64,000 nt of DNA from Agromyces atrinae (lineage in GTDB: Bacteria > Actinomycetota > Actinomycetes > Actinomycetales > Microbacteriaceae): NCBI RefSeq assembly GCF_013407835.1, contig NZ_JACCBI010000001.1, positions 2,108,001 through 2,172,000 of the forward strand, in the 5' to 3' direction. The notes under the pieces are model-generated. The model was not told the origin of the DNA. It worked only from the letters and a program-made list of their open reading frames with translations, and searched no databases. Of this stretch, positions 1 through 64,000 are shown one piece after another. The position numbers and the translations under genes are program-made. Every line of letters begins with the position of its first letter. The stretch's first letter is position 1.

Positions 1-332
1 GCCCGTGCGCTCTTCGGTGCGGTCGCGGGGCGCTTGCTCGGTATCGGCTGACCGCCCTGCGGCGAACCGGGCTGCGCGCCCTGGCCGTTGATGCCGCCCA
101 TCGGGCCCATCACGACGCGGTCGTAGAGAACGAGTTCGTCGGCGCGCTCGAGGCTCGTGGCGGTCGCCATGATGACCTGCTCGGCCGGATCGAGCGCCCA
201 GCGCACGACGTGGAAGAGGTCACCGCCGGTCTTCTGGCGGAATCGACGGATGATGGCCTTCGGCAGCACGGGGTCGTTGCGCATGACGAGCCACGTGTCG
301 CCGTCGTAGCGAATGGGGCGCGGTCGAGTCAT
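1..332 (-). CDS. Conserved hypothetical protein, C-terminus cut by window
   Basis: The reading frame opens with ATG at 332 and runs off the left edge after about 110 codons. The visible protein begins MTRPRPIRYDGDTWLVM, is rich in charged residues, and ends in a low-complexity Gly/Pro/Gln stretch (about residues 82-105). It has no signal peptide or membrane segment. I do not recognise a named domain; proteins of this type are common in high-GC actinobacteria and are of unknown function. Nothing nearby on the same strand gives a clue, since the next gene upstream on this strand starts about 780 bases away. Codon use is normal for the window. Confidence 0.6.
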   Translation of the reverse strand, partial: MTRPRPIRYDGDTWLVMRNDPVLPKAIIRRFRQKTGGDLFHVVRWALDPAEQVIMATATSLERADELVLYDRVVMGPMGGINGQGAQPGSPQGGQPIPSKRPATAPKSAR

Positions 333-580
333 GCCGACATCATCGTCGCGACCACCGACGTTCGCTACCCACTCTGCGCCCGGCGGCCGCTCCGCCTCCC
401 GGCCGGCCGGCCGTCCGATCTCCGCATGTTGCCACTCATGGCCAGTGTGAAGCCCGCGCAACTCGCCACTACTGGCAACACAGATCCGTGGGACGTGGAG
501 TGGGCAGGGCACGAGGGGGGATGACGCGGGCGGGCGATGCGCCTCCGCCGCCTGACGCGCACCGCCGAGCACCCCGATGG
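333..580. other. Intergenic stretch with an inverted repeat and a dispersed 12-mer
   Basis: No credible gene. It holds an inverted repeat TGTTGCCA (427-434) / TGGCAACA (473-480), possibly an operator for the gene at 1-332, and one copy of the 12-mer GGATGACGCGGG (519-530), which recurs between genes elsewhere in the window. The downstream gene (581-1114) ends just to the right. Confidence 0.5.
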
Positions 581-1114
581 TCAGTGCACCCACGCCTTGA
601 GCACGACGAAGACGAAGCCGAACGACGCAGTGACGAGCGCTCCGGCGATTCGCACGATCATCGGGCTTCCTCGGCGCAGGAATGCGATGTATCCGAGGAT
701 CGCGAGGATCACGACGCCCGACCAGAGCGCAACCTCGTTGGCGGAATCGTCCGGGATGATCCGGGTGGTACCGGCGAGAAGCACGAGCGCGGGAATCGCA
801 GCGGAGCCCAACATGCCGAGCGAGTGCGTGAGCGACTCGCGCAGCGCGAGTCCGATGTGCATCTGCCGGATGTCCGATTGGGGGTCACCGAGTCGAGCAA
901 CGGTGCCCGCGAAGACGTGCGCGCCCCAGAACACGATGACCGTTACGGCCATCGTGATGAGAACGCGGGCCGACTTCTCGCCGTGCAGGGACGACACGGC
1001 GATGAGGCCGCTGACGAGCAGGGTTCCGTAGACCGCCGTCTCCGTGCCGAAGCCCGGTCGGAGAATACGGTGCACTCGGAGGATGCCGTGTTCAGGAGTA
1101 GAGGAATCAGTCAC
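581..1114 (-). CDS. Integral membrane protein of unknown function
   Basis: A 177-residue protein with about four or five hydrophobic helices: roughly residues 27-45, 50-70, 95-118, 128-147 and 152-174. There is no signal peptide and no motif I can assign. It starts at ATG 1114, 21 bases downstream of the stop of the CDF-type cation exporter on the same strand, so it may be the third gene of the metal-resistance operon (cmtR-like, exporter, this gene). A role in metal handling is only inferred from position. It could equally be an unrelated membrane protein read through from the operon. Confidence 0.6.
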   Translation of the reverse strand: MTDSSTPEHGILRVHRILRPGFGTETAVYGTLLVSGLIAVSSLHGEKSARVLITMAVTVIVFWGAHVFAGTVARLGDPQSDIRQMHIGLALRESLTHSLGMLGSAAIPALVLLAGTTRIIPDDSANEVALWSGVVILAILGYIAFLRRGSPMIVRIAGALVTASFGFVFVVLKAWVH

Positions 1115-1135
1115 CGCTCCAGGCTATTGCCGCCC

Positions 1136-1795
1136 TCAGCAGCAGGCGCAGGTGTCGGCGTTCTCGGTCGTGAGCGACGAGAGAGGTTTCTTGCAGGCAT
1201 CCCCTCGCCACGCCTCGATGCCCTCGCGCACGGCGAAGGCGGCGATCACGAGCGCCGCGACCGAGTCGGCCCACGCCCAGCCGAGCGTGCTGTTGAGTAC
1301 GAGTCCGAGCAGCACGGCGGCGGACAGGTACGAGCAGATGAGGGTCTGCTTCGAGTCGGCGACGGCCGAGGCCGAGCCGAGCTCCTGACCCGTGCGGCGC
1401 TCGAACAGCGAGAACGCCGGCATGATGACGACACTGACCGCCGCGAGCACGATGCCCACGGCCGAGTGCTCGGCCGGTGAGACGCCAAGCAGCGAACGCA
1501 CGGCGTCGAACGTCACGAACGCCGCGAGGCCGAAGAACGAGAATGCGATGACGCGCAGCGCGACCCGCTCGCGCCGCTGCGGGTCGCGACCGGCGAACTG
1601 CCAGGCGACGGCAGCGGCCGAGAGCACTTCGACGATCGAGTCGAGCCCGAACCCGATGAGCGCGGCCGACGAGGCCACGGTTCCCGCGGCGAGCGCGATG
1701 ATCGCCTCGACGACGTTGTAGGCGATCGTCGCCGCGACGATCCAGCGGATGCGCCGCTGCAGCACCGACCGCCGCTCGGGCGTGACCACGCTCAT
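1136..1795 (-). CDS. Short CDF-type cation efflux protein
   Basis: A 219-residue membrane protein resembling the transmembrane half of cation diffusion facilitators: about six helices, with the acidic motif GFGLDSIVE near residue 45 and a second polar motif ADSKQTLICSYLS near residue 150, where CDF proteins carry their metal ligands. It is clearly shorter than usual CDF proteins (about 300 residues) and lacks the cytoplasmic dimerisation domain; instead it ends in a cysteine-rich tail (CACC). The start at 1795 is chosen because ATG overlaps the stop of the upstream sensor gene by 4 bases (ATGA). Together with the CmtR-like repressor this indicates export of a soft divalent metal such as Cd, Pb or Zn. 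Substrate is inferred, not shown. Confidence 0.8.
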   Translation of the reverse strand: MSVVTPERRSVLQRRIRWIVAATIAYNVVEAIIALAAGTVASSAALIGFGLDSIVEVLSAAAVAWQFAGRDPQRRERVALRVIAFSFFGLAAFVTFDAVRSLLGVSPAEHSAVGIVLAAVSVVIMPAFSLFERRTGQELGSASAVADSKQTLICSYLSAAVLLGLVLNSTLGWAWADSVAALVIAAFAVREGIEAWRGDACKKPLSSLTTENADTCACC

Positions 1796-2127
1796 GCGCA
1801 CGTGCATCCGTCGCCCGAGCAGCAGTCGGGGTCGACGACGAGCACGAGCCGCAGCAGATCGCCGAGTGCGTCGGCAAGCTCCGCGTCGGCGAGGCGGTAC
1901 CAGGTGTTGCGCCCGTCCTTCACGCCCTCGACGAGGCCGCACCCGCGCAGACACGTGAGCTGGTTCGACATGACCTGCCGTGAGACGCCGAGCGCCTCGG
2001 CGAGATCGGACGGAGTGGCGGGCGCGTCGCGCAGCGCGAGGAGGATGCTCGCCCGCGTCTCATCGGAGAGCGCAGAACCCAACCGCGCGAGAGCCGCCGT
2101 GTGGGTGAGGGTCGCCGTTCCGGTCAT
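1792..2127 (-). CDS. cmtR: ArsR/SmtB-family metal sensor, CmtR-like
   Basis: A 111-residue winged-helix repressor. The recognition helix region reads SRQVMSNQLTCLRGCG; the two cysteines in TCLRGC match the Cys57/Cys61 metal ligands of Mycobacterium tuberculosis CmtR, which senses Cd(II) and Pb(II), and the C-terminus carries further cysteines (DPDCCSGDGCTC) where CmtR has its third ligand, Cys102. Proteins of this type release DNA on binding metal. The gene is followed with a 4-base overlap by the cation exporter, so it most likely represses its own operon. A partial inverted repeat lies just upstream. The gene symbol reflects similarity, not proven orthology. Confidence 0.85.
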   Translation of the reverse strand: MTGTATLTHTAALARLGSALSDETRASILLALRDAPATPSDLAEALGVSRQVMSNQLTCLRGCGLVEGVKDGRNTWYRLADAELADALGDLLRLVLVVDPDCCSGDGCTCA

Positions 2128-2138
2128 GCTCGCAACAG

Positions 2139-2154
2139 TACACGGAATGCTGTA
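2139..2154. promoter_or_regulatory. Candidate metal-sensor operator
   Basis: The sequence TACACGGAATGCTGTA has TACA/TGTA arms and lies 11 bases upstream of the CmtR-like start, inside the 55-base space between it and the divergent gene at 2183. Its position and AT-rich flank (TATTAATA to the right) fit an operator-promoter region. The symmetry is imperfect. Confidence 0.4.
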
Positions 2155-2182
2155 TTAATAACCGCTTGTTAGCCTGAAACGG

Positions 2183-2782
2183 ATGACGCGCGCGAAGTTC
2201 ACCGATATTCCGTGGGCGGCGTGGGTCATGTCACGGGCATTCGCGAAGAATCGCACCCTCGCCGTGCTCGCCTGGCCGACCGCCCTGCTCACGCTCCTGC
2301 CGTACGCCCTGCGGCGCACGGTCCATCTGAGCGACGATCGCACCGGCATGGTCATCGTCGCGCGCTGGCGCCTCGTGCTCGACTTCGCGCTGACGTTCGC
2401 GATCATGATCCCGCTCTACGCCGTCATCATCGTGCTCGCCATCGCCGCGTCGTCGATCACGGTGTTCGGCTTCCTCGGCGTCTTCGCCGTCGTCTCGGTG
2501 TTCTTCGCCATCGGCATCGTGACGCTCACCGGCCGGACGAGTGCGTTCACGTTCCCCGTCGGGTCGGAGACACCGCGGACAGGGCCGCTGTGGCAGGTCG
2601 CGGGCCTCGCACAGCTTCCGGGCACACGCCTCTCGGCGCTGATGATCGCTCGCCGAGTCATCCGTTCCCTGCCGCCCGGGTCGGTCGTCGCGACGGTCGC
2701 CGCGAGCGAGGAGCTCCTCGACGCCTACGTGCGCTGGGGCTTCACGCGCGGGCAGAGCCGACGCGCGTTCCTCGTCGTCTGA
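2183..2782 (+). CDS. Membrane protein with a GNAT-like C-terminal segment
   Basis: A 199-residue protein with two adjacent transmembrane helices in the middle (about residues 66-90 and 92-115). The last 65 residues are soluble and read like the second half of a GNAT acetyltransferase: a loop-helix region GTRLSALMIARRVIRSLP, a strand SVVATVA, then SEELLDAYVRWGF, which matches the usual tyrosine-and-GF motif near the end of that fold. The canonical acetyl-CoA-binding glycine-rich motif is weak. It is divergent from the CmtR-like gene with 55 bases between starts. Function unknown; membrane anchoring of a degenerate acetyltransferase fold is my inference from sequence pattern. Confidence 0.7.
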   Translation: MTRAKFTDIPWAAWVMSRAFAKNRTLAVLAWPTALLTLLPYALRRTVHLSDDRTGMVIVARWRLVLDFALTFAIMIPLYAVIIVLAIAASSITVFGFLGVFAVVSVFFAIGIVTLTGRTSAFTFPVGSETPRTGPLWQVAGLAQLPGTRLSALMIARRVIRSLPPGSVVATVAASEELLDAYVRWGFTRGQSRRAFLVV

Positions 2783-2890
2783 GCCGGCCTGAGCAAGCAG
2801 GGCGCTCGCAGGACAGGCCAAGATAGGAGGTGCGGACCTCCATCGCAGCGCCCGGCGCGATGGCGGTCGCGTAGAGGATGGTGCACGGCT

Positions 2891-4363
2891 GTGGAAGAAG
2901 GCGTCGACGTTGTCGCCCTGGCGCGGGATGCCCTGAGCCGTGATCGGCTCGACAAGCTCGCACTCCTCATCAGCGACTACCCGCTCGAGACGTGGTTCGG
3001 GATGCCGTCGGACGAGTTCCACATCATGCTGCGCTCACTGCAGGGCAGCACGGTGCGCCTCAGCCCGATCATCGCCCTGATGATGCGCGGCTTCACCGCA
3101 CTCGGCGATTCGAGCGATGTCACCTCGGCGCCGTCGACGGGAATCGACGTTCCCACGAAGGAGGGTTTCTCGTTCGTGAGGGCGGGCAAGGCGCGACTCG
3201 CCGGCGACCCGGTCACGGCGTTCCAGATGATGCGCGGGCTCCGACTCGTGACCGAGGCGGTTCCGCGCCTCATCGACCCCACTCGAGGCCAGCGGGCGTT
3301 CGTCCTCCTCCAGTCGGCGATCAGCGGGATGCTCGCCGGCCGATTCGTCGAAGCGCTCACCCTCTTCGAGAAGGCGTCGAGCGGGCCGATACCCGGCCCC
3401 TTGGGTTTCTTCCGCCGTGACGCGCATCTGCGAAGCGCGATGATCCACGCTCTGTACGGGGACGACGCCACAGCGCGGCGTCACCTCGAGCACGCTTCCC
3501 GCGAGAGTCGCACGCGCAGCTGGGTCGAGGAGCACCTCGACGCGGACGAGAGACTGGTGCTCGCCCTGCTCGCCCCGGAGGGTGACACGCGTTCGGCCTT
3601 CGACGACATCGCGACGCTGCCGATGTCGATGATGGGTGAGATGTGGCCGTTCTACCTCGACGGCATCTATCGACTCGCCCTTCGCATGGGCAACCGTGTC
3701 GAGGGACGAACCCGCGTGAAGCAGCTCGCCGCGACGGGGCTCACGACCTCGCCGGGTACGGGCTACGCGGGGAGCATCGTCGGGATGATCCTGGCGACCG
3801 ACGCCCTGCTCTCGGGTACGCCCGGCCTCGTTCGCGCCGAACTCGACGGCATCGATCAGCGGTTCTGGCTCGTCAGGCTTCTGAACGCACTGCACCCGAG
3901 CTCGACGCCGGCCAAGTCGATACGCACGGCGCGCTCGCTCGCGTCGCAGACCCGGGGGCTCGATGAAGCCGAGGACCTGCGCCTGACCGTGCTCGCGGTC
4001 GCGCACTCCGCGCGGGGCGATGTCCCCTCGGCCGCCGACGCCGCGGCAGCCCGACGAGGCCGCCGCGACTCGGTGAGCGATTCACTGCTCACCGTGCTCG
4101 CCCCCGACCTCATGACAACGAGCGGCCTCGCGACCGCAGACGACCCGGTGAACCGACTCGAGTCCGCGACGCCGCGCCTGACGCCGAGGGAACTCGACGT
4201 GCTCACCCTCGTCGCCGAGGGACTCGGTCGATCGGAGATCGCGGAACGCCTCTACCTGTCCGTGGATACGGTGAAGTCGCATCAGCGCACGCTCTATCGC
4301 AAGCTCGACGTCAACAGAGCGTCGGCCGCGATCCTCGAGGCCCGCCGGCTCGGTCTCGTGTAA
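2891..4363 (+). CDS. LuxR-family transcriptional regulator
   Basis: A 490-residue regulator starting at GTG 2891. The last 64 residues (about 427-490) form a classic LuxR/GerE helix-turn-helix: LTPRELDVLTLVAEG, then SEIAERLYLSVDTVKSHQ and RTLYRKLDVNRA. Residues 1-420 are helical and repeat-like, probably a TPR-type sensor or interaction region; no ATP-binding P-loop is seen, so it lacks the ATPase part of the LAL/MalT regulators. A stronger ATG at 2878 is in another frame. Its stop (4361-4363) is 4 bases from the convergent regulator gene on the other strand. Target genes cannot be told from context. Confidence 0.85.
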   Translation: MEEGVDVVALARDALSRDRLDKLALLISDYPLETWFGMPSDEFHIMLRSLQGSTVRLSPIIALMMRGFTALGDSSDVTSAPSTGIDVPTKEGFSFVRAGKARLAGDPVTAFQMMRGLRLVTEAVPRLIDPTRGQRAFVLLQSAISGMLAGRFVEALTLFEKASSGPIPGPLGFFRRDAHLRSAMIHALYGDDATARRHLEHASRESRTRSWVEEHLDADERLVLALLAPEGDTRSAFDDIATLPMSMMGEMWPFYLDGIYRLALRMGNRVEGRTRVKQLAATGLTTSPGTGYAGSIVGMILATDALLSGTPGLVRAELDGIDQRFWLVRLLNALHPSSTPAKSIRTARSLASQTRGLDEAEDLRLTVLAVAHSARGDVPSAADAAAARRGRRDSVSDSLLTVLAPDLMTTSGLATADDPVNRLESATPRLTPRELDVLTLVAEGLGRSEIAERLYLSVDTVKSHQRTLYRKLDVNRASAAILEARRLGLV

Positions 4364-4367
4364 CGCC

Positions 4368-5261
4368 TCACCCGGTGCGGGTGCGCTGCACGGCGTCGAA
4401 GGTCGACTTGAGGGCGTCGACGGCGGCGTCGTAGTTCGACTGGGCGACACCGATGAAGAGGCAGTCGGCGACCATGAGCTGCGCGATGCGACTGCCGAGC
4501 GCGCCCGAGCGGAACTGCGTCTCGCGCGCCGCGGTCAACAGCACGACGTCCGCGTGCCGCACGAGCGCCGAGCTGCCGTGGTTCGTGATGGCGATCGTCT
4601 TCGCGCCGGAGGCCTGCGCGAGGCGCAGGAACTCGACGGTGTCGGCCGTCTCGCCCGAGTGCGAGATCGCGATGGCGACGGTGCCGGGCGTGAAGACGGC
4701 GGCCGCTGTCCAGGCCGCGTGACTGTCGGGCCACGTGAGCGCGACGCGGCCGATGCGGCTGAGCTTCCGCTGCAGGTCGAGCGCGACGATCGAGCCGGCG
4801 CCGACTCCGAAGGTGTCGGTGCGTGTCGAGCCCGCGACGAGGTCGACGGCACGGCGGAGCGCGTCGGTGTCGAGAGCCTGGGCGGTGTCGGAGATCGAGA
4901 GCGTCTCGGAGCGCGCGACCTTCGCGATGACGGCGTCGAGGTCGTCGTCGCGGTCGATGTCGCGCACCTCGTCGGGGAAGTCGGCGTTCTCGAGACGTTC
5001 ACGCAGCGATTCGCGCGTGAGGTCGAGGCGGAGATCCTGGAAGCGCGTGTACCCGATGCGCTGGTAGAAGCGCACGAGGGTCGTCGTCGACGTTCCCGCC
5101 GCGTCGCAGATCTCGGCCATCGACCGCGCGGCGAATCCGGCGGGGTCGTCGAGGATGAGTTCCGCGATGCGCCGTTCCGCGGGCCGCAGGCCCGGTAGAG
5201 CCGAGCGGATGCCGACGAGAACCGTCCGGGAATCGCGTTCGTTGCGCGTGTCCGACGCCAT
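4368..5261 (-). CDS. MurR/RpiR-family regulator of the muropeptide salvage operon
   Basis: A 297-residue protein with an N-terminal RpiR helix-turn-helix (about residues 10-85: LRPAERRIAELILDDPAGF, then AEICDAAGTSTTTLVRFYQRIGY) and a C-terminal SIS sugar-phosphate-binding domain (about 125-265, with GVGAGSIVALDLQRKL and AISHSGETADTVEF). Proteins of this family sense phosphosugars; E. coli MurR responds to MurNAc-6-P and represses murQ. The start at 5261 is chosen because a purine-rich ribosome site (GAGAGGAAG) precedes it. It faces the importer/MurQ operon across a 160-base gap, so it is the obvious candidate regulator. Whether it activates or represses is not visible. Confidence 0.88.
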   Translation of the reverse strand: MASDTRNERDSRTVLVGIRSALPGLRPAERRIAELILDDPAGFAARSMAEICDAAGTSTTTLVRFYQRIGYTRFQDLRLDLTRESLRERLENADFPDEVRDIDRDDDLDAVIAKVARSETLSISDTAQALDTDALRRAVDLVAGSTRTDTFGVGAGSIVALDLQRKLSRIGRVALTWPDSHAAWTAAAVFTPGTVAIAISHSGETADTVEFLRLAQASGAKTIAITNHGSSALVRHADVVLLTAARETQFRSGALGSRIAQLMVADCLFIGVAQSNYDAAVDALKSTFDAVQRTRTG

Positions 5262-5320
5262 GGTCTTCCTCTCCTCACGTGCTTCGCAGCCTAGGCCACA
5301 CATGTTTCCTCGAACCCGCG

Positions 5321-5348
5321 AGGTATAGAAGTTACATACTTGAAACCT
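5321..5348. promoter_or_regulatory. Candidate RpiR operator
   Basis: An imperfect palindrome with nested arms AGGT (5321-5324), AAGT (5329-5332), ACTT (5338-5341) and ACCT (5345-5348). It lies in the gap between the RpiR gene and the divergent operon and overlaps the predicted -35 of the operon promoter, as expected for a repressor site. Confidence 0.45.
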
Positions 5349-5369
5349 TAACGGGGAAATAAATAACCT
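5340..5369 (+). promoter_or_regulatory. Candidate promoter of the muropeptide operon
   Basis: A possible -35 box TTGAAA (5340-5345) and -10 box TAACCT (5364-5369) with an 18-base spacer, ending 52 bases before the substrate-binding protein start. This stretch is markedly AT-rich compared with its surroundings. Confidence 0.4.
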
Positions 5370-5421
5370 AAGGTAGTCGCAAGCCCCGGCCCGGCAGAGG
5401 GTCATCATCGCCAAGGAAGGT

Positions 5422-6981
5422 ATGAACATGACTCAACGCAAACGACGCGTGCAGGCCGGACTCGCGGCCCTCGGAGTCGCCACCGCGACCGCTCTCCTCG
5501 TGAGCGGGTGCACCGGCACGTCGACGGCCACGCCGAGCGGCACTCCGAACGCCGACGGCACCCTCGTGATCGGCGTCACGACCGACGCCAACACGCTCTA
5601 CCCGTGGACGACGACGCAGTTCCAGGCGACGAACGTGCTCCAGAACATCTACGGCACGCTCACCGAGTTCGACGAGAACCTCGAGGTCGTGCCCGGTCTC
5701 GCCGAGTCGTGGGAGACATCGGAAGACGGCCTCACCGTGACCTTCACGCTCCGCGAGGGCGTCACCTACTCGAACGGCGCCGCCTTCGACTCGGCCGACG
5801 TCGTCGCCTCGCTCACCGCGATCAAGAACCCCGACACGGCAGCCGTCTCGGCCACGAACCTCGCCTCGGTGAGCACGATCGAGGCCCCCGACGCGAGCAC
5901 CGTCGTGCTGACCCTCTCGGCTCCCGACGCCGCTCTCGTGTCGAAGCTCGCGCCCGTCACCATGGCGATCCTCGACTCCGACGACACCGCAGCGACCCTC
6001 GAGACGGCTCCCAACGGCACCGGCCCGTACATGCTCGACGAGCGGAAGCCGAACGAGTCGATCTCGCTCGTACGGAACACCGACTACTGGGGCGACACCC
6101 CGGGCCTCGGCGGCATCGAGTTCCGCGTCATCCCCGACGAGGCGGCGATCGTCTCGGCTCTCCAGTCGGGCAACGTGCAGATGGCCGTCTTCGACGACGC
6201 CCTCGTCGCCGACACGATCGGCGCCTCGGCGGAGGTCGCGAAGACCCCGCAGCTCAACTACCACGCGCTGCAGTTCAACTCGCGGAAGGCCCCGTTCGAC
6301 AACCTCGACCTGCGCCTCGCGATCCAGTGCGCGATCGACCGCCAGCAGGTGCTCGACACCGCCGCTCTCGGCGAGGGCGAAGTGACCGGCCCGATCACGT
6401 CGCCCGCATTCCTCTCCGACCCCGACGCCCGCCCGTGCCCCGAGGCCGACATCGAGACCGCCGAGAAGCACCTCGCCGACGCGGGCTACGCCGACGGCAT
6501 CACGATCGACGCGATCGTCATGCAGGACGGCTACTCGACCGCCGTCGCCGAGGCCGAGAACGTGCAGGCCCAGCTTGCCGAGATCGGCATCACGCTGAAC
6601 CTCGAGGTGCTCGAGTCGGGCGCCTACGTCGACCGCTGGGTCGCCGGCGACTTCGGCGCGGCCTTCGCCCTCAACGGCGGACAGCCCGACCCCGACGCCA
6701 TGTACGGCCGCTACTTCACGAGCACCGGCAATCTGAACGCCGTCGCCGGGTACAGCTCCGACACGCTCGACGCCCTCTTCGCGGCGGGCAAGGCGAGCAA
6801 CGACCTCGACGAGCGCAAGCAGATCTACGCGGATGTCTCGAAGGAACTCGAGGACAACGCCGTCTGGGTGTGGCTCTTCACGGGCTACAACTACACGGCG
6901 ACCGCGCCGAGCGTGCAGGGCTTCACGCCGCTGCCGAACGGTTCGCTGCAGTACCTGCGCGACACCACCATCACCGGCTGA
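5422..6981 (+). CDS. Opp/Dpp-family substrate-binding lipoprotein
   Basis: A 519-residue extracellular binding protein of the peptide/nickel importer class (SBP family 5). The N-terminus is a lipoprotein signal (positive start, hydrophobic stretch, lipobox LVSGC with Cys about residue 31). The rest matches the family: GTLVIGVTTDANTLYPW, a VPGLAESWE block, then TFTLREGVTYSNG. Length is typical. AAGGAAG precedes the start; ATG 5422 or 5428 are both possible. Members bind oligopeptides, and E. coli MppA/OppA bind murein tripeptide. As first gene of an operon with MurQ and AnmK, the ligand is probably a muropeptide or anhydro-muropeptide; this is inference. Confidence 0.88.
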   Translation: MNMTQRKRRVQAGLAALGVATATALLVSGCTGTSTATPSGTPNADGTLVIGVTTDANTLYPWTTTQFQATNVLQNIYGTLTEFDENLEVVPGLAESWETSEDGLTVTFTLREGVTYSNGAAFDSADVVASLTAIKNPDTAAVSATNLASVSTIEAPDASTVVLTLSAPDAALVSKLAPVTMAILDSDDTAATLETAPNGTGPYMLDERKPNESISLVRNTDYWGDTPGLGGIEFRVIPDEAAIVSALQSGNVQMAVFDDALVADTIGASAEVAKTPQLNYHALQFNSRKAPFDNLDLRLAIQCAIDRQQVLDTAALGEGEVTGPITSPAFLSDPDARPCPEADIETAEKHLADAGYADGITIDAIVMQDGYSTAVAEAENVQAQLAEIGITLNLEVLESGAYVDRWVAGDFGAAFALNGGQPDPDAMYGRYFTSTGNLNAVAGYSSDTLDALFAAGKASNDLDERKQIYADVSKELEDNAVWVWLFTGYNYTATAPSVQGFTPLPNGSLQYLRDTTITG

Positions 6982-7045
6982 CCGCGATTCGACACGGGTG
7001 GTGCGGGAGTCCGCTCCCGCACCACCGCCCCCTCCTGGAGAACCC

Positions 7046-8014
7046 ATGCGAAAACTGCTCGCGAATCCGCTCGTGCGGCGGATCGGCGGCGCGATACTGA
7101 CTCTCGTCGGAGTCGCCATCGCCGTCTTCATCATGCTGCGCGCCATTCCCGGCGACCAGATCACGGCGGCGTTCGGCACCGAGGCCGCCGCGCTCTCCCC
7201 CGAGCAGCGCGCAAGCCTCGAGGCGTACTACGGCCTCGACCAGCCGCTCATCGTGCAGTTCTTCACGTGGCTCGGCAGCCTGCTCACGGGAAACCTCGGC
7301 TTCTCGGCGCGAGCGCAGCAGAGCGTGCTCGAGATGACGGCGGCGGCGCTGCCCGTCACCCTCGAGCTCGCGCTCCTCTCGATCGTGCTCGCGTTCATCA
7401 TCGGCGTGCCGCTCGGCATGCTCTCGGCCTCGCGCCCCAACGGCTTCCGTGACTTCTTCGGCCAGGCCGTCGGCCTCGCCGGTCTCGGCATCCCCGCCTT
7501 CCTCCTTGCGACGACGCTCCTCGCCATCACCGCGACGAGCTTCGGCTTCAACCCGAACGGCCTCGGCTACGCCCGGCTCTTCGACGATCCGCTCCTGAAC
7601 CTCCAGCAGATGCTCATGCCGGCCCTCGTGCTCGGCTTCGGCATCGCCGCGCCGATCATGCGGACGACCCGCACGGCCGTGCTCGAGGTGCGTTCGCTCG
7701 ACTTCGTGCGCACCGCTCGCGCGAAGGGTGTTCCCCCGCGTCGCCTGCAGATCCATCACGTGCTGCGCAACGCCCTCGTGCCGATCGTCACCATGACGGG
7801 TCTGCAGTTCGGTTATCTCCTCGGCGGCGCCGTGGTCGTCGAGCAGATCTTCTCGCTGCCCGGCATCGGCCGCCAGGTGCTGCTCGGCATCAACCAGAAG
7901 GAGTTCGCGGTCGTGCAGAGCACGGTGCTCGTGATCGCCCTCCTCTTCGTCATCGTCAACCTCCTCACCGACCTGCTGTATCGGGTCATCGACCCCCGGG
8001 TGCGCGCATCATGA
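7046..8014 (+). CDS. ABC importer permease, DppB/OppB type
   Basis: A 322-residue inner-membrane permease with six helices. It starts MRKLLANPLVRRIGG, has the conserved N-terminal LRAIPGDQ motif and the EAA-type cytoplasmic loop around RTARAKGVPPRRLQIHHVLRNA that contacts the ATPase. A TGGAG ribosome site sits 5 bases upstream of ATG 7046. It follows the binding-protein gene by 64 bases and overlaps the next permease by 4 bases. With the gene at 8011 it forms the heteromeric channel of the importer. Confidence 0.9.
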   Translation: MRKLLANPLVRRIGGAILTLVGVAIAVFIMLRAIPGDQITAAFGTEAAALSPEQRASLEAYYGLDQPLIVQFFTWLGSLLTGNLGFSARAQQSVLEMTAAALPVTLELALLSIVLAFIIGVPLGMLSASRPNGFRDFFGQAVGLAGLGIPAFLLATTLLAITATSFGFNPNGLGYARLFDDPLLNLQQMLMPALVLGFGIAAPIMRTTRTAVLEVRSLDFVRTARAKGVPPRRLQIHHVLRNALVPIVTMTGLQFGYLLGGAVVVEQIFSLPGIGRQVLLGINQKEFAVVQSTVLVIALLFVIVNLLTDLLYRVIDPRVRAS

Positions 8015-8904
8015 CCGAGACCATCGCGCCGAACGGCGCCGAACGACGACTTCCCCGCGCGGGACGGAACCGCTCGCTGAGCGGCCTCCTCCGCAGCCCG
8101 AGCGGCCTCGCCGGGCTCATCATCACCGGCCTCCTCGCGGTACTCGCGATCCTCTCGCTCCTCGGCTGGCTGCCCTACGATCCGGCCGCGCAGAACGCCG
8201 CGGCGCGACTGCAGCCGCCGAGCATGGAGCACTGGTTCGGCACCGACCAGTTCGGCCGCGACATCTTCTCGCGCACGGCCTCGGGCGTCGGCAACTCCGC
8301 GCTCGTCGCCGTCGTCGCTGTGACGTTCGCCGCGGTCGTCGGCACGATCGGCGGCATCACGTCGGGCTACCTGCGCGGCGTCTCCGACAGTGTCATCGGC
8401 GGACTCAGCAACGTGCTGTTCGCGTTCCCGCCGCTGCTGCTCGCACTGACCCTCGCGTCGGTCTTCACCCGCAACTGGTTCACGATCGCCGTCGCGATCG
8501 CCGTCGTTTACACGCCGATCTTCGTGCGTGTGACGCGCGGCCCCGTGCTCTCGCTGCGCGAGATCGACTACGTGAACGCGGCGAAGGCGACCGGCATGCG
8601 CGCGGGTTCGATCATGGCGCGGCACATCCTGCCGAACATCACCGGCATCATCATCGTGCAGGTCACGCTCTCGCTCTCGTGGGCCGTGCTCACCGAAGCG
8701 TCGCTGAGCTTTCTCGGCCTCGGAACACCGCCGCCCGCGGCATCCCTCGGCTCGATGATCTTCGATGCCCGCACCCTCGTGACCGTCGCGCCGTGGACCC
8801 TGTTCGCGCCCGGCACCATCCTCATCCTGCTCGTGATCGGCCTGAACCTCCTCGGCGACGGCTTGCGCGATGCGCTCGACCCGTCCAGAAGGGGACGCCG
8901 ATGA
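8011..8904 (+). CDS. ABC importer permease, DppC/OppC type
   Basis: A 297-residue permease with about six helices. It has the OppC-type hallmark EHWFGTDQFGRDIFSR (about residues 72-88) and the EAA loop YVNAAKATGMRAGSIMARHILPN. ATGA overlaps join it to both neighbours (8011-8014 and 8901-8904), indicating translational coupling. It pairs with the upstream DppB-type permease and the fused ATPase at 13206-14822. Confidence 0.9.
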   Translation: MTETIAPNGAERRLPRAGRNRSLSGLLRSPSGLAGLIITGLLAVLAILSLLGWLPYDPAAQNAAARLQPPSMEHWFGTDQFGRDIFSRTASGVGNSALVAVVAVTFAAVVGTIGGITSGYLRGVSDSVIGGLSNVLFAFPPLLLALTLASVFTRNWFTIAVAIAVVYTPIFVRVTRGPVLSLREIDYVNAAKATGMRAGSIMARHILPNITGIIIVQVTLSLSWAVLTEASLSFLGLGTPPPAASLGSMIFDARTLVTVAPWTLFAPGTILILLVIGLNLLGDGLRDALDPSRRGRR

Positions 8905-9815
8905 CGACGACAGGCACCGGCCTCGAAGGCCTCACGACCGAAGCGGTCGATCCGCGATTCGATGCGATCGACCTCATGTCGATCTCCGAGCTCGCCGCTC
9001 TCATGAACGACAACGACCACGTCGTGCCGACGGCGGTGCGCTCGGCCTTGCCGCAGATCGTGCCCGCGCTCGAAGCGGCGACCGCACGCATGCAGCAGGG
9101 CGGCCGGCTCGTCTACGTCGGCGCGGGAACGCCGGGGCGCATCGGCGTGCTCGACGCCTCCGAGTGCCCGCCGACGTTCTCGACGCCGCCCGAGCTCGTC
9201 TTCGCGGTCATCGCGGGCGGGCCCGAGGCGATCGCGGGTGCGGTCGAAGGCGCAGAGGATGACGCGGAGGCCGGCGCCGCATCGATGGATGAGACGCAGA
9301 TCGGCCCCCTCGACACCGTCGTGGGCATCGCGTCGAGCGGCCGCACACCCTTCGTCGTCGCGGCCGTGCGCCGTGCCCGCGAACGCGGCGCCCTCACCGT
9401 CGGGCTCTCGTGCAACTCCGACACCGCGCTGAGCGCCGAGGCGGAGCACGGCATCGAGGTGCTCGTCGGCCCCGAGCTCGTGAGCGGGTCGACGCGGCTG
9501 AAGGCCGGCACGGCTCAGAAGCTCGTGCTCAACATGTTCTCGACGATCCTCATGATCCAGCTCGGCAAGACGTACGGAAACCTCATGGTCGACGTCACGG
9601 CCTCGAACGCCAAGCTCAAGCTGCGCGCGACGGGTATCGTCGCCCGCATCACCGGTGTCGACGTCGACACGGCGCGCGAGGCTCTCGAGGAGTCGGGGTA
9701 CATCGTCAAGCGCGCGGTGCTGAAGATCGCGCGCGGCATGGACGCCGACCGCGCCGATTCGGCACTCCTCGAGGCGGGCGGCCGCCTCCGAATCGCTCTG
9801 GAGGCGAATCGATGA
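8901..9815 (+). CDS. murQ: N-acetylmuramic acid 6-phosphate etherase
   Basis: A 304-residue SIS-domain enzyme that splits the lactyl ether of MurNAc-6-P to give GlcNAc-6-P and D-lactate. The diagnostic block GAGTPGRIGVLDASECPP (about residues 74-91) carries the catalytic Glu equivalent to E. coli Glu83, and AVEGAED (about 114-120) the second acidic residue. GIASSGRTPFV and the STRLKAGTAQKLVLNM region also match. Length is normal (E. coli about 298). It overlaps the permease upstream and anmK downstream by 4 bases each. The D-lactate it releases fits the D-lactate dehydrogenase-like gene at the operon end. Confidence 0.95.
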   Translation: MTTTGTGLEGLTTEAVDPRFDAIDLMSISELAALMNDNDHVVPTAVRSALPQIVPALEAATARMQQGGRLVYVGAGTPGRIGVLDASECPPTFSTPPELVFAVIAGGPEAIAGAVEGAEDDAEAGAASMDETQIGPLDTVVGIASSGRTPFVVAAVRRARERGALTVGLSCNSDTALSAEAEHGIEVLVGPELVSGSTRLKAGTAQKLVLNMFSTILMIQLGKTYGNLMVDVTASNAKLKLRATGIVARITGVDVDTAREALEESGYIVKRAVLKIARGMDADRADSALLEAGGRLRIALEANR

Positions 9816-10972
9816 GAATCCTCGGCATGATCTCGGGCACCTCGCACGACGGCATCGACGTCGCCGTGGTCGACCTGGTCGAGCGAGACGGCACTCTCGA
9901 ACTCGCACTGCGCCACCGCGACGCGGTCGCCTACGAGCCGGGCCTCCGCTCCCGCATCATCGCGGCGCTGCCCCCGGCATCCGTCGACCTCGCCGAGGTC
10001 TGCGCGCTCGACACCCTCATCGGTCAGGCGTTCGCCGAGGCCGCGGCGGCCGCGTGCGACGCGGCGGGAGCCGTCGACCTCATCGTCTCGCACGGCCAGA
10101 CGGTGTTCCACTGGGTCGAGGGCGACCACGCCCTCGGCACGCTGCAGCTCGGACAGCCCGCGTGGATCGCCGAGCGCACGGGCGTCGCCGTCGTCTCCGA
10201 CGTGCGCTCGCGCGACATCGCCGCGGGCGGCCACGGTGCTCCGCTCGCGTCGACGATCGACGCGCTGCTGCTCGCCGGGCGGCCCGGCCGCCCCGCCGCT
10301 CTCAACCTCGGCGGCATCTCGAACGCGACCGTCGTCGACCCCGAGTCGGTGCGCGCGTGGGACATCGGTCCCGCGAACGCCCTGCTCGACGCCGTGATCG
10401 TCGACCGGTCGGCCCACCCCGCGGGGTACGACGACGGCGGAGCCCTGGCCGCAGCCGGCACGGTCGACGAGGCCCTGCTCGCCGTGCTGCTCGAGGAGCC
10501 GTACTACCGGGTCGCTCCGCCGAAGAGCACGGGCAAGGAGCTCTTCCACCTCGACTACGTGAACGACGCCCTGCGCCGCAGCGGCCGGGAGGACATCGCG
10601 ACGAACGACCTCCTCGCGACGCTCGCGCGACTCACGATCGTCACCGTCGCCGATGCCCTCGTGGCCGACGGCGTGACCGAGATCTTCGTCTCGGGCGGCG
10701 GGGCGCACAACCCCGTGCTGCTCGGCGGCATCGCCGAACTCACCGGCGCGATCCTCGCCCCGACCGACGCCCTCGGCCTGCCCGGCGACGACAAAGAGGC
10801 CGTGCTCATGGCCGTCATCGGCTGGATGACGGTGCACGGCGTGCCCTCCTCGATCCCCACGGCCACGGGTGCCCGCGGCTCGCGCCTGCTCGGCTCGATC
10901 ACGCCCGGCGCACGCCCGCTCGCGTTCCCGGCGCCCGTCACGGCGCCGACGGCTCTCCGGGTGGTCGACTGA
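9812..10972 (+). CDS. anmK: Anhydro-N-acetylmuramic acid kinase
   Basis: A 386-residue ASKHA-fold kinase that opens the 1,6-anhydro ring of anhydroMurNAc and phosphorylates it to MurNAc-6-P, the substrate of MurQ. The signature near the N-terminus is MISGTSHDGID (usually SGTSMDGID; here His replaces Met). ALNLGGISNAT and PKSTGKELFH are also characteristic. Length is normal. It overlaps murQ by 4 bases. AnhydroMurNAc arises from lytic transglycosylases, so its presence suggests that anhydro-muropeptides, own or foreign, are a substrate of this operon. Confidence 0.95.
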   Translation: MRILGMISGTSHDGIDVAVVDLVERDGTLELALRHRDAVAYEPGLRSRIIAALPPASVDLAEVCALDTLIGQAFAEAAAAACDAAGAVDLIVSHGQTVFHWVEGDHALGTLQLGQPAWIAERTGVAVVSDVRSRDIAAGGHGAPLASTIDALLLAGRPGRPAALNLGGISNATVVDPESVRAWDIGPANALLDAVIVDRSAHPAGYDDGGALAAAGTVDEALLAVLLEEPYYRVAPPKSTGKELFHLDYVNDALRRSGREDIATNDLLATLARLTIVTVADALVADGVTEIFVSGGGAHNPVLLGGIAELTGAILAPTDALGLPGDDKEAVLMAVIGWMTVHGVPSSIPTATGARGSRLLGSITPGARPLAFPAPVTAPTALRVVD

Positions 10973-10975
10973 CCG

Positions 10976-12079
10976 ATGACGCGCATCGCCGAGATCTCCG
11001 TGCACCGGACGAGCCTCCCGCTCGTGCGGCCGTTCGTGACGGCTCGGCGGCGGGCGACGACGCTCGACACGGTGCTCGTCTCCGTCACCGATTCCGACGG
11101 CGTCACGGGGTGGGGTGAGGCGCCGACCAGCTGGCGCGTGACGGGCGAGAGCGCGGCGAGCGTCGACGCCGTCGTGCGCGGCCCGCTCGGCGACGCCGTG
11201 CTCGGTCTCGACCCGCTCGACACGGATGCCGCGTCGGAACGCATCATCGACGCCGTCGTCGGCAACGCGGCAGCACGCTCGGCCGTCGAATCGGCCGTCG
11301 TCGATCTCGCCGCTCGCCTCTCGGGAGCGACGCTCGCCCGGTTCCTCGGTGCGGCACCCGAAACCACTCGCATCTCGACCGACCTGACACTCGCCGCGGG
11401 CCCTGTCGAGTCGCTGCTCGCCGACGCCCGTGCGGGCGCCGCGTTCCCCGCCCTCAAGATCAAGGTCGGCCTCGACGCCGATGCCGATCGCGACGCGGTC
11501 ATCGCCGTCCGCCGCGAGATCGGGTCCGACGTGCGACTGCGCGTCGACGCCAACCAGGGCTGGACGGCGAGCGACGCGATCCGCGTCATCCGCGCGTGGG
11601 AGGAGGCCGGCGTCGACCTCGAGTTCGTCGAGCAGCCGACCCCGGCACGCGATCTCGCCGCCCTCGCCTTCGTCACGTCCGCCGTCTCGACGCCGATCCT
11701 CGCCGACGAATCGGTGTGGACGACGAGTGATCTGCACGACATCGTCGAGCGGCGCGCGGCCGACGCCGTGAACATCAAACTGGCCAAGTGCGGCGGGCCC
11801 GTGGCCGCACTCGACCTGGCTCGCGCGGCACGCGCCGCGGGCATGGGCATCATCGTCGGCAGCATGCTCGAGTCGACCGTCGGCGTCGGCACCTCGGCCG
11901 CGGTCGCAGCCGCACTCGATGCGGACGCCGTGCACGACCTCGACGCGGGAGCGTGGGTCGCCGCCTCCCCCGTCGACGGCGGCATCCGGTACGACGGCGG
12001 CTCGATCGTGCTCTCGACGGGCGCCGGGCTCGGCATCCGCGGCCTCGCCGCACCCCTCGCGGACGGGAGCGCCGCATGA
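10976..12079 (+). CDS. Enolase-superfamily dipeptide epimerase (L-Ala-D/L-Glu type)
   Basis: A 367-residue member of the muconate-lactonising subgroup of the enolase superfamily. Visible catalytic residues: KIKVG (about residues 160-164, second Lys as general base), DANQGW (metal Asp), EFVEQP (metal Glu), ADES (metal Asp) and NIKLAKCGG (opposite-face Lys). The pattern and context fit L-Ala-D/L-Glu epimerase (E. coli YcjG, B. subtilis YkfB), which converts the murein dipeptide L-Ala-D-Glu to L-Ala-L-Glu for peptidase degradation. It sits 3 bases after anmK. Specificity within the superfamily is inferred. Confidence 0.85.
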   Translation: MTRIAEISVHRTSLPLVRPFVTARRRATTLDTVLVSVTDSDGVTGWGEAPTSWRVTGESAASVDAVVRGPLGDAVLGLDPLDTDAASERIIDAVVGNAAARSAVESAVVDLAARLSGATLARFLGAAPETTRISTDLTLAAGPVESLLADARAGAAFPALKIKVGLDADADRDAVIAVRREIGSDVRLRVDANQGWTASDAIRVIRAWEEAGVDLEFVEQPTPARDLAALAFVTSAVSTPILADESVWTTSDLHDIVERRAADAVNIKLAKCGGPVAALDLARAARAAGMGIIVGSMLESTVGVGTSAAVAAALDADAVHDLDAGAWVAASPVDGGIRYDGGSIVLSTGAGLGIRGLAAPLADGSAA

Positions 12080-13209
12080 CGAACCTCGACGCACGCGCGA
12101 CGGCCGCGGCGACGGCGCTCACGACGATCGACGCGCCGCACCCGCCGCCCGGAGCGGTCGTCGCGCTCTCGATCGGCGAATCCATCGGAGCCGCGGCGGT
12201 CGGCAGCGCCGACCTCGCGACGGGCGAGCGGATGACGCGGGCGACCGTTCACGACCTCGCATCGGTCAGCAAGCTCCTGACGACGACCGCCCTCCTCCGC
12301 CTCGTCGACGCCGGGGCGATCTCGCTCGACTCCACAGTCGGCGAGCTGCTCGGCGACGGCCCGATCGCCGACCGCACGGTGCGTCAGCTCCTCGAGCACC
12401 GCGGCGGACTCGCGCCGTGGTGGCCGCTCTACCTCGATCCGGCCGCGGCCGATGACCCGATCGGTGCCGTGCTCGCGCGCGCATCCGAGGCCGCCGCCGA
12501 TACGGCTCGCGTGTACTCCGACCTCGGATTCCTCGTGCTCGGCGCCCTTGTCGCCCGGGCCGGCGGAGCCCCCTTCGCCGACGTCGTGCGCCGCGAGGTG
12601 CTGGGGCCGCTCGGGCTCACGGGCGTCACACCCGGCCCGACGACGGAGGCCGCCCACGCTGCGGCGAGCGCCGACGGCGACGCGATCGAACGCTCGATGG
12701 TCGAGGACGGGGTGCCCTACCCCGTGCCCTTCGGCGTCGAGGGATTCACGTGGCGCACGGAGACGCTGCGCGGCGCCGTGAACGACGGCAACGCGTTCCA
12801 CGCCGTCGGCGGACCCGCCGGCCACGCGGGCTGGTTCGCGACCGTCGACGACATGCTCACGCTCGGCCGCGCCCTCGCCGCCGATCCCGGCGAGCACGGG
12901 CTCTGGAGCCGCGCGACGCGCGACCGGTTCCTCGCCGTCTCGGCCGACCCGGCTCAGGCGCTCGGCTTCCGGTACTACCCCGCGGGCGTCATCCACCCCA
13001 CGCGCACCCTGTGGGGGCACCCCGGATTCACGGGCACCGCCCTCGCGTTCGCTCCCGCGGACGAAGTGTACGAACCTCTTGCTCTCGCCCTCGCCGCCAA
13101 TCGACTGCACGGGCGATCGGCGCCGACGCGCGACCGACTCGCACCGACCGAACTCCTTCTCTCTGCCGCGACCCGCGCGGCCGTCGACCCTTCGGAGATG
13201 ACCCCATGA
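12076..13209 (+). CDS. Beta-lactamase-fold serine hydrolase, possible muropeptide amidase
   Basis: A 377-residue class C beta-lactamase-like enzyme: SVSK at residues 63-66 is the SxxK active-site motif, YSD at about 147-149 takes the place of YxN, and WGHPGFTG near residue 320 that of the KTG-like triad. No signal peptide, so it is cytoplasmic. Bacillus subtilis has a related enzyme, AmiE (YbbE), beside nagZ and murQ that removes the peptide from MurNAc; the position here between the epimerase and the ATPase fits the same role. It could instead act as an esterase or D-aminopeptidase. It overlaps both neighbours by 4 bases. Confidence 0.8.
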   Translation: MTNLDARATAAATALTTIDAPHPPPGAVVALSIGESIGAAAVGSADLATGERMTRATVHDLASVSKLLTTTALLRLVDAGAISLDSTVGELLGDGPIADRTVRQLLEHRGGLAPWWPLYLDPAAADDPIGAVLARASEAAADTARVYSDLGFLVLGALVARAGGAPFADVVRREVLGPLGLTGVTPGPTTEAAHAAASADGDAIERSMVEDGVPYPVPFGVEGFTWRTETLRGAVNDGNAFHAVGGPAGHAGWFATVDDMLTLGRALAADPGEHGLWSRATRDRFLAVSADPAQALGFRYYPAGVIHPTRTLWGHPGFTGTALAFAPADEVYEPLALALAANRLHGRSAPTRDRLAPTELLLSAATRAAVDPSEMTP

Positions 13210-14822
13210 CCAGCACCCCTCTCCTCAGCGTTCGCGAGCTCCGCGTCACGTTCGACACGGGCTCCGGCCCCGTCGAAGCGGTGAAAGGCGTGTCGTTCGA
13301 CGTCGCGGCGGGCGAGACCGTCGCGATCGTGGGCGAGTCGGGATCGGGCAAGTCGACGATCGCGTCGAGCATCAACCGACTGCTCGCCGCCAACGGGCGC
13401 ATCTCGGGCGGCGAGATCGAGTTCGACGGCCGCGATCTCGTGCGCGCGACCGAGCGTCAGATGATCGAGCTGCGCGGGTCGGTCATCGGCTTCGTGCCGC
13501 AGGACCCGATGTCGAACCTCAACCCCGTGCACCGCGTCGGACGTCAGATCCAGGAGGCGCTCGAGGTGCACGGCCGTGCGCGCGGAGCCGACGCGCACAA
13601 GCAGGTCATCGAGCTGCTCGAACTCGTCGGCATCCCCGAGCCCGAGCGTCGCTTCGAGCAGTACCCGCACGAGTTCTCGGGCGGAATGCGCCAGCGCGCC
13701 CTCATCGCGATGGGTCTCGCGTGCCGCCCCGCCCTGCTCATCGCCGACGAACCGACGAGTGCCCTCGACGTCACGGTGCAGCGCCGCATCCTCGATCAGC
13801 TCGACACGCTCACAGCCGAACTCGGCACGGCCGTCGTGCTCATCACCCACGATCTCGCCCTCGCCGCCGAGCGCGCCGACCGCGTCGTCGTGATGTTCCG
13901 CGGCGACATCGTCGAGCAGGGCCCCGCCCAGCAGTTGCTCTCGGCGCCGCAGCACGAGTACACGAAGCAGTTGCTCGCCGCGGCCCCGAGCCTCACGACG
14001 GCGACGATCACCGAGCGCATCGAGCCCGGCACCGGCGAGGGGCCGGCGGAACTCGCACGCCTCGAGGGGCTCGGCAAGAAGTACCGCATGCGCGGCGGCG
14101 ACGATTTCTGGGCCGCGCGCGACGTGTCGTTCTCGATCCCCCGCGGCCGCACCGTCGCCGTCGTCGGCGAGTCGGGCTCGGGCAAGTCGACGACCGCCAA
14201 GCTCATGCTCGGCCTCGAGACGCCGTCCGAGGGGCGCGTCGTCATGCAGGGCAAGGACGTCGCGACGCTGAAGGGCCGGGAGCTCCTCGCCTTCCGTCGC
14301 ACCGTGCAGCCGGTGTTCCAGAACCCGTTCGCCTCGCTCGACCCGCGCTACACCGTCGAGGAGTCGATCGTCGAGCCGCTGCGCGTGCACCGCGTCGGCA
14401 GCCGTGACGACCGCCGACGCCGCATGTTCGATCTGCTCGATCGCGTCGCCCTGCCCGCGGAACTCGCCGACCGTCTGCCGCACGAGCTCTCGGGCGGTCA
14501 GCGTCAGCGCGTCGCGATCGCCCGTGCCCTCGCGCTCTCGCCCGATCTCGTCGTGCTCGACGAAGCGGTCTCGGCGCTCGACGTGCTCGTGCAGGCGCAG
14601 ATCCTCGACCTGCTCGCCGAGCTGCAGCGCGAGCTCGGCCTCAGCTACCTCTTCATCAGCCACGACCTCGCGGTCGTCAAGATGATCTCCCACGTCGTGC
14701 ACGTCATGCGCGCCGGTCGCATCGTCGAGAGCGGCACCCCGGCCGAGATCTTCGATGCTCCCCGCGACGAGTACACGCGCGAGCTGCTCGCCGCGATCCC
14801 CGGCGCCGGTCTCGCCGTCTGA
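13206..14822 (+). CDS. Fused double ATPase of the Opp/Dpp-type importer
   Basis: A 538-residue protein made of two complete ABC ATPases in one chain, equivalent to DppD and DppF joined. Each half has a Walker A of form GESGSGKST (about residues 41-49 and 323-331), a signature (FSGGMRQRALIAMGLA; LSGGQRQRVAIARALA), Walker B (LLIADEPTSALD; LVVLDEAVSALD) and a switch His. The second Walker B has Ala where Pro is usual (DEAVSALD), a common variant in DppF-like domains. It energises the permeases at 7046-8904 from the cytoplasm. The four catabolic genes between permeases and ATPase mean import and breakdown are encoded as one unit. Confidence 0.93.
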   Translation: MTSTPLLSVRELRVTFDTGSGPVEAVKGVSFDVAAGETVAIVGESGSGKSTIASSINRLLAANGRISGGEIEFDGRDLVRATERQMIELRGSVIGFVPQDPMSNLNPVHRVGRQIQEALEVHGRARGADAHKQVIELLELVGIPEPERRFEQYPHEFSGGMRQRALIAMGLACRPALLIADEPTSALDVTVQRRILDQLDTLTAELGTAVVLITHDLALAAERADRVVVMFRGDIVEQGPAQQLLSAPQHEYTKQLLAAAPSLTTATITERIEPGTGEGPAELARLEGLGKKYRMRGGDDFWAARDVSFSIPRGRTVAVVGESGSGKSTTAKLMLGLETPSEGRVVMQGKDVATLKGRELLAFRRTVQPVFQNPFASLDPRYTVEESIVEPLRVHRVGSRDDRRRRMFDLLDRVALPAELADRLPHELSGGQRQRVAIARALALSPDLVVLDEAVSALDVLVQAQILDLLAELQRELGLSYLFISHDLAVVKMISHVVHVMRAGRIVESGTPAEIFDAPRDEYTRELLAAIPGAGLAV

Positions 14823-14837
14823 CCCCGAGAGGACGAC

Positions 14838-15617
14838 ATGGAGCTCATCATCCTTCCGAGCCACGACGTCGACGCCGTGGCCGCTCGCCTCGTCGCCGAC
14901 GACCTGCGCGCCGCCTCCCCCGGCGTGCTCGGCGTCGCGACGGGATCGTCGCCCCTCGGCGTCTACGCGGCGCTCGAGCGGATGATCGCCGCGGGCGACC
15001 TCGACCTCTCGCGCACGCGCGCGTTCGCCCTCGACGAGTACGTGGGCATCCCCGCCGATCACCCCGAGAGCTATGCCGCCGTCATCCGCCGCGAGGTCGT
15101 CGAGCGGCTCGGCATGAACCCCGCGTTCGTGCGCGTCCCCGACGGCCGGGCCGACGACCTCGAGCTCGCGTGCGCCGAGTACGAGGCCGCGATCCGTCAC
15201 GCGGGCGGCATCGACGTGCAGATCCTCGGCATCGGCGCGAACGGGCACATCGGCTTCAACGAGCCGTCGTCATCCCTCGCCTCGCGCACCCGGGTCAAGA
15301 CCCTCACGCGAGCGACCCGCGAGGCGAACGCGCGCTTCTTCGACGACGTCGCCGACGTGCCGACCCACTGCCTCACGCAGGGCATCGGAACGATCCTCGA
15401 CGCGCAGCACCTCGTGCTCGTCGCGCGCGGCGAGGCGAAGGCCGAGGCGATCCGTCAGGCCGCCGAGGGCCCCGTATCGGCCCGTTGGCCGGCCTCCGCC
15501 CTGCAGCTGCACCCGAACGTCACGCTCGTCATCGACGACGACGCCGCATCGCACCTCGAACTCGGCGACTACTACCGCGAGACCTACCGGTTGAAACCCG
15601 CCGTCGAGGATCGATGA
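14838..15617 (+). CDS. nagB: Glucosamine-6-phosphate deaminase
   Basis: A 259-residue enzyme turning GlcN-6-P into fructose-6-P and ammonia. The catalytic motif FALDEYVG (Asp66) and the GIGANGHIGFNEP loop are intact. Ribosome site GAGAGGA precedes ATG 14838. It follows the ATPase gene by 15 bases and overlaps the MFS gene by 4. It completes the amino-sugar branch started by MurQ, although a GlcNAc-6-P deacetylase (nagA), needed between MurQ and NagB, is not in this window. Confidence 0.94.
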   Translation: MELIILPSHDVDAVAARLVADDLRAASPGVLGVATGSSPLGVYAALERMIAAGDLDLSRTRAFALDEYVGIPADHPESYAAVIRREVVERLGMNPAFVRVPDGRADDLELACAEYEAAIRHAGGIDVQILGIGANGHIGFNEPSSSLASRTRVKTLTRATREANARFFDDVADVPTHCLTQGIGTILDAQHLVLVARGEAKAEAIRQAAEGPVSARWPASALQLHPNVTLVIDDDAASHLELGDYYRETYRLKPAVEDR

Positions 15618-16819
15618 CGACCGGCACCGCGGTGGGCAGCCGGCGCGCCGGGGTGCTCCTGCTCGCGGCGTTCGCGGGGCTCGGAGCGACGGCCGCGAGC
15701 ATCCCCTCAGCGCTTCCCGCCCTCGCCGCGGCGCTCGACGCCGATCTCGCCATCGCGCCGTCGGGGCTCTTCGCGGGGCTCCTCGTCGGCGTGCTCTCGT
15801 CGCGCGTGCTCCTCACCCGGTTCGCGACGGCGCGCGTGCTCGCGCTCGGCAGCGCCGCCCAGGCCGTCGGCGTCGTGGGCGTGCTGCTCGCGGGAAGCGC
15901 CGGCCTCGTCATCCTCTTCGCCGTCGTCGCGGGCGTCGGCTTCGGACTCTCGGAGGCTGCGGGCAGTCTCGCCGCGAAGCAGCAGGCGACGGGGTCGGCG
16001 ACGACTCCGCTCGCCGCGCTCACCGCTGCGGTCGCCATCGTCGCCGCGACCCTGCCGTTCGCCGTCGCGGCCTCGCCCGCCGTCGCCCTCGGCGTCGTCG
16101 GTGCGGCGCACGCGATCACCGCGGTGCTGCTCGCGATCGGTCTGCCCCGGGTCGCACCCGTGACGGATGACGGTCGCCGCGTGTCCGGCCCGGCCCCGCG
16201 TCACCGCTCGACGATCGTGATCGTCGGCGTCGCCCTCGTCGTCACGGTGGGCGTCGAGACGATCTTCTCCGGCTGGTCGGCCGTGATCCCCGCCGAGGCC
16301 CTCGAGCTCGACGCGAGCACGGCGGCCCTCGGCACGACCGTGTTCTGGTCTCTCATGACGGTCGGCCGGTTGCTCGGCTGGCTCGCTCTCGCGCGCGGAG
16401 TCACCGCGACGGTGCTCGGTGCGGTTCTCGCTGCTCTCGCCGCCCTGGCCCTCGTCGCCGCCGCGCTGCTCCGCACCGATGCCCCGCTCGCGGCCCTCGC
16501 CGGCGCGATGGTCGCCGTCGTCGCGATCGCTCCCCTGTACTCGCTGCTCATCGGGTCGGCCCTCGACCGCGCCGACCCGGCCGACGCGTCGCGCCTCATC
16601 GGGGTGCTCGTCGCGGCCGGTGCCGTCGGCGGGGCCGTCATCCCCCTCGGTGCGCTGTTCGTGAGCGGGGCACCGAGCGCTCCCCTCGTCTTCGCCCTCG
16701 CGGGTGTCGGCTGCGCCGTGCTCGGAGCGCTCTTCGCCGTCATCCGCCGCTCGCCCGCGTCGACCGGCTCGCCCGCGTCGACCGGCTCACCCGACAGCCC
16801 CCGAGGAGACCATGCCTGA
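15614..16819 (+). CDS. Major facilitator superfamily transporter
   Basis: A 401-residue membrane protein with about 12 helices, very rich in Ala, Val and Leu, and a short hydrophilic C-terminal tail with two copies of SPASTG (about residues 380-391). It overlaps nagB by 4 bases and the D-lactate dehydrogenase-like gene by 8 bases, so it belongs to the same operon. The substrate is unknown; export or uptake of a sugar, peptide or lactate linked to muropeptide turnover is a guess from context. Confidence 0.82.
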   Translation: MTTGTAVGSRRAGVLLLAAFAGLGATAASIPSALPALAAALDADLAIAPSGLFAGLLVGVLSSRVLLTRFATARVLALGSAAQAVGVVGVLLAGSAGLVILFAVVAGVGFGLSEAAGSLAAKQQATGSATTPLAALTAAVAIVAATLPFAVAASPAVALGVVGAAHAITAVLLAIGLPRVAPVTDDGRRVSGPAPRHRSTIVIVGVALVVTVGVETIFSGWSAVIPAEALELDASTAALGTTVFWSLMTVGRLLGWLALARGVTATVLGAVLAALAALALVAAALLRTDAPLAALAGAMVAVVAIAPLYSLLIGSALDRADPADASRLIGVLVAAGAVGGAVIPLGALFVSGAPSAPLVFALAGVGCAVLGALFAVIRRSPASTGSPASTGSPDSPRGDHA

Positions 16820-19643
16820 GGCCGCCACCCTGCCCGTGCTCGACGCCGCGATCCTCGGCGAGGCCACGCGCGTCTCGACACGCGCCCTCGACCGGTTCGC
16901 GCTCTCGCACGATGCGTCGCACTACCGGCTCGTGCCGCGCGCCGTCGTCACCCCGCAGGACGCGGCGGGCGTCGCACGCGTCTTCGCCGCCGCCCAGCAG
17001 GCGGGGCTGCCGATCACGTTCCGGTCGGGCGGCACGAGCCTCTCGGGCCAGGGCGTCACCGACGGCGTGCTCGTCGACACCCGCTCCGCGTTCCGCCGCA
17101 TCGACATCGGCCCCGAGGGGCGCACGGTGCGCGTGCAGCCGGGCGCGACGGTGCGCCAGGTCAACGCGCGACTCGGTCGGCACGGACGGAAGCTCGGGCC
17201 CGACCCGGCGAGCGAGATCGCGTGCACGATCGGCGGCGTCGTCGCGAACAACTCGAGCGGCATGGCGTGCGGCATCGAGCAGAACACGTACCGCACGATC
17301 CGCTCGATGGTGCTCGTGCTGCCGAGCGGAACCGTGATCGACACCGCTCAGCCCGATGCTCGCGAGCGATTTGCCGCGGCAGAGCCCGACCTGCACGACG
17401 GGCTCCTCGCCCTCCGCGAGCGCCTCCTCGCCGACCCGACGCAGGTCGACGTCGTGCGGCGCCAGTTCTCGATGAAGAACACGATGGGCTACGGCATCAA
17501 CGCCCTGCTCGACTTCAGCGAGCCCCTCGACATCCTGACCCACCTCGTCGTCGGCAGCGAGGGCACGCTCGCGTTCGTCGCCGAGGCGACGTTCGACACG
17601 GTCGAGGTGCTGCCCGCGGTCGCGACGGGACTCCTCGTCTTCCCGACGCTCTCCGACGCGACGGGCGCGCTGCCGGCCCTCGTCGACGCCGGCCTCGCGA
17701 CGATCGAGCTCATGGATGCCGCGTCGCTGCGAGTCGCCCAAGCGGCCGCCGATGCGCCGACCGAGATCCGCGACATCACGATCGCCGACCACGCCGCGCT
17801 CCTCGTCGAGTTCCACGCGGCGAGCGCCGACGCCCTCGCCGAGCGCATCGCGGCGACGCACGATCTGTTCGCGGCGCTCCCGCTCGCGAGTGCGCCCGAA
17901 CTGACATCCGATGCCGATCGCCGCGCCGCGCTCTGGCACGTGCGGAAGGGGCTCTACACCGCCGTCGCGGGAGCCCGCCCGTCAGGCACGACCGCCCTGC
18001 TCGAAGACATCGTCGTGCCCGTCGACCGGCTGCTGCCCGCGTGCGAGCGCCTCATCGAGCTGTTCGCCGAGCACGGCTACGAGGGCTCCGTCATCTTCGG
18101 GCACGCCAAGGACGGCAACGTGCACTTCCTGCTCAACGAGCGCTTCGAGGACCCGGCGCTCCTCGCGCGCTACGAGCGCTTCACCGCCGACCTCGTCGAC
18201 CTCGTGCTGGGGCTCGGCGGGTCGCTCAAAGCCGAGCACGGCACGGGTCGCATCATGGCCTCGTTCGTGCGTCGGCAGTACGGCGACGAACTGTACGACA
18301 TCATGCGGGCCGTCAAGCGGCTGTGCGATCCGACCGGCATCCTGAACCCCGGCGTCGTGCTCACCGACGACGATCGCGCCTACCTCAGCGACCTCAAGCT
18401 CGTGCCCACCGTCGAGGCCGAGGTCGACCGCTGCGTCGAGTGCGGCTACTGCGAGCCAACGTGCCCGAGCAAGGACCTCACGCTGACGCCGCGACAGCGC
18501 ATCGGCCTGCGTCGTGACATGGCGATGGCGGATGCCGCGGGCGAACGTGCCCTCGCCGCCGAACTGCGCGACGACTACGACTACGACGGCGTGCAGACGT
18601 GCGCCGTCGACGGCATGTGCGCGATCGCGTGCCCCGTCGACATCAACACGGGCGACCTCGTGCGGCGGCTGCGCGCCGAGAACCGCAACCCCGTGCTGAA
18701 CGCGGGCTGGGGCGCGGCCGCGAAGGCGTGGTCTCCCGTGACGCGCGTCGGTGCGGTCGCCCTCGACATCGCGAAGGCCGTTCCCACTCCCCTCGTGCGC
18801 GCCGCGACCACCGTGGGTCGCGCCGTGCTCGGCGCCGACGTCGTGCCGGCCTACACCGACGTGCTGCCGGGCGGCGGCCATGCCCGTCCGAAGCCGGGCG
18901 GCGACCCGGCGACGGCCGATGCGGTCTTCTTCGCGGCGTGCATCGGCACGATGTTCGGCCCCGAGGAGGGCGGAATCGGGGCGACCGCCGCGTTCCTCCG
19001 CCTCGCCGAGCGCGCGGGCGTCTCGCTCGTCGTGCCCGAGGGTCACGGCTCGCTCTGCTGCGGAACCCCGTGGAAGTCGAAGGGCTTCCTCGACGGCTAC
19101 CGGTCGATGACCGATCGCGTGCTTCCGGCCCTGCTCGCCGCGAGCGACGGCGGGCGACTGCCGATCGTCTGCGACGCCGCCTCGTGCACCGAAGGCCTCG
19201 AGACGATGCAGTCGATCGCCGCATCGGCCGCGGGCCTCGCCCCCGAGCTGCGCTTCGTCGACGCGACCGAGTTCGTGCGCGACCGCATGCTCGATCGTCT
19301 CGAGGTCACGTCGCGGGCGTCATCCGCCGTCGTCCACCGCACGTGCTCGACGACCGCGCTCGGCGTCAACGGGGCGATCGACGACATCGCCGCCGCGGTC
19401 GCCGAGTCGGTGCACATCCCCGATGAGTGGGGCTGCTGCGCCTACGCGGGCGATCGTGGCCTGCTGCACCCCGAGCTCACGGCGTCGGCGACGGCGCGCG
19501 AGGCCACCGAGGTCGTGTCGGAGCAGTACGACCTGCACCTCTCGGCGAACCGCACGTGCGAACTCGGCATGACCGAGGCGACGGGCCGCCCCTACCGACA
19601 TGTGCTCGAGGCGCTCGAAGAGGCGACGCGGGCGCGCGTGTAG
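16812..19643 (+). CDS. FAD and Fe-S D-lactate dehydrogenase-like protein
   Basis: A 943-residue three-part oxidoreductase. Residues about 35-260 are a PCMH/VAO-type FAD domain (TFRSGGTSLSGQGVTDGVL; GGVVANNSSGMACG), 265-520 the FAD-oxidase C-terminal domain (FGHAKDGNVHFLL; KAEHGTGR), followed by an Fe-S unit with CxxCxxCxxxC at 541-551 and a second cysteine set at 597, 603 and 607, then two CCG-type domains (LCCGTPWKSKG; WGCCAYAGDRG). This is the architecture of membrane-associated D-lactate or 2-hydroxyacid dehydrogenases that feed the quinone pool. As MurQ in the same operon makes D-lactate, that is the likely substrate. Last gene of the operon. Confidence 0.88.
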   Translation: MPEAATLPVLDAAILGEATRVSTRALDRFALSHDASHYRLVPRAVVTPQDAAGVARVFAAAQQAGLPITFRSGGTSLSGQGVTDGVLVDTRSAFRRIDIGPEGRTVRVQPGATVRQVNARLGRHGRKLGPDPASEIACTIGGVVANNSSGMACGIEQNTYRTIRSMVLVLPSGTVIDTAQPDARERFAAAEPDLHDGLLALRERLLADPTQVDVVRRQFSMKNTMGYGINALLDFSEPLDILTHLVVGSEGTLAFVAEATFDTVEVLPAVATGLLVFPTLSDATGALPALVDAGLATIELMDAASLRVAQAAADAPTEIRDITIADHAALLVEFHAASADALAERIAATHDLFAALPLASAPELTSDADRRAALWHVRKGLYTAVAGARPSGTTALLEDIVVPVDRLLPACERLIELFAEHGYEGSVIFGHAKDGNVHFLLNERFEDPALLARYERFTADLVDLVLGLGGSLKAEHGTGRIMASFVRRQYGDELYDIMRAVKRLCDPTGILNPGVVLTDDDRAYLSDLKLVPTVEAEVDRCVECGYCEPTCPSKDLTLTPRQRIGLRRDMAMADAAGERALAAELRDDYDYDGVQTCAVDGMCAIACPVDINTGDLVRRLRAENRNPVLNAGWGAAAKAWSPVTRVGAVALDIAKAVPTPLVRAATTVGRAVLGADVVPAYTDVLPGGGHARPKPGGDPATADAVFFAACIGTMFGPEEGGIGATAAFLRLAERAGVSLVVPEGHGSLCCGTPWKSKGFLDGYRSMTDRVLPALLAASDGGRLPIVCDAASCTEGLETMQSIAASAAGLAPELRFVDATEFVRDRMLDRLEVTSRASSAVVHRTCSTTALGVNGAIDDIAAAVAESVHIPDEWGCCAYAGDRGLLHPELTASATAREATEVVSEQYDLHLSANRTCELGMTEATGRPYRHVLEALEEATRARV

Positions 19644-19648
19644 GAGCG

Positions 19649-21025
19649 TCAGACCGCGGGGATCACGAACGTGCTGAACGAATCCGCCGGCAGCACAGCC
19701 TCGAAGAACCGGTCGCCGAGCAGGTATGAGACGGACTGCTCGTGGCCGAGGTCGTTGTGCGCGACGAGCACGATCGAGCCGTCGGGGTTCACGAACGCGA
19801 GCTGGTTCTCGAAGCCCGTGTAGCTCACGGTCGGCAGCACCCGCGCGCCCACCGCGACCGCGCCCGAGACGTGACGCAGCAGGTGGTACTCGTGCGTGTA
19901 GCGCACGGTGCGCGTCTCGGGGTCGACGACGACGAGCGAGTTCTGCGCCCAGCCCCATCGGCTCACGCCGCCCTCGAGCAGCGCCATGTTCCAGTACATG
20001 TACGCCGAGGCGCCGTTCGAGAAGAACTGCTTCATGATCGTCCACGCGTAACGCGCGTACCGCCAGTCGTTCAGACCGTCGCCGCACTCCTGCTCGGTCT
20101 GGTAGATCCGCAGGGCCGGGTTGTCGTGGTGGATGACGGCGAGCGCGCCCTTACCCGCCCACTGCGCGCCGACGCCCGAGAGGGCCGGTCCGGCGACGGG
20201 GTCGTTCACGACGAACTGCACGAGGTCGGGGTTCGGGCGTTCGAGCGTGCCGAGGAAGACGTCGACGTCGCGGCGCCCCATCTCCGGCGCGAGGTGACCG
20301 ATGAACCGTGCGAGCCCCTCGGGGGTCCACGTGCAGCTCGGGAAGACCTGCGCCGAGTTGAACTCGTTCTGCGGCATGACCATGCCGATCTCGATGCCCT
20401 CGGCGGCGTAGGCGTCGATGAAGCGGCCGAAATACGCGGCGTAGGCCGCGAGGTGGTCGTCGTCGAGACGGAACATGTCGGTGCCCTCGTGGCCGACCTG
20501 ATCGTCGCGCAGCCCGTTCTTGACCGACTGGTCGAGGCGCGGCTGCGCCCCGGCGTAGTGGCCGTTCGTCTTCATCCACGACGGCGGGCTCCACGGCGAG
20601 GCCCACAGGCGGAGCTCCGGCTGGTACCGCTTCGCGGCACGGATGAACGGGATGAGCGTCGCGCGGTCGTTGTCGATCGAGAAGTGCTCGAGCGCGAGGT
20701 CGCCGTCGACCTCGTCGTACGAGTACCAGTCGCGCGAGAAGTCGTTGGCGCCGAGCGGCATGCGGCAGAGGGTGAGGTCGAGGCCGGCATCCGGTTCGAA
20801 GAAGCTCCGCAGCACGCCCTCGCGAGCGTCGTCGTCGAGCAGTTCGAGCGCCGTCCAGCCGAGCTCGTTGAACGAGGCGCCGAAGCCCTCGATGCTCTGG
20901 CGCGGGTCGTCGACGCCGACGAAGACGTCGGGCATGCCCGTGATCGGGCTCGTCGTGGCGGGCTCGTGCTGCTGCCAGGCCGCGTCGGTCGTCGTGACGA
21001 TCCACGAGATGGGTGCGGTGCTCAT
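19649..21025 (-). CDS. Glycoside hydrolase family 30 enzyme
   Basis: A 458-residue GH30 protein, similar to glucosylceramidase-type beta-glucosidases and related exo-enzymes. The (beta/alpha)8 domain opens with IEGFGASFNELGW, carries SPWSPPSWMKTNG, the acid/base Glu in MPQNEFNSA and the nucleophile Glu in YQTEQECG. The last 90 residues form the usual beta-sandwich. No signal peptide is seen from ATG 21025, chosen for the AGGAGA site before it, so it would act inside the cell on imported glycosides. It is convergent with the muropeptide operon (5-base gap). A short palindrome lies upstream. Exact substrate not determinable. Confidence 0.88.
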   Translation of the reverse strand: MSTAPISWIVTTTDAAWQQHEPATTSPITGMPDVFVGVDDPRQSIEGFGASFNELGWTALELLDDDAREGVLRSFFEPDAGLDLTLCRMPLGANDFSRDWYSYDEVDGDLALEHFSIDNDRATLIPFIRAAKRYQPELRLWASPWSPPSWMKTNGHYAGAQPRLDQSVKNGLRDDQVGHEGTDMFRLDDDHLAAYAAYFGRFIDAYAAEGIEIGMVMPQNEFNSAQVFPSCTWTPEGLARFIGHLAPEMGRRDVDVFLGTLERPNPDLVQFVVNDPVAGPALSGVGAQWAGKGALAVIHHDNPALRIYQTEQECGDGLNDWRYARYAWTIMKQFFSNGASAYMYWNMALLEGGVSRWGWAQNSLVVVDPETRTVRYTHEYHLLRHVSGAVAVGARVLPTVSYTGFENQLAFVNPDGSIVLVAHNDLGHEQSVSYLLGDRFFEAVLPADSFSTFVIPAV

Positions 21026-21075
21026 CGTTCTCCTCATCGAGTGCGGTGCGCCCGCGTCATCCGCGGCGACCATAT

Positions 21076-21092
21076 TGTTGCTACTCGCAACA
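21076..21092. promoter_or_regulatory. Candidate operator upstream of GH30 gene
   Basis: Inverted repeat TGTTGC-TACTC-GCAACA with perfect 6-base arms in the AT-rich 90-base gap before the GH30 start. A similar sequence, TGTTGCCA with TGGCAACA, occurs at 427-480. The regulator is unknown. Confidence 0.5.
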
Positions 21093-21115
21093 TACTACGA
21101 ATCGGCCCGAACTTA

Positions 21116-22753
21116 CTACTGATAAGAACGCAGGCTCACCCTCACTCGCGTGCCCACTCGCTCCTCGCTCTCGATGGCGATCCTGCCCCCGTGCGCCGAG
21201 ACGACGTCCTTGGCGAGCGCGAGCCCCAGACCGAAGCCCTGGATCGCATGCGACCGGGCGTACTCCGTGCGATAGAAGCGATCGAAGACCTGCGTCATCT
21301 CGCCGCGGGAGATGCCCGGGCCCTCGTCGGCGATCGTGATCGAGACCTCCGCCCCCGACACCGAGAGCGAGACGCGGATCATCGAACCGCGGGGGCTGAA
21401 CTTGATCGCGTTGTCGATGACCTCATCGATGGCTCGCACGAGCTTGGGGGCGTCGGCGAGCACGAGCACACCCGACTCGCCCTCGTGGTCGACCTCGAGG
21501 ATCTGCTCGCGTTCATCAGCGGCCCGGGTCGACCGCTCGACGGCCTCATCGAGCACGCTGTCGATACTCGTGGGTGAGAGGTCGAGAGGAGCTGTCGAGG
21601 TCGTCGCGGCTCGAAGTTCGTCGACGCGCTCCACGAGACGATCGGTCGCGCGGCTCACCACGCCGAGATGGGCTGCACTCACCGCATCGGCGGGGTCGAT
21701 CGAGTCCTCGAGCAGTTCGAGGTACCCCGCCATGCCGGTGAGGGGTGTCCGCAGCTCGTGGGAGACGGTCGAGAGGAACTCCTCGCGAATCGCGATGGCA
21801 TCGGCCAGCTCGGTGATGTCGTAGGCCACGATGACCGTGCCGAGCAGTTCGCCGTCGTCGCGGTGCACTCGGCGCGACGACGCCATGATCGCGATCTGGC
21901 GATCGACCGGACCGAGCCATTCGACGTGATCGCGGATCTCCTCGCCGCGGAGCGAACGGGGGATGATCTGCTCATCATGCGGAATGGGCGTCTCGCGATC
22001 GGCCATCAGTACGTCGTCACCCGCGTACGGAGGCCGGTCGAGCTCGAAGCCCACGAGACCGACCAGGTCGTGCGCCAGCTTGTTCGCGACCACGGGTCGA
22101 TTGTCTGCGCCGTAGAAGGCGACTCCTGCGTTGACGGTCTCGAAGATCGCGCGCTGAAGTAGAGCATCGTCCTGGGACTGTCGCAGTGCTCGCGATCGGT
22201 CGTCGAGCGAATCCATCAGACGCTGACGATTGCGGCGCAGCTGAGCGGCGGCGATGTTCACGACGATCGCAACGCCGACGATGATGACGGGCAAGGTGAT
22301 GACGTTCGCCCAGTCGAGAAGCGACGACGGCCAGCTGCCCCGGCTCACGAAGGCGAGCGACGTGATGAAGAGCGCACCGGCGATGGCCACGGCGATCGCC
22401 CAGCGCCGGAACCCGTACGCGAGCCACAGGATGGGGAAGATGGCGAGCATGCTCGCCGACGGCAGCACAGCGAGGAGTTCCGTGCGCATGAGCGCGACGC
22501 CGACGATGTCGGCCACCGCGACGAGGATGAGCCAGTCGGGCGCGAACCGTTCCCACGGCACGAACCACGCGGCAGCGGTGGCGACCGTGATCACGGCGAA
22601 GCCGAGGAGCACGAACGGGTCGACGAACGAATCGGGCGCGGCGAGAGCGACCACGAGGGCGACGAAGACGTTGCCGATGAAGAAGGGCAGCTGCGCCCGC
22701 GCGAACACACGCCTCCGGCCGCGCGCCGACGACTCCAATTCGAAAAGCGGCAT
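21116..22753 (-). CDS. Membrane sensor histidine kinase
   Basis: A 545-residue kinase. The N-terminal 200 residues hold about six transmembrane helices, then a PAS-like domain (about 220-320, VNAGVAFYGADNRPVVANK), the H-box STVSHELRTPLTGMAG with the phospho-acceptor His at about 332, and a HATPase domain (EVIDNAIKFSP, IADEGPGISRGE, GFGLGLALAK). ATG 22753 is chosen because GAAAGGGAG lies just upstream; earlier in-frame starts lack such a site. No response regulator is adjacent, so it is an orphan here; the GH30 gene follows on the same strand after about 90 bases. Input signal unknown. Confidence 0.88.
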   Translation of the reverse strand: MPLFELESSARGRRRVFARAQLPFFIGNVFVALVVALAAPDSFVDPFVLLGFAVITVATAAAWFVPWERFAPDWLILVAVADIVGVALMRTELLAVLPSASMLAIFPILWLAYGFRRWAIAVAIAGALFITSLAFVSRGSWPSSLLDWANVITLPVIIVGVAIVVNIAAAQLRRNRQRLMDSLDDRSRALRQSQDDALLQRAIFETVNAGVAFYGADNRPVVANKLAHDLVGLVGFELDRPPYAGDDVLMADRETPIPHDEQIIPRSLRGEEIRDHVEWLGPVDRQIAIMASSRRVHRDDGELLGTVIVAYDITELADAIAIREEFLSTVSHELRTPLTGMAGYLELLEDSIDPADAVSAAHLGVVSRATDRLVERVDELRAATTSTAPLDLSPTSIDSVLDEAVERSTRAADEREQILEVDHEGESGVLVLADAPKLVRAIDEVIDNAIKFSPRGSMIRVSLSVSGAEVSITIADEGPGISRGEMTQVFDRFYRTEYARSHAIQGFGLGLALAKDVVSAHGGRIAIESEERVGTRVRVSLRSYQ

Positions 22754-22892
22754 ACGCACTCCCTTTCGGAGTCTCTCGTCGTTCGCAGCTCCGCTAACGA
22801 TCGCGTTCAGATTACGCGAGCGCTGGGCGATCAGCTGCTCCTTGACGCGCGGCGCGCGTGCCGGCATGCGATCGTCTCGTGAGGTTGCCGAG

Positions 22893-23072
22893 ATGTTGCG
22901 CGACATTGCCTGTGTGCGCTCCCTTCTCGTGGTGGCTCAGATGATCGTGCTCGCCCTCGTATCGGGCACCGTGCAGTTGCTCGCTTTCGGCGGCGACCCG
23001 ATCGTCGTGTTCGGTACGTGGTGGGCGTTCTGGGGAGTGGGCACGCGCCTCTTCGTCGCCGGCATCAGCCAA
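22893..23072 (+). pseudogene. Truncated membrane-protein remnant
   Basis: An open frame from ATG 22893, with GAGG 8 bases upstream, encodes about 60 residues resembling the N-terminus of a known family of small membrane proteins: a first helix (LLVVAQMIVLALVSGTVQLLAF) and a second with TWWAFWGVGTRLFVAGISQ. In intact relatives, as I recall them, the sequence continues with two more helices; here the similarity stops at about 23072 and the frame runs into the antisense of the TetR gene. It therefore looks like a 3'-truncated gene. The rest of the gap 22754-23084 shows nothing else. Confidence 0.4.
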
Positions 23073-23084
23073 CTCGAGGGCCGA

Positions 23085-23642
23085 CTACCCGAGAATGCGT
23101 CGCACCGCCTCGCCCACGAGCGCGTCGTCGGGCTCCTCGCTGTCGAGCGCTCGATGGATGATGAGCCCCTCGATGAGCGCGTCGAGCATCCTCGCCGTCG
23201 CGGGATCGAACCAGGCCTCGAGCGTCGTCCGGCTGCGCCGCATCCACGCATGCGTGATGTCGCGATACGCGGGCTCGCGCGCAGCGAGGGTGTAGAGCTC
23301 GTGCGTCAGCACGAGCTCGCGCGGGTTGGCGAAGATGTCTCGTGTGATCAGCTCGACCACGGCGTCACGCGCCTCATCGGCCGTCGTCGCCGCTTCGATG
23401 CGCCGGTCGGTGCGGTCTGCGATCGAGTCGGCGAATCGACTGAATGCCTCGTGCAGCAGCTCACTCATACCCTCGAAGTGATAGGTCATCGACCCCAGGG
23501 GTACGTCGGCGGACGCAGCGATACGGCGGTGCGACGCGCCGTCGACGCCCACCTCGGCGATGACGTCGAGGCACGCGTCGACGATCCGGTCTCGGCGATG
23601 CGGGTCGGCTCGGCGCGCCGATGTGGACCCCTCGGCGGTCAT
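23085..23642 (-). CDS. TetR-family regulator
   Basis: A 185-residue TetR regulator with an N-terminal helix-turn-helix (about residues 18-62: RIVDACLDVIAEVGVDGASHRRIAA, then VPLGSMTYHFEG) and a helical ligand domain. ATG 23642 is chosen because it overlaps the stop of the acetyltransferase gene by 4 bases. It is therefore the second gene of a two-gene operon read from the operator region at 24224-24259 and probably represses itself and both acetyltransferases. Ligand unknown. Confidence 0.88.
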   Translation of the reverse strand: MTAEGSTSARRADPHRRDRIVDACLDVIAEVGVDGASHRRIAASADVPLGSMTYHFEGMSELLHEAFSRFADSIADRTDRRIEAATTADEARDAVVELITRDIFANPRELVLTHELYTLAAREPAYRDITHAWMRRSRTTLEAWFDPATARMLDALIEGLIIHRALDSEEPDDALVGEAVRRILG

Positions 23643-24223
23643 CGGATGTGCCGGACGACTCGCGCGGGATTGCCCACGGCGACGACGCCGGCAGGGATGT
23701 CGCGGGTGACGATCGAGCCCGCACCGATCACGCTGTCGTCGCCGATGCTCACGCCCGGGCACACGATGACACCGCCGCCGAGCCAGACGTTGTTTCCGAT
23801 CGAGATCGGCTGGGCCGCTTCGAGCTTGTCGCGGCGCGGCCCTGGCTCGACGGGATGCGTAGGAGTGAGGAGCTGCACGTTCGGACCGATCTGGCAGTCC
23901 TCGCCGATGTCGATGCGTGCGACGTCGAGCGCCGTCAGGTTGTAGTTCACGAACGTGCGCGCGCCGATGTGGATGTTCTCGCCGTAGTCGACGAACAGCG
24001 GCGGCTTGACGAATGCATCGGCGCTGAGAGAGCCGAGCAGCTCATCGAGAAGCGTGCGCGCCGTGTCATCCCCCTCGATCACCGCGCGATTGTAAGCGTC
24101 GGTGAGCCGCAGGGCGCGCTGGGCGACGCGCGCACTCTCAGGATCGTCGGCGATGTAGAGCTCGCCCGCGAGCATGCGCTCGCGATTCGTTCGAGGGTCG
24201 TCGGCGAAGTAGTCCGTTACCAT
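23639..24223 (-). CDS. Maltose/galactoside O-acetyltransferase family enzyme
   Basis: A 194-residue left-handed beta-helix (hexapeptide repeat) acetyltransferase of the Maa/LacA/NodL type. The N-terminal cap starts with TNRERMLAGELY, the beta-helix carries IGPNVQLLTPTHP, which holds the catalytic His, and ends with SIGDDSVIGAGSIVTRDIPAGVVAVGNPARVVR. Such enzymes acetylate sugars, often to mark them for export. ATG 24223 is the only start that leaves the operator palindromes outside the gene. It overlaps TetR by 4 bases and is divergent from a second, related acetyltransferase. Confidence 0.88.
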   Translation of the reverse strand: MVTDYFADDPRTNRERMLAGELYIADDPESARVAQRALRLTDAYNRAVIEGDDTARTLLDELLGSLSADAFVKPPLFVDYGENIHIGARTFVNYNLTALDVARIDIGEDCQIGPNVQLLTPTHPVEPGPRRDKLEAAQPISIGNNVWLGGGVIVCPGVSIGDDSVIGAGSIVTRDIPAGVVAVGNPARVVRHIR

Positions 24224-24239
24224 GTGTACGATCGTACAC
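24224..24239. promoter_or_regulatory. TetR-type operator, perfect 16-base palindrome
   Basis: GTGTACGATCGTACAC is perfectly self-complementary and lies directly before the leftward acetyltransferase start. A related site lies 21 bases (two helical turns) to the right. The divergent promoters must overlap both. Confidence 0.75.
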
Positions 24240-24245
24240 TGGATA

Positions 24246-24259
24246 TGTACAACCGTACA
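24246..24259. promoter_or_regulatory. Second TetR-type operator
   Basis: TGTACAACCGTACA, a near-copy of the neighbouring palindrome core TGTACGATCGTACA with two central changes. Centre-to-centre distance to the first site is 21 bases, which places two dimers on the same face of the helix. Confidence 0.65.
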
Positions 24260-24288
24260 CATCAGGACCCGACGCGAGGAGCTCAGGC

Positions 24289-24891
24289 ATGGACAATCAC
24301 GAACGGATGCTCGCGGGCAAGGTCTACGACCCGTCCGACGCCGGGATCATGGCCGAACAGGCCGAAGCCCTCGAGCTGCTCTACGACTTCAACGCGAGCC
24401 GTCCGTCGCAGCAGGCCGAGCGCGCCGAACTCCTCCGCCAGATGTTCGCGGAGATCGGCGACGGCTGCTACGTCGAGCCCCCGCTGCACGCGAACTGGGG
24501 CGGGCGCCACGTCTACGTCGGCAGCAACGTGTACGCCAACTCGAACCTCACCCTCGTCGACGACGGCGACATCCACATCGGCGACAACGTCATGTTCGGG
24601 CCGAACGTCGTCATCACGACGGCCGGTCACCCGATCCTGCCCGAGCTGCGCGCCCGCGGCCTCCAGTTCAACCTGCCCGTGCACATCGGACGCAACGTCT
24701 GGGTCGGCAGCGGCGTGCAGATCATGCCGGGCGTGACCATCGGCGACGACTCGGTCATCGGCGCCGGGAGCGTCGTCACGCGAGACATCCCCGCGGGCGT
24801 CGTCGCCGTGGGCATCCCCTGCCGCGTCGTACGCGAGATCGGTGAGCACGACCGCGAGTTCTACTGGCGCGACCGGCGCCTCGACGTCTGA
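24289..24891 (+). CDS. Second maltose/NodL-type O-acetyltransferase
   Basis: A 200-residue hexapeptide-repeat acetyltransferase paralogous to the gene at 23639-24223. The cap region has HERMLAGKVYDPSD, followed by FGPNVVITTAGHP with the catalytic His, and SIGDDSVIGAGSVVTRDIP-like closing coils. ATG 24289 is preceded by GAGGAG. It is divergent from the first acetyltransferase, and both face the paired operators, so they are likely co-regulated by TetR. The two proteins differ enough to suggest different acceptors rather than a recent copy. Confidence 0.88.
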   Translation: MDNHERMLAGKVYDPSDAGIMAEQAEALELLYDFNASRPSQQAERAELLRQMFAEIGDGCYVEPPLHANWGGRHVYVGSNVYANSNLTLVDDGDIHIGDNVMFGPNVVITTAGHPILPELRARGLQFNLPVHIGRNVWVGSGVQIMPGVTIGDDSVIGAGSVVTRDIPAGVVAVGIPCRVVREIGEHDREFYWRDRRLDV

Positions 24892-24901
24892 GGCGCGCGG
24901 G

Positions 24902-26236
24902 TCACACCGTCACGGGCACCGGCATCTCGCGCACCACGCGAGGTCGGCGCCCGCCGAGCACCGCGACGAGGATCGCGAGCACGGGAACCGTGAAGGCGAG
25001 CATCGGCGCGACGAGCATGCCGAAGAACGTGGCGTAGAGGAGTCCCGAGAGCCCGCCGAGAAGGACGGCGGCCGTGTGCACGCGCAGGATCATCCACCAT
25101 GCGATGGCCGCCCCGCCGAACGCCGACGAGATCACCAGGGCGAGCATCATGTCCGCCCACACCGGCGACCGCGTGTAGGCGACGATCATGAATGCGAGCG
25201 AGGCCGTCGCCATCGCGACCGGGCCCCAGACGTGGATCGCACGCACACGGCCGCGGGCGACCATGAGCAACCCGATGGCCGCGAGCAGGGGCACACCCGA
25301 CACGAACAGCAGGATCATTCCCTGCGCCATGGCGACGGTGCCGTCGGACGCCCACGGAGACCAGGTGGAACCCGAGAACGCGTAAACGATGCCGCTCAGA
25401 CCGATCAGGGCGGAGACGATCGCCAGCGAGCGGATGACGGTGCGCGGCGCCGCCGTCGGGCCGGGCGCCACGGGGATGCGCGAAGCGACGGGAGCGCCCG
25501 GTTCCCGCCGCGGCACACTCGCGGCGACGAGCACCCCCAGGGCGGCGAGCGCCGCCGCATAGGGCGTGAGCAGGCTGATGCCGATGAGCGGAGCGGCACA
25601 CGCGCCCGACACGATCGCGATGAGCAGACGCACCGGCCGAGCGAGTGCCGATCGACGCAGCAGCGCGTCGACGACCACGGCAACCGCGGCGCCTCCGAGC
25701 ACGAGACCGGTCGCGGCGAGCGGCATCCATGCGGCGGCGAAGGCGGTCGGTTGCACTCCCGCATCGGCCGCATCGAAGCCCTGCGACCACGAGAGTGTGG
25801 AGAGCGCCCCGACGATGAGCGCGAGCGCCGAGATCGCGATGGCGAGAAGGGCACCCGCGTCGGAGAACGTGCCTCGCTCACGCAGCAGGGCGATGACTCC
25901 GACTGCGACGAGCACGGGAATCACGGCCGTCGTCAGAGCGGGAAGCACGCCGTCGAGGCCCGCCGGCGCCGGCACGAAGAACACGAAGAGCACACCCGCG
26001 ACGACCGAGAGCACGAGAGCCGCGATCGATGCCCCGAGTGCGAGCCGACGGTCGATGCGTGCAGCCGTTCCGTGAAGAGCGGCGTTCCCATGGTCGCTCG
26101 CGCTCGGCGCCGTGCGCCCCTCGGCCTCGGCCGCGTCGAGCATCGTCGCGACGAGCACTTCACCGTTCTGCTCGCGCCAGGCGCGCGGGTACCACCGCAG
26201 CACGGCGCGGAACCGCGCCTCGACGTCACGCGTCAT
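24902..26236 (-). CDS. Polytopic membrane protein controlled by PadR
   Basis: A 444-residue protein: a short cytoplasmic N-terminus with FRAVLRWYPRAWREQNGEVLVATMLDAAE, a motif seen in many actinobacterial membrane proteins paired with PadR regulators, followed by about ten to twelve hydrophobic helices. No transporter signature is recognisable. It overlaps the PadR gene by 4 bases (ATG at 26236), which ties its expression to that regulator. Function unknown; a permease-like or envelope-stress role is possible. Confidence 0.78.
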   Translation of the reverse strand: MTRDVEARFRAVLRWYPRAWREQNGEVLVATMLDAAEAEGRTAPSASDHGNAALHGTAARIDRRLALGASIAALVLSVVAGVLFVFFVPAPAGLDGVLPALTTAVIPVLVAVGVIALLRERGTFSDAGALLAIAISALALIVGALSTLSWSQGFDAADAGVQPTAFAAAWMPLAATGLVLGGAAVAVVVDALLRRSALARPVRLLIAIVSGACAAPLIGISLLTPYAAALAALGVLVAASVPRREPGAPVASRIPVAPGPTAAPRTVIRSLAIVSALIGLSGIVYAFSGSTWSPWASDGTVAMAQGMILLFVSGVPLLAAIGLLMVARGRVRAIHVWGPVAMATASLAFMIVAYTRSPVWADMMLALVISSAFGGAAIAWWMILRVHTAAVLLGGLSGLLYATFFGMLVAPMLAFTVPVLAILVAVLGGRRPRVVREMPVPVTV

Positions 26237-26586
26237 GCCCACACCGCCGCACGCGAGGCGAAGACGTGACCCGCAGCCGAGAGGCGTGCCCGCGCGACCG
26301 TGGTCTGCTCTTCGAGCGCGGCGATCTCGGCGGCGAGAGCTGCCGAACCGTCATCCGTCAACCGGAAGTACCGGCGCGCCCGCCCGTTGACGATCTCGTC
26401 GCCATCCGCCTCGATGAGCCCCTCGCGCTCGAGCCGCTCGAGCGCCGCGTAGAGCGTCGTGACCTTGAGCGTCACGCGCCCGTCGGACGACTGCGCCGTC
26501 TCTTGCAGGATCTCGTAGCCGTGCCGGCGCTGCCCCGCGAGCGCGGTCAGGATCCAGAACGACGGGGGCGTGAGCGTGGAGGCCAT
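26233..26586 (-). CDS. PadR-family transcriptional regulator
   Basis: A 117-residue winged-helix repressor: PPSFWILTALAGQRRHGYEI, then VTLKVTTLYAALERLEREGLIEADG and RYFRLTDDGSAAL are typical PadR landmarks, followed by a short C-terminal helix of subfamily 2 length. ATG 26586 is chosen because it leaves the strong palindrome at 26597-26617 just upstream as an operator. It heads a two-gene operon with the membrane protein, as usual for autoregulated PadR/membrane-protein pairs. Confidence 0.88.
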   Translation of the reverse strand: MASTLTPPSFWILTALAGQRRHGYEILQETAQSSDGRVTLKVTTLYAALERLEREGLIEADGDEIVNGRARRYFRLTDDGSAALAAEIAALEEQTTVARARLSAAGHVFASRAAVWA

Positions 26587-26596
26587 TTCTCCAGTT

Positions 26597-26617
26597 ATAT
26601 TCCCGTGATGGGAATAT
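26597..26617. promoter_or_regulatory. PadR operator palindrome
   Basis: ATATTCCC-GTGAT-GGGAATAT: perfect 8-base arms around a 5-base centre, starting 11 bases upstream of the PadR ATG. It is AT-rich in a GC-rich region and almost certainly binds the adjacent regulator. Confidence 0.75.
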
Positions 26618-26775
26618 GTCAACGCGCGAAGCGCTCCCCTGCGTCCGCGGCGCCCCTCGATGTGTTGCTGGCGACGTACACCCTCGTCACTGACTCGTCA
26701 GCGACCGAAGAACAGCTCGAACGGTTCCGTACAGCCGGAATCGACGTCGTCATCGCGCCATTCCGCGCGGGCTGA
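26608..26775 (+). other. Possible small reading frame or gene remnant
   Basis: The gap 26587-26959 contains one frame with protein-like character: from ATG 26608 about 55 residues ending in LLATYTLVTDSSATEEQLERF and then GIDVVIAPFRAG. The ATG lies inside the PadR operator and no ribosome site is visible, so a remnant of a lost gene is more likely than a working one. I do not recognise its parent family. Confidence 0.2.
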
Positions 26776-26959
26776 CCACGCGCGAGAATCACCCTCGCCG
26801 TCATCCGCAGTTCACCCCTCGCCGCCTTTCGAACGCCCTGCGCCGCGCTTCATAATGTGATTCATATCGTCCCCGTGACACCAAGCGCGCCCTGCGATCT
26901 GTATCGACTGCACCCTCGGTGACGTCGTCACGACAACCAAGAAAGGATGCGTGACGTCT

Positions 26960-28042
26960 ATGTGCACACGCGTTGTATGGCCTGACGCCAACGGATCGGT
27001 CATCGTCGGCCGCAATATGGACTTCCACATGGATCTCCTGACGAACCTGTGGAAGTACCCGCGGGGCATGAAGCGCTCGGACGGCGTCGACGGCAACCTC
27101 ACCTGGACGTCGACCTACGGCAGCATCGTCGCGACGGCATTCGATCTGATCGCCACCGACGGCATCAACGAGGCAGGCTTCGCCGGCCACATCCTCTGGC
27201 TCGCCGAGTCCGACTACGGCAAGCCGGCGCCCTCCGACACGCAGCTCAGCCAAGCCGTCTGGCTGCAGTACTACCTCGACAACTTCAGCACGGTCGACGA
27301 GGCCGTCGCATGGACGAACGAAACCCAGGTCGAGATCGCTCAGCTCTTCGACCCGACGGGGCACCTGGTGCCGACACTGCATCTGGCCATCAACGATGCC
27401 TCGGGCGACTCGGCGATCATCGAGTACACCGAGGGCAAGCCGAAGGTCTATCACGGCCGCGACTACAAGGTCATGACGAACTCCCCGACGTTCGACAAGC
27501 AGCTCGAACTCGTCAAGACGGTCGAGGGTCTCGGCGGCGACAAGCCGCTGCCCGGCTCGACCCTGGCCAGCGACCGCTTCGCGCGCGCGTCGTTCTACGT
27601 CGAGCACCAGGTGCAGCCGAAGACCCAGGTCGACGCGATCGCGGCGATGTTCAGCATCATCCGCAACGCGGCGCAGCCGTTCCGTACGCCCGAGCCCGGT
27701 AAGCCCGACGCCTCGCAGACGATCTGGCAGGTCGTGCTCGACCTCACCAACAAGCGCTATGTCTTCGAGTCGACCACGCGCCCCGGAATCGTCTGGGTCG
27801 ACCTCGACGAGATGAGCTTCAACCACGATTCGAAGGTGCTGAAGCTCGACCTCGTCAGCCGTCTCGCTCTCGAGGGCGGACTGGCCGGCAACGTCAGCCA
27901 CAAGTTCGCCGATGCCGGGGAGACCATCGACGACCTGCTCGCGACCGGCGTCGAGGCGCTCGAGTTCGTCGCGAAGAAGAAGGACGAGTTCCAGGCCATC
28001 GCGACGGCCGTGCAGTCGCTCGTGGGCTCGAAGAAGAAGTAG
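26960..28042 (+). CDS. Choloylglycine hydrolase/penicillin V acylase family amidase
   Basis: A 360-residue Ntn hydrolase (linear amide C-N hydrolase). The start is placed at ATG 26960 rather than GTG 26951, because it makes Cys the second residue (MCTRVVW), which is the autocatalytic nucleophile of this family, and because GAAAGGA then lies at proper distance. GRNMDFHMD (about 19-27) supplies the conserved Arg and Asp. Relatives cleave bile-salt amides, penicillin V or acyl-homoserine lactones. The C-terminal 40 residues are a helical extension rich in Lys. It is convergent with two YhgE-type genes; the substrate cannot be told. Confidence 0.88.
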   Translation: MCTRVVWPDANGSVIVGRNMDFHMDLLTNLWKYPRGMKRSDGVDGNLTWTSTYGSIVATAFDLIATDGINEAGFAGHILWLAESDYGKPAPSDTQLSQAVWLQYYLDNFSTVDEAVAWTNETQVEIAQLFDPTGHLVPTLHLAINDASGDSAIIEYTEGKPKVYHGRDYKVMTNSPTFDKQLELVKTVEGLGGDKPLPGSTLASDRFARASFYVEHQVQPKTQVDAIAAMFSIIRNAAQPFRTPEPGKPDASQTIWQVVLDLTNKRYVFESTTRPGIVWVDLDEMSFNHDSKVLKLDLVSRLALEGGLAGNVSHKFADAGETIDDLLATGVEALEFVAKKKDEFQAIATAVQSLVGSKKK

Positions 28043-28059
28043 CAGTCGCGGCAGCGCTG

Positions 28060-28093
28060 ACGGCGGGTATCCGATCCATCGGATACCCGCCGT
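28060..28093. terminator. Bidirectional hairpin terminator
   Basis: Perfect 16-base arms (left arm 28060-28075, right arm 28078-28093) with a 2-base CC loop, between the convergent genes ending at 28042 and 28100. No long U-run follows on either strand, but its position between two stops makes a shared terminator the best reading. Confidence 0.8.
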
Positions 28094-28099
28094 TCGCTG

Positions 28100-30271
28100 T
28101 CACATCAGCTTGGTCGACTGCAGCATGCCTTCCATCGTCTTGTTCAGACCGATGAGGGGCTTGCGCAGCGCGAGCCCGAGCAGCAGCGCGGGAAGCACCA
28201 AGAACCACAGCCAGCCGAGCGCGATCCAGTAGTCGGCCCGGTATATGCCCGCCAGCGCGGCGCGAATCGCATCGATGGCATGGGTCGCGGGCAGGAATGG
28301 GCTGGCGTTCTGGAACCACTGCGGCAGCAGTTCGAGCGGGTATGCGCCGCCGGCGCCCGCCACCTGAATGACGAGCAGGAAGACGGCGAGCGCCTTCCCC
28401 GCGTCACTGAACGACACCACGAGGGTGTAGATCACGAAGGTGAACACCAGTGAGGTCGACCAGCCGACGAGCATGAACAAGAACGGATGAACCGGATCGA
28501 GCCCGACGATCAGGATGTTGCCGAGGAACACCAGGGTGCTCTGCAGGAAGCCGATGAGCGCGAAGATACCGTACCGGCCGAGGAACTGTTGGTTCAGGGT
28601 GAGCTCGGGGCCGCCGTCGTACGCCCGGGTCGGCGGCTCGACACGCAGCGTCACCGAGAGGAGCAGCGCACCGACCCAGAGCGAGAGCACCGTGTACAAC
28701 GGGGCCATACCGGCTCCGAAGCTGACGACGGGGTAGACCGCGATACGGTCGAGACCGATCGGTTGCGCAAGGGCGGCGGCGAGTGTCGCTGGGTCGGACC
28801 CGATCACCTGGGCGAGCTTCTCGACGTCACCCGACGCCAAGGCGGCCGCGAGGTCGTCATGGACGACTTCGAACGCGTCGGCCGACGTCGCGAGAACCCC
28901 AGCGAGAGCACCCGTGTCGACGGCGGCCCGCTCGAGCATCGAGACAGAGCCCTGCGCGACACCGTCGACGAAGGAGAGGTCACCCGAGAGCGAACCGAAC
29001 GAGGTGCCGAGCTCGGCGAGGGTCGCGCCGAGCGCATCGAGGAGCGGCAAGACGTCGGCCGTATAGACGTTCGCGGCGCGCGCGAGCGATGACCGCGCCT
29101 GCTCGACGTCGCCATCGAGTGCCGCGCGGCTCGACTGCGCCGCCACATTGCCCTCGCGAACATCGATCGCGGCCTGCGTCAAGCGCGACTGGACACCCTC
29201 GATGCGGGTGACGGTGACGTCGAGGTCTCGGAGCAGCGCGCGGAACTCAGGCTGCGACTCGGCCGGGATGTCGGGCTCGATCGCGGCGAAGGCGTCACGG
29301 AACTGTGTGGCCTCGGCCGCCAGCGCTCCCACATCCGCCGCGATCGTGTCGATCCCCGCGGCGGCGGAATCAGTCTCTGCGCCCATCCGGTCGAACAGGG
29401 TGTCGACGTCGGCCTGCACGCGCGCGAGGCGGTCGTCGGTCGCCGTGAACGCGCTCGAGAGCGCCGCCGTCGCATCGCTGATGGCGCGGCGCGCCCCAGC
29501 CGAGGCGTCGACGCCCTGCCGAATGGCGCCCGTCGCCGAGGTGAACTCCGACTCCACAGCTCCGAGGAGGTTGAGCGAGCCTTGGGCCAGGGGAACCGAC
29601 GACGCGACGAGCGACGAGAAGATGCCGGCGGTGCCCGACGCCGATCTCAGCTGCGTGCTGATCGCCCCGATCTGCGTCTCGAGTGCCTGGAACGTCGCTT
29701 GCGACTGCGGGTCGTCGAGAGAGGAGGCGAGCGACGACAGGATGGCGAGCGCGACGGTGTCGAGCTCTTGGGTGAATTCGGCGTTGATCTTCGCCGACAG
29801 GTCGTCGGCACCCTCGCTCGTGATGAGCGGTGCGAGGGGGTTCGACTTGTCGTTGGTGTAGTAATCGATCTGCGTCTGCGGGGAGCCCGCTGCGTAGAAC
29901 GTGAGCATACGTTCGCTGAAGTCGGCGGGCAGCACCATCGCGGCGTAGTACTCGCCCGACTCGGTGCCGGCGACAGCATCCGCTTTCGACGTGATGATCC
30001 AGTCCATCTGGTCGTTCGCCCGCAGATTCGACTCGACCATACTGCCGACGTTGATGTGCAGCGGGACGAGCGTGCTCGTGTACCCCTCGTCGATGCTCGC
30101 GACGGCGACCTTCAGGTTCTTGGTGTTGTCGAAGGGCTCCCAACTGGCGATCACGTTGAACCATGTGAAGACCGACGGGATGATGACGAGACCGCACAGG
30201 ACGATGACCGACATCACGTTCCGTGTGGCGCGGCGGAGGTCTTCGCGGAAGAGCTGCCAGATGCCGTTCAT
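28100..30271 (-). CDS. YhgE/Pip-family membrane protein (second of pair)
   Basis: A 723-residue envelope protein. One N-terminal helix (about 18-38) is followed by the family hallmark WEPFDNTKNLKVAVASIDEGY, a long extracytoplasmic region of about 450 residues rich in Ala, Asp and Thr with coiled-coil character, and six C-terminal helices (about 520-715) resembling an ABC-2 permease. Lactococcal Pip is a phage receptor, but the general role is unknown and may be lipid or polymer export. It overlaps the upstream paralogue by 4 bases, so the two are made together and may form a heteromer. Confidence 0.85.
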   Translation of the reverse strand: MNGIWQLFREDLRRATRNVMSVIVLCGLVIIPSVFTWFNVIASWEPFDNTKNLKVAVASIDEGYTSTLVPLHINVGSMVESNLRANDQMDWIITSKADAVAGTESGEYYAAMVLPADFSERMLTFYAAGSPQTQIDYYTNDKSNPLAPLITSEGADDLSAKINAEFTQELDTVALAILSSLASSLDDPQSQATFQALETQIGAISTQLRSASGTAGIFSSLVASSVPLAQGSLNLLGAVESEFTSATGAIRQGVDASAGARRAISDATAALSSAFTATDDRLARVQADVDTLFDRMGAETDSAAAGIDTIAADVGALAAEATQFRDAFAAIEPDIPAESQPEFRALLRDLDVTVTRIEGVQSRLTQAAIDVREGNVAAQSSRAALDGDVEQARSSLARAANVYTADVLPLLDALGATLAELGTSFGSLSGDLSFVDGVAQGSVSMLERAAVDTGALAGVLATSADAFEVVHDDLAAALASGDVEKLAQVIGSDPATLAAALAQPIGLDRIAVYPVVSFGAGMAPLYTVLSLWVGALLLSVTLRVEPPTRAYDGGPELTLNQQFLGRYGIFALIGFLQSTLVFLGNILIVGLDPVHPFLFMLVGWSTSLVFTFVIYTLVVSFSDAGKALAVFLLVIQVAGAGGAYPLELLPQWFQNASPFLPATHAIDAIRAALAGIYRADYWIALGWLWFLVLPALLLGLALRKPLIGLNKTMEGMLQSTKLM

Positions 30272-32793
30272 CGCTGCGCCTCCGTCTCGGCCAGTTCGCG
30301 CCGGAGCTCAGCCTCGGGCATGTTGCCGACCTCCGTCGACAACCGCAGGCTGTACCGCATGTACTCGAGCGCGATGAGCGCTCCGAACACGATGAGCAAC
30401 CAGAGCACCCACCAGCCGACGAGCGCGGTCTTGATGTCGGGCACGAGCGCCGAGAGGGTGAACAGCAGGCCGATCCCGATCACCCCGATGACGATGATCG
30501 CCGCGCGCACCTTGCGGTACGAGCGCGCGAACGGGAGGACCCGCCTCGAGAGTCGCTCTTGGTAGCTGGCCCGGTTTGCCAGCGCGGCGAGCAGGTGGTT
30601 GAGGCGGTATCCGCGACCGGGCGGCGTCACTTCCTCATTGGTGAACAGCTCGGTGGCGCCGACCTGCTGGGTGAAGAGCCTCGTGAGATTCGAGACGCCG
30701 TTACGCAGCACGAGCCCGAGGAAGAACGCGAGGCCGGTGAAGAGCAGCAGCACGCCGAGATAGCGCCAATAGGCGAACCCGGCGAAGCCACTGATGACCT
30801 CGCGCATCGCATCGATGCCGTACGTGAACGGGAAGAACGGGTAGAGAGTCTGGAAGAACGGCGGCATCAGCTCGATCGGGTAGATGCCCGATGCTCCCGG
30901 GATCTGCATGATGACGAGGATGACGCAGAGCCCCTTTCCGATGTATCCGAACGTGACAGAGAGCGCGTAGATGATGCTGAGATACGCGAGCCCGATCAAC
31001 ACCGGGGTGACGACGAACGCGAAGGCGTTGACGTGTTGCACGCCGATGATGAGGTTGCCGATGCTCAGGACGATGGCCTGCATGACCGCGATCGTCGCGA
31101 ACAACAGCCAGCGCCCCATGTAGGCCTGCCGTTCGGTGAGCTTCGGAATTCCTTCCCTATCAACCTCGAGCTTCAGGATGACGACCAAGACGAAGGCGCC
31201 GATCCACAGAGAGAGGTTGATGAACAGCGACCCCATGAGAGACCCGTAGGAGTTCGTCGGGAACAGGGTGATCTGCTTCACCACCACGGGCATCGACATG
31301 AACTGAGCGATCTGATCGGCGTCGAGTGAGGTCAGTTCGGTGAGTTGCTGCCACGCCGCGGCGCCGCTCAATGCGCGCAGGTCGGTGATGGCGGTGCCCA
31401 TGTCACCCTGGAGCGCGCCGAGGTCGCCGTCCAGCACGATGAGTGCCGCCGACGTCGCCTCGAGCTGGTCGTCGAGCCCGCCGATGAGCTGCCGGCTCTC
31501 GGTGAGGATCGCCCGCTGGGTGTCGAGGGTGGCCGATAGCGACCGCGTCACAGCGTTCAGCTCGGCCATCGAGCGCTGCATCGCGGGCACGTGCGTCGTC
31601 AGGGCGGAATTCATCGTCTGAACGGCGTTCGCGGCCTCCTGGAACGCGGCGTTCACCCGGTCGGCGGCACCCTGGAGTGCGGCCCCGCCGTCACTTAGAC
31701 CCTGATCGGCGAGGTCGAGCGCGGCGACGGCTCCATCGAGTTGTGCAGAGACCACGTCGAGGTCGGCGAGCAGGGAATCGCGCACGGCGGGGTCGAGGGG
31801 AAGGTTCGGGTCTTCGAGGAACAAACGCACTCCCGCGATCGAGGCCGTGCTGTCGTCGATCGACGCGATCTGCGTCTGGATGCGGGACTTCGCCAGGTCG
31901 AGCCCCTGCGCGACGCTGCCGATCGCCGTCTGCGCTGCGGCACTCGCCGACGACAGGCGCGACGCACTGTCGACCGACGCGCTCATCGCGGCGGCGGTCA
32001 GGTCGAGAAGTTGCGTCTGTGCCCGATCGGCGAGGGCGCTCGCCTCGGCGAGCACCACGCTCAGATCGCCGAACGCCGTCTCCATGTCGAGCAGGGTGTT
32101 CTGCGCCGAGGCCAGCCCGCCTCGCGTCGAGTCGATGTCGGTCTGCAGCGTCAGGAGGTACGACCGTGTCTCGGCGACCCGTTCGGCGGCGAGATCGAGC
32201 TGGCCGATCGTGCGCGCCTGGCTGCGCGCCAGATCGTCCTCGACCGTCTCGCTTCCCTGACGGATCGCGTCGACCGCCGAGGAGGCGACCTGCTCGGTGA
32301 AGGCGTCGATCATCTGCGTCTGGACCGTCGTCGCGCCGGTGTCGGTGATCTCGGGCGCGACACCGTTCAACTTCTCGTTGACGTAGTACTCGAGCTTCGG
32401 CTGCGTGAAGTCGCCCGTGGTAATGCTGAGGAGGTCACTGCTGAACGAGGCGGGTACGACGAATGCGGCGTAGCTGTTACCGCTCTTCAGCGACTCCATC
32501 GCCTCGGACTCTGACAGGAACTGCCAGCCGAGGTCGTCGTTGTCCTTCAGTTGGGCGACGAGCTGATCACCGACGTTGAGGTCGCCGGTCAGCGACGAGT
32601 ACGCGCCCTCGTCGAGATTGACGACGGCGATCGGCAGGTTCTTCGTGTTGTCGAACGGGTTCCAGAACGCCACGATGTTGAGCCAGGCGTAGAGCGACGG
32701 AGTGATGAGCGCACCGCCGATGATGACCCACGCGAGCGGCACCGTGCTGAGCCGCTTGAGGTCTCGGGTGAAGACCCGCCAGACATTCCGCAT
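30268..32793 (-). CDS. YhgE/Pip-family membrane protein (first of pair)
   Basis: An 841-residue protein with the same plan as its downstream paralogue: N-terminal helix, FWNPFDNTKNLPIAVVNLDEGAYS, a long extracytoplasmic helical region, and C-terminal helices (about 540-830), plus a longer C-terminal tail with an extra helix pair. ATG 32793 (MRNVWRVFTRDLKRL) is the family-consistent start; GAGAGGA lies upstream. Tandem YhgE genes with different lengths are common in actinobacteria. The 204 bases upstream hold the promoter region and no gene. Confidence 0.85.
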   Translation of the reverse strand: MRNVWRVFTRDLKRLSTVPLAWVIIGGALITPSLYAWLNIVAFWNPFDNTKNLPIAVVNLDEGAYSSLTGDLNVGDQLVAQLKDNDDLGWQFLSESEAMESLKSGNSYAAFVVPASFSSDLLSITTGDFTQPKLEYYVNEKLNGVAPEITDTGATTVQTQMIDAFTEQVASSAVDAIRQGSETVEDDLARSQARTIGQLDLAAERVAETRSYLLTLQTDIDSTRGGLASAQNTLLDMETAFGDLSVVLAEASALADRAQTQLLDLTAAAMSASVDSASRLSSASAAAQTAIGSVAQGLDLAKSRIQTQIASIDDSTASIAGVRLFLEDPNLPLDPAVRDSLLADLDVVSAQLDGAVAALDLADQGLSDGGAALQGAADRVNAAFQEAANAVQTMNSALTTHVPAMQRSMAELNAVTRSLSATLDTQRAILTESRQLIGGLDDQLEATSAALIVLDGDLGALQGDMGTAITDLRALSGAAAWQQLTELTSLDADQIAQFMSMPVVVKQITLFPTNSYGSLMGSLFINLSLWIGAFVLVVILKLEVDREGIPKLTERQAYMGRWLLFATIAVMQAIVLSIGNLIIGVQHVNAFAFVVTPVLIGLAYLSIIYALSVTFGYIGKGLCVILVIMQIPGASGIYPIELMPPFFQTLYPFFPFTYGIDAMREVISGFAGFAYWRYLGVLLLFTGLAFFLGLVLRNGVSNLTRLFTQQVGATELFTNEEVTPPGRGYRLNHLLAALANRASYQERLSRRVLPFARSYRKVRAAIIVIGVIGIGLLFTLSALVPDIKTALVGWWVLWLLIVFGALIALEYMRYSLRLSTEVGNMPEAELRRELAETEAQR

Positions 32794-32997
32794 AGGGGTT
32801 CCTCTCGCGAGCATCCGCTTGCCCGCACGCGTCTGAACTGAGCAATCGGGTGAAGCGGCCACCGTCGACGGCGCAACGATATCGAGAACCGAGGCAATTT
32901 CTCGTGGCAGACGGGCCTCACGAGGCATTGATCACCCTCGAATTCACCCGAGCACCATCCTCGGGCGATCGGCGGATGAGTGCTTCGCAGAACGAGA

Positions 32998-33023
32998 AAA
33001 CCCCCGCCTTCGGGCGGGGGTTT
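32998..33023 (-). terminator. Rho-independent terminator of tRNA-Ser(GCU)
   Basis: CCCCCGCC-TTCG-GGCGGGGG hairpin with a UUCG-type tetraloop, flanked by AAA/TTT and followed by TTTT on the minus strand. It starts 6 bases after the tRNA 3' end. Confidence 0.85.
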
Positions 33024-33028
33024 CAGTG

Positions 33029-33117
33029 CGGAGACGAGGGGATTTGAACCCCTGGTCCCCTTACGGGGACTCCACCTTAGCAGGGTGGTGCACTCGGCCG
33101 GACTATGCGACGTCTCC
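33029..33117 (-). tRNA. tRNA-Ser (anticodon GCU)
   Basis: An 89-nt class II tRNA: acceptor GGAGACG/CGTCTCC, anticodon loop CTGCTAA giving GCU, a long variable arm (GTCCCC...GGGGAC) as expected for serine, T-loop GGTTCAAAT, discriminator G. CCA is not encoded. It decodes AGC and AGU. Confidence 0.96.
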
Positions 33118-33177
33118 AAGCAATCTCGCGATCGCCTCAGTCATCATAACCGCACACGCGCCGAAGTCACGATTCGG

Positions 33178-33201
33178 GGATGACGCGAGCTCGCGTCATC
33201 C
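33178..33201. repeat. Perfect 24-base palindrome of the dispersed GGATGACGCG element
   Basis: Half-site GGATGACGCGAG followed at once by its exact complement, 10 bases beyond the stop of the LCP gene. It may end that transcript; the same half-site recurs in many gaps of this window. Confidence 0.75.
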
Positions 33202-33211
33202 GCCCACCGAC

Positions 33212-34501
33212 CTACTGGTCGGCGAACGTGCGGCCCGACGAGCAGCGCGACTCGGCGGCGGTCATGCCGTAGACGTCGGAGGGCAGCGCCTCGACGGTCG
33301 GAGCAGCGGGGTCGACGGGGGCCTCGGTCTCGACGGGAGCCTCGGGGTCGACCGGAGCCTCGGGCTCGACGGGGGCCTCGGTAACGGGCTGGTTCGCGTC
33401 GGGCACGGTTCCGAACGAGACGTTGTTCTGCGCCTCGGCGTCGAAGACGACCGGGCGGTCCTCTTGCAGCGCGAGGTTGATGATCTGGGCCGACTCGACC
33501 GGAACGACGCCGTCGCCCGAGTACGCGGTCGGGTACTGCACGAACGCGATCTGGCTCAGGTCGGTGTCTTTCAGGGCCTTCGCGATCGAGACGAGGTTCA
33601 CGACGCTGCCGAGGCTGTCGGAGAACGTCATGTTCGCGAGCGCGACCTTCGCGATGCCGAAGAGCTTGACGGGGTCGGTGAGAGTGCCGTCGCTCTGCAG
33701 CGTGCGCGCGAGCGACGACATGTAGACCTGCTGGTTCGAGATGCGACCGAGGTCGCTGCCGTCGCCGACGCCGTGACGCGTGCGCAGGAACTGCAGGGCC
33801 TGCAGACCCGTGAGCGAATGCGTTCCGGGGTCGAGGTAGGTGTCGGTGTGGTCGTCCTCGATGCGCTCGGCGACACAGACCTCGACGCCGCCGACGGCCG
33901 TCGCGAGGTTCGCGACACCGTTGAACTGCACCACGCCCGCGAACGGGATCGTGAGGCCGGTGAGGTCTTCGACGGTCTTCACGACGCACGCCATGCCGCC
34001 GCGACCGAGGGTCGAGTTGATCTTGCCGTTGTAGGCCGAGAGTTCCTCGCCCGTCTGCGGGTCGGTGCACTCGGGCACGTCGACGTACATGTCACGGGGG
34101 AAGCTCACGACGGCCGCGTGCGAGTGGTCCTCGGCGATGTGCAGCAGCATCGTCACGTCGTTGAGAGTGCCCTCTTCGTCTTCGCCGTAGCCGTCGCCCT
34201 GGCCTTCGCGGCTGTCGCTGCCGATGACGAGGAGGTTCACTCCGCCATCGATCGCACCGACATCGGGCAGACCCTCGAGCACCGACTCGTTGCCGAGCGT
34301 GACCGACGGCTTGATCGTCTGCGAGAGGTCCCAGACCGCGTACGCCGCGATCGAGACGCCGCTCACAGCGATGACACCGACGACGGCCGTGGCGACCTTC
34401 GCGATGGTGCGCCAGGGCGACGACTTCTCGAGTCGGCCGTGCCGCGCCATGGAGGGCGATTTCGCCGCTCGACGTGAGGTGTGACGCAGGTCGCCTGCCA
34501 C
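33212..34501 (-). CDS. LytR-CpsA-Psr family cell-wall polymer ligase
   Basis: A 429-residue protein with one N-terminal membrane anchor (about 33-57) and an extracellular LCP domain (about 88-300: LVIGSDSREGQGD, VSFPRDMYVDVP, LRTRHGVGDGSDLGRI) containing the conserved Arg and Asp residues that bind polyprenyl pyrophosphate. LCP enzymes attach wall polysaccharides or teichoic-type polymers to peptidoglycan. A late linker (about 365-400) holds repeated EAPV(D/E)PE units. GTG 34501 is chosen since AGAGGA lies 6 bases upstream, unlike the ATG at 34450. It sits between two tRNA-Ser genes. Confidence 0.9.
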   Translation of the reverse strand: MAGDLRHTSRRAAKSPSMARHGRLEKSSPWRTIAKVATAVVGVIAVSGVSIAAYAVWDLSQTIKPSVTLGNESVLEGLPDVGAIDGGVNLLVIGSDSREGQGDGYGEDEEGTLNDVTMLLHIAEDHSHAAVVSFPRDMYVDVPECTDPQTGEELSAYNGKINSTLGRGGMACVVKTVEDLTGLTIPFAGVVQFNGVANLATAVGGVEVCVAERIEDDHTDTYLDPGTHSLTGLQALQFLRTRHGVGDGSDLGRISNQQVYMSSLARTLQSDGTLTDPVKLFGIAKVALANMTFSDSLGSVVNLVSIAKALKDTDLSQIAFVQYPTAYSGDGVVPVESAQIINLALQEDRPVVFDAEAQNNVSFGTVPDANQPVTEAPVEPEAPVDPEAPVETEAPVDPAAPTVEALPSDVYGMTAAESRCSSGRTFADQ

Positions 34502-34531
34502 TCGATTCCTCTCGGTCTACGTCAATCAGTG

Positions 34532-34616
34532 CGGAGGGCGTGGGATTCGAACCCACGAGACATTTCTGCCCACTGGTTTTCAAGACCAGCTCCATCGGCC
34601 GCTCGGACAGCCCTCC
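34532..34616 (-). tRNA. tRNA-Ser (anticodon UGA)
   Basis: An 85-nt class II tRNA: acceptor GGAGGGC/GCCCTCC, anticodon stem CTGGT/ACCAG with loop CTTGAAA (UGA), long variable arm, T-arm GTGGGTTCGAATCCCAC, discriminator G. It decodes UCA and other UCN codons. CCA not encoded. Confidence 0.96.
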
Positions 34617-34730
34617 TTGCACGCACGAAAGAGTGCGCGCACCGGAAGATTCTACCGATAGGCGTCATTCCAGACTGACAGACCACCCTGAGAGAGCACC
34701 TGATGAGGGCGGAGAAGAAGGCGTGAGGCC

Positions 34731-35558
34731 TCAGTCGATCGAGTCGAGCACCGTGACGAGACCGTCGTGCTCGACATCTCCCGTCGCCTCGCCCGCGGCA
34801 TCCTTCACCTCGGCGGGAGCCTGCCCCATGGCGACGGGGCGTCCGGCGGCGCGCGCCCACGTGAACATCTCGATGTCGTTGCGGCCGTCGCCGACGGCGA
34901 CGACGCGGTCGAGCTCGATGCCGAGCCACGAACGCACACGCTCGAGGGCCGTCGCCTTGTTGACGCCCTCGGGCGCGATGTCGAGCCACGCCGTCCACCC
35001 GATCGCGTAGCTCACCTGGTGGAGGCCCATCTCGTCGACGAGCGCGAGGAAGTCGTCGAGTTCGTGGTCGGGCGAGACGACGACGACACGTGTCGCTTCG
35101 ACGCCGAAGAGTTCGGCGAACTCGACCTGGTGGGCGTTCGTCAGGTTCCAGTCCTGCATGCCCTCGGTGTAGAGGCGGTAGCCGAAGGCGTCCTCGACCA
35201 TGAAGCGGCCCTCGGGCAGGAACGAGCGGATGCGGGCGAGCACGGGCTCGGGGTCGAACGTCTCGATGTACTCGCGCACGTACCCGTGATCGTCGGCCTC
35301 GCCCGGCTCGGCGCGCCGCATGGTCATGGCGCCGTTGGCGCACACCACGTAGCGGGGCTCGATCTCGAGCTTCTCGAGGATGGGGTGGGTCGTCTCCCAC
35401 GAGCGACCCGTCGCGAGCGTCACCTCGTGGCCGAGGTCGCGCACGCGCTGCACGGCATCGATGACGGCGAGACTCAGGGTCTCGTCTTCGTGGATGACGG
35501 TTCCATCGATGTCGAGAGCGACGAGCTTCCTGTCAGCGCGGCGCTCCGCCGTCGTCAT
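34731..35558 (-). CDS. Cof-type HAD phosphatase
   Basis: A 275-residue HAD-superfamily hydrolase with motif [10 protein letters not shown] (about residues 14-22), a motif II Thr in ATGRSWE, a large alpha/beta cap and motif [15 protein letters not shown]. This is the Cof/IIB group that dephosphorylates sugar phosphates or flavin precursors. ATG 35558 overlaps the serS stop by 4 bases, so it is co-transcribed with serS, a gene order frequent in Microbacteriaceae. Physiological substrate unknown. Confidence 0.88.
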
Positions 35559-36835
35559 CCGTTCGCCTCGCGCCCCAGGGGTTCGAGCACCTCGAGGCCG
35601 CCGAGGTACGGGCGCAGCGCCTCGGGCACGACGACCGAGCCGTCGGCCTGCTGGTGCGTCTCGAGGATCGCGACGAGCCACCGCGTCGTCGCGAGGGTTC
35701 CGTTGAGGGTCGCGACGGGAGCGGTCTTGCCGCCCTCACCGCGGTGACGGATCTCGAGGCGACGGGCCTGGTAGGTCGTGCAGTTCGAGGTCGACGTGAG
35801 CTCGCGGTACGCGCCCTGCGTCGGCACCCACGCCTCGACGTCGAACTTGCGCGCGGCGCTCGAGCCGAGGTCGCCGGCCGCCGTGTCGATGACGCGGTAG
35901 CTGAGACCCAGGTCTTGCAGCATGCCCTCCTGCCAGCCGAGCAGGCGGGCGTGCTCGGCCTCGGCCTCGTCGGCCGCGACGATCGAGAACATCTCGAGCT
36001 TGTTGAACTGGTGCACGCGGATGATTCCGCGGGTGTCCTTGCCGTGGCTGCCGGCCTCTCGCCGGTAGCACGTCGACCAGCCGGCGTAGCGCAGCGGGCC
36101 CTTCGAGAGGTCGAGGATCTCGTCGGAGTGGTACCCGGCGAGCGCGACCTCGCTCGTGCCCGTGAGGTAGAGCTCATCGGCGGGCAGGTAGTAGACCTCG
36201 TCGGCGTGCGCGCCGAGGAAGCCCGTGCCCTGCATGATCTCGGGCTTCACGAGCGTCGGCGGGATGAGCGGGGTGAACCCGGCGGCGATCGCCCGGTCGA
36301 GGCCCATGTTCATGATCGCGAGCTCGAGGCGCGCGCCGATGCCGACGAGGTAGTGGAAGCGGGCACCCGAGACCTTGGCGCCGCGCGCCATGTCGATGGC
36401 TCCGAGGAGCTCGCCGATCTCGAGGTGGTCGCGCGGCTCGAAGTCGAACGTCGGCATGCCGCCGACCTCCTTGAGCGTCACGAAGTCGTCTTCGCCACCC
36501 GCGGGAACACCGTCAACGACGATGTTGCCGATGCGTCGCACGATCTCGTCGAAGGCGACGCCGGCCTCGTTGGCGGCCTGGTTCGCCTCCTTCACGCGTG
36601 CGGCGAGCTGCTGCACCTCGGCGACGAGCGCCTTCTTCTCGTCGGGCGCCGCTTGGGCGACCCGCTTACCGAAGAGGTTCTGCTCGGCGCGCAGCGACTC
36701 GAACGTCGCGAGCGCGTGACGCTTGGCTGCATCTGCGGCGAGAGCCTCGTCGACGAGAGCCGTCGATTCCCCTCTCGCTTCTTGGGAACGCTTGACGCGC
36801 TCAGGATCATCGCGGAGGAGTACGGGATCGATCAC
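35555..36835 (-). CDS. serS: Seryl-tRNA synthetase
   Basis: A 426-residue class II synthetase that charges tRNA-Ser. The N-terminal coiled-coil arm (about 28-105), which grips the long variable arm of tRNA-Ser, is present; motif 2 reads [25 protein letters not shown] and motif 3 contains [16 protein letters not shown] and NGTLATTRW. Start is GTG 36835 ([14 protein letters not shown]). It is divergent from the diacylglycerol kinase-like gene with 35 bases between starts, and lies about 1 and 2.4 kb from two tRNA-Ser genes. Confidence 0.97.
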
Positions 36836-36870
36836 CCGGTCAGTCTACTTAAAGCCACTACGGTGAGAGC

Positions 36871-37878
36871 GTGAGCGCAGCAGAGGCACCGGGGGAACCG
36901 GCTTCGGGCGCGGCCCGGAAGCGCGCCGCCATCATCTTCAACCCGACGAAGCAGGGCATCGCCGAGCTCCGCACCGCGGTCGCCGCCGTCGAGAAGAGCG
37001 CCGGGTGGGCTGAGTCGGTCTGGATCGAGACCGCCGCCGACGACCCCGGCAAGGGGATGGCGCGCGACGCCCTCACCTCGGGAGTCGACCTCGTCATCGC
37101 CGCGGGCGGCGACGGCACCGTGCGCTCGGTCGCCGCCGGACTTCGCGACAGCGGGATGCCTCTCGGACTCGTTCCCCAGGGAACCGGCAACCTGCTCGCG
37201 CGAAATCTCGGCATCCCCGTCAACGACCAGACGGCGGCGCTGCGCATCGCGTTCAGCGACTCCGAACGCTCGATCGACGTCATCACCGTCGCGGTCACGC
37301 GCGAGGGCGGCGCGACCGAGCAGCACGTCTCGCTCGTCATGGCGGGAGTCGGCTTCGACGCCGACATGATCTCCAACACGAATTCCGACCTCAAGAAGCG
37401 CGTCGGCTGGCTCGCCTACGTGGATGCCGGCCTGCGCGTACTTCCCGCATCGAAGCCGTTCCGCGTCTTCTACCGCGTCGACAGCGAGCAGTCACGCCGG
37501 GCACGCGTATCGACGGTGCTCGTCGCGAACCTCGGCCTGCTGCCCGGCAACATCGAGCTGATCCCCGACGCGTCGATCGACGACGAACGCCTCGACATCG
37601 CGATCCTGCAGCCCCGCGGAGCCTTCGGCTGGCTGCGCGTCTTCCGACGGGTCGCCGTGCAGAACCAACTGAGCAAGAGCGAGATCGGTCGCCGCTGGGT
37701 CGAACTCACGGGCGGCAAGAAGCGCAACGAGGTCATCTACCTCCGCGGACGCCGCGTGAGCGTCGAGATCGACAAGCCGCAGCAGTTCGAGATCGACGGA
37801 GACGACTTCGGCGCGATCACCACCGCCGTCTTCGAGGTCGACCCCGGCGGTCTCGTCGTGCGCGTCCCCTCCCCGTAG
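36871..37878 (+). CDS. Diacylglycerol/lipid kinase family protein
   Basis: A 335-residue DagK-type lipid kinase. The nucleotide site GGDGTVRSVAAGL (about residues 80-92) and PQGTGNLLARNLG (about 106-118) are intact, and the C-terminal beta-sandwich follows with ENGDD-like FEIDGDDFG. Such cytoplasmic enzymes phosphorylate diacylglycerol or related lipids for phospholipid and mannoside turnover. Start GTG 36871 with GTGAGAG upstream; divergent from serS. A hairpin follows its stop at 37892-37915. Confidence 0.88.
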   Translation: MSAAEAPGEPASGAARKRAAIIFNPTKQGIAELRTAVAAVEKSAGWAESVWIETAADDPGKGMARDALTSGVDLVIAAGGDGTVRSVAAGLRDSGMPLGLVPQGTGNLLARNLGIPVNDQTAALRIAFSDSERSIDVITVAVTREGGATEQHVSLVMAGVGFDADMISNTNSDLKKRVGWLAYVDAGLRVLPASKPFRVFYRVDSEQSRRARVSTVLVANLGLLPGNIELIPDASIDDERLDIAILQPRGAFGWLRVFRRVAVQNQLSKSEIGRRWVELTGGKKRNEVIYLRGRRVSVEIDKPQQFEIDGDDFGAITTAVFEVDPGGLVVRVPSP

Positions 37879-37891
37879 GTCCGCCGGCGAC

Positions 37892-37915
37892 GGATGACGC
37901 GGGCGTGCGTCATCC
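37892..37915. terminator. Hairpin after the lipid kinase gene
   Basis: GGATGACGC-GGGCGT-GCGTCATCC, a 9-base-pair hairpin 13 bases after the stop codon, built from the dispersed GGATGACGCG element. No U-run follows, so termination would be Rho-type or inefficient. Confidence 0.5.
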
Positions 37916-37977
37916 CCTCTCCTCGCGCACCTCGCACCCCGCACCCTCTTTCCTCCTCGCACCCCTCTTTCCCCTCG

Positions 37978-38390
37978 CAGGAGTACCGCTCGCGCGCGAG
38001 AGTGCCACGCGAACGGCACTCACGCGCGCCAGCGGCACTCCGCCGGGACGAAGACTCCGCGGGGATGACGCGGGCGCGCGCATGAATAAGGTGCGAACGC
38101 CGGGCGGATGACGCGGGCGCGCGACATCCCCCACACCTCCCCCACCCGCAGGAGTGCCGTTCGTGCGCGGGAGTGCTACGCGAACGGCACTCACACGCGA
38201 CAGCGGCACTCCGCCGGGACGAAGACTCCGCGGGGATGACGCGGGCGCACGCATGAGCAAAGTGCGAACGCCGGAAGGATGACGCGAGCGCGCGACATCC
38301 CCCACCCCTCCCCCCCTCGCAGGAGTGCCGCTCGCGCGCGAGAGTGCCACGCGAACGGCACTCGCGCGCGATACCGGCACTCCGCCGGGG
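37978..38390. repeat. Tandem repeat, three copies of a 171-base unit (last truncated)
   Basis: Copies start at 37978, 38149 and 38320, each 171 bases apart and beginning CAGGAGT(A/G)CCG. The first 70 bases of each form a long imperfect hairpin with arms of form GAGTGCCG...GAGTGCC, and the rest carries GGATGACGCGGG twice. The third copy stops after about 70 bases. This fills most of the gene-free gap 37879-38449. A single related hairpin lies at 58612-58681. Confidence 0.85.
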
Positions 38391-38449
38391 AGGTGCAGGC
38401 GCGAGTGGGTCGGAAGATGCGGAGAGAGTAGGGGTCAGAAAGCGCGAGC

Positions 38450-39394
38450 TCAGATGTCGAGGACGATCTTTCCGCGGACGTGGCCGTTCTGGCTGAGTGA
38501 CTGCGCGTCGGCGGCCTGATCGAGCAGGAAGCGCGCGGCGATCTCGATGTCGACGCGACCCTCGGCGGCGAGTTCGGCGGTGACTCCGACAGCCTCGTGT
38601 CGCCACGCCTGCTCTTCGTCGGTGAGCGGCTCGGGGCTTCCGCCCGACCACGCACGAATGCCCCAGTCGGCGGCGCGCGCACCCTGCACGATCGTGCCGA
38701 TGCGGTTGCGGTCCTCGACGAGCTCGAGCGACGACTCGATCGCCTCGTCGGTGCCGGCGGCATCGAGAGCGACGGTCACGCCCTGCGGCGCCGCCTCACG
38801 GACGCGCTCGGTGAGCCCGTCGCCGTAGACGACGGGCACGGCGCCGAGTTCACGAAGACGCTCGTGGTTCGCCTCGCTCGCGGTCGCGATCGTCTTCGCT
38901 CCCCAGAGCTTCGCGAACTGGATGGCGGCCTGGCCGACGCCACCGGCACCGCCGTGGAGCAGGAGCGTGTCGCCCTCGCCGACGCCGAGCGACTTGAGCG
39001 CCTGGTACGCGGTGCCCCACGCGACGCCGATCGCGGCTGCCTGTTCCCAGCCGAGGCCGGCCGGCTTCGGGGTGAGCTTGTCGGGCGTCGTCACGACGTG
39101 AGTCGCGTAAGCGCCGTTCGCACCGGTGATGATGACGTGATCGCCGACCGAGACGCCCTCGACGCGCTTGCCGATCGATTCGACGACTCCGGCGGCGTCG
39201 GAGCCGACGCGGCGCGGCTCCTCGATGGGCGGCGACGGGCGGATCGCGGAGCGCAGCTTCCAGTCGATGGGGTTGACGCTCGCGGCGCGCACGGCGACGA
39301 CGACCTCGCGCTTGCCCGCGACGGGGTCGGGGAACTCGATGAGCTGGAGGACCTCGGGCCCTCCGAACTCGGTGTAGACGACGGCATGAGCCAT
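38450..39394 (-). CDS. NADP-dependent quinone oxidoreductase-like protein (MDR family)
   Basis: A 314-residue zinc-free medium-chain reductase. The N-terminal GroES-like domain opens VVYTEFGGPEVLQL, and the Rossmann domain has LLLHGGAGGVGQAAIQFAKL (about 146-165). No zinc-binding cysteine set is present. ATG 39394 is chosen for the AGGAGAA site upstream. It is the last gene on a long leftward run but is separated by 45 bases from the fuconolactonase; a role in the fucose pathway is not supported by family. Confidence 0.88.
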   Translation of the reverse strand: MAHAVVYTEFGGPEVLQLIEFPDPVAGKREVVVAVRAASVNPIDWKLRSAIRPSPPIEEPRRVGSDAAGVVESIGKRVEGVSVGDHVIITGANGAYATHVVTTPDKLTPKPAGLGWEQAAAIGVAWGTAYQALKSLGVGEGDTLLLHGGAGGVGQAAIQFAKLWGAKTIATASEANHERLRELGAVPVVYGDGLTERVREAAPQGVTVALDAAGTDEAIESSLELVEDRNRIGTIVQGARAADWGIRAWSGGSPEPLTDEEQAWRHEAVGVTAELAAEGRVDIEIAARFLLDQAADAQSLSQNGHVRGKIVLDI

Positions 39395-39439
39395 GGCGTT
39401 CTCCTCACGTTCTCGACCAGTCTGCACCGACCGGGCGGT

Positions 39440-40303
39440 TTACGGCGTCGGGTTGCGGGCCGCGTCGGAGAGTCGGTATACGCGCTGAGCGGTGCGGAAC
39501 GCGATGTCGTCACGCTCCCCCGGCGAGAGCGGGTCGAGCGCGACGGCGGCCCACTCGTCGCTCGTGAGCCCTGCGGCCCCGACCGCCGAGACCGGCCAGT
39601 CGCTGCCGAACATCGTGCGGCTCGGCCCGAATGCCGTGAGCACCGCGTCGATCCACGGGCTGTACTCGTGCGCCTCGAACGCCTGCGGCGCTTCGGCGGG
39701 CAGCCCCGAGAGCTTGACGCTCACGTTCGGCAGTACGGCGAGCGCGTCGAGGTTCGCGCGCCAGCGCCGGCCGGCGTCGCTCTGCGCTCCGTCGGCGAGA
39801 GGCGGCTTTCCGGCGTGGTCGAGCACGATCGAGAGGTCGGGATGACGGCGAGCGAGCCGCACGAGGGCATCGAGCTGCGGGTTCCGCACGCACGCGTCGA
39901 AGACGAGGTCGCGCTGAGAGACGAGGCGCAGACCGGCATCCCACTCGGCGGAATCGAACGCGGCGACCGGCTCGCCCTGCAGGAGCCGCCTGACGCCCAC
40001 GACACCGGGAACGTCGGCGAGCGCGTCGAGGTCGCCCGCGACATCCGCCCCCCGCTCGAGCGCCGCGAACGCGACGATGCCGCGGAGAGCCGGCCAGTCG
40101 AGACCCGCGACCCAGCGCGCCTCGGCGAGCCCCTGCTCGGGCACGCAGTCGGCCTGCACGAAGACGAAGCCCGTCGCCCGCGTGGCTCCCGCGGCGAGGT
40201 CGACCGGCAGCCGCGGCACGCCGAGTTCGGGTTCGTCGTCGAGCCACGGGTAGCGGAGCACCGCCCGATCCCACACGTGCACGTGGGCGTCGATGAGAGT
40301 CAC
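39440..40303 (-). CDS. Amidohydrolase, probable L-fuconolactonase
   Basis: A 287-residue amidohydrolase_2 (COG3618) enzyme: LIDAHVHVW at the N-terminus gives the metal-type HxH, LDHAGKPP (about residue 150) and FGSDWPVS (about 228) supply the remaining active-site residues. L-fuconolactonases of this family open L-fucono-1,5-lactone to L-fuconate. Start GTG 40303, 3 bases after the stop of the fuconate dehydratase gene, so expression is coupled. Together with the dehydratase and the aldo/keto reductase it defines an oxidative L-fucose route. Confidence 0.85.
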   Translation of the reverse strand: MTLIDAHVHVWDRAVLRYPWLDDEPELGVPRLPVDLAAGATRATGFVFVQADCVPEQGLAEARWVAGLDWPALRGIVAFAALERGADVAGDLDALADVPGVVGVRRLLQGEPVAAFDSAEWDAGLRLVSQRDLVFDACVRNPQLDALVRLARRHPDLSIVLDHAGKPPLADGAQSDAGRRWRANLDALAVLPNVSVKLSGLPAEAPQAFEAHEYSPWIDAVLTAFGPSRTMFGSDWPVSAVGAAGLTSDEWAAVALDPLSPGERDDIAFRTAQRVYRLSDAARNPTP

Positions 40304-40305
40304 GG

Positions 40306-41610
40306 TCAGACCCGCGCGCCCGCCCAGTACGAACCCTCGGGGAACGCGAACTCGGCGAGCGACGACTCGTGCATCTCGGCAGAGTAGCCGGGAAGGCTCG
40401 GCACGCGGTAGGCGCCGTTCTCGACGATGCAGGGGTCGACGAAGTGCTCGTGCAGGTGGTCGACGAACTCGGTGACGCGGTTCTCGAGCGACCCCGACAC
40501 GGCGACGTAGTCGAAGATCGACAGGTGCTGCACGAGTTCGCAGAGGCCCACGCCGCCGGCGTGCGGGCACACGGGCACGCCGAACTTCTTCGCCATGAGG
40601 TACACCGAGAGGATCTCGTTGATGCTCGCGAGGCGTGCCGAGTCGAGCTGGCAGAAGTCGATGGCTCCGGCCTGGAACATCTGCTTGAAGAGCACGCGGT
40701 TCATGCCGTGCTCGCCTGTCGCGACGCCGATGGGCGCGACGGCCTTCCGGATCGCGGCGTGACCGAGCACGTCGTCGGGGCTCGTCGGCTCCTCGATCCA
40801 CATCGGACGGAACTCGGCGAGGGCGGTGACCCACTCGATCGCCTCGGGCACGTCCCACACCTGGTTGGCGTCGATCATGAGGTTCGCGTCGGGGCCGATG
40901 ACCTCGCGCGCGATGCGACAACGTCGGATGTCTTCCTCGAGGTTCGCGCCGACCTTGAGCTTGATGTGGCGGTAGCCCTCGTCGACGGCTTCCTGCGCGA
41001 GGCGGCGCAGCTTGTCGTCGGAGTAACCGAGCCAGCCCGCGCTCGTCGTGTAGCAGGGGTAGCCGGTCTGCTCGAGTTCGGCGATGCGCTCGGCACGCGT
41101 CGGCGCGAGCTCGGCGAGGATGCCGATCGCCTCCTCGCGCGTGATGGCGTCGGTCAGGTACTGCAGGTCGGCGACGTCGACGAGCTGCTCGGGCGTCATG
41201 TCGGCGAGCAGGCGCCACAGCGGCTTGCCCGCGCGGCGCGCGGCCATGTCCCACACGGCGTTCATGACGGCGGCCATCGCGAGGTGTTCGACGCCCTTCT
41301 CGGGGCCGAGCCAGCGCAGTTGCGAGTCGCTCTTGAGTTCGCGGTAGATCGCGCCGAGGTCGCCCGTGATCTCGGCGACGTCGCGGCCGATGAGCGGCAG
41401 CGCGCGCTGTTCGGCGGCGAGCACGCAGATGTCGTTGCCGCGACCGATCGTGAAGGTGAAGCCGTACCCCGAGAGCTCGGGGTCGTCGGTGCGCAGGATG
41501 ACGTAGGCGGCGGAGTAGTCGCCGTCCTTGTTCATCGCGTCGGAGCCGTCGGCGGTGAGCGACGTGGGGAACCGGACGTCGACGACGTCGACGGAGGTGA
41601 TGGTGGTCAT
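40306..41610 (-). CDS. L-fuconate dehydratase (enolase superfamily)
   Basis: A 434-residue enolase-superfamily dehydratase that removes water from L-fuconate to give 2-keto-3-deoxy-L-fuconate. Catalytic residues visible: HIKLKVG (KxK base), MIDANQVW (metal Asp), [10 protein letters not shown] (metal Glu), VATGEHGMN (metal Glu) and CPHAGGVG (acid His). The N-terminus [26 protein letters not shown] capping region is the L-fuconate dehydratase/ENOSF1 hallmark. Start ATG 41610. Operator-like repeats lie just upstream. No KDF dehydrogenase or KDF hydrolase is seen in the window. Confidence 0.92.
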
Positions 41611-41632
41611 GGGCGCATCCTTCGAGCGTGAT

Positions 41633-41680
41633 TCATCCGACTAATCGAGTCAGTGCGAGGCTAGGCGAGAGGTCGGATGA
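41633..41680. promoter_or_regulatory. Paired TCATCCGACY operator half-sites
   Basis: TCATCCGACT (41633-41642) and, inverted, GGTCGGATGA (41671-41680) frame the upstream region of the fuconate dehydratase. The related core GGTCGGA occurs again at 42725-42731 before the aldo/keto reductase, so one regulator of GntR or IclR type probably controls both. Confidence 0.5.
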
Positions 41681-41726
41681 CTGTCAATCCAGGCATCCGT
41701 GCACTCACGCTTCCCGAGAGGTCGGA

Positions 41727-42704
41727 TCAGTGGCCCGCGGGGATGAGTCCACGATCGGCGAGGTCGACCCACAGGGCGTCCGGCACGGCCGCGGTCGCGT
41801 AGCGGATCGTCGACGCGACGTGATGCGGCTTCCCGACGCCGACCGTCGCGTTGACGACGAGCGGATGACGCAGCGCGAACTGCACCGCGGCATGGGGCAG
41901 TTCGACGTCGTGGGCGGCGCAGACGGCGGCGAGTTCACGCGCGCGAGCGAGCACGTCGGCGGGCACGGGCCCGTAGTTGTAGTGCGCGTCGGCGCTCGGC
42001 GTCGACGTCGCGAGAAGCCCGGAGTTGTAGACGCCGACGGCGACGACCCCCGTACCGTGGCGCTCGGCCGCGGGGAAGACGTCGGCGAGGGCCGGCTGCT
42101 CGAGGAGCGTGTAACGGCCGGCGACCATCGCGAGGTCGAGGTCGCCCGTCTCGATGAAGCGCGCGATGACGTCGGCGGAGTTCGCTCCGACGCCGATCGC
42201 TCCGACGATTCCCTCGTCGCGCAGGGCGACGAGCGCCGGCAGGGCTTCGGCGATCGCCTGCTCGAGGTGGTCGTCGGGGTCGTGCACGTAGACGATGTCG
42301 ACACGGTCGAGGCCGAGCCGTTCGAGCGACTCGTCGAGGCTGCGGCGCACACCGTCGGCGGAGAAGTCCCAGCGTCGGACGCGATCGGCGGGCACGACGA
42401 AGCCGTCGTCGAGCGCGCCGTCGGGGTTCGCGACCGGCTCGAGCACGCGACCGATCTTCGTCGAGATCACGTACTCGTCGCGGGGCCGCTCGGCGAGGGC
42501 CGCGCCGAGGCGCCGCTCCGAGAGGCCGAGCCCGTAGTGCGGCGCGGTGTCGAAGTAGCGCACGCCCCCGTCCCACATGCCGTCGACGACCGCGCGCGCC
42601 GAGTCATCGTCGATCGCGCGGTAGAGGTTGCCGAGAGGGGCTGCGCCGAGGCCCAGGGCACCCAGCGAGGCACGGTCGAAGGGCGGAACGGTCGAGCGGG
42701 TCAT
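41727..42704 (-). CDS. Aldo/keto reductase, probable L-fucose (D-threo-aldose) dehydrogenase
   Basis: A 325-residue NAD(P)-dependent aldo/keto reductase with the tetrad Asp-Tyr-Lys-His: YFDTAPHYGLGLSE (Asp, Tyr), VISTKIGRVL (Lys) and DIVYVHDPDDH (His). This subgroup includes D-threo-aldose 1-dehydrogenases, which oxidise L-fucose to L-fuconolactone. Start ATG 42704 with AGGGAGC upstream. It is the first step expected for the neighbouring lactonase and dehydratase, and shares operator-like motifs with them. Confidence 0.85.
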   Translation of the reverse strand: MTRSTVPPFDRASLGALGLGAAPLGNLYRAIDDDSARAVVDGMWDGGVRYFDTAPHYGLGLSERRLGAALAERPRDEYVISTKIGRVLEPVANPDGALDDGFVVPADRVRRWDFSADGVRRSLDESLERLGLDRVDIVYVHDPDDHLEQAIAEALPALVALRDEGIVGAIGVGANSADVIARFIETGDLDLAMVAGRYTLLEQPALADVFPAAERHGTGVVAVGVYNSGLLATSTPSADAHYNYGPVPADVLARARELAAVCAAHDVELPHAAVQFALRHPLVVNATVGVGKPHHVASTIRYATAAVPDALWVDLADRGLIPAGH

Positions 42705-42723
42705 CGGTGCTCCCTGGGTCGAA

Positions 42724-42734
42724 AGGTCGGACCT
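42724..42734. promoter_or_regulatory. Palindromic operator before aldo/keto reductase
   Basis: AGGTC-G-GACCT, an 11-base palindrome 20 bases upstream of the start; its GGTCGGA core matches the sites at 41633-41680. AT-rich TATTGTA follows. Confidence 0.5.
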
Positions 42735-42775
42735 ATTGTAGGAGTTCGGGCTCGGATCGACACCTGCCCCTGTCG

Positions 42776-45700
42776 TCACGACCTCCGGTAGCGCAGCGTG
42801 ACGATCTCGAAGGCGCGCAGCTCGAGCTCGACGCGGCTCGCGTCGCCCGGCACGGCCGCCTCTCCGACGGGTCGCTCGAGCAGGTCGACGATCGTGGCCT
42901 CCGCGACATCCGCATCGACCTCGATGGCGACCCGTCGCCGCCCGCCGCTCGACTCGTAGAGCCGCACGACGAGATCACCGCTGCGATCCTCGGCGAGCTT
43001 GACCGTCTCGACGCGCACGGCGGGGTCGGAGACCCGGATGATCGGCGCCACCTCGCGCGCTCCGCGCCAGGATCGAACGGTGCCGTTCAGCCGATGACCC
43101 TCCTCGGCGGCATCCGTGAGGGTGCTCGCGGGGCGGATCGAGAATCGCAGCGTGTGCTCGCCCTGGTCCGACTCGGGGTCGGGAAAGGTCGGAGCCCGCA
43201 GCACCGAGAGACCGAGCCATGTCGTCGTGCCGCCGTCGGCGCGCGTCTCGCGCGTGACCGAGTGCCCGTACGTCGAGTCGTTCGCGACGGCGACGCCGTA
43301 CCCCTCCTCGCCGACGTGGATCCAGCGCTGAGCCGTGAACTCGAAGCGCGCCTCGTCCCACGAGGTGTTGACGTGCGTCGGCCGATGGACGTGCCCGAAC
43401 TGGATCTCGGACGTCGACCGCTCGGCGTGCACGTCGAGCGGGAACGTCAGCTTGAGCAGGCGGTGGCGTTCGCGCCAGTCGACCTCGACGGTGAGGTCGA
43501 CGGCCGCGGCACCGGGGCGGAGTGCGAGCGACTGGATGACGGTCGAGGCGCCGAATCGTCGATGAACGCGCACGGTGGCGACGCCGTCGGCGACCGCGGC
43601 CTCGATGCTCTCGGCTTCGCGCAGGTCGAGTCCGTTGGCCCGGTAGTGCCGATCGATGTCCCAGGCATCCCACTTGTCGGGGAGGTCACGGTGGAGGCGC
43701 AGGAGTCCGGCCGACTCCCCCGGCGCGATAGCATCTCGACCGGACGCGTCGCGCAGCGAGACGATGAGGCCGGCGGTGTCGACGCCCACGTCGAGCACAC
43801 CGTTCCGCAACCGCCATCCGTCGGCCGTCTCGGTGATCGTCGCCGCAGCGGCATCGCGCGACGCGACCCCGACGGCGAGCGCGTCGACGCCGGCGAGCGC
43901 GAGCGGGGCGGCGTTCGCGACGAGGTCGAGGTCACCCTCGCCGCTCAGTGCGGCGAGCGCCGTCTGCACGATCGCCTCGAGCTCCCGCGCGAGGCGCGCA
44001 TGGTCCTCCTCGGCCTCGCGATGCACCCACGCGATCGAGCTGCCCGGCAGGATGTCGTGGAACTGCAGCAGCAACACCCGCTGCCAGACTCGCTCGAGCG
44101 CGTCGGCCGGATACGGCGTGCCCACCCGGATCGCCGCCGTCGCCGCCCACAGTTCGGCCTCGTGCAGCAGCTGCTCGCTGCGACGATTGCCCTGCTTCGT
44201 GCGCAACTGGCTCGTGAGTGTGCCGCGGTGCAGTTCGAGGTACATCTCGCCCGACCACACGGGCAGTTCCGGGTTCTCGTCGCGCGCGCGGCGGGCGAAG
44301 TCGGCGGGTGTGCCGAGCTCGATGCGTGGCGAGCCGTCGAGGTCGGCCTGACGATGCGCGGCGGCCACCATCTCACGCGTCGGTCCGCCGCCGCCGTCGC
44401 CCCAGCCGAAGGGAGCGAGCGACACCGTGCCCGTGTCGTGGTCACGGTAGGTGCGCTGTGCGTGCGCGAGCTCGGCCGGCGAGAGCTCGGCGTTGTACGT
44501 CTCGATGGGCGGAAAGTGCGTGAACACCCGCGTGCCGTCGATGCCCTCCCACCAGAACGAATGGTGCGGCATGGCGTTCGTCTGGTTCCACGAGATCTTC
44601 TGCGTCATGAACCAGTCCGATCCCGAGAGCCGGATGACCTGAGGGAGGGATGCCGTGTAGCCGAACGTGTCAGGCAGCCAGACCTCGCGCGTCTCGACCC
44701 CGAACTGCTCGAGGAAGAACCGTTTGCCGAGTACGAGCTGCCGCGCCGTAGCCTCACCGCTCGGCATGTTGGTGTCGGGTTCGACCCACTGCCCGCCGAC
44801 GAGTACGAACTGGCCCGATGCGACCTTCTCGCGGATGCGCTCGAACAGGTCGGGGTAGCTCTCCTTCACCCACGCGAGCTGCTGCGCCGACGAGCACGCG
44901 AAGCGGAAGTCGGGGTGCTCGTCCATGAGGGCGACGACGTTCGAGAAGGTGCGCGCACACTTGCGCACCGTCTCGCGCACGGGCCAGAGCCACGCCGAGT
45001 CGATGTGCGCGTGACCCGTCGCGATGACGGTGTGCGCGCTCGCTGCGGCGGGTGCGGCGAGCGCGGGCGCGAGCAAGCGTCGCGCTGTGAGCGCCGAACC
45101 CGCGACGTCGTCGGGGTCGACCGCGTCGAGCATGCGGTCGAGGGCCGCTGCGAGCTGGGCCGTTCGCGGATGATCGGCGGGCAGTTCGTCGGCGAGGCCC
45201 GCGAGCACGGCGACGTCCTGCTGGAGCGCCCACACCTCGCGGTCGACGAGGGCGAGCTGCAGTTCGCGCAGGCGATACAGCGGCGCCTCGCCCGCCGTCG
45301 CCCGGTCGCCGAGCGGCGTCGTCACCCAGTGCGATTCGGGGTGGATGCCGGGGTTCGCGGCGAGCTCGAGATAGACGTCGATCTCGTCATCCTCGACCGG
45401 GAGGTAGGCGTTCCGCGGCGAAATGGCCTTGATGATCGTGCCGTCGGGTCGGAAGGCGAGGGCCTCGGCCTGGAATCCCGGAGCGAGACCGTCGAACCCG
45501 AGGTCGACGACGATCTCGGCGCGATGGCGCTCAGTCCGCACCCAGTCCGCGGGAACGCGTCCGCGCACATGCAGCCAGAGGGTGCTCCACGGCCGACCCC
45601 ACTCCGTGCCGACCGCGAACGGCGAGAAGGGACGGGTGATGGCCGAGGCGAAGGGCACGGGTTCGCCCGGCACCTCCCACGCCTCGATGCGGAGCGGAGC

Positions 45701-45781
45701 GGTGCGCGCGCGGACGGCGCCGTCGAGGCTCTCGCCGACGAAGCGCGCGAGTCGATCGCGGGTGCGGTGCAGGGAGGTCAC
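42776..45781 (-). CDS. Glycoside hydrolase family 38 alpha-mannosidase
   Basis: A 1001-residue GH38 enzyme, typical length. The Zn site is in VIATGHAHIDSAWLWP (about residues 242-257), the nucleophile Asp in QWVEPDTNMPSGEA (about 340), with LPDTFGYTASLPQ and the WWEGIDGTRVFTHFP loop also conserved. The C-terminal half is the beta-sandwich region. No signal peptide, so it cleaves alpha-mannosides in the cytoplasm. Start GTG 45781 overlaps the GH3 stop (GTGA). It is the last gene of an operon with an ABC sugar importer and GH3, implying import of mannose-containing oligosaccharides. Confidence 0.93.
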   Translation of the reverse strand: MTSLHRTRDRLARFVGESLDGAVRARTAPLRIEAWEVPGEPVPFASAITRPFSPFAVGTEWGRPWSTLWLHVRGRVPADWVRTERHRAEIVVDLGFDGLAPGFQAEALAFRPDGTIIKAISPRNAYLPVEDDEIDVYLELAANPGIHPESHWVTTPLGDRATAGEAPLYRLRELQLALVDREVWALQQDVAVLAGLADELPADHPRTAQLAAALDRMLDAVDPDDVAGSALTARRLLAPALAAPAAASAHTVIATGHAHIDSAWLWPVRETVRKCARTFSNVVALMDEHPDFRFACSSAQQLAWVKESYPDLFERIREKVASGQFVLVGGQWVEPDTNMPSGEATARQLVLGKRFFLEQFGVETREVWLPDTFGYTASLPQVIRLSGSDWFMTQKISWNQTNAMPHHSFWWEGIDGTRVFTHFPPIETYNAELSPAELAHAQRTYRDHDTGTVSLAPFGWGDGGGGPTREMVAAAHRQADLDGSPRIELGTPADFARRARDENPELPVWSGEMYLELHRGTLTSQLRTKQGNRRSEQLLHEAELWAATAAIRVGTPYPADALERVWQRVLLLQFHDILPGSSIAWVHREAEEDHARLARELEAIVQTALAALSGEGDLDLVANAAPLALAGVDALAVGVASRDAAAATITETADGWRLRNGVLDVGVDTAGLIVSLRDASGRDAIAPGESAGLLRLHRDLPDKWDAWDIDRHYRANGLDLREAESIEAAVADGVATVRVHRRFGASTVIQSLALRPGAAAVDLTVEVDWRERHRLLKLTFPLDVHAERSTSEIQFGHVHRPTHVNTSWDEARFEFTAQRWIHVGEEGYGVAVANDSTYGHSVTRETRADGGTTTWLGLSVLRAPTFPDPESDQGEHTLRFSIRPASTLTDAAEEGHRLNGTVRSWRGAREVAPIIRVSDPAVRVETVKLAEDRSGDLVVRLYESSGGRRRVAIEVDADVAEATIVDLLERPVGEAAVPGDASRVELELRAFEIVTLRYRRS

Positions 45782-47607
45782 GGCGTCGCCCCTCCGATCG
45801 TGGGGTACGGGAACAACGGGTCGACGGTGTCGTGCGGCACGTCCTCACGCGACGCGCGCACGGCGTCCATCGAGCGGGGAATCTCGAACGGCAGTCGTCC
45901 GCGCGGCGGAACCGCCCCGCTGATCGCTGCGACGTACGCCTCGTCGCTCGACCCGAACGACCCCGTGACGACGGCGGCGAGCGGGACGAGGGGCGTGAGG
46001 ATCGCGGGGCGCTCGAGCATGACGTCGACGACGACCGGCACGTGCTCGGCGATGCGCGCAAGACGGGCGATGAGCCCCGGCCGGAACTCGAGCGACCCCT
46101 GGTGGAAGAGCGACTCGAACAGCAGATCGTCGCGAGGGTCGTAGGGGGCGGCGAGGCGGATGACGGCGACATCCGCCTGCTCTGGGGTGTCGACGACGAC
46201 GCCGAGACGCGCGGCAGCGGCCGCGGAGAGCCCCTCGACGTAGACGCGACGAGCCGGCTCGGGCGCGAGCGGCAGCGTGCCTGCGTCGTCGGTCAGCACG
46301 ACGATCGACTCGGCCTGGGCGCGGAACCCCGCCGCGCGGTGCGCGTCGCTTCCGACGATCGCCTCGGCCGCGTCCTCATCGACGAAAGGGTCGTCGAACA
46401 GACCGAGCCGGAACTTCAGGTCGAGCAGGCGCCGCGCCGACTCGTCGATGCGCGCTTCGGAGACCCGACCCGTCTGCACGAGGTCGATGAGGAGCTCGAC
46501 GCACTCCTCGCCGCCGAGCTGGTCGCATCCGGCGTCGAGGATCGTCAGGAGGCGGTCGGCGGGCGAGAGGTGTTCGACGCCCCATGCCTTCGCGGGCAGC
46601 ACCTGACCCTGTGCGACGTTGTCGTTGACGAGTTCCCAGTCGGTGACGACGATGCCGTCGAACCCGAGCTCCTCGCGGAGCAGTTCGGTGACGATCTGAC
46701 GGTTGTATCCGAAGCCGACGGCTTCGATCGGCCGGCCGTGACGCTCGAGCCCGACGGGCATGCCGTAGTACGGCATCATGCCCGCGGTGCCGCTCGCGAT
46801 CGCGACGCGGAACGGCTCGAGGTGCGCGTCGAACGCCCCGCCCGGGTAGACCTGCTCGCGCCCGTACGGGAAATGCGCGTCCTCGCCGTCCTGCTGCGGG
46901 CCGCCGCCTGGGAAGTGCTTGGTGACGCACGCGACGGAGCCCGGCCCGAGGTCGTCCTGCTGGAAACCGCCGATGTACGCCGCGAGTGCGCGCGATGTGC
47001 GCCCGGGGTCGGCACCGAAGGTGTGCAGCTGTCGGCCCCACCGCGGCTCGGTCGCGAGGTCGACCTGCGGGTGCAGAGCGGCACGGATGCCGACGGCGAC
47101 GTACTCCCGGCGCGCGATCTCAGCGAACTCGGCGATCGTCTCGTCGTCGAGCGCGGCGAGTCCGAGCGGCTCGGGCCACTGCGAGAACGACCCCGCCGTG
47201 AACGACGTGCCGGCGTTCTCGACGAACGCGTGACGCGGGTCGGTGCTGATCGTCACGGGGATGCCGTGCGGCGTCTCGGCGGCGAGACGTTGCAGAGCGT
47301 TCGCCCAGCGCGCTGCCTCGCGCGGCGATCCGAGGGCATGAACGTTGAAGTGATTCATCCGTTTGCCGAGCACGACGGTGCTCGTCGGCGATTTGCTGAG
47401 CGCACCCGGCGTCTCGAGGAGGGTGCCACCGGGCCCCGCCTCGATGACGGTGTGGAAGAGCAGACCGACCTTCTCGTCGAGGCTCAGGCGGCCCAGCAGA
47501 TCGGCCGTCCGCTCGGCGGCTGTCAGTCGCGGGTCTTCGTAGGGGTCGAGTCGGCCGTTGCCGTTGAGGTCGCGCCAGACGAGGTCGGCGGGAGGGTGTG
47601 CGGGCAC
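45778..47607 (-). CDS. Glycoside hydrolase family 3 exo-glycosidase
   Basis: A 609-residue GH3 enzyme, beta-glucosidase-like. An opening block DLNGNGRLDPYEDPRL resembles an EF-hand-type calcium loop; the barrel has KHFPGGGPQQDGEDAHFPYG and the nucleophile Asp in GIVVTDWELVND (about residue 324), followed by the second alpha/beta domain. No signal peptide: intracellular. Start GTG 47607 with AAGGAA upstream. It lies between the importer and GH38 genes. The Ca-loop-like N-terminus without secretion is noteworthy. Substrate linkage cannot be deduced. Confidence 0.9.
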   Translation of the reverse strand: MPAHPPADLVWRDLNGNGRLDPYEDPRLTAAERTADLLGRLSLDEKVGLLFHTVIEAGPGGTLLETPGALSKSPTSTVVLGKRMNHFNVHALGSPREAARWANALQRLAAETPHGIPVTISTDPRHAFVENAGTSFTAGSFSQWPEPLGLAALDDETIAEFAEIARREYVAVGIRAALHPQVDLATEPRWGRQLHTFGADPGRTSRALAAYIGGFQQDDLGPGSVACVTKHFPGGGPQQDGEDAHFPYGREQVYPGGAFDAHLEPFRVAIASGTAGMMPYYGMPVGLERHGRPIEAVGFGYNRQIVTELLREELGFDGIVVTDWELVNDNVAQGQVLPAKAWGVEHLSPADRLLTILDAGCDQLGGEECVELLIDLVQTGRVSEARIDESARRLLDLKFRLGLFDDPFVDEDAAEAIVGSDAHRAAGFRAQAESIVVLTDDAGTLPLAPEPARRVYVEGLSAAAAARLGVVVDTPEQADVAVIRLAAPYDPRDDLLFESLFHQGSLEFRPGLIARLARIAEHVPVVVDVMLERPAILTPLVPLAAVVTGSFGSSDEAYVAAISGAVPPRGRLPFEIPRSMDAVRASREDVPHDTVDPLFPYPTIGGATP

Positions 47608-47646
47608 GTGTGTTCCTTGTGGTGAGGGTGCATCGAGCGGATCGGC

Positions 47647-48570
47647 TCAGCCCTTGAGGCCGGTGAAGCCGATGCCGCTGACGATCGAGCGCTGGAAGAT
47701 GAGGAAGATGAGGATCGGCGGGATGCTCGCGATGAGCATTCCCGCGATGAGGTACGCGGGATCGGTCGCCTGCGCGAGGCGTGGGAGCGCGACCGCGAGG
47801 GGCTGCGTCGTCGGGTCGGTGAGCACGATGAGCGGCCAGAGGAATTCCTTCCACGCCGCCATGATCGACAAGAGCGAGACCACGGCGAGGATCGGCTTCG
47901 ACATCGGCAGCACGATGCGCCAGAAGATCGAGAACCAGCCGGCCCCGTCGAGCTGCGCCGCCTCGAACAGGTCGCGCGGTATCTCCTCGAAGAACTGCTT
48001 GACGAGCAGGATCGTAAAGGCGCTCGCCCCGGCGGGCAGCCACACCGCCCACGGGGTGTCGACGAGGCTGATGCCGAGGAGCGGCATATCGAGCACGGTG
48101 AGGTACAGCGCGATGAGCGTGACCGTGCCCGGCACGAAGAGCGTCACGAGGAAGGCGCCGTAGACGTATCGGCCGTACCAGGGACGGATGACGGCGAGGG
48201 CGAACCCCGCCGTCACCGACACGACGAGCTGCACGATCCACGATCCGCCCACGAGCACGACGGTGTTCACGAGGTAGTGGCCGATGTCGAGGAGGTTCCA
48301 TGCCGTCGGGATGTTCTCCCAGCGGGCGGGCTCGGGGATGAGGCTGAGTGGGCGCTGCACGAGATCGGTCGTGCTCGAGATCGCCGCGCGCACCATCCAG
48401 ACGATGGGGATCGCACCGAATCCGACGAGTCCGACGAAGAGGGCGACGTGCATCGCGCGCCATCCCACGAAGATGCGGGGCCGGCGCCAGTCGAAGGGCG
48501 AGAGGATCGTGCGCTCACGCGGGGCGGGAGTGCGCCGCGCGGCGGCGGGGCGCAGGGCGGGGCCGGTCAT
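47647..48570 (-). CDS. Sugar ABC permease, MalG type
   Basis: A 307-residue CUT1 permease with six helices and the EAA loop EAAQLDGAGWFSIFWRIVLPMSKP. It overlaps the upstream permease by 4 bases and precedes the GH3 gene by 39 bases. A cytoplasmic ATPase is not encoded in the cluster, so the importer presumably uses a shared MsiK-like ATPase. Likely ligand: manno- or gluco-oligosaccharides, judged by the two hydrolases. Confidence 0.9.
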   Translation of the reverse strand: MTGPALRPAAARRTPAPRERTILSPFDWRRPRIFVGWRAMHVALFVGLVGFGAIPIVWMVRAAISSTTDLVQRPLSLIPEPARWENIPTAWNLLDIGHYLVNTVVLVGGSWIVQLVVSVTAGFALAVIRPWYGRYVYGAFLVTLFVPGTVTLIALYLTVLDMPLLGISLVDTPWAVWLPAGASAFTILLVKQFFEEIPRDLFEAAQLDGAGWFSIFWRIVLPMSKPILAVVSLLSIMAAWKEFLWPLIVLTDPTTQPLAVALPRLAQATDPAYLIAGMLIASIPPILIFLIFQRSIVSGIGFTGLKG

Positions 48571-49529
48571 CGGGAACTCCAGGATCGGGTGAGCCGCAGA
48601 TACAGCGCGGAGACGAGAACGAGGACGAGAGCGAGCAGCACGCTCAGCGCGGTGGCGACGCCGTAGTTGCCGAAGAGGAAGGCGTAGCGGTAGATCATCA
48701 GGAGGATCGTGACCGTCGCGTTCGCGGGGCCGCCGTCGGTCATGACGTACGGCTCGGTGAAGACCTGGATCGCTCCGATGATCTGCAGCAGGAGCAGCAC
48801 GAGGATGATGCCGCGCATCTGCGGAAGCGTGATGTGCAGCACACGCTGCCAGACGGAGGCGCCGTCGAGCTCGGCCGCTTCGTAGAGCTCGGTGCTCACG
48901 CCGGTGAGTGCCGCGAGGTAGATGAGGATCGCCGTGCCGGCGCCCGACCACGTCGCGACGATCACGAGGCTCGGCATCGCGAGCTCGGGCGACTGCAGCC
49001 ACGGGAACGGGCCGAGGCCGACGAGGGCGAGAAGGGAGTTGACGACGCCCGACTCCCCCGGGTTGAAGAACACCTTCCAGAGCAGCACGGCCACGACGGG
49101 CGGCACGACGACCGGCAGGTAGGCGAGGACGCGGGCGAGGGTGCCGCCCCGTCGCAGCTCCGACATGAGGACGGCGCAGAGGAGCGGCACGGGGAGGCCG
49201 ATCGCGAGCGAGAGCACGGTGAACCACAGGGTGTTGAGCGCTGCGCGCCCCAGCAGCGGATCGGCGAACAGGATCTCGAAGTTCCGGAGCCCGACCCACT
49301 CGGCGGGGTCGACGAGGTTCGTCTGCTGGAAGGCGAGCACGATGCTCTGCGCGATCGGCCACCACGCGAAGTACCCGAAGACGAGGAGCGACGGCAGGAG
49401 GAAGAGGAAACCGACGAGGGCCGCGTTCCGTCCGCGGTGGTTCCGGCGACGCCGCGGTGTCGGCGACGCCGCCTGCGCGGCCCGACCCTCGGGGGCCGAA
49501 CCGCGCAGGCGTTCTGGGGCGATCGTCAT
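48567..49529 (-). CDS. Sugar ABC permease, MalF type
   Basis: A 320-residue CUT1 permease: hydrophilic N-terminal 35 residues rich in Arg, then six helices and the EAA loop EAAELDGASVWQRVLHITLPQMRG. ATG 49529 overlaps the binding-protein stop by 4 bases. Partner of the MalG-type permease downstream. Confidence 0.9.
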   Translation of the reverse strand: MTIAPERLRGSAPEGRAAQAASPTPRRRRNHRGRNAALVGFLFLLPSLLVFGYFAWWPIAQSIVLAFQQTNLVDPAEWVGLRNFEILFADPLLGRAALNTLWFTVLSLAIGLPVPLLCAVLMSELRRGGTLARVLAYLPVVVPPVVAVLLWKVFFNPGESGVVNSLLALVGLGPFPWLQSPELAMPSLVIVATWSGAGTAILIYLAALTGVSTELYEAAELDGASVWQRVLHITLPQMRGIILVLLLLQIIGAIQVFTEPYVMTDGGPANATVTILLMIYRYAFLFGNYGVATALSVLLALVLVLVSALYLRLTRSWSSR

Positions 49530-50908
49530 GACGCGTTCTGCGCGAGGATCGTGTTGACCCGACTCTCGGCGTCGTCGAGGAGCGCGTCGATGTCGGCGTT
49601 CGGGTCGGTGAGGATCGCCTGCACGAGCGGATCGAGCGCCGCGTAGATCTCCTGCGAGGCGACCTCCGGCTCGGGAACGTACTCGAACGCCGTGAGCGAC
49701 TCGACGTACGGAGCGAAGTTCTCGACCGGAACGTTGACGTACTCCTCGATCGCCGCGCGGTAGGCGGCGTATGCCTCGTCGCTGAAGATCGGCGCGACGG
49801 GCACTCCGACGGGAAGCCCGTCGGCCGCCGAGGCCTTGGCCGTCTCCGCGGCGACCTCGAGGTCGTAGTTCGGGCGCAGCGCGCGCCAGTCGATCCACTT
49901 CACGGCGGCGGCCTTCTCGGCCTCGGTCGCCTGGGCGCTCACCATGAGCACGGTTGCGCCGGCGAGCGTCGCGTCGGCTCCGCCCTGCGGCATCGGTCCG
50001 GCGCCGAAGGCGGCGGGGTCACCGCCTGCAGCGACGTAGTTCGGGTAGACGTCCGGCGGAGCCGACACCCACATGCCGACGTTGCCGGCGGTGAACTCGG
50101 CGACGAGGTCCTCCTGCTTGCCGAGCACGTTGTCGCCGAGCGAGTCGTCCTCCCAGCGCATGGCCTTCCACAGTTCGAGGACGTCGCGCGACGCATCGTC
50201 GTTGAAGGCCGCGACCCACGTGCCGTCCGACTCCTGCTCGATGATGCGGCCGCCGAAGGTGTAGTCGTAGCCCGTGAGGTGCCAGCCACCGCTGTTGTTG
50301 GTGGTGATCTCACCGAAGCCGGTCTTGCCGGTGGCGTCGCTGATCTGCTTGGCGTACTCACGCACCTCGTCCCACGTCTGCGGCGGGGCGTCGGGGTCGA
50401 GGCCGGCCTCTTCGAAGAGGGTGCGGTTGTAGACGAGACCGAACGCGTAGCTCTTCTCGGGGATGCCGTAAACGGCGCCGTCCCGCTCGAGGAACTGCAT
50501 GACGCGCGGGTTCAGGTCGTCGAAGCTGTCGAGTTCGCTCGCGACATCCGTGATGTCGGCGACCTGTCCGCGTTCGATGAGTGCGGGAGGCTCGGTGAGC
50601 GGGACACGGAGCAGCGTCGGTGCGCTCCCTCCCGCGAGGCGGGTCGCGAAGGTCTTCGCATCCCACGGCACATCCGACGCCTCGATCGTGATGGTGGGGT
50701 TGGCCTCCTCGAACGCCGCGACCTGGCGCTCGAAGAGTTCGACGGCTGCGGTGTTGGTTGCTGCGGGCTTGCCCATGATCGTGATCGTGACGTTCTCGGC
50801 CTCGCCGGTCCCCTCGGCGTCACCGCCGCTCGCACTGCAGGCTGCGGTGCCTGCGATCAGGGTGCCCATGACGAGTCCCGCGAGGGCACGCCGGGTGCGC
50901 TGGTGCAT
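49526..50908 (-). CDS. Sugar-binding lipoprotein, SBP family 1
   Basis: A 460-residue extracellular binding protein with a lipoprotein signal (MHQRTRRALAGLVMG, lipobox TAAC, Cys about residue 24) followed by a Gly/Glu-rich linker. The core shows NVTITIMGKPAATN, VAAFEEANPTITIEAS, and AYGIPEKSYAFGLVYN-like features of CUT1 solute receptors. ATG 50908 is preceded by GGAGGAAT. First gene of the GH38/GH3 operon; divergent from the 2-hydroxyacid dehydrogenase across 200 AT-rich bases (about 51030-51080 is the AT-richest part and holds the promoters). Confidence 0.9.
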   Translation of the reverse strand: MHQRTRRALAGLVMGTLIAGTAACSASGGDAEGTGEAENVTITIMGKPAATNTAAVELFERQVAAFEEANPTITIEASDVPWDAKTFATRLAGGSAPTLLRVPLTEPPALIERGQVADITDVASELDSFDDLNPRVMQFLERDGAVYGIPEKSYAFGLVYNRTLFEEAGLDPDAPPQTWDEVREYAKQISDATGKTGFGEITTNNSGGWHLTGYDYTFGGRIIEQESDGTWVAAFNDDASRDVLELWKAMRWEDDSLGDNVLGKQEDLVAEFTAGNVGMWVSAPPDVYPNYVAAGGDPAAFGAGPMPQGGADATLAGATVLMVSAQATEAEKAAAVKWIDWRALRPNYDLEVAAETAKASAADGLPVGVPVAPIFSDEAYAAYRAAIEEYVNVPVENFAPYVESLTAFEYVPEPEVASQEIYAALDPLVQAILTDPNADIDALLDDAESRVNTILAQNAS

Positions 50909-51108
50909 GATTCCTCCGTTCGAACGCGACCGCGGACTGCGGTCGTCGATGACGACGGAGGAGGGCTGAACCGAATCTCGGTCGCACCTCCTCGTGCGTC
51001 TCGCCCAGTATGCGGAGGCGTTCAGAACATTGCAAGCATTTTCGATCAATTCTTTAACTTTCGGTTTCTATCTTGTGCGTTTGGCTGATTCGTGGTCAGA
51101 TCTGTCGC

Positions 51109-52152
51109 ATGGTTGTACACGTCGCCGCTGACCGCGTCACCGATGCCCGGATGTCCGCCCTGCTGCTGATGCCCGAGTGGGTCTTCGACGACCTCTTCGA
51201 CCCGGCACGGCGAGAACGACTCGCTCGACTCATCGCTCCGACGGCATCCCTGCGCTTCGACGACCTCGAGAGCGCGGAGGCCCGGCTCCGCCTCGCCGAG
51301 GCAGACGTGCTCGTCACCGGCTGGGGAACTCCCGCACTCGACGCCTCGGTGCTCGCCGCGGCTCCGCGCCTGCGCGCCGTCGTGCACACGGGCGGTTCGG
51401 TCAAGAACCACCTCGCCGCGGCGTTCTGGGACCACGACATCATCGTGACGAGCGCGGCCGACGCCAATGCCATCCCCGTCGCCGAGTTCACACTCGCGAC
51501 GATCCTCCTCGAAGGCAAACGCACCGCACAGTACGTCGAGGGCTACCGGCGCCACCGCGAGGTCGGCGGATCGTGGCGCAACTCGATCCCGCCGGCCGTG
51601 AACTTCGGGGGCACGGTCGGCATCGTCGGGCTCTCGCGCGTCGGTCGCCGTGTCGCCGAACTGCTCCGACCCTTCGACCTCGAGGTGCTCGTCGCCGACC
51701 CGTACGTCGACGCGGCGAGCGCGGCGGCCGTCGGTGCGCGCCTCGTCGAGCTCGACGACCTCATGATCGCGAGCGACATCGTCTCGGTCCACGCTCCCGA
51801 ACTGCCCGAGACACGCAACCTCATCGACGCCCGCCGGCTGGACCTGCTGAAGCGCGACGCCGTCATCGTGAACACCGCGCGCGGCAGCCTCATCGACACG
51901 AGCGCGCTCATCGAGCGGTGCCGGGCGGGAACGCTGCGTGCCGTGCTCGACGTCACCGACCCCGAGCCCCTCCCGGCCGACTCGCCGCTCTTCACGACGC
52001 CCGGCATCGTGCTCAGTCCGCACATCGCGGGAGCGATGCACACCGAGACGTACCGATTGGCCGACTCGGCGCTCGACGAGATCGAGCGCCTCGCCGCAGG
52101 CCGCCCACCGCTCCACCGCGTCGATGGCGCATCGCTCGGCATCATCGCCTGA
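51109..52152 (+). CDS. D-isomer-specific 2-hydroxyacid dehydrogenase
   Basis: A 347-residue NAD-dependent dehydrogenase. The Rossmann motif GTVGIVGLSRVGRRVAELL (about residues 171-189) is GxGxxG-like with Ser, and the catalytic set Arg (NTARGSLID), Glu (DPEPLP) and His (LSPHIAG) is intact. ATG 51109 is taken as start; GTG 51073 would add 12 residues without better signals. Divergent from the mannoside import operon and 200 bases before the regulator, so it may handle a sugar acid or keto-acid in the same pathway. Substrate unknown. Confidence 0.85.
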   Translation: MVVHVAADRVTDARMSALLLMPEWVFDDLFDPARRERLARLIAPTASLRFDDLESAEARLRLAEADVLVTGWGTPALDASVLAAAPRLRAVVHTGGSVKNHLAAAFWDHDIIVTSAADANAIPVAEFTLATILLEGKRTAQYVEGYRRHREVGGSWRNSIPPAVNFGGTVGIVGLSRVGRRVAELLRPFDLEVLVADPYVDAASAAAVGARLVELDDLMIASDIVSVHAPELPETRNLIDARRLDLLKRDAVIVNTARGSLIDTSALIERCRAGTLRAVLDVTDPEPLPADSPLFTTPGIVLSPHIAGAMHTETYRLADSALDEIERLAAGRPPLHRVDGASLGIIA

Positions 52153-52231
52153 GCCCCGTGGTCGGCCCATCGTCGCCCTCCGTTCGGGTAGAGGTCGTCG
52201 ACGCCGACCCCGCCAGCCCGCATCGGCACAA

Positions 52232-52243
52232 AAACGATCGTTT
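52232..52243. promoter_or_regulatory. Operator candidate AAACGATCGTTT
   Basis: A perfect 12-base palindrome in the 200-base gap before the DeoR/LacI-type regulator; AT-rich in a GC-rich region, typical of an autoregulatory LacI-class site. The rest of the gap 52153-52353 shows no gene. Confidence 0.55.
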
Positions 52244-52353
52244 AGCACAGGACTGAAACACGAGGTGTTCGCGATTGATCGCTCGGTGACAATAAGATCA
52301 GGAGAGCACCGCCGCTCGGCGGGGGCCGAAGTCCGTCGCAGGAAGGGGACGTC

Positions 52354-53424
52354 ATGCTGGCAGCAGAGCGTCGTGCACGGATTCTCGACCGCGCTCAGCA
52401 AGACGGCGCCGTGCGCATCGCCACCCTCGTCGGCGACCTCGGCGTCTCGCACGTCACGATCCGCCGAGACCTCGACGCCCTCGTCTCCGAGCAGATCCTC
52501 GACAAGGTGCGCGGCGGAGCCGTACTGCGCGGCGACCACGCGCTGCCGACCGTCGGTGCGCGCGATCAGTTCGCGGGAACGATCGGCGTCGTCATGCCGA
52601 CCTCGTACTACTACCGCTACGTCGTCGAGGGCATCGACGACGTCCTCGCCCACGGCGGCTCGATGAAGCTCGTCATCTCGGAGTACGACCTCGATGAGGA
52701 GTACCGCCTCGTCGACGAGCTCGTCGCGGCGGGCGTCGATGGCCTTCTGTGGGTGCCGACGGTCTCGGAGCGCGAAGTCGTCCCCGGGCTCCTCGAGGCG
52801 ATCGAACGGCTCCGCGTTCCCGTCGTCTTCGTCGAGCGGGAGAGCCCCGGCGGAGGCTTCGGCACCGTCTCGTCGGTTCGTTCGGCGCACGAACGCGGGG
52901 CCTTCGGTGCACTGCGTCATCTCCACGAGCTCGGCCACCGTCGCCTCGTCATGGTCAGTCGCGGAACGTCGCAGAGCTCGGAGTTCGTCCGCCGCGGCTG
53001 GCGCGACGCGATCGACCGTCTCGGGTTCGACACCGAGAGCGTCATCCTCGGCGCCGACGAGCTCGGCGCGGGCCCCACCTGGGATCGCGGAAGCGCCGAC
53101 GTCGTGCTCGACGCCGTCGAACGTGTCGGCGCGACGGCGCTGTTCTGCCACGGCGACGAGAACTCGCTCTTCGGCCTGCTGCAGAGTGCGCGGCTGCGCG
53201 GACTGACCGTGCCCGAACGGCTCTCGATCATCGCGTACGACGACGACGTGTCCGCTCACGCCGACCCTCCCATCTCGGCCGTCGCTCCCGATCGTCGCCG
53301 CGTCGGCGCGTTGGCGACGCAGTTGCTCATCGACCTCATCCGCGAGCCGAGCGCCGAGCCGCCGCTGCAGATCCAGGTCGAGCCGCGACTCATCCTGCGT
53401 GCGTCGACGGCTCCACCCGCGTGA
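52354..53424 (+). CDS. Hybrid regulator: DeoR helix-turn-helix with LacI-type sensor
   Basis: A 356-residue regulator. Residues 1-60 are a DeoR-type winged helix (AAERRARILDRAQQDGAVRIATL, VSHVTIRRDLDALV, RGGAVL) while residues about 75-350 are a LacI/GalR periplasmic-binding-like sensor (TIGVVMPTSYYYRYVVEGID, GVDGLLWVP, LHELGHRRLVMVS, SIIAYDDDVSAH). The mixed architecture is seen in some actinobacterial sugar regulators. It starts at ATG 52354 with GCAGGAAGGGG upstream and overlaps the ThuA gene by 4 bases. It is the likely regulator of the divergent GH38/GH3 import operon. Confidence 0.9.
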   Translation: MLAAERRARILDRAQQDGAVRIATLVGDLGVSHVTIRRDLDALVSEQILDKVRGGAVLRGDHALPTVGARDQFAGTIGVVMPTSYYYRYVVEGIDDVLAHGGSMKLVISEYDLDEEYRLVDELVAAGVDGLLWVPTVSEREVVPGLLEAIERLRVPVVFVERESPGGGFGTVSSVRSAHERGAFGALRHLHELGHRRLVMVSRGTSQSSEFVRRGWRDAIDRLGFDTESVILGADELGAGPTWDRGSADVVLDAVERVGATALFCHGDENSLFGLLQSARLRGLTVPERLSIIAYDDDVSAHADPPISAVAPDRRRVGALATQLLIDLIREPSAEPPLQIQVEPRLILRASTAPPA

Positions 53425-54086
53425 GCCGGGTCCTGGTCTTCTCGGGCGGCGGTGATTACGTCGACCCGTGGCATCCGTTCGCCGAGACGAGCGCTGTCGT
53501 GGCCGCCGTCCTGCGCGACGCCGGCCACGTCGTCACGGTCGTCGACTCGCTCGACGACCTGAACGCGGCCCTTCCCGAAGCCGACGTGCTCCTCGTCAAC
53601 GCGGGCGGCGGCCCCGCACCCCATCCGCACGACGAGCGCCTCGCCGCCATCCTCGCGTCGACCACGACGCCCCTCCTCGCCCTGCACGTCGCGGCGACCC
53701 TGCTGCCGGCGGGCGAGCTGTGGGAGCAGCGGCTGGGCGGGCGATGGGTTCGCGGCGAGTCGATGCACCCCGCGCAGGGACCGCTCGGCCTTCGTTCGGT
53801 GTCGACGTCGCCGATCGTAACCGGCCTCGGCACTCTCGAGACCGTCGACGAGGCCTACTCGTGGCTGCGCGTGGCGGACGACGCGGAGGTGCTCCTCGTG
53901 CACGATCACGACGACACCGTCCACCCGGTGTGTTGGATCGTCGACCGCGGCGGCCGGCGGTCGGCATACGACGCGCTCGGTCACGACGTCGGTGCGTACG
54001 AGGCGCCGTTCACGCGAGAGCTCGTGACGCGGCTCGTCGAGTGGCTCGCCGAGGCCCCGTCGACTCCGCCGCTCCCGGCGGAGTAG
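53421..54086 (+). CDS. ThuA-like protein
   Basis: A 221-residue class I glutamine-amidotransferase-like protein of the ThuA type: VLVFSGGGDYVDPWHPFAET at the N-terminus, LLALHVAATLLP (about 90-101), then VLLVHDHDDTVHPVCW near 155. The nucleophilic Cys of true amidotransferases is not at the usual elbow, as in ThuA, which is linked to trehalose/disaccharide use in rhizobia. GTG 53421 overlaps the regulator stop (GTGA). Sugar catabolism is the likely role; the reaction is unknown. Confidence 0.8.
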   Translation: MSRVLVFSGGGDYVDPWHPFAETSAVVAAVLRDAGHVVTVVDSLDDLNAALPEADVLLVNAGGGPAPHPHDERLAAILASTTTPLLALHVAATLLPAGELWEQRLGGRWVRGESMHPAQGPLGLRSVSTSPIVTGLGTLETVDEAYSWLRVADDAEVLLVHDHDDTVHPVCWIVDRGGRRSAYDALGHDVGAYEAPFTRELVTRLVEWLAEAPSTPPLPAE

Positions 54087-54192
54087 TCCCGCAGCCACGT
54101 CGGCTCGGAGGCGACGCCCTCGACCCGGGGCGAACGGATGCCGGGTGCCGACGGCGCCACGTCGTCATGCCCTGTCGATCGGTCGATTCTCG

Positions 54193-54480
54193 TCATCGAG
54201 GGTCACGATCTGTCGCCACGCGCCCCCGCAACCACTCCGGGATCGCGACGGCGAGCACGAGGCCGACGAGGGCGAGCGCACCGAGCGTCGCAAATGACGG
54301 GGTCGCGACCTGGTACAGCCAGAGGTAGCGGTTGAAGCGCGCGGCCTGCGATTCACCTCCGTCGCCGTCGGCGACCGCTTGCGATGAGTCGCCGAGCGCG
54401 CCGACCGACCACCACAGGCCGATACCCCCGATCACGACGAGCGCGCCGAGCACGACGAGGGGGATGTCGCGGCGGGTCAT
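54193..54480 (-). CDS. Small two-helix membrane protein
   Basis: A 95-residue protein with one helix near the N-terminus (IPLVVLGALVVIGGIGLWW) and another near the C-terminus (FATLGALALVGLVLAVAI), separated by an acidic, Gly-rich loop. It overlaps the larger membrane protein upstream by 4 bases. The pair is paralogous to the pair at 55042-55973. No known domain. Confidence 0.72.
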   Translation of the reverse strand: MTRRDIPLVVLGALVVIGGIGLWWSVGALGDSSQAVADGDGGESQAARFNRYLWLYQVATPSFATLGALALVGLVLAVAIPEWLRGRVATDRDPR

Positions 54481-54962
54481 GCGCGCACCCTCCGCTCGAC
54501 GATCGCCCACGCGACGACGACCCCGATGAGGCCGACGATCCCCGCTTCGACGAAGGCGGATGACACGCGCGAGGCGAGCTCGTGCCAGGCGTACGACTCG
54601 GGCGAATCGACGTAGCGCGTGCGGGAGTTCACGAGCTCCCACATCCACCACGCGCCGCCGACGATGGCGAGGGCGCACGCGAGCGCGGCCCCGATGAGCC
54701 AGCGGACGTCGGGGCGGGTGGCGCCCGGCGAGGATGCCTCGGGCGCGGTCACCTCAGGCGCAGGCGTCTCGGGGGTGGGCGGGTCGTCTCGCCGGGATGA
54801 CTCGGGCGGCGTGACCGGCTCGCTCGCGTCATCCGTCACCGTGCGGTCGAGCCGCTGCAGGGAGACGTGGGGCGACGGAGGCGGCGGGGCTCCGCTGCCC
54901 CCGCGCTGGAATCGCGGATCGAAGCGCGGATCGACTCCGTCGGAGGGTGCAGGTGCGTTCAT
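54477..54962 (-). CDS. Membrane protein with DPRFDPRFQRGG N-terminus (copy 2)
   Basis: A 161-residue protein. It starts with a short acidic peptide containing DPRFDPRFQRGG, then about 75 residues of Pro/Glu/Thr-rich disordered sequence, and two helices (about 89-108 and 136-154). The same N-terminal motif opens the protein at 55341-55973, so the two pairs are a tandem duplication. ATG 54962 is the family-consistent start. It follows the first pair by 79 bases. Function unknown. Confidence 0.75.
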   Translation of the reverse strand: MNAPAPSDGVDPRFDPRFQRGGSGAPPPPSPHVSLQRLDRTVTDDASEPVTPPESSRRDDPPTPETPAPEVTAPEASSPGATRPDVRWLIGAALACALAIVGGAWWMWELVNSRTRYVDSPESYAWHELASRVSSAFVEAGIVGLIGVVVAWAIVERRVRA

Positions 54963-55041
54963 GTCGGGTGCCCGGGTCGCCGTCGATCCGGTACTCCGTT
55001 CCGTCGAGCGGGTGAGGTATCCCGAGCGTAATCGGTTCCGC

Positions 55042-55344
55042 TCAGCGAACGGGAAGGGATTCTCCGCGCCAGCGCGGGATGACGATCGAGAGACCGAGGC
55101 CGACGAGGGCCGCCGCGGTGAGCGTCGCGGCACCGGGCAGGATCATGCCGAAGAGCGAGGAACGGAGCGCGAGCGCCTCCACCGTGACGCTGTCGGGGTC
55201 GGACGGACCGAAGTAGTTGATGCTCGTCGTGCCCATACCGAGGTCGCTCGGGCCCCAGACGTCGTCGATGCACCACCACATCAGCCCAGCACCCGCCGCT
55301 GCGAGCACGACGAGCACGACCCGGATGACGATGCGCCGCGTCAT
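55042..55344 (-). CDS. Small two-helix membrane protein (copy 1)
   Basis: A 100-residue protein with an N-terminal helix (VIRVVLVVLAAAGAGLMWW) and a C-terminal helix (FGMILPGAATLTAAALVGLGL), same plan as 54193-54480. ATG 55344 overlaps the upstream gene by 4 bases. Part of the operon headed by pheA. Confidence 0.72.
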   Translation of the reverse strand: MTRRIVIRVVLVVLAAAGAGLMWWCIDDVWGPSDLGMGTTSINYFGPSDPDSVTVEALALRSSLFGMILPGAATLTAAALVGLGLSIVIPRWRGESLPVR

Positions 55345-55973
55345 CGGGCCCGCCGGGGGCGACTCAACGCCGCGAGCACGAGCAGGGCGACGAGGGCGAT
55401 GAGGAGCGCCTGGACGGCAGCGGGTGCGAAGCTCGTGACGAGCTGGTTCAGCATCTGCTGCTCGGGGAGCATCGACCCCATCATGGCGGTCGTGGAGTCG
55501 AGGACGAAGCTCCAGTACGCGGCGATGAGGATGCCGATGAGAACGACGCACCCGACGATCGCGCCCCACAGCCAGCGGTCGTCGCGCTGCTCGGACTCGG
55601 GCGAGGTCGGTGCAGCAGGCGGTTCGGTCGATTCGGCTGCTCCGAAGAGCGACTCGAGCCCGGCGTCGTCGCGCGTCTCGACGGCGCCCGGGACGGCGAG
55701 CACCTCGGGCCGCGGCTCGGTCGGCCTCGGCGCCGTCGGCCGCTGCTCCGTGGGCCGCTGCTCCGTCGGTCTCAGTCGCTCGCGGCGCGGTCGGCTCCAG
55801 ATGTCGTCGCCTGAAGGAGCCGTCGTGCGTGCATCCGTGCCGGGCTCCTGGCCCACCGGGCTCGCTTGCGCCTCGTCGCGCTGGTCGCGGGCGATCGGCC
55901 CGCGAGCGTCATCCTTCGCCGCCTTCTCGCCGCCGCGCTGGAAGCGGGGGTCGAAGCGCGGGTCGACGATCAT
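55341..55973 (-). CDS. Membrane protein with DPRFDPRFQRGG N-terminus (copy 1)
   Basis: A 210-residue protein opening [15 protein letters not shown], then a disordered region with repeated RPTEQRP/RPTAPRP units (about 66-90), and two helices (about 138-158 and 184-206). ATG 55973 overlaps the pheA stop by 4 bases, so it is read from the pheA transcript. Paralogous to 54477-54962. No domain is recognised. Confidence 0.78.
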   Translation of the reverse strand: MIVDPRFDPRFQRGGEKAAKDDARGPIARDQRDEAQASPVGQEPGTDARTTAPSGDDIWSRPRRERLRPTEQRPTEQRPTAPRPTEPRPEVLAVPGAVETRDDAGLESLFGAAESTEPPAAPTSPESEQRDDRWLWGAIVGCVVLIGILIAAYWSFVLDSTTAMMGSMLPEQQMLNQLVTSFAPAAVQALLIALVALLVLAALSRPRRAR

Positions 55974-56926
55974 GCCTCGGGCTCCGCCGAGAGCAGACCC
56001 CTCAGCCAGTCGCGCGCCTCGATGAAGATGCCGTCGTCGTACTTCGCGTGGTACTCGACCGCCTGCAGATCGGCGCGCGGGTAGGAGCCGAGGAAGATGA
56101 CGTTGGGGCTGAAACGCCGCAGGCCGAGCAGCGCGTCGGCCACCCGCTCGTCGCGGATGTGCCCGTCGATGTCGACGACGAAGCGGTAGCGGCCGAGAGC
56201 GTCGCCGATGGGGCGCGACTCGATGAGGCTGAGGTTCACGCCGCGCGTCGAGAACTGCTCGAGCATCGCGAGGAGCGCACCCGGCTCGTCACTCGGCAGC
56301 TCGATGATGAGGCTCGTCTTGTCGGCGCCCGTCGGTTCGGGGAGCACACGCGAGCTGCTCACGAGCACGAAGCGGGTGACGGCGTTGCGGTTGTCGCCGA
56401 TGTCGCGCGCAAGCACCTCGACGTCGTAGTGGTCGACGATGCCGGGCGGGGCGATGGCGGCGTCGGCGATGCTGCCGTCGAGAAGGGATGACGCGGCCTG
56501 CACGTTGCTCGACGCGGGGAGGTGCGCGTGCGCGGGGAGGTTCTCGCCGAGCCACGTGTGGCACTGCGCGTACGCGACGGGGTGCGCGTTGATCGTCGTG
56601 ACGTCGGCGAGCGTCGTGCCCGGGCGTGCGACGAGCACGAAGTTCACCGAGACGAGGTACTCGCCGATGATGCGGAGGCCGGGGACCGTGGCGAGGGCGT
56701 CCTGCGTCGCCGAGACACCGCCCTCGACCGAGTTCTCGATGGCGATCATGGCTGCCGTCGAACGCCCGCTCGTGACATCCGCGAGGGCCTCGCCGACGTT
56801 GTTGACGCTCCGCCATTCCTGGCCGACGGCGGCGGCGACCTGCTTGAGGGCCGCCTCCGTGAACGTTCCGGCCGGACCGAGGTAGGAATACGCGCGGTTC
56901 TGGTCGGCGGCGGGCTCCGTCTGCAT
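55970..56926 (-). CDS. pheA: Prephenate dehydratase
   Basis: A 318-residue enzyme turning prephenate into phenylpyruvate in phenylalanine synthesis. The catalytic domain starts [14 protein letters not shown] and contains the TRF motif (NAVTRFVLV, about residue 190); the C-terminal ACT domain (about 208-285, with [14 protein letters not shown]) is the phenylalanine-binding regulatory domain. No chorismate mutase is fused, as usual in actinobacteria. It heads a leftward operon including two pairs of unknown membrane proteins; divergent from pgm with 46 bases between starts. Confidence 0.96.
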
Positions 56927-56972
56927 GCGCTCAGCCTATCCGTCGGCACCCGACGACTGTCAGACTGGGCAC

Positions 56973-58601
56973 ATGAGCGAACGCGCGGGAACACCGGCCC
57001 AGGAATCCGATCTCATCGACGTCGAGGCCCTCCTCCACGCCTATCACGAGCTGAAGCCCGACCCCTCGGTCGTCGGTCAGCGCGTGGCCTTCGGCACGTC
57101 GGGTCACCGCGGCTCGTCGCTGAAGACGGCGTTCAACGAAGACCACATCCTCGCGATCACGCAGGCCATCGTCGAGTACCGCACCGCGCAGGGCATCACC
57201 GGCCCGCTCTTCATCGGCGCCGACACCCACGCGCTCTCGGCTCCCGCGCTCACGACCGCGCTCGAGGTGCTCGTCGCGAACGACGTGCGCGTGCTGGTCG
57301 ACGAGTTCGGCGACTACGTGCCGACGCCGGCCCTCTCGCACGCGATCCTCACGTGGAACAACGACCCCGAGCGCCGCGCCGAGGGCGAGGCCGACGGCAT
57401 CGTCATCACCCCGTCGCACAACCCGCCCGCCGACGGCGGCTTCAAGTACAACCCGCCGCACGGCGGCCCCGCCGACACCGATGCGACGAGCTGGATCGCC
57501 GCGCGCGCGAACGAGCTCATCGAGGGCGGACTCATCGACGTGAAGGTGCGCGAGGCGAGCGCCGTCGAGACGTATGACTATCGCGGCATGTACGTGCGCG
57601 ACCTCGAGAACATCATCGACATCGACGCCATCAAGACGAGCGGCATCCGCATCGGAGCCGACCCGCTCGGCGGCGCATCGGTCGGGTACTGGGGCGCGAT
57701 CCGCGACCACTACGGTCTCGACCTGACGGTCGTGAACCCGCTCGTCGACCCGACCTGGCGCTTCATGACGCTCGACTGGGACGAGAAGATCCGCATGGAC
57801 CCGTCGAGCCCCTCGGCCATGGCGTCGGTGCTCGAGCACCGCCACGAGTACGACATCGTCACGGGCAACGACGCCGACGCCGACCGCCACGGCATCGTCA
57901 CCCCCGACGCCGGGCTCATGAACCCGAACCACTACCTCGCCGTCGCGATCCAGTACCTCTACACGCACCGCCCCCAGTGGCGCACGGACGCCGCCGTCGG
58001 CAAGACGCTCGTCTCGTCGTCGATGATCGACCGCGTCGCGGCGTCGCTCGGGCGCGAGCTCGTCGAGGTTCCCGTGGGGTTCAAGTGGTTCGTGCCCGGC
58101 CTTCTCGACGGCACGGTCGCCTTCGGCGGCGAAGAGAGCGCCGGCGCATCGTTCCTGCGCTTCGACGGTGGAGTGTGGACGACCGACAAGGACGGCATCC
58201 TGCTGTGCCTCCTCGCGGCCGAGATCCGCGCCGTCACCGGCAAGACCCCGTCGGAGCTCTACGCCGAGCTCGTCGCCGAGTTCGGCGACCCCGCGTACGA
58301 GCGCGTCGACGCCCCGGCCACGCGTGAGCAGAAGGCCGCCCTCGGCAAGCTCGACGGCGACGCGATCGCGGCGACCGAACTCGCGGGCGAACCGATCACC
58401 GCGAAGCTCTCGAAGGCGCCCGGCAACGGCGCGGCCCTCGGCGGCGTCAAGGTGCAGACGGCCGACGCGTGGTTCGCCGCCCGCCCGAGCGGCACCGAAG
58501 ACGTCTACAAGATCTATGCCGAGTCGTTCCGCGGCCCCGACCACCTCCGCGAGGTTCAGGCCGAGGCGAAGGCGATCGTCGACGCCGCGCTCGGCGGCTG
58601 A
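56973..58601 (+). CDS. pgm: Phosphoglucomutase (alpha-D-glucose phosphate-specific)
   Basis: A 542-residue phosphohexomutase that interconverts glucose-1-P and glucose-6-P. The phosphoserine loop VITPSHNPP, metal loop [10 protein letters not shown], sugar loop GEESAGASF and phosphate loop [10 protein letters not shown] are all intact. ATG 56973 is taken as start; divergent from pheA. It supplies or consumes glucose-1-P for glycogen and wall sugars. A strong hairpin follows the stop. Confidence 0.96.
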
Positions 58602-58611
58602 GAGTCGTCAA

Positions 58612-58681
58612 CGCCGGAGTGCCGCTCGCGCACGTGAGTGCTGAAGGAAGTGCACTCACGTACGCGACCGGTACTCCGGCG
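58612..58681. repeat. Long hairpin between convergent genes, related to the 171-base repeat
   Basis: 30-base arms (58612-58641 and 58652-58681; 27 of 30 positions pair) around a 10-base loop. The left arm GGAGTGCCGCTCGCGC and the arms of the repeats at 37978-38390 share the same AGTGCCGCTCGCG core. It lies 10 bases after the pgm stop and just before the end of the convergent gene, so it may also act as terminator. Confidence 0.75.
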
Positions 58682-58687
58682 CGGGGG

Positions 58688-59815
58688 TTAGTTGAGGCTC
58701 CAGTAGTGGACGGTGCCGCCGCCCGTGGTGAGGGCCTCGTCGACATCCCAGTAGTCCGAGTCCTTCGTGTGACCGGCGACCCAGATGCGCGTGCCCGACT
58801 CGGTGCGCTCGACGCGGCTGACGATCGCCGTGTGGTCGCGGTCGCCCGAGGAATCCCAGTCGAACTGGGCGATGTCGCCGACCTTGACGAGGTCGCGCTG
58901 CGAGTCGTCGAGTTCGACGCCGAGGTCGGGGCGCGTCGCGAGGTAGTCGCGGAAGGCCGTCGAGCTCACCCATGACGGCGAGTACGCGCCCGTCGAGGCG
59001 TCGTAGAACCAGCCGGCGTCCATGACCCAGCCGCGGGCGAGCAGCGACTGGCTCGTGAAGTTCATGCAGTCGTTGCCCGAGATGACGGTGAACTCGGCCG
59101 TGTTGTAGTCGCTCCAGTGCGCCATGACGTAGTCCATCTGGCTGACGACCCGCGGGTCGGGCACGTAGGTCAGCGTGAGCGATAGGGAGAGCGGCGCAGG
59201 GCTCGACGTCGGAGCGAGCGGCGCCGGATTGTCGAGCGCGACGCCGACCGAGGCGACCGAGGCGGTGCTCGTCGCGGGGCCGACGACCACGGGCTCGCCC
59301 GATGCGTCGAGGAACTGCACGGCGAGCGACCCGACGGATTCCGCCGAGACGGCGGGCGTCTCGAAGCTCAGCGTCTCGTCGGTGGCGGCGACGATCGGAG
59401 CAGTGAGGCCGCCGATGCTCACGGAGGCGACGGATGTCAGTTCGGTGCCCTCGACGGTGATGACCGTGCCACCTGTGACGGGAGCCTCGGCGACCGAGAG
59501 ATCGCTCGTGATGCGGGGCTCGTCGGGCTTCGCCTCTTCGAACGGGGCGGTCACGCCCGAGGCATCGATCGTCGAGTCATCCGTCGTCGCGGCCTCGGCC
59601 GTGGCTTCGACCGGCTGGCCGGTGGGGGCGACGAGTCCGGCGAAGACGACGACGGCCGCCATTGCGAGCACCGACGTCGACGCGGCAGCCGCGTGCACCG
59701 AGAAGCGGCGGCGGGTGCTGAGCGGTTCGGCGACGCGACGGCGTCGGCCGGAGGGAGGGTTGGTGCGCGTCTTTGCGAAGGGGCGGGAAGGCTGTCGATG
59801 AGAAGGTCTGCGCAC
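58688..59815 (-). CDS. Secreted TIG/IPT and amidase-domain protein
   Basis: A 375-residue exported protein: an Arg-rich N-terminus of about 40 residues, a signal-type helix (about 46-66), then a TIG/IPT-like beta domain (about 100-180, GGTVITVEGTELTSVASVSIGG) and a C-terminal amidase_6-type domain (about 215-375) with NDCMNFTSQSLLARGW, which holds the catalytic Cys, and RDHTAIVSRV, which holds the His. Such domains often act on wall peptides or bacterial envelopes. Start GTG 59815 is uncertain. It lies next to a D,D-carboxypeptidase gene on the same strand, both likely wall-related. Confidence 0.75.
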   Translation of the reverse strand: MRRPSHRQPSRPFAKTRTNPPSGRRRRVAEPLSTRRRFSVHAAAASTSVLAMAAVVVFAGLVAPTGQPVEATAEAATTDDSTIDASGVTAPFEEAKPDEPRITSDLSVAEAPVTGGTVITVEGTELTSVASVSIGGLTAPIVAATDETLSFETPAVSAESVGSLAVQFLDASGEPVVVGPATSTASVASVGVALDNPAPLAPTSSPAPLSLSLTLTYVPDPRVVSQMDYVMAHWSDYNTAEFTVISGNDCMNFTSQSLLARGWVMDAGWFYDASTGAYSPSWVSSTAFRDYLATRPDLGVELDDSQRDLVKVGDIAQFDWDSSGDRDHTAIVSRVERTESGTRIWVAGHTKDSDYWDVDEALTTGGGTVHYWSLN

Positions 59816-59859
59816 GCGGGGAGGATTTCAGGTCGTCGGACAAGACCCGTTACGCAATC

Positions 59860-59871
59860 ACATGCGCATGT
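59860..59871. promoter_or_regulatory. Palindrome upstream of the amidase-domain gene
   Basis: ACATGCGCATGT is a perfect 12-base palindrome 45 bases before the GTG start, followed at 59875-59896 by a TTCCCGGGC/GCCTGGGAA hairpin. It may be an operator; no regulator is adjacent. Confidence 0.4.
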
Positions 59872-59949
59872 ATGCTTCCCGGGCGAAGCCTGGGAAAACC
59901 ATGTCAGCGCTCGGTTTTTGCGTGGCGCCTCAGGGGGCGTTGCGACCCG

Positions 59950-60765
59950 CTACATCGGTGCTGCGGGAAGCCCGAAGAACTCTTCCAGCGTCGTGAAACC
60001 GGTGTCGTGCATCTCGGTCGAGAGGTCGACGCCGACGTAACGGAAGTGCCACGGCTCGAACGGGTACCCCGTGATGTCGACCTTTTCGGCGGGGTAACGC
60101 AGCAGGAATCCGAAGCGCCACGCGTTGTCGCGCAGCCATATGCCCTCAGCGGTATCTGCCATGCACGTGTTGAGCGAGCACTCGCCCGAGGCCGCTCCGA
60201 TGTCGATGGCGAAGCCCGTCTGGTGCTCGCTCGCGCCGGGAGGAGCGGTCGTCGGGTCGCTGCCGTCGCCGTAGAGGCCGACCTGCGTGTCGTAGCTCCG
60301 ATACGCGCTGTTCGAGGCGAGCTCGAGACCGGCCTCATCGCGTGCGGCGTTCGCCATCGCGACGACGGCGTCGCTCGCCTCCTGACGGAGCACGGGCACG
60401 TTGGTGTGCGCGATCGGCACGTCGACGAGGTCGGGCGGAACGTAGTCGGACGGCATGCTGCGCGCCCGGTTCACGACGACCCAGATGCTCGCCGGATCGT
60501 CAAGCGAGTGCGCGTTGCGGTCGAAGGTGTCGACGGCGGCCGGGTCGACGGCCGTTCCGGGGGCGGGGCGCGTCGGGTCAGGAGTCGGGGTCTGCGTCTC
60601 CGGGGCCGCGGCCGGTGTCTCCTTCGGCGTGCCGGCGAGGACGCCGCCACCGAGGGCGAGTGCTCCCGCGACGAGACCGCCGATCACGAGGACGGATGCG
60701 ACGGCGATGGTGCGATTGCGACGCACACGGCGCGAAGCGCGCTGACGACCCCGAGTTTCTGCCAC
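59950..60765 (-). CDS. VanY-type D-alanyl-D-alanine carboxypeptidase
   Basis: A 271-residue LAS metallopeptidase with an N-terminal signal anchor (about 19-42) and a Pro/Thr-rich linker. The zinc site is complete: SEHQTGFAIDIG (SxHxxGxAxD), the Glu and His in EPWHFRYVG; the substrate region has SAYRSYDTQ. It trims D-Ala from wall stem peptides outside the membrane. Start GTG 60765. No other van genes occur, so it is a wall-remodelling enzyme rather than a resistance determinant. Confidence 0.92.
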   Translation of the reverse strand: MAETRGRQRASRRVRRNRTIAVASVLVIGGLVAGALALGGGVLAGTPKETPAAAPETQTPTPDPTRPAPGTAVDPAAVDTFDRNAHSLDDPASIWVVVNRARSMPSDYVPPDLVDVPIAHTNVPVLRQEASDAVVAMANAARDEAGLELASNSAYRSYDTQVGLYGDGSDPTTAPPGASEHQTGFAIDIGAASGECSLNTCMADTAEGIWLRDNAWRFGFLLRYPAEKVDITGYPFEPWHFRYVGVDLSTEMHDTGFTTLEEFFGLPAAPM

Positions 60766-60853
60766 CGTTCGAGCCTACCCGCGTCATCCTGAGCGCCGCC
60801 CCTCACCGTCATCCGCTCGCGTCGTCGATGCCGCGGTCACCTCGCCCGGGTCG

Positions 60854-61131
60854 AGTGGGCGATTCGACGGGGTGCGGGGCGCGCCGCACCCCGAGAGATC
60901 GACCTTTCGAGGCCGCCCCTGTCGCGATGGATGCCGCGGGCTTCCGCCCCCCTCACCGAATGGGCGATTTCTCGGGGTGCAAGGCACGCCACACCCCGAC
61001 AGATCGACCTTTCGAGGCGTGCGCCTGTGGCGATGGATGCCGCGGGCTTCCGCCCCCCCCTCACCGAGTGGGCGATTTCTCGGGGTGCGAGGCACGCCGC
61101 ACCCCGAGAGATTGACCTCTCGACCGGGGTG
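60854..61131. repeat. Tandem repeat, three copies of a 105-108-base unit with strong hairpins
   Basis: Copies open with TGGGCGATT at 60856, 60961 and 61069. Each carries a hairpin with a GGGGTGC-type left arm and GCACCCC-type right arm (in the third: TCTCGGGGTGCG/CGCACCCCGAGA, 12 pairs, loop of 8), then a tail GATCGACCTTTCGAGG and a GATGGATGCCGCGGGCTTCCG block. The third copy lacks the last block. The gap 60766-61433 holds no credible gene. Confidence 0.85.
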
Positions 61132-61175
61132 GGTGGGCGAGGGATGACGCGAGGGATGACGCAGCGGGCGGTTGC

Positions 61176-61244
61176 CACGAACACGGGCGGTTAAGCCTCA
61201 CGAACACGGCCAGGCGCGTCTCACGAACGCGAGCGGGCGGGGCG
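61176..61244. repeat. Three direct copies of CACGAAC at 23-base spacing
   Basis: CACGAAC begins at 61176, 61199 and 61222. The first two copies extend to CACGAACACGG and the third to CACGAACGCGAG. Positioned 57 bases upstream of the first LacI-type operator; function unknown. Confidence 0.45.
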
Positions 61245-61300
61245 CGCGGCCCGGGATGACGGGGGCGACGTGTCACGGAACGGTAACGAATCGAGATCGT

Positions 61301-61312
61301 GAGAGCGCTCTC
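61301..61312. promoter_or_regulatory. LacI-type operator 1
   Basis: GAGAGCGCTCTC, perfect palindrome with the CG centre typical of LacI-family operators, directly before the -35 box. Confidence 0.8.
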
Positions 61313-61342
61313 TTGACAGGGCGTAGGTCGGGTGCTTAGCAT
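61313..61342 (+). promoter_or_regulatory. Promoter of sugar importer operon
   Basis: -35 TTGACA (61313-61318) and -10 TAGCAT (61337-61342), 18-base spacer, flanked by the three operators. The best sigma-70-like promoter in the window. Confidence 0.75.
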
Positions 61343-61352
61343 CGTGGCGAAT

Positions 61353-61370
61353 CGTGAGAGCGCTCTCACG
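61353..61370. promoter_or_regulatory. LacI-type operator 2
   Basis: CGTGAGAGCGCTCTCACG, perfect 18-base palindrome just downstream of the predicted transcription start, centre 55 bases from operator 1. Confidence 0.85.
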
Positions 61371-61379
61371 CACCGTGAA

Positions 61380-61391
61380 GAGAGCGCTCTC
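61380..61391. promoter_or_regulatory. LacI-type operator 3
   Basis: GAGAGCGCTCTC again, centre 24 bases after operator 2 and 43 bases before the gene start. Confidence 0.8.
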
Positions 61392-61433
61392 ACGCAACCC
61401 TGCAATCCCATTCGTACACACAAAGGAGTGACC

Positions 61434-62747
61434 GTGAGACTCTCACGCCGTACCTCGGTTGCCGCCGCGATCGCTGGCGCCGCATCCATCGCACTACTCG
61501 CATCGGGCTGTTCGACCGGAGGCGGCGACGACGCATCCGGTGAGGCCGGGGAAGACGTGACACTGACCGTCACCACCTTCGGCACGTTCGGATACGACGA
61601 CCTCTACAAGGAGTACGAGGAACTCAACCCGGGCGTCACCATCAAGGCGACCAACATCGACACCGGCGGAAACGCCCGCACCGACGCGTTCACGAAGATC
61701 GCCGCCGGCTCGGGTCTCTCCGACATCGTCGCCATCGAAGAAGGATGGCTCGGCGCCATCATGGACGTCTCCGACCAGTTCGTCGACCTCACCGAGTACG
61801 GCATCGCCGATCGCAAGGGCGACTGGGTCGAATGGAAGTACGACCAGGCCACCGACCCCGAGGGCCGTGTCATCGGCTACGGCACCGACATCGGCCCCTC
61901 GGGCATCTGCTACAACGCCGACGCGTTCGCCGCTGCCGGTCTGCCGACCGACCGCGACGAGGTCGCCACCCTCCTCGACGGCGACTGGGAGAACTACTTC
62001 GATGTCGGACGCCAGTACCAGGCAGCCACCGGCAAGGCCTGGATGGACCACTCCGGGTTCGTCTGGAACGCTATGGTCAACCAGCTCCCCGAGGGGTACT
62101 ACACCTCGGACGGCGAGCTGAACGTCGAGGGCAACACCGAACTGCAGGGTCGCTTCGAGCTGCTCGGCTCGGCCGTGGGCGACGGCCTCTCGGCTGCTCA
62201 GACGGCCTGGGACTGGAACGGTGGAAAGTCGTTCCTCGACGGCACCTTCGCGACGCTCGTCTGCCCGGGCTGGATGCTCGGTGTGGCCAAGGGCCAGATC
62301 GAAGCCGGCGGCGGCGACGCTGACAACGGTTGGGACTTCGCAGATGTCTTCCCCGGCGGACCGACCAACTGGGGTGGAGCGTTCCTCTCGATCCCCGAGA
62401 CGTCGCAGCACAAGGAAGCAGCGGCGAAGCTCGCCGACTGGCTGACGCAGCCCGAGCAGCAGGTCAAGCAGTCCGCTGCGGCCGGTAACTTCCCGAGCAC
62501 CCTCAACGCGCAGGAGACCCTCGCCGCCGAGGCCACGCCGAACGAGTTCTTCAACGACGCTCCGACCGGCGCCATCCTCGCCGAGCGTGCCGTCGGCATC
62601 AAGGCTCAGTACAAGGGCGCCGACGACTCGGTCATCCAGGAGAACGTCTTCGGACCGCCCCTCCAGAAGCTCGACCGCGGCGAAGCCACCACGCAGCAGG
62701 CCTGGGACGAAGCGATCTCGCTTCTGAACTCGCTCGTCAAGCAGTAG
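61434..62747 (+). CDS. Sugar-binding lipoprotein, SBP family 1 (second importer)
   Basis: A 437-residue extracellular binding protein with signal and lipobox LASGC (Cys about residue 26) and a Gly/Asp linker. The core has DVTLTVTTFGTFGYDDLYKEYEE, PSGICYNADAFAAAG and TWDWNGG-like features of CUT1 receptors for oligosaccharides. Start GTG 61434, with AAAGGAG 5 bases upstream, strongly supported. Controlled by a LacI-type regulator not encoded here, judged by three operators upstream. Confidence 0.92.
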   Translation: MRLSRRTSVAAAIAGAASIALLASGCSTGGGDDASGEAGEDVTLTVTTFGTFGYDDLYKEYEELNPGVTIKATNIDTGGNARTDAFTKIAAGSGLSDIVAIEEGWLGAIMDVSDQFVDLTEYGIADRKGDWVEWKYDQATDPEGRVIGYGTDIGPSGICYNADAFAAAGLPTDRDEVATLLDGDWENYFDVGRQYQAATGKAWMDHSGFVWNAMVNQLPEGYYTSDGELNVEGNTELQGRFELLGSAVGDGLSAAQTAWDWNGGKSFLDGTFATLVCPGWMLGVAKGQIEAGGGDADNGWDFADVFPGGPTNWGGAFLSIPETSQHKEAAAKLADWLTQPEQQVKQSAAAGNFPSTLNAQETLAAEATPNEFFNDAPTGAILAERAVGIKAQYKGADDSVIQENVFGPPLQKLDRGEATTQQAWDEAISLLNSLVKQ

Positions 62748-62768
62748 TCACCCTGCATCACCCGTCGG

Positions 62769-62799
62769 CCGGCCGAGGAGCCCCGCGCTCCTCGGCCGG
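62769..62799 (+). terminator. Intercistronic hairpin
   Basis: 13-base perfect arms (62769-62781 and 62787-62799), loop CCCGC, between the binding-protein and permease genes. No U-run follows. Such hairpins in sugar ABC operons stabilise the binding-protein mRNA or partly end transcription, giving more receptor than permease. Confidence 0.7.
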
Positions 62800-62836
62800 T
62801 CGACACCCCTGAACACACCCCCACGTAGGGAACGCC

Positions 62837-63883
62837 ATGACCTCCACACTCCAGCCGTCGCCGAAGCGCGACGCGCCGACCGACGGCTCCGCGCAGAAGC
62901 CGCGCCCCGCGGCATCCTCTCGCCTGAACTTCCGGCAGCGGCTCTCGCGCTTCGATGTGAAGGCATCGCCGTACTTCTACATCTCCCCCTTCTTCCTGCT
63001 CTTCGGCCTCATCGGCCTCTTCCCCCTCGTGTACACGCTCGTCGTGTCGATGCACGACTGGGACCTCCTCAAGGGCCAGGGCGACTTCGTCGGCATCGAG
63101 AACTTCACGAAGATCCTCGGCGACAGCATGTTCTGGAACTCGATCGGCAACACGATCTCGATCTTCCTGCTGTCGGCCATCCCCCAGCTCATCGTCGCGA
63201 TCGTGATCGCGTACCTGCTCGACCAGGGCCTGCGGGCCAAGACCTTCTGGCGCATGAGCGTTCTGCTGCCGTTCGTCGTGACCCCCGTCGCCGTCGCCCT
63301 CATCTTCTCGAGCATCTTCAACGAGGCCGATGGTCTCGCGAACAACCTGCTCAACCTCATCGGCATCCCCGACCAGGCGTGGAAGCACGACACGTTCCTC
63401 AGCCACGTCGCCATCGCGACGATGGTGAACTTCCGCTGGACGGGATACAACGCCCTCATCCTGCTCGCCGCCATGCAGTCGGTGCCGCGCGACCTCTACG
63501 AGTCGGCCGCCATCGACGGCGCCAACGCCGTGCGCCGCTTCTTCTCGATCACGATCCCGTCGATCCGCCCGACCCTCATCTTCGTCATCATCACGTCGAC
63601 GATCGGCGGCCTGCAGATCTTCGCCGAGCCGCGTCTCTTCGACGTGTCGACCGCGGGCGGCATCGGCGGCAGCGACCGCCAGTTCCAGACGACGGTGCTC
63701 TTCATGTGGGAGCTCGCCTTCTTCCGCCGCGACTTCGGTGAGGCGGCCGCCGTCGCGTGGCTCCTCTTCCTCCTCATCGTGGTCTTCGGCCTCGTCAACT
63801 TCCTCATCTCCCGGCGCATCGCGACGGGTGAGGGCAGACCCAGCAACCGTGCCCGGCGCCGTGCCCGAGGAGAGAACCGATGA
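62837..63883 (+). CDS. Sugar ABC permease, MalF type (second importer)
   Basis: A 348-residue CUT1 permease with a hydrophilic 40-residue N-terminus, six helices and the EAA loop ESAAIDGANAVRRFFSITIPSIRP. It overlaps the next permease gene by 4 bases. Start ATG 62837 with TAGGGAA upstream. Confidence 0.92.
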   Translation: MTSTLQPSPKRDAPTDGSAQKPRPAASSRLNFRQRLSRFDVKASPYFYISPFFLLFGLIGLFPLVYTLVVSMHDWDLLKGQGDFVGIENFTKILGDSMFWNSIGNTISIFLLSAIPQLIVAIVIAYLLDQGLRAKTFWRMSVLLPFVVTPVAVALIFSSIFNEADGLANNLLNLIGIPDQAWKHDTFLSHVAIATMVNFRWTGYNALILLAAMQSVPRDLYESAAIDGANAVRRFFSITIPSIRPTLIFVIITSTIGGLQIFAEPRLFDVSTAGGIGGSDRQFQTTVLFMWELAFFRRDFGEAAAVAWLLFLLIVVFGLVNFLISRRIATGEGRPSNRARRRARGENR

Positions 63884-64000
63884 GCACCCTGACCCCCGAA
63901 CCGATTCCCGCCGAGCGCATCGACGTGCTCCCCGAGGAGCGGAAGTCCCCGCGCCGCCGCGGCGCCATGGGCGTCGCCGGCATCGGCAGCCGCCCAGGCT
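63880..64000 (+). CDS. Sugar ABC permease, MalG type, cut by window end
   Basis: The first 40 codons of the next operon gene, from ATG 63880: a hydrophilic, Pro/Arg-rich N-terminus without a membrane segment yet. Its identity as MalG partner is inferred from gene order and the 4-base overlap with the MalF-type gene. Confidence 0.75.
   Translation, partial: MSTLTPEPIPAERIDVLPEERKSPRRRGAMGVAGIGSRPG

What the first reader, a model, noticed from the sequence alone, without database searches (positions are those of the whole stretch)
4368..19643. Self-contained muropeptide import and catabolism operon ending in a D-lactate dehydrogenase
One regulator plus 11 genes, nearly all joined by 4-base overlaps, combine an Opp-type importer with MurQ, AnmK, a dipeptide epimerase, a serine hydrolase, NagB, an MFS carrier and a D-lactate dehydrogenase-like Fe-S flavoprotein. 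Seen: gene identities and coupling. Known: AnmK makes MurNAc-6-P and MurQ gives GlcNAc-6-P plus D-lactate. Inferred: import of (anhydro)muropeptides and full use of sugar, lactate and peptide. I am not aware of a described actinobacterial operon with all these parts, including the lactate oxidation step.
Basis: partly seen in the sequence, partly recalled or inferred. Interest (0 to 1): 0.82.

Follow-up and report, generated by a model that had tools for sequence, protein, structure and literature searches.

The report
Actinobacterial cell-wall-fragment uptake and burning operon
A soil bacterium carries one operon that looks able to import broken-down bacterial cell wall and digest its sugar, peptide and lactate parts; the import core recurs across very different actinobacteria, and a lactate-oxidising enzyme appears to have joined such gene sets several separate times.

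Summary
The operon is real: a divergent RpiR regulator (5261-4368, -) and 11 + strand genes (5422-19643). MurQ, AnmK and NagB pass curated cut-offs. Coupling is overstated: 6 of 10 junctions are 4-base overlaps (9 of 27 elsewhere in the window). "Self-contained" is wrong: NagA lies 0.75 Mb away and no S66 LD-carboxypeptidase match was found. Comparison separates core from add-ons. The Opp-type importer recurs in 55 of 80 AnmK loci; of these MurQ 47, serine hydrolase 52, RpiR 51, but MFS 23, epimerase 20, D-lactate dehydrogenase-like flavoprotein 9, NagB 4. The flavoprotein is the interesting add-on: within 15 kb of murQ in 13 of 50 genomes of the order holding both (0.48 expected), in five operon layouts; the tree forces at least four gains or losses of the 'this-operon' label. 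Its catalytic residues fit LDHD-type D-lactate dehydrogenase. Best reading: an Opp-type transporter imports (anhydro)muropeptides, whose sugar, peptide and D-lactate are then used. Importer substrate, serine hydrolase reaction and MFS role are inferred. A new variant of known MurNAc catabolism.

The parts
4368..5261 (-). RpiR-family (HTH_6 + SIS) regulator, MurR-like, divergent
   Evidence: PF01418 and PF01380 over cut-off; below NCBIfam MurR cut-off (115 vs 408); start; present in 51 of 55 related operons
5262..5421 (.). divergent intergenic region, probable operator/promoter; holds AAGTTACATACTT
   Evidence: 30 of 55 such regions (window's included) share AAAAGTAC against a shuffled maximum of 7, but the window's own region lacks that 8-mer
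5422..6981 (+). solute-binding lipoprotein, family 5 (Opp/Dpp/Nik type), lipobox-like LVSGC with Cys30
   Evidence: PF00496 E 2e-88; Cys30 nearly invariant in 14 orthologues; lipobox rule recalled
7046..8014 (+). ABC permease B
   Evidence: Opp/Dpp permease families; 71-87 % identity in the related operons
8011..8904 (+). ABC permease C
8901..9815 (+). MurQ, MurNAc-6-phosphate etherase
   Evidence: TIGR00274 354 bits, cut-off 302
9812..10972 (+). AnmK, anhydroMurNAc kinase
   Evidence: NF007146 526 bits, cut-off 440; PF03702 E 7e-103
10976..12079 (+). dipeptide epimerase-like protein (enolase superfamily)
   Evidence: best solved relative 1jpm, L-Ala-D/L-Glu epimerase, E 3.8e-68, with KIK, second Lys and DxD aligned; curated cut-offs not met
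12076..13209 (+). serine hydrolase of the beta-lactamase/PBP4B superfamily, probably cytosolic; proposed MurNAc-peptide amidase or peptidase
   Evidence: PF00144; best NCBIfam match PBP4B E 2e-20, below cut-off; SxxK, YSD and HxG kept in 15 of 15; no signal peptide visible in the translation
13206..14822 (+). fused DppD-DppF ABC ATPase
   Evidence: PRK11308 499 bits, cut-off 408
14838..15617 (+). NagB, glucosamine-6-phosphate deaminase
   Evidence: TIGR00502 272 bits, cut-off 237
15614..16819 (+). MFS carrier of a small actinobacterial family, substrate unknown
   Evidence: weak PF07690; model pLDDT 89 with MFS fold; in 23 of 55 related operons
16812..19643 (+). FAD/Fe-S D-2-hydroxyacid dehydrogenase (GlcD-GlcF fusion type), probable D-lactate dehydrogenase
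   Evidence: PF01565, PF02913, Fer4; five catalytic residues of mouse LDHD kept

Best explanation
An RpiR-controlled operon for taking up and using peptidoglycan fragments. A lipoprotein-dependent Opp-type ABC importer brings in (anhydro)MurNAc-peptides; the serine hydrolase splits the peptide from the sugar or trims it inside the cell; the epimerase turns the D-Glu-containing dipeptide into a usable L-L form; AnmK makes MurNAc-6-P; MurQ gives GlcNAc-6-P and D-lactate; NagA (encoded elsewhere) and NagB lead to fructose-6-P; the flavoprotein oxidises D-lactate to pyruvate. Shown by sequence: gene kinds, recurring core, linkage of the dehydrogenase with murQ beyond chance, its catalytic residues. 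Inferred: importer substrate, serine hydrolase reaction, MFS role, single transcript, induction by MurNAc-6-P.
For: Curated cut-offs met for MurQ, AnmK, NagB. Of 80 AnmK-seeded loci 55 have SBP, PermB and PermC; of these MurQ 47, serine hydrolase 52, ATPase 53, RpiR 51. AnmK is there by construction, but loci found through the importer instead also have it: 7 of 7 Agromyces found by SBP and 8 of 8 genomes opened of 19 found by PermB (MurQ in 7 of 8). An anhydro-sugar kinase beside the importer points to anhydro cargo. All 7 Agromyces genomes with the importer have the dehydrogenase against 10 of 53 without (p 5e-5), adjacent in 6 of 7. MurQ and dehydrogenase within 15 kb in 13 of 50 genomes, 0.48 expected; 12 of 49 without the window's genome. 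Five layouts. At least four label changes on the tree. A relative sits beside a lactate permease gene (L171). LDHD catalytic residues kept in 33 of 33. Engineered C. glutamicum with MurP/MurQ accumulates D-lactate from MurNAc and its makers suggest more dld (PMC6165865, passages), the very gap that this gene would fill.
Against: No ligand, expression or growth data. The binding protein belongs to a family with many other ligands (peptides, nickel, haem, opines), and its model was too poor to use (pLDDT 58.7). The dehydrogenase was not found near 46 of 55 core operons; in G065 it is on another contig than the importer; the window copy's nearest relatives (74-77 %) in four Agromyces sit away from murQ. 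Without the importer genomes, MurQ and dehydrogenase co-occurrence in Agromyces is not significant (p 0.16). Relatives are not independent and no test is corrected for phylogeny. Mur-linked and other dehydrogenases share the same catalytic residues, so these do not single out the mur-linked ones. The tree counts gains and losses together.
Confidence: 0.68

Rival explanations
1. The importer carries only free wall peptides or ordinary oligopeptides; MurNAc or anhydroMurNAc enters by another route (for example the MFS carrier), and the operon merely co-expresses two salvage systems.
For: Family 5 binding proteins have many peptide-binding members; NCBIfam ranks permeases and ATPase among peptide/nickel types; the MFS carrier is the nearest thing to a sugar permease in the operon; some murQ loci of the order have CUT1 sugar importers or an SSS symporter instead.
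Against: In loci found through the importer, AnmK is beside it in all that I opened (7 of 7 Agromyces; 8 of 8 opened of 19 PermB genomes). The MFS carrier was not found in 32 of 55 AnmK-seeded core operons.
Confidence: 0.2
2. The flavoprotein oxidises another 2-hydroxyacid (glycolate, D-2-hydroxyglutarate, a sugar acid) and its place beside murQ is incidental.
For: The family is broad; relatives also sit beside genes that look like IlvD, sugar kinase and SorC/ABC genes (read from translations); it misses the curated cut-offs of GlcD and YdiJ, and no lactate dehydrogenase model is passed either.
Against: 13 of 50 genomes with murQ within 15 kb against 0.48 expected, in five layouts; hydrophobic side pocket by alignment to LDHD; Ala, as in LDHD, and not the Tyr of GlcD at position 363 in 32 of 33.
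Confidence: 0.15
3. The operon serves recycling of the cell's own wall turnover products and not feeding on foreign wall material.
For: AnmK belongs to the known cytoplasmic processing of anhydromuropeptides released by wall turnover (PMC5061867, passages).
Against: Patchy distribution (7 of 60 Agromyces; PermB at 74 % identity or more in 11 of 394 genomes of the class, own included) and an enzyme that would burn the lactate look like an optional food route. Not exclusive of the best reading.
Confidence: 0.3

Closest known systems
E. coli murQP-yfeW divergon with murR (PMC5061867, passages)
   Same: MurQ, divergent RpiR-type regulator, a PBP4B-superfamily serine hydrolase in the operon; same MurNAc-6-P to GlcNAc-6-P plus D-lactate step
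   Different: E. coli imports MurNAc by the PTS protein MurP; here an Opp-type ABC importer and AnmK stand instead, plus epimerase, NagB, MFS and dehydrogenase
B. subtilis murQ-murR-murP-amiE-nagZ-ybbC cluster (PMC5061867, passages)
   Same: MurQ with RpiR-type regulator and a MurNAc-L-Ala amidase
   Different: sequential extracellular digestion, then MurP; no AnmK, ABC importer or dehydrogenase in the cluster as listed there
YejBEF-YepA of Agrobacterium tumefaciens (PMC9790009, passages)
   Same: an ABC transporter with binding protein that imports anhydromuropeptides in place of AmpG
   Different: alphaproteobacterial; the words actinobacteria and Gram-positive do not occur in its main text; YepA was not compared with the lipoprotein here
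S. coelicolor SCO4305-SCO4308 murQ cluster and M. smegmatis murQ (PMC5061867; PMC13041923; passages)
   Same: actinobacterial MurQ-dependent recycling
   Different: importer unknown: the mycobacterial preprint speaks of an unknown transporter; 'D-lactate' does not occur in its main text
Engineered MurNAc use in C. glutamicum (PMC6165865, passages)
   Same: MurQ-released D-lactate linked in thought with a D-lactate dehydrogenase (Dld)
   Different: heterologous murP/murQ; Dld is a separate host enzyme, not part of a mur operon
Shewanella Dld SO_1521 beside lldP (PMC5432575, passages) and mouse LDHD (PMC10589216, passages)
   Same: D-lactate oxidation by FAD enzymes; a relative of the window enzyme also sits beside a lactate permease gene (L171)
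   Different: not tied to MurNAc use; the SO_1521 sequence was not compared here

Membership tests
MurQ etherase | score over TIGR00274 cut-off | tested here: met
   354 vs 302 bits
AnmK | score over an NCBIfam AnmK equivalog cut-off | tested here: met
   NF007146 525.7 vs 440
NagB | score over TIGR00502 cut-off | tested here: met
   271.6 vs 236.9
L-Ala-D/L-Glu epimerase | catalytic lysines and DxD motif (roles recalled), closest solved relative an epimerase | tested here: met
   alignment to 1jpm, E 3.8e-68
L-Ala-D/L-Glu epimerase | curated equivalog cut-off | tested here: not met
   NF041118 172 vs 500; NF011708 128 vs 343; so filed only as epimerase-like
MurR regulator | NCBIfam MurR equivalog cut-off | tested here: not met
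   115 vs 408; filed only as RpiR family
PBP4B (YfeW) | NCBIfam PBP4B cut-off | tested here: not met
   73 vs 385; superfamily only
MurNAc-L-Ala amidase AmiE | sequence relation to B. subtilis AmiE and amidase activity | not tested
   AmiE sequence not obtained; activity needs an assay
D-lactate dehydrogenase (LDHD-like) | Arg347, His398, His405, Glu442, His443 and a hydrophobic side pocket | tested here: met
   window protein aligned to LDHD chains 8jdc/8jdb; the five kept in 33 of 33, pocket Y, A, L, L/M
D-lactate dehydrogenase | activity on D-lactate | not testable with these tools
   needs an assay
D-2-hydroxyglutarate dehydrogenase | Thr390, Asn443, Lys401 pocket | tested here: inconclusive
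   residues from PMC10589216; the alignment to 6lpn was not among the five printed, so equivalence with Y382 and L440 is my inference through LDHD
GlcD glycolate oxidase | TIGR00387 cut-off | tested here: not met
   188 vs 568
E. coli-type mur divergon | MurP PTS importer in the operon | tested here: not met
   no PTS family among the listed matches of the 12 genes
MFS | 12-helix MFS fold | tested here: met
YejBEF-YepA muropeptide importer | YepA fingerprint residues and anhydromuropeptide import | not tested
   YepA sequence not fetched; import needs an experiment

The most novel reading that the evidence does not exclude
Actinobacteria have their own widespread, patchily spread importer of (anhydro)muropeptides, an Opp-type ABC system welded to AnmK, an intracellular serine amidase and usually MurQ; lineages have repeatedly and independently bolted a FAD/Fe-S D-lactate dehydrogenase onto this and other MurNAc operons, so that all three parts of a muropeptide (sugar, peptide, lactyl group) are burned.
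Probability: 0.55. Interest if true: 0.74.

Novelty: new variant of a known kind. Interest (0 to 1): 0.6.

Why it matters
How actinobacteria take up muropeptides or MurNAc is open: a 2026 mycobacterial preprint (PMC13041923, passages) still assumes an unknown transporter. This operon gives a concrete, testable candidate that recurs from Agromyces and Microbacterium to Nonomuraea, Pseudonocardia, Jiangella and Desertimonas. The linkage of a D-lactate dehydrogenase with murQ in several layouts suggests that the lactyl ether, usually treated as a by-product, is a carbon source worth keeping; engineered MurNAc use without it leaves D-lactate behind (PMC6165865, passages). It also offers gene sets for growth on cell-wall waste.

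Tried and rejected
Selenocysteine idea: several dehydrogenase hits were flagged '1 TGA inside'. BLAST alignments over 20 loci held no internal stop, and reading L152, L153 and L155 showed plain terminal stops. For L162 and L158 my fixed-frame reading was out of frame or orientation and tells nothing, so there the rejection rests alone.

MFS substrate from structure: the model is good, but its matches are generic MFS transporters (sialin, D-galactonate, oxalate, monocarboxylate, glucose-6-P types), so no substrate follows. No solved relative by sequence at E 0.01. Binding-protein structure: model too poor, not searched. The shared 8-mer AAAAGTAC (30 of 55 divergent regions) is not in the window's own region, so no operator is claimed for the window. 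In a small genome (L190) a stand-alone GlcD-like gene lies convergent to the operon; at 27 % identity over half the length it is not counted as the same enzyme.

Circularity mended on checking: the census was seeded with AnmK, so AnmK's constancy there proves nothing; importer-seeded loci are cited instead. A comparison with D2HGDH was downgraded to inconclusive.

Literature: ten searches, of which eight bear on the operon (not 76, 77). Four listings were cut (20 of 28; 62: 20 of 98; 92: 12 of 34; 93: 12 of 19). No listed title or abstract start described this operon or a murQ-linked D-lactate dehydrogenase; passages of PMC2909200, PMC9689679, PMC12680351 and PMC6165865 were checked too and describe neither. 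That library lacks most subscription papers.
Full report
What is there. The window lies in a chromosome that is very probably Agromyces: a same-genus genome, G035, holds a contig of exactly 682103 bases, the length of the Agromyces sp. H66 contig of locus L133. The 12 genes are an RpiR-family regulator (5261-4368, -) and, on the + strand, binding lipoprotein, two permeases, MurQ, AnmK, dipeptide epimerase-like protein, serine hydrolase, fused ABC ATPase, NagB, MFS carrier and FAD/Fe-S dehydrogenase, ending at 19643. Six of ten junctions are 4-base overlaps; 9 of 27 other same-strand junctions called in the window are too, so the coupling is normal for this genome. A GH30 gene follows convergently at 21073-19649.

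Pathway completeness. AnmK, MurQ and NagB pass curated cut-offs. The missing NagA is at G000:C1:1367559-1368668, over its cut-off (250 vs 225.65 bits), about 0.75 Mb away, so the operon is not self-contained. No match to the S66 LD-carboxypeptidase domain PF17676 was found in the genome (0 matches; the control rang in 6 of 14 genomes), and seven GH3 matches lie outside the operon, any of which may or may not be a NagZ (one of them is inside the window, near 46420-47331). The epimerase aligns best to the L-Ala-D/L-Glu epimerase 1jpm, with KIK, the second lysine and DxD aligned (the roles of these residues are recalled); it misses the curated cut-offs. The serine hydrolase keeps SxxK, YSD and HxG in 15 of 15 sequences, has no visible signal peptide, and has PBP4B as best NCBIfam match, below cut-off; PBP4B is encoded in the E. 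coli murQ operon (PMC5061867, passages).

Core and add-ons. Of 80 AnmK loci from named genomes (the best 80 of 275 found), 55 carry the binding protein and both permeases. Of these 55: RpiR 51, serine hydrolase 52, ATPase 53, MurQ 47, MFS 23, epimerase 20, dehydrogenase 9, NagB 4 (identity thresholds were set in the script; five of the 55 loci are 19 kb or shorter and flanks are at most 10 kb, so some absences may be false). They come from Microbacterium (16), Nonomuraea (9), Agromyces, Cryobacterium, Mycetocola, Nesterenkonia, Arthrobacter, Sphaerisporangium, Pseudonocardia, Phytoactinopolyspora, Jiangella, Cellulomonas, Georgenia, a Streptomyces, Propionibacteriaceae and Desertimonas among others. 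The other 25 of 80 lack the importer in the stretch held or are cut short. AnmK is present there by construction. Seeding with the importer instead: all 7 of 60 Agromyces genomes with the binding protein have AnmK and MurQ beside it. PermB at E 1e-100 occurs in 19 of 394 genomes of the class, 11 at 74 % identity or more (own genome included) and 8 at 51-60 %; I opened 8 of the 19 (G000, G081, G154, G259, G165, G306, G540, G602), all 8 with AnmK and 7 with MurQ. Two of these, G540 and G602 (unnamed, 1.8 and 1.3 Mb, local GC 48 and 45 %), keep MurQ, AnmK, epimerase and serine hydrolase on one strand with two separate ATPases. The distribution is thus wide and patchy.

The dehydrogenase. All 7 Agromyces genomes with the importer have it, against 10 of 53 without. 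It is adjacent in 6 of 7 and on another contig in G065; it is downstream in the window but divergent, behind RpiR, in the five others, with the MFS gene between in four of the five (not found in G035). Without those 7 genomes, MurQ and dehydrogenase presence are not significantly linked in Agromyces (7 of 27 vs 3 of 26, p 0.16). In the order (248 genomes), 77 have the dehydrogenase, 89 have MurQ, 50 both (the tool scored only the top 3 dehydrogenase candidates per genome, so 77 is a lower bound). In 13 of those 50 the two lie within 15 kb, with 0.48 expected for random placement (12 of 49 without the window's genome). Relatedness is not corrected for. Reading the loci of all 13 shows five layouts: A, this operon (G000, G081, G259); B, AnmK-SSS symporter-MurQ-BadF kinase-dehydrogenase (G044, G085, G102, G147, G173, G241); C, MurQ-CUT1 importer-BadF kinase-dehydrogenase (G004, G022); D, RpiR-dehydrogenase, with MurQ-AnmK-GH3-CUT1 on the other strand (G285); E, MurQ near GH3, NamZ, RpiR and dehydrogenase (G227). 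Pfam was run on single examples of the BadF kinase, SSS symporter, GH3, CUT1 binding protein and NamZ; the rest was read from the translations. Layout A with the dehydrogenase also occurs in Microbacterium halotolerans, Mycetocola, three Cryobacterium and a Sphaerisporangium.

A tree of 33 dehydrogenases puts the layout-A enzymes in separate places: four changes of the label are needed, four are forced by well-supported branches, and 0 of 500 shuffles need so few. Gains and losses are counted together, so the number of recruitments is not fixed. The window's own copy groups with copies of G074, G003, G024 and G030 that lie away from murQ, whereas the copies in other Agromyces and Mycetocola operons group near the window genome's second copy (L165, G000:C1:2198228-2201011). 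So different members of the family fill the slot in different operons, at different places in the operon, which I read as repeated recruitment. The rows are a hand-picked sample.

Substrate of the dehydrogenase. Against mouse LDHD (PMC10589216, passages), Arg347, His398, His405, Glu442 and His443 are kept in 33 of 33, and the side pocket reads Tyr, Ala, Leu and Leu/Met (one Phe, one Pro), which is hydrophobic. It seems unlike the Thr/Asn/Lys set given for D2HGDH, but that comparison was not made directly. Mur-linked and other copies share these residues, so they do not single out the mur-linked ones. One relative (L171) directly follows an L-lactate permease gene (PF02652 E 4e-132), with a GntR regulator gene nearby. 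Others lie by sugar-acid-like genes (read from translations), so some members may have other substrates. In C. glutamicum engineered with murP and murQ, D-lactate accumulates from MurNAc (PMC6165865, passages), so a coupled oxidase would have a use.

Importer and MFS. The binding protein belongs to SBP family 5, whose solved members bind peptides, nickel, haem, opines and murein peptide (by molecule name); sequence alone does not give the ligand. That AnmK sits beside the importer in every importer-seeded locus opened suggests an anhydro-sugar-containing cargo. The MFS carrier belongs to a small family whose named members are in Microbacterium, Agrococcus and Leifsonia, some called sugar MFS transporter or fucose permease; the fold matches are generic. 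It stands beside the dehydrogenase in several operons but also occurs without it in many Microbacterium loci, so it is not simply part of lactate use.

Regulation. In 55 divergent RpiR-SBP regions (window and two near-identical Agromyces included) the 8-mer AAAAGTAC occurs in 30, against at most 7 for the best 8-mer in 100 shuffles; relatedness is not corrected for, and the window's region has AAGTTACATACTT instead.

Verdict. The operon is a new variant of known MurNAc catabolism. What looks new is the recurring Opp-type importer-AnmK core in actinobacteria and the linkage of a D-lactate dehydrogenase with murQ in several layouts; no description of either was seen in eight searches of an open-access library (listings partly cut) or in the passages checked.

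Noticed in passing
L165 8728-11616 (-), G000:C1:2198228-2201011: The same genome has a second FAD/Fe-S dehydrogenase, 59 % identical, beside genes that read like a SorC-type regulator and CUT1-type ABC parts; it is closer to the enzymes in other Agromyces muropeptide operons than the window copy is.
   Followed up: partly
L049, L180, L181, L182, L183, L185: Another murQ operon type: AnmK, sodium:solute symporter, MurQ, BadF-type kinase and the dehydrogenase, in families f9 and f12; it would fit import of a free sugar.
   Followed up: partly
L184 8262-17375: MurQ, GH3-like gene, NamZ exo-muramidase, RpiR-like gene and the dehydrogenase together in one locus.
   Followed up: partly
L189, L190: The muropeptide operon in small (1.8 and 1.3 Mb) actinobacterial genomes with local GC of 48 and 45 %; in L190 combined with a CUT1-type sugar importer and next to a stand-alone GlcD-like gene. 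Taxon not identified.
   Followed up: partly
L132 11217-11753; proteins P0082, P0091, P0093: A GNAT acetyltransferase gene lies between AnmK and the serine hydrolase in L132, and GNAT domains are fused to the hydrolase in three database proteins; role unexplained.
   Followed up: no
window 19649-21073 (-): GH30 family glycosidase gene convergent to the operon end.
   Followed up: no
window 42776-50908 (-): A probable sugar-use operon: ORFs that read like a binding protein and two permeases with two large enzymes, one matching GH3 (G000:C1:2154420-2155331).
   Followed up: no
intergenic RpiR-SBP regions of 55 loci: Shared AAAAGTAC (30 of 55) and TGTTACAT (16 of 55) elements, candidate regulator or promoter sites.
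   Followed up: partly
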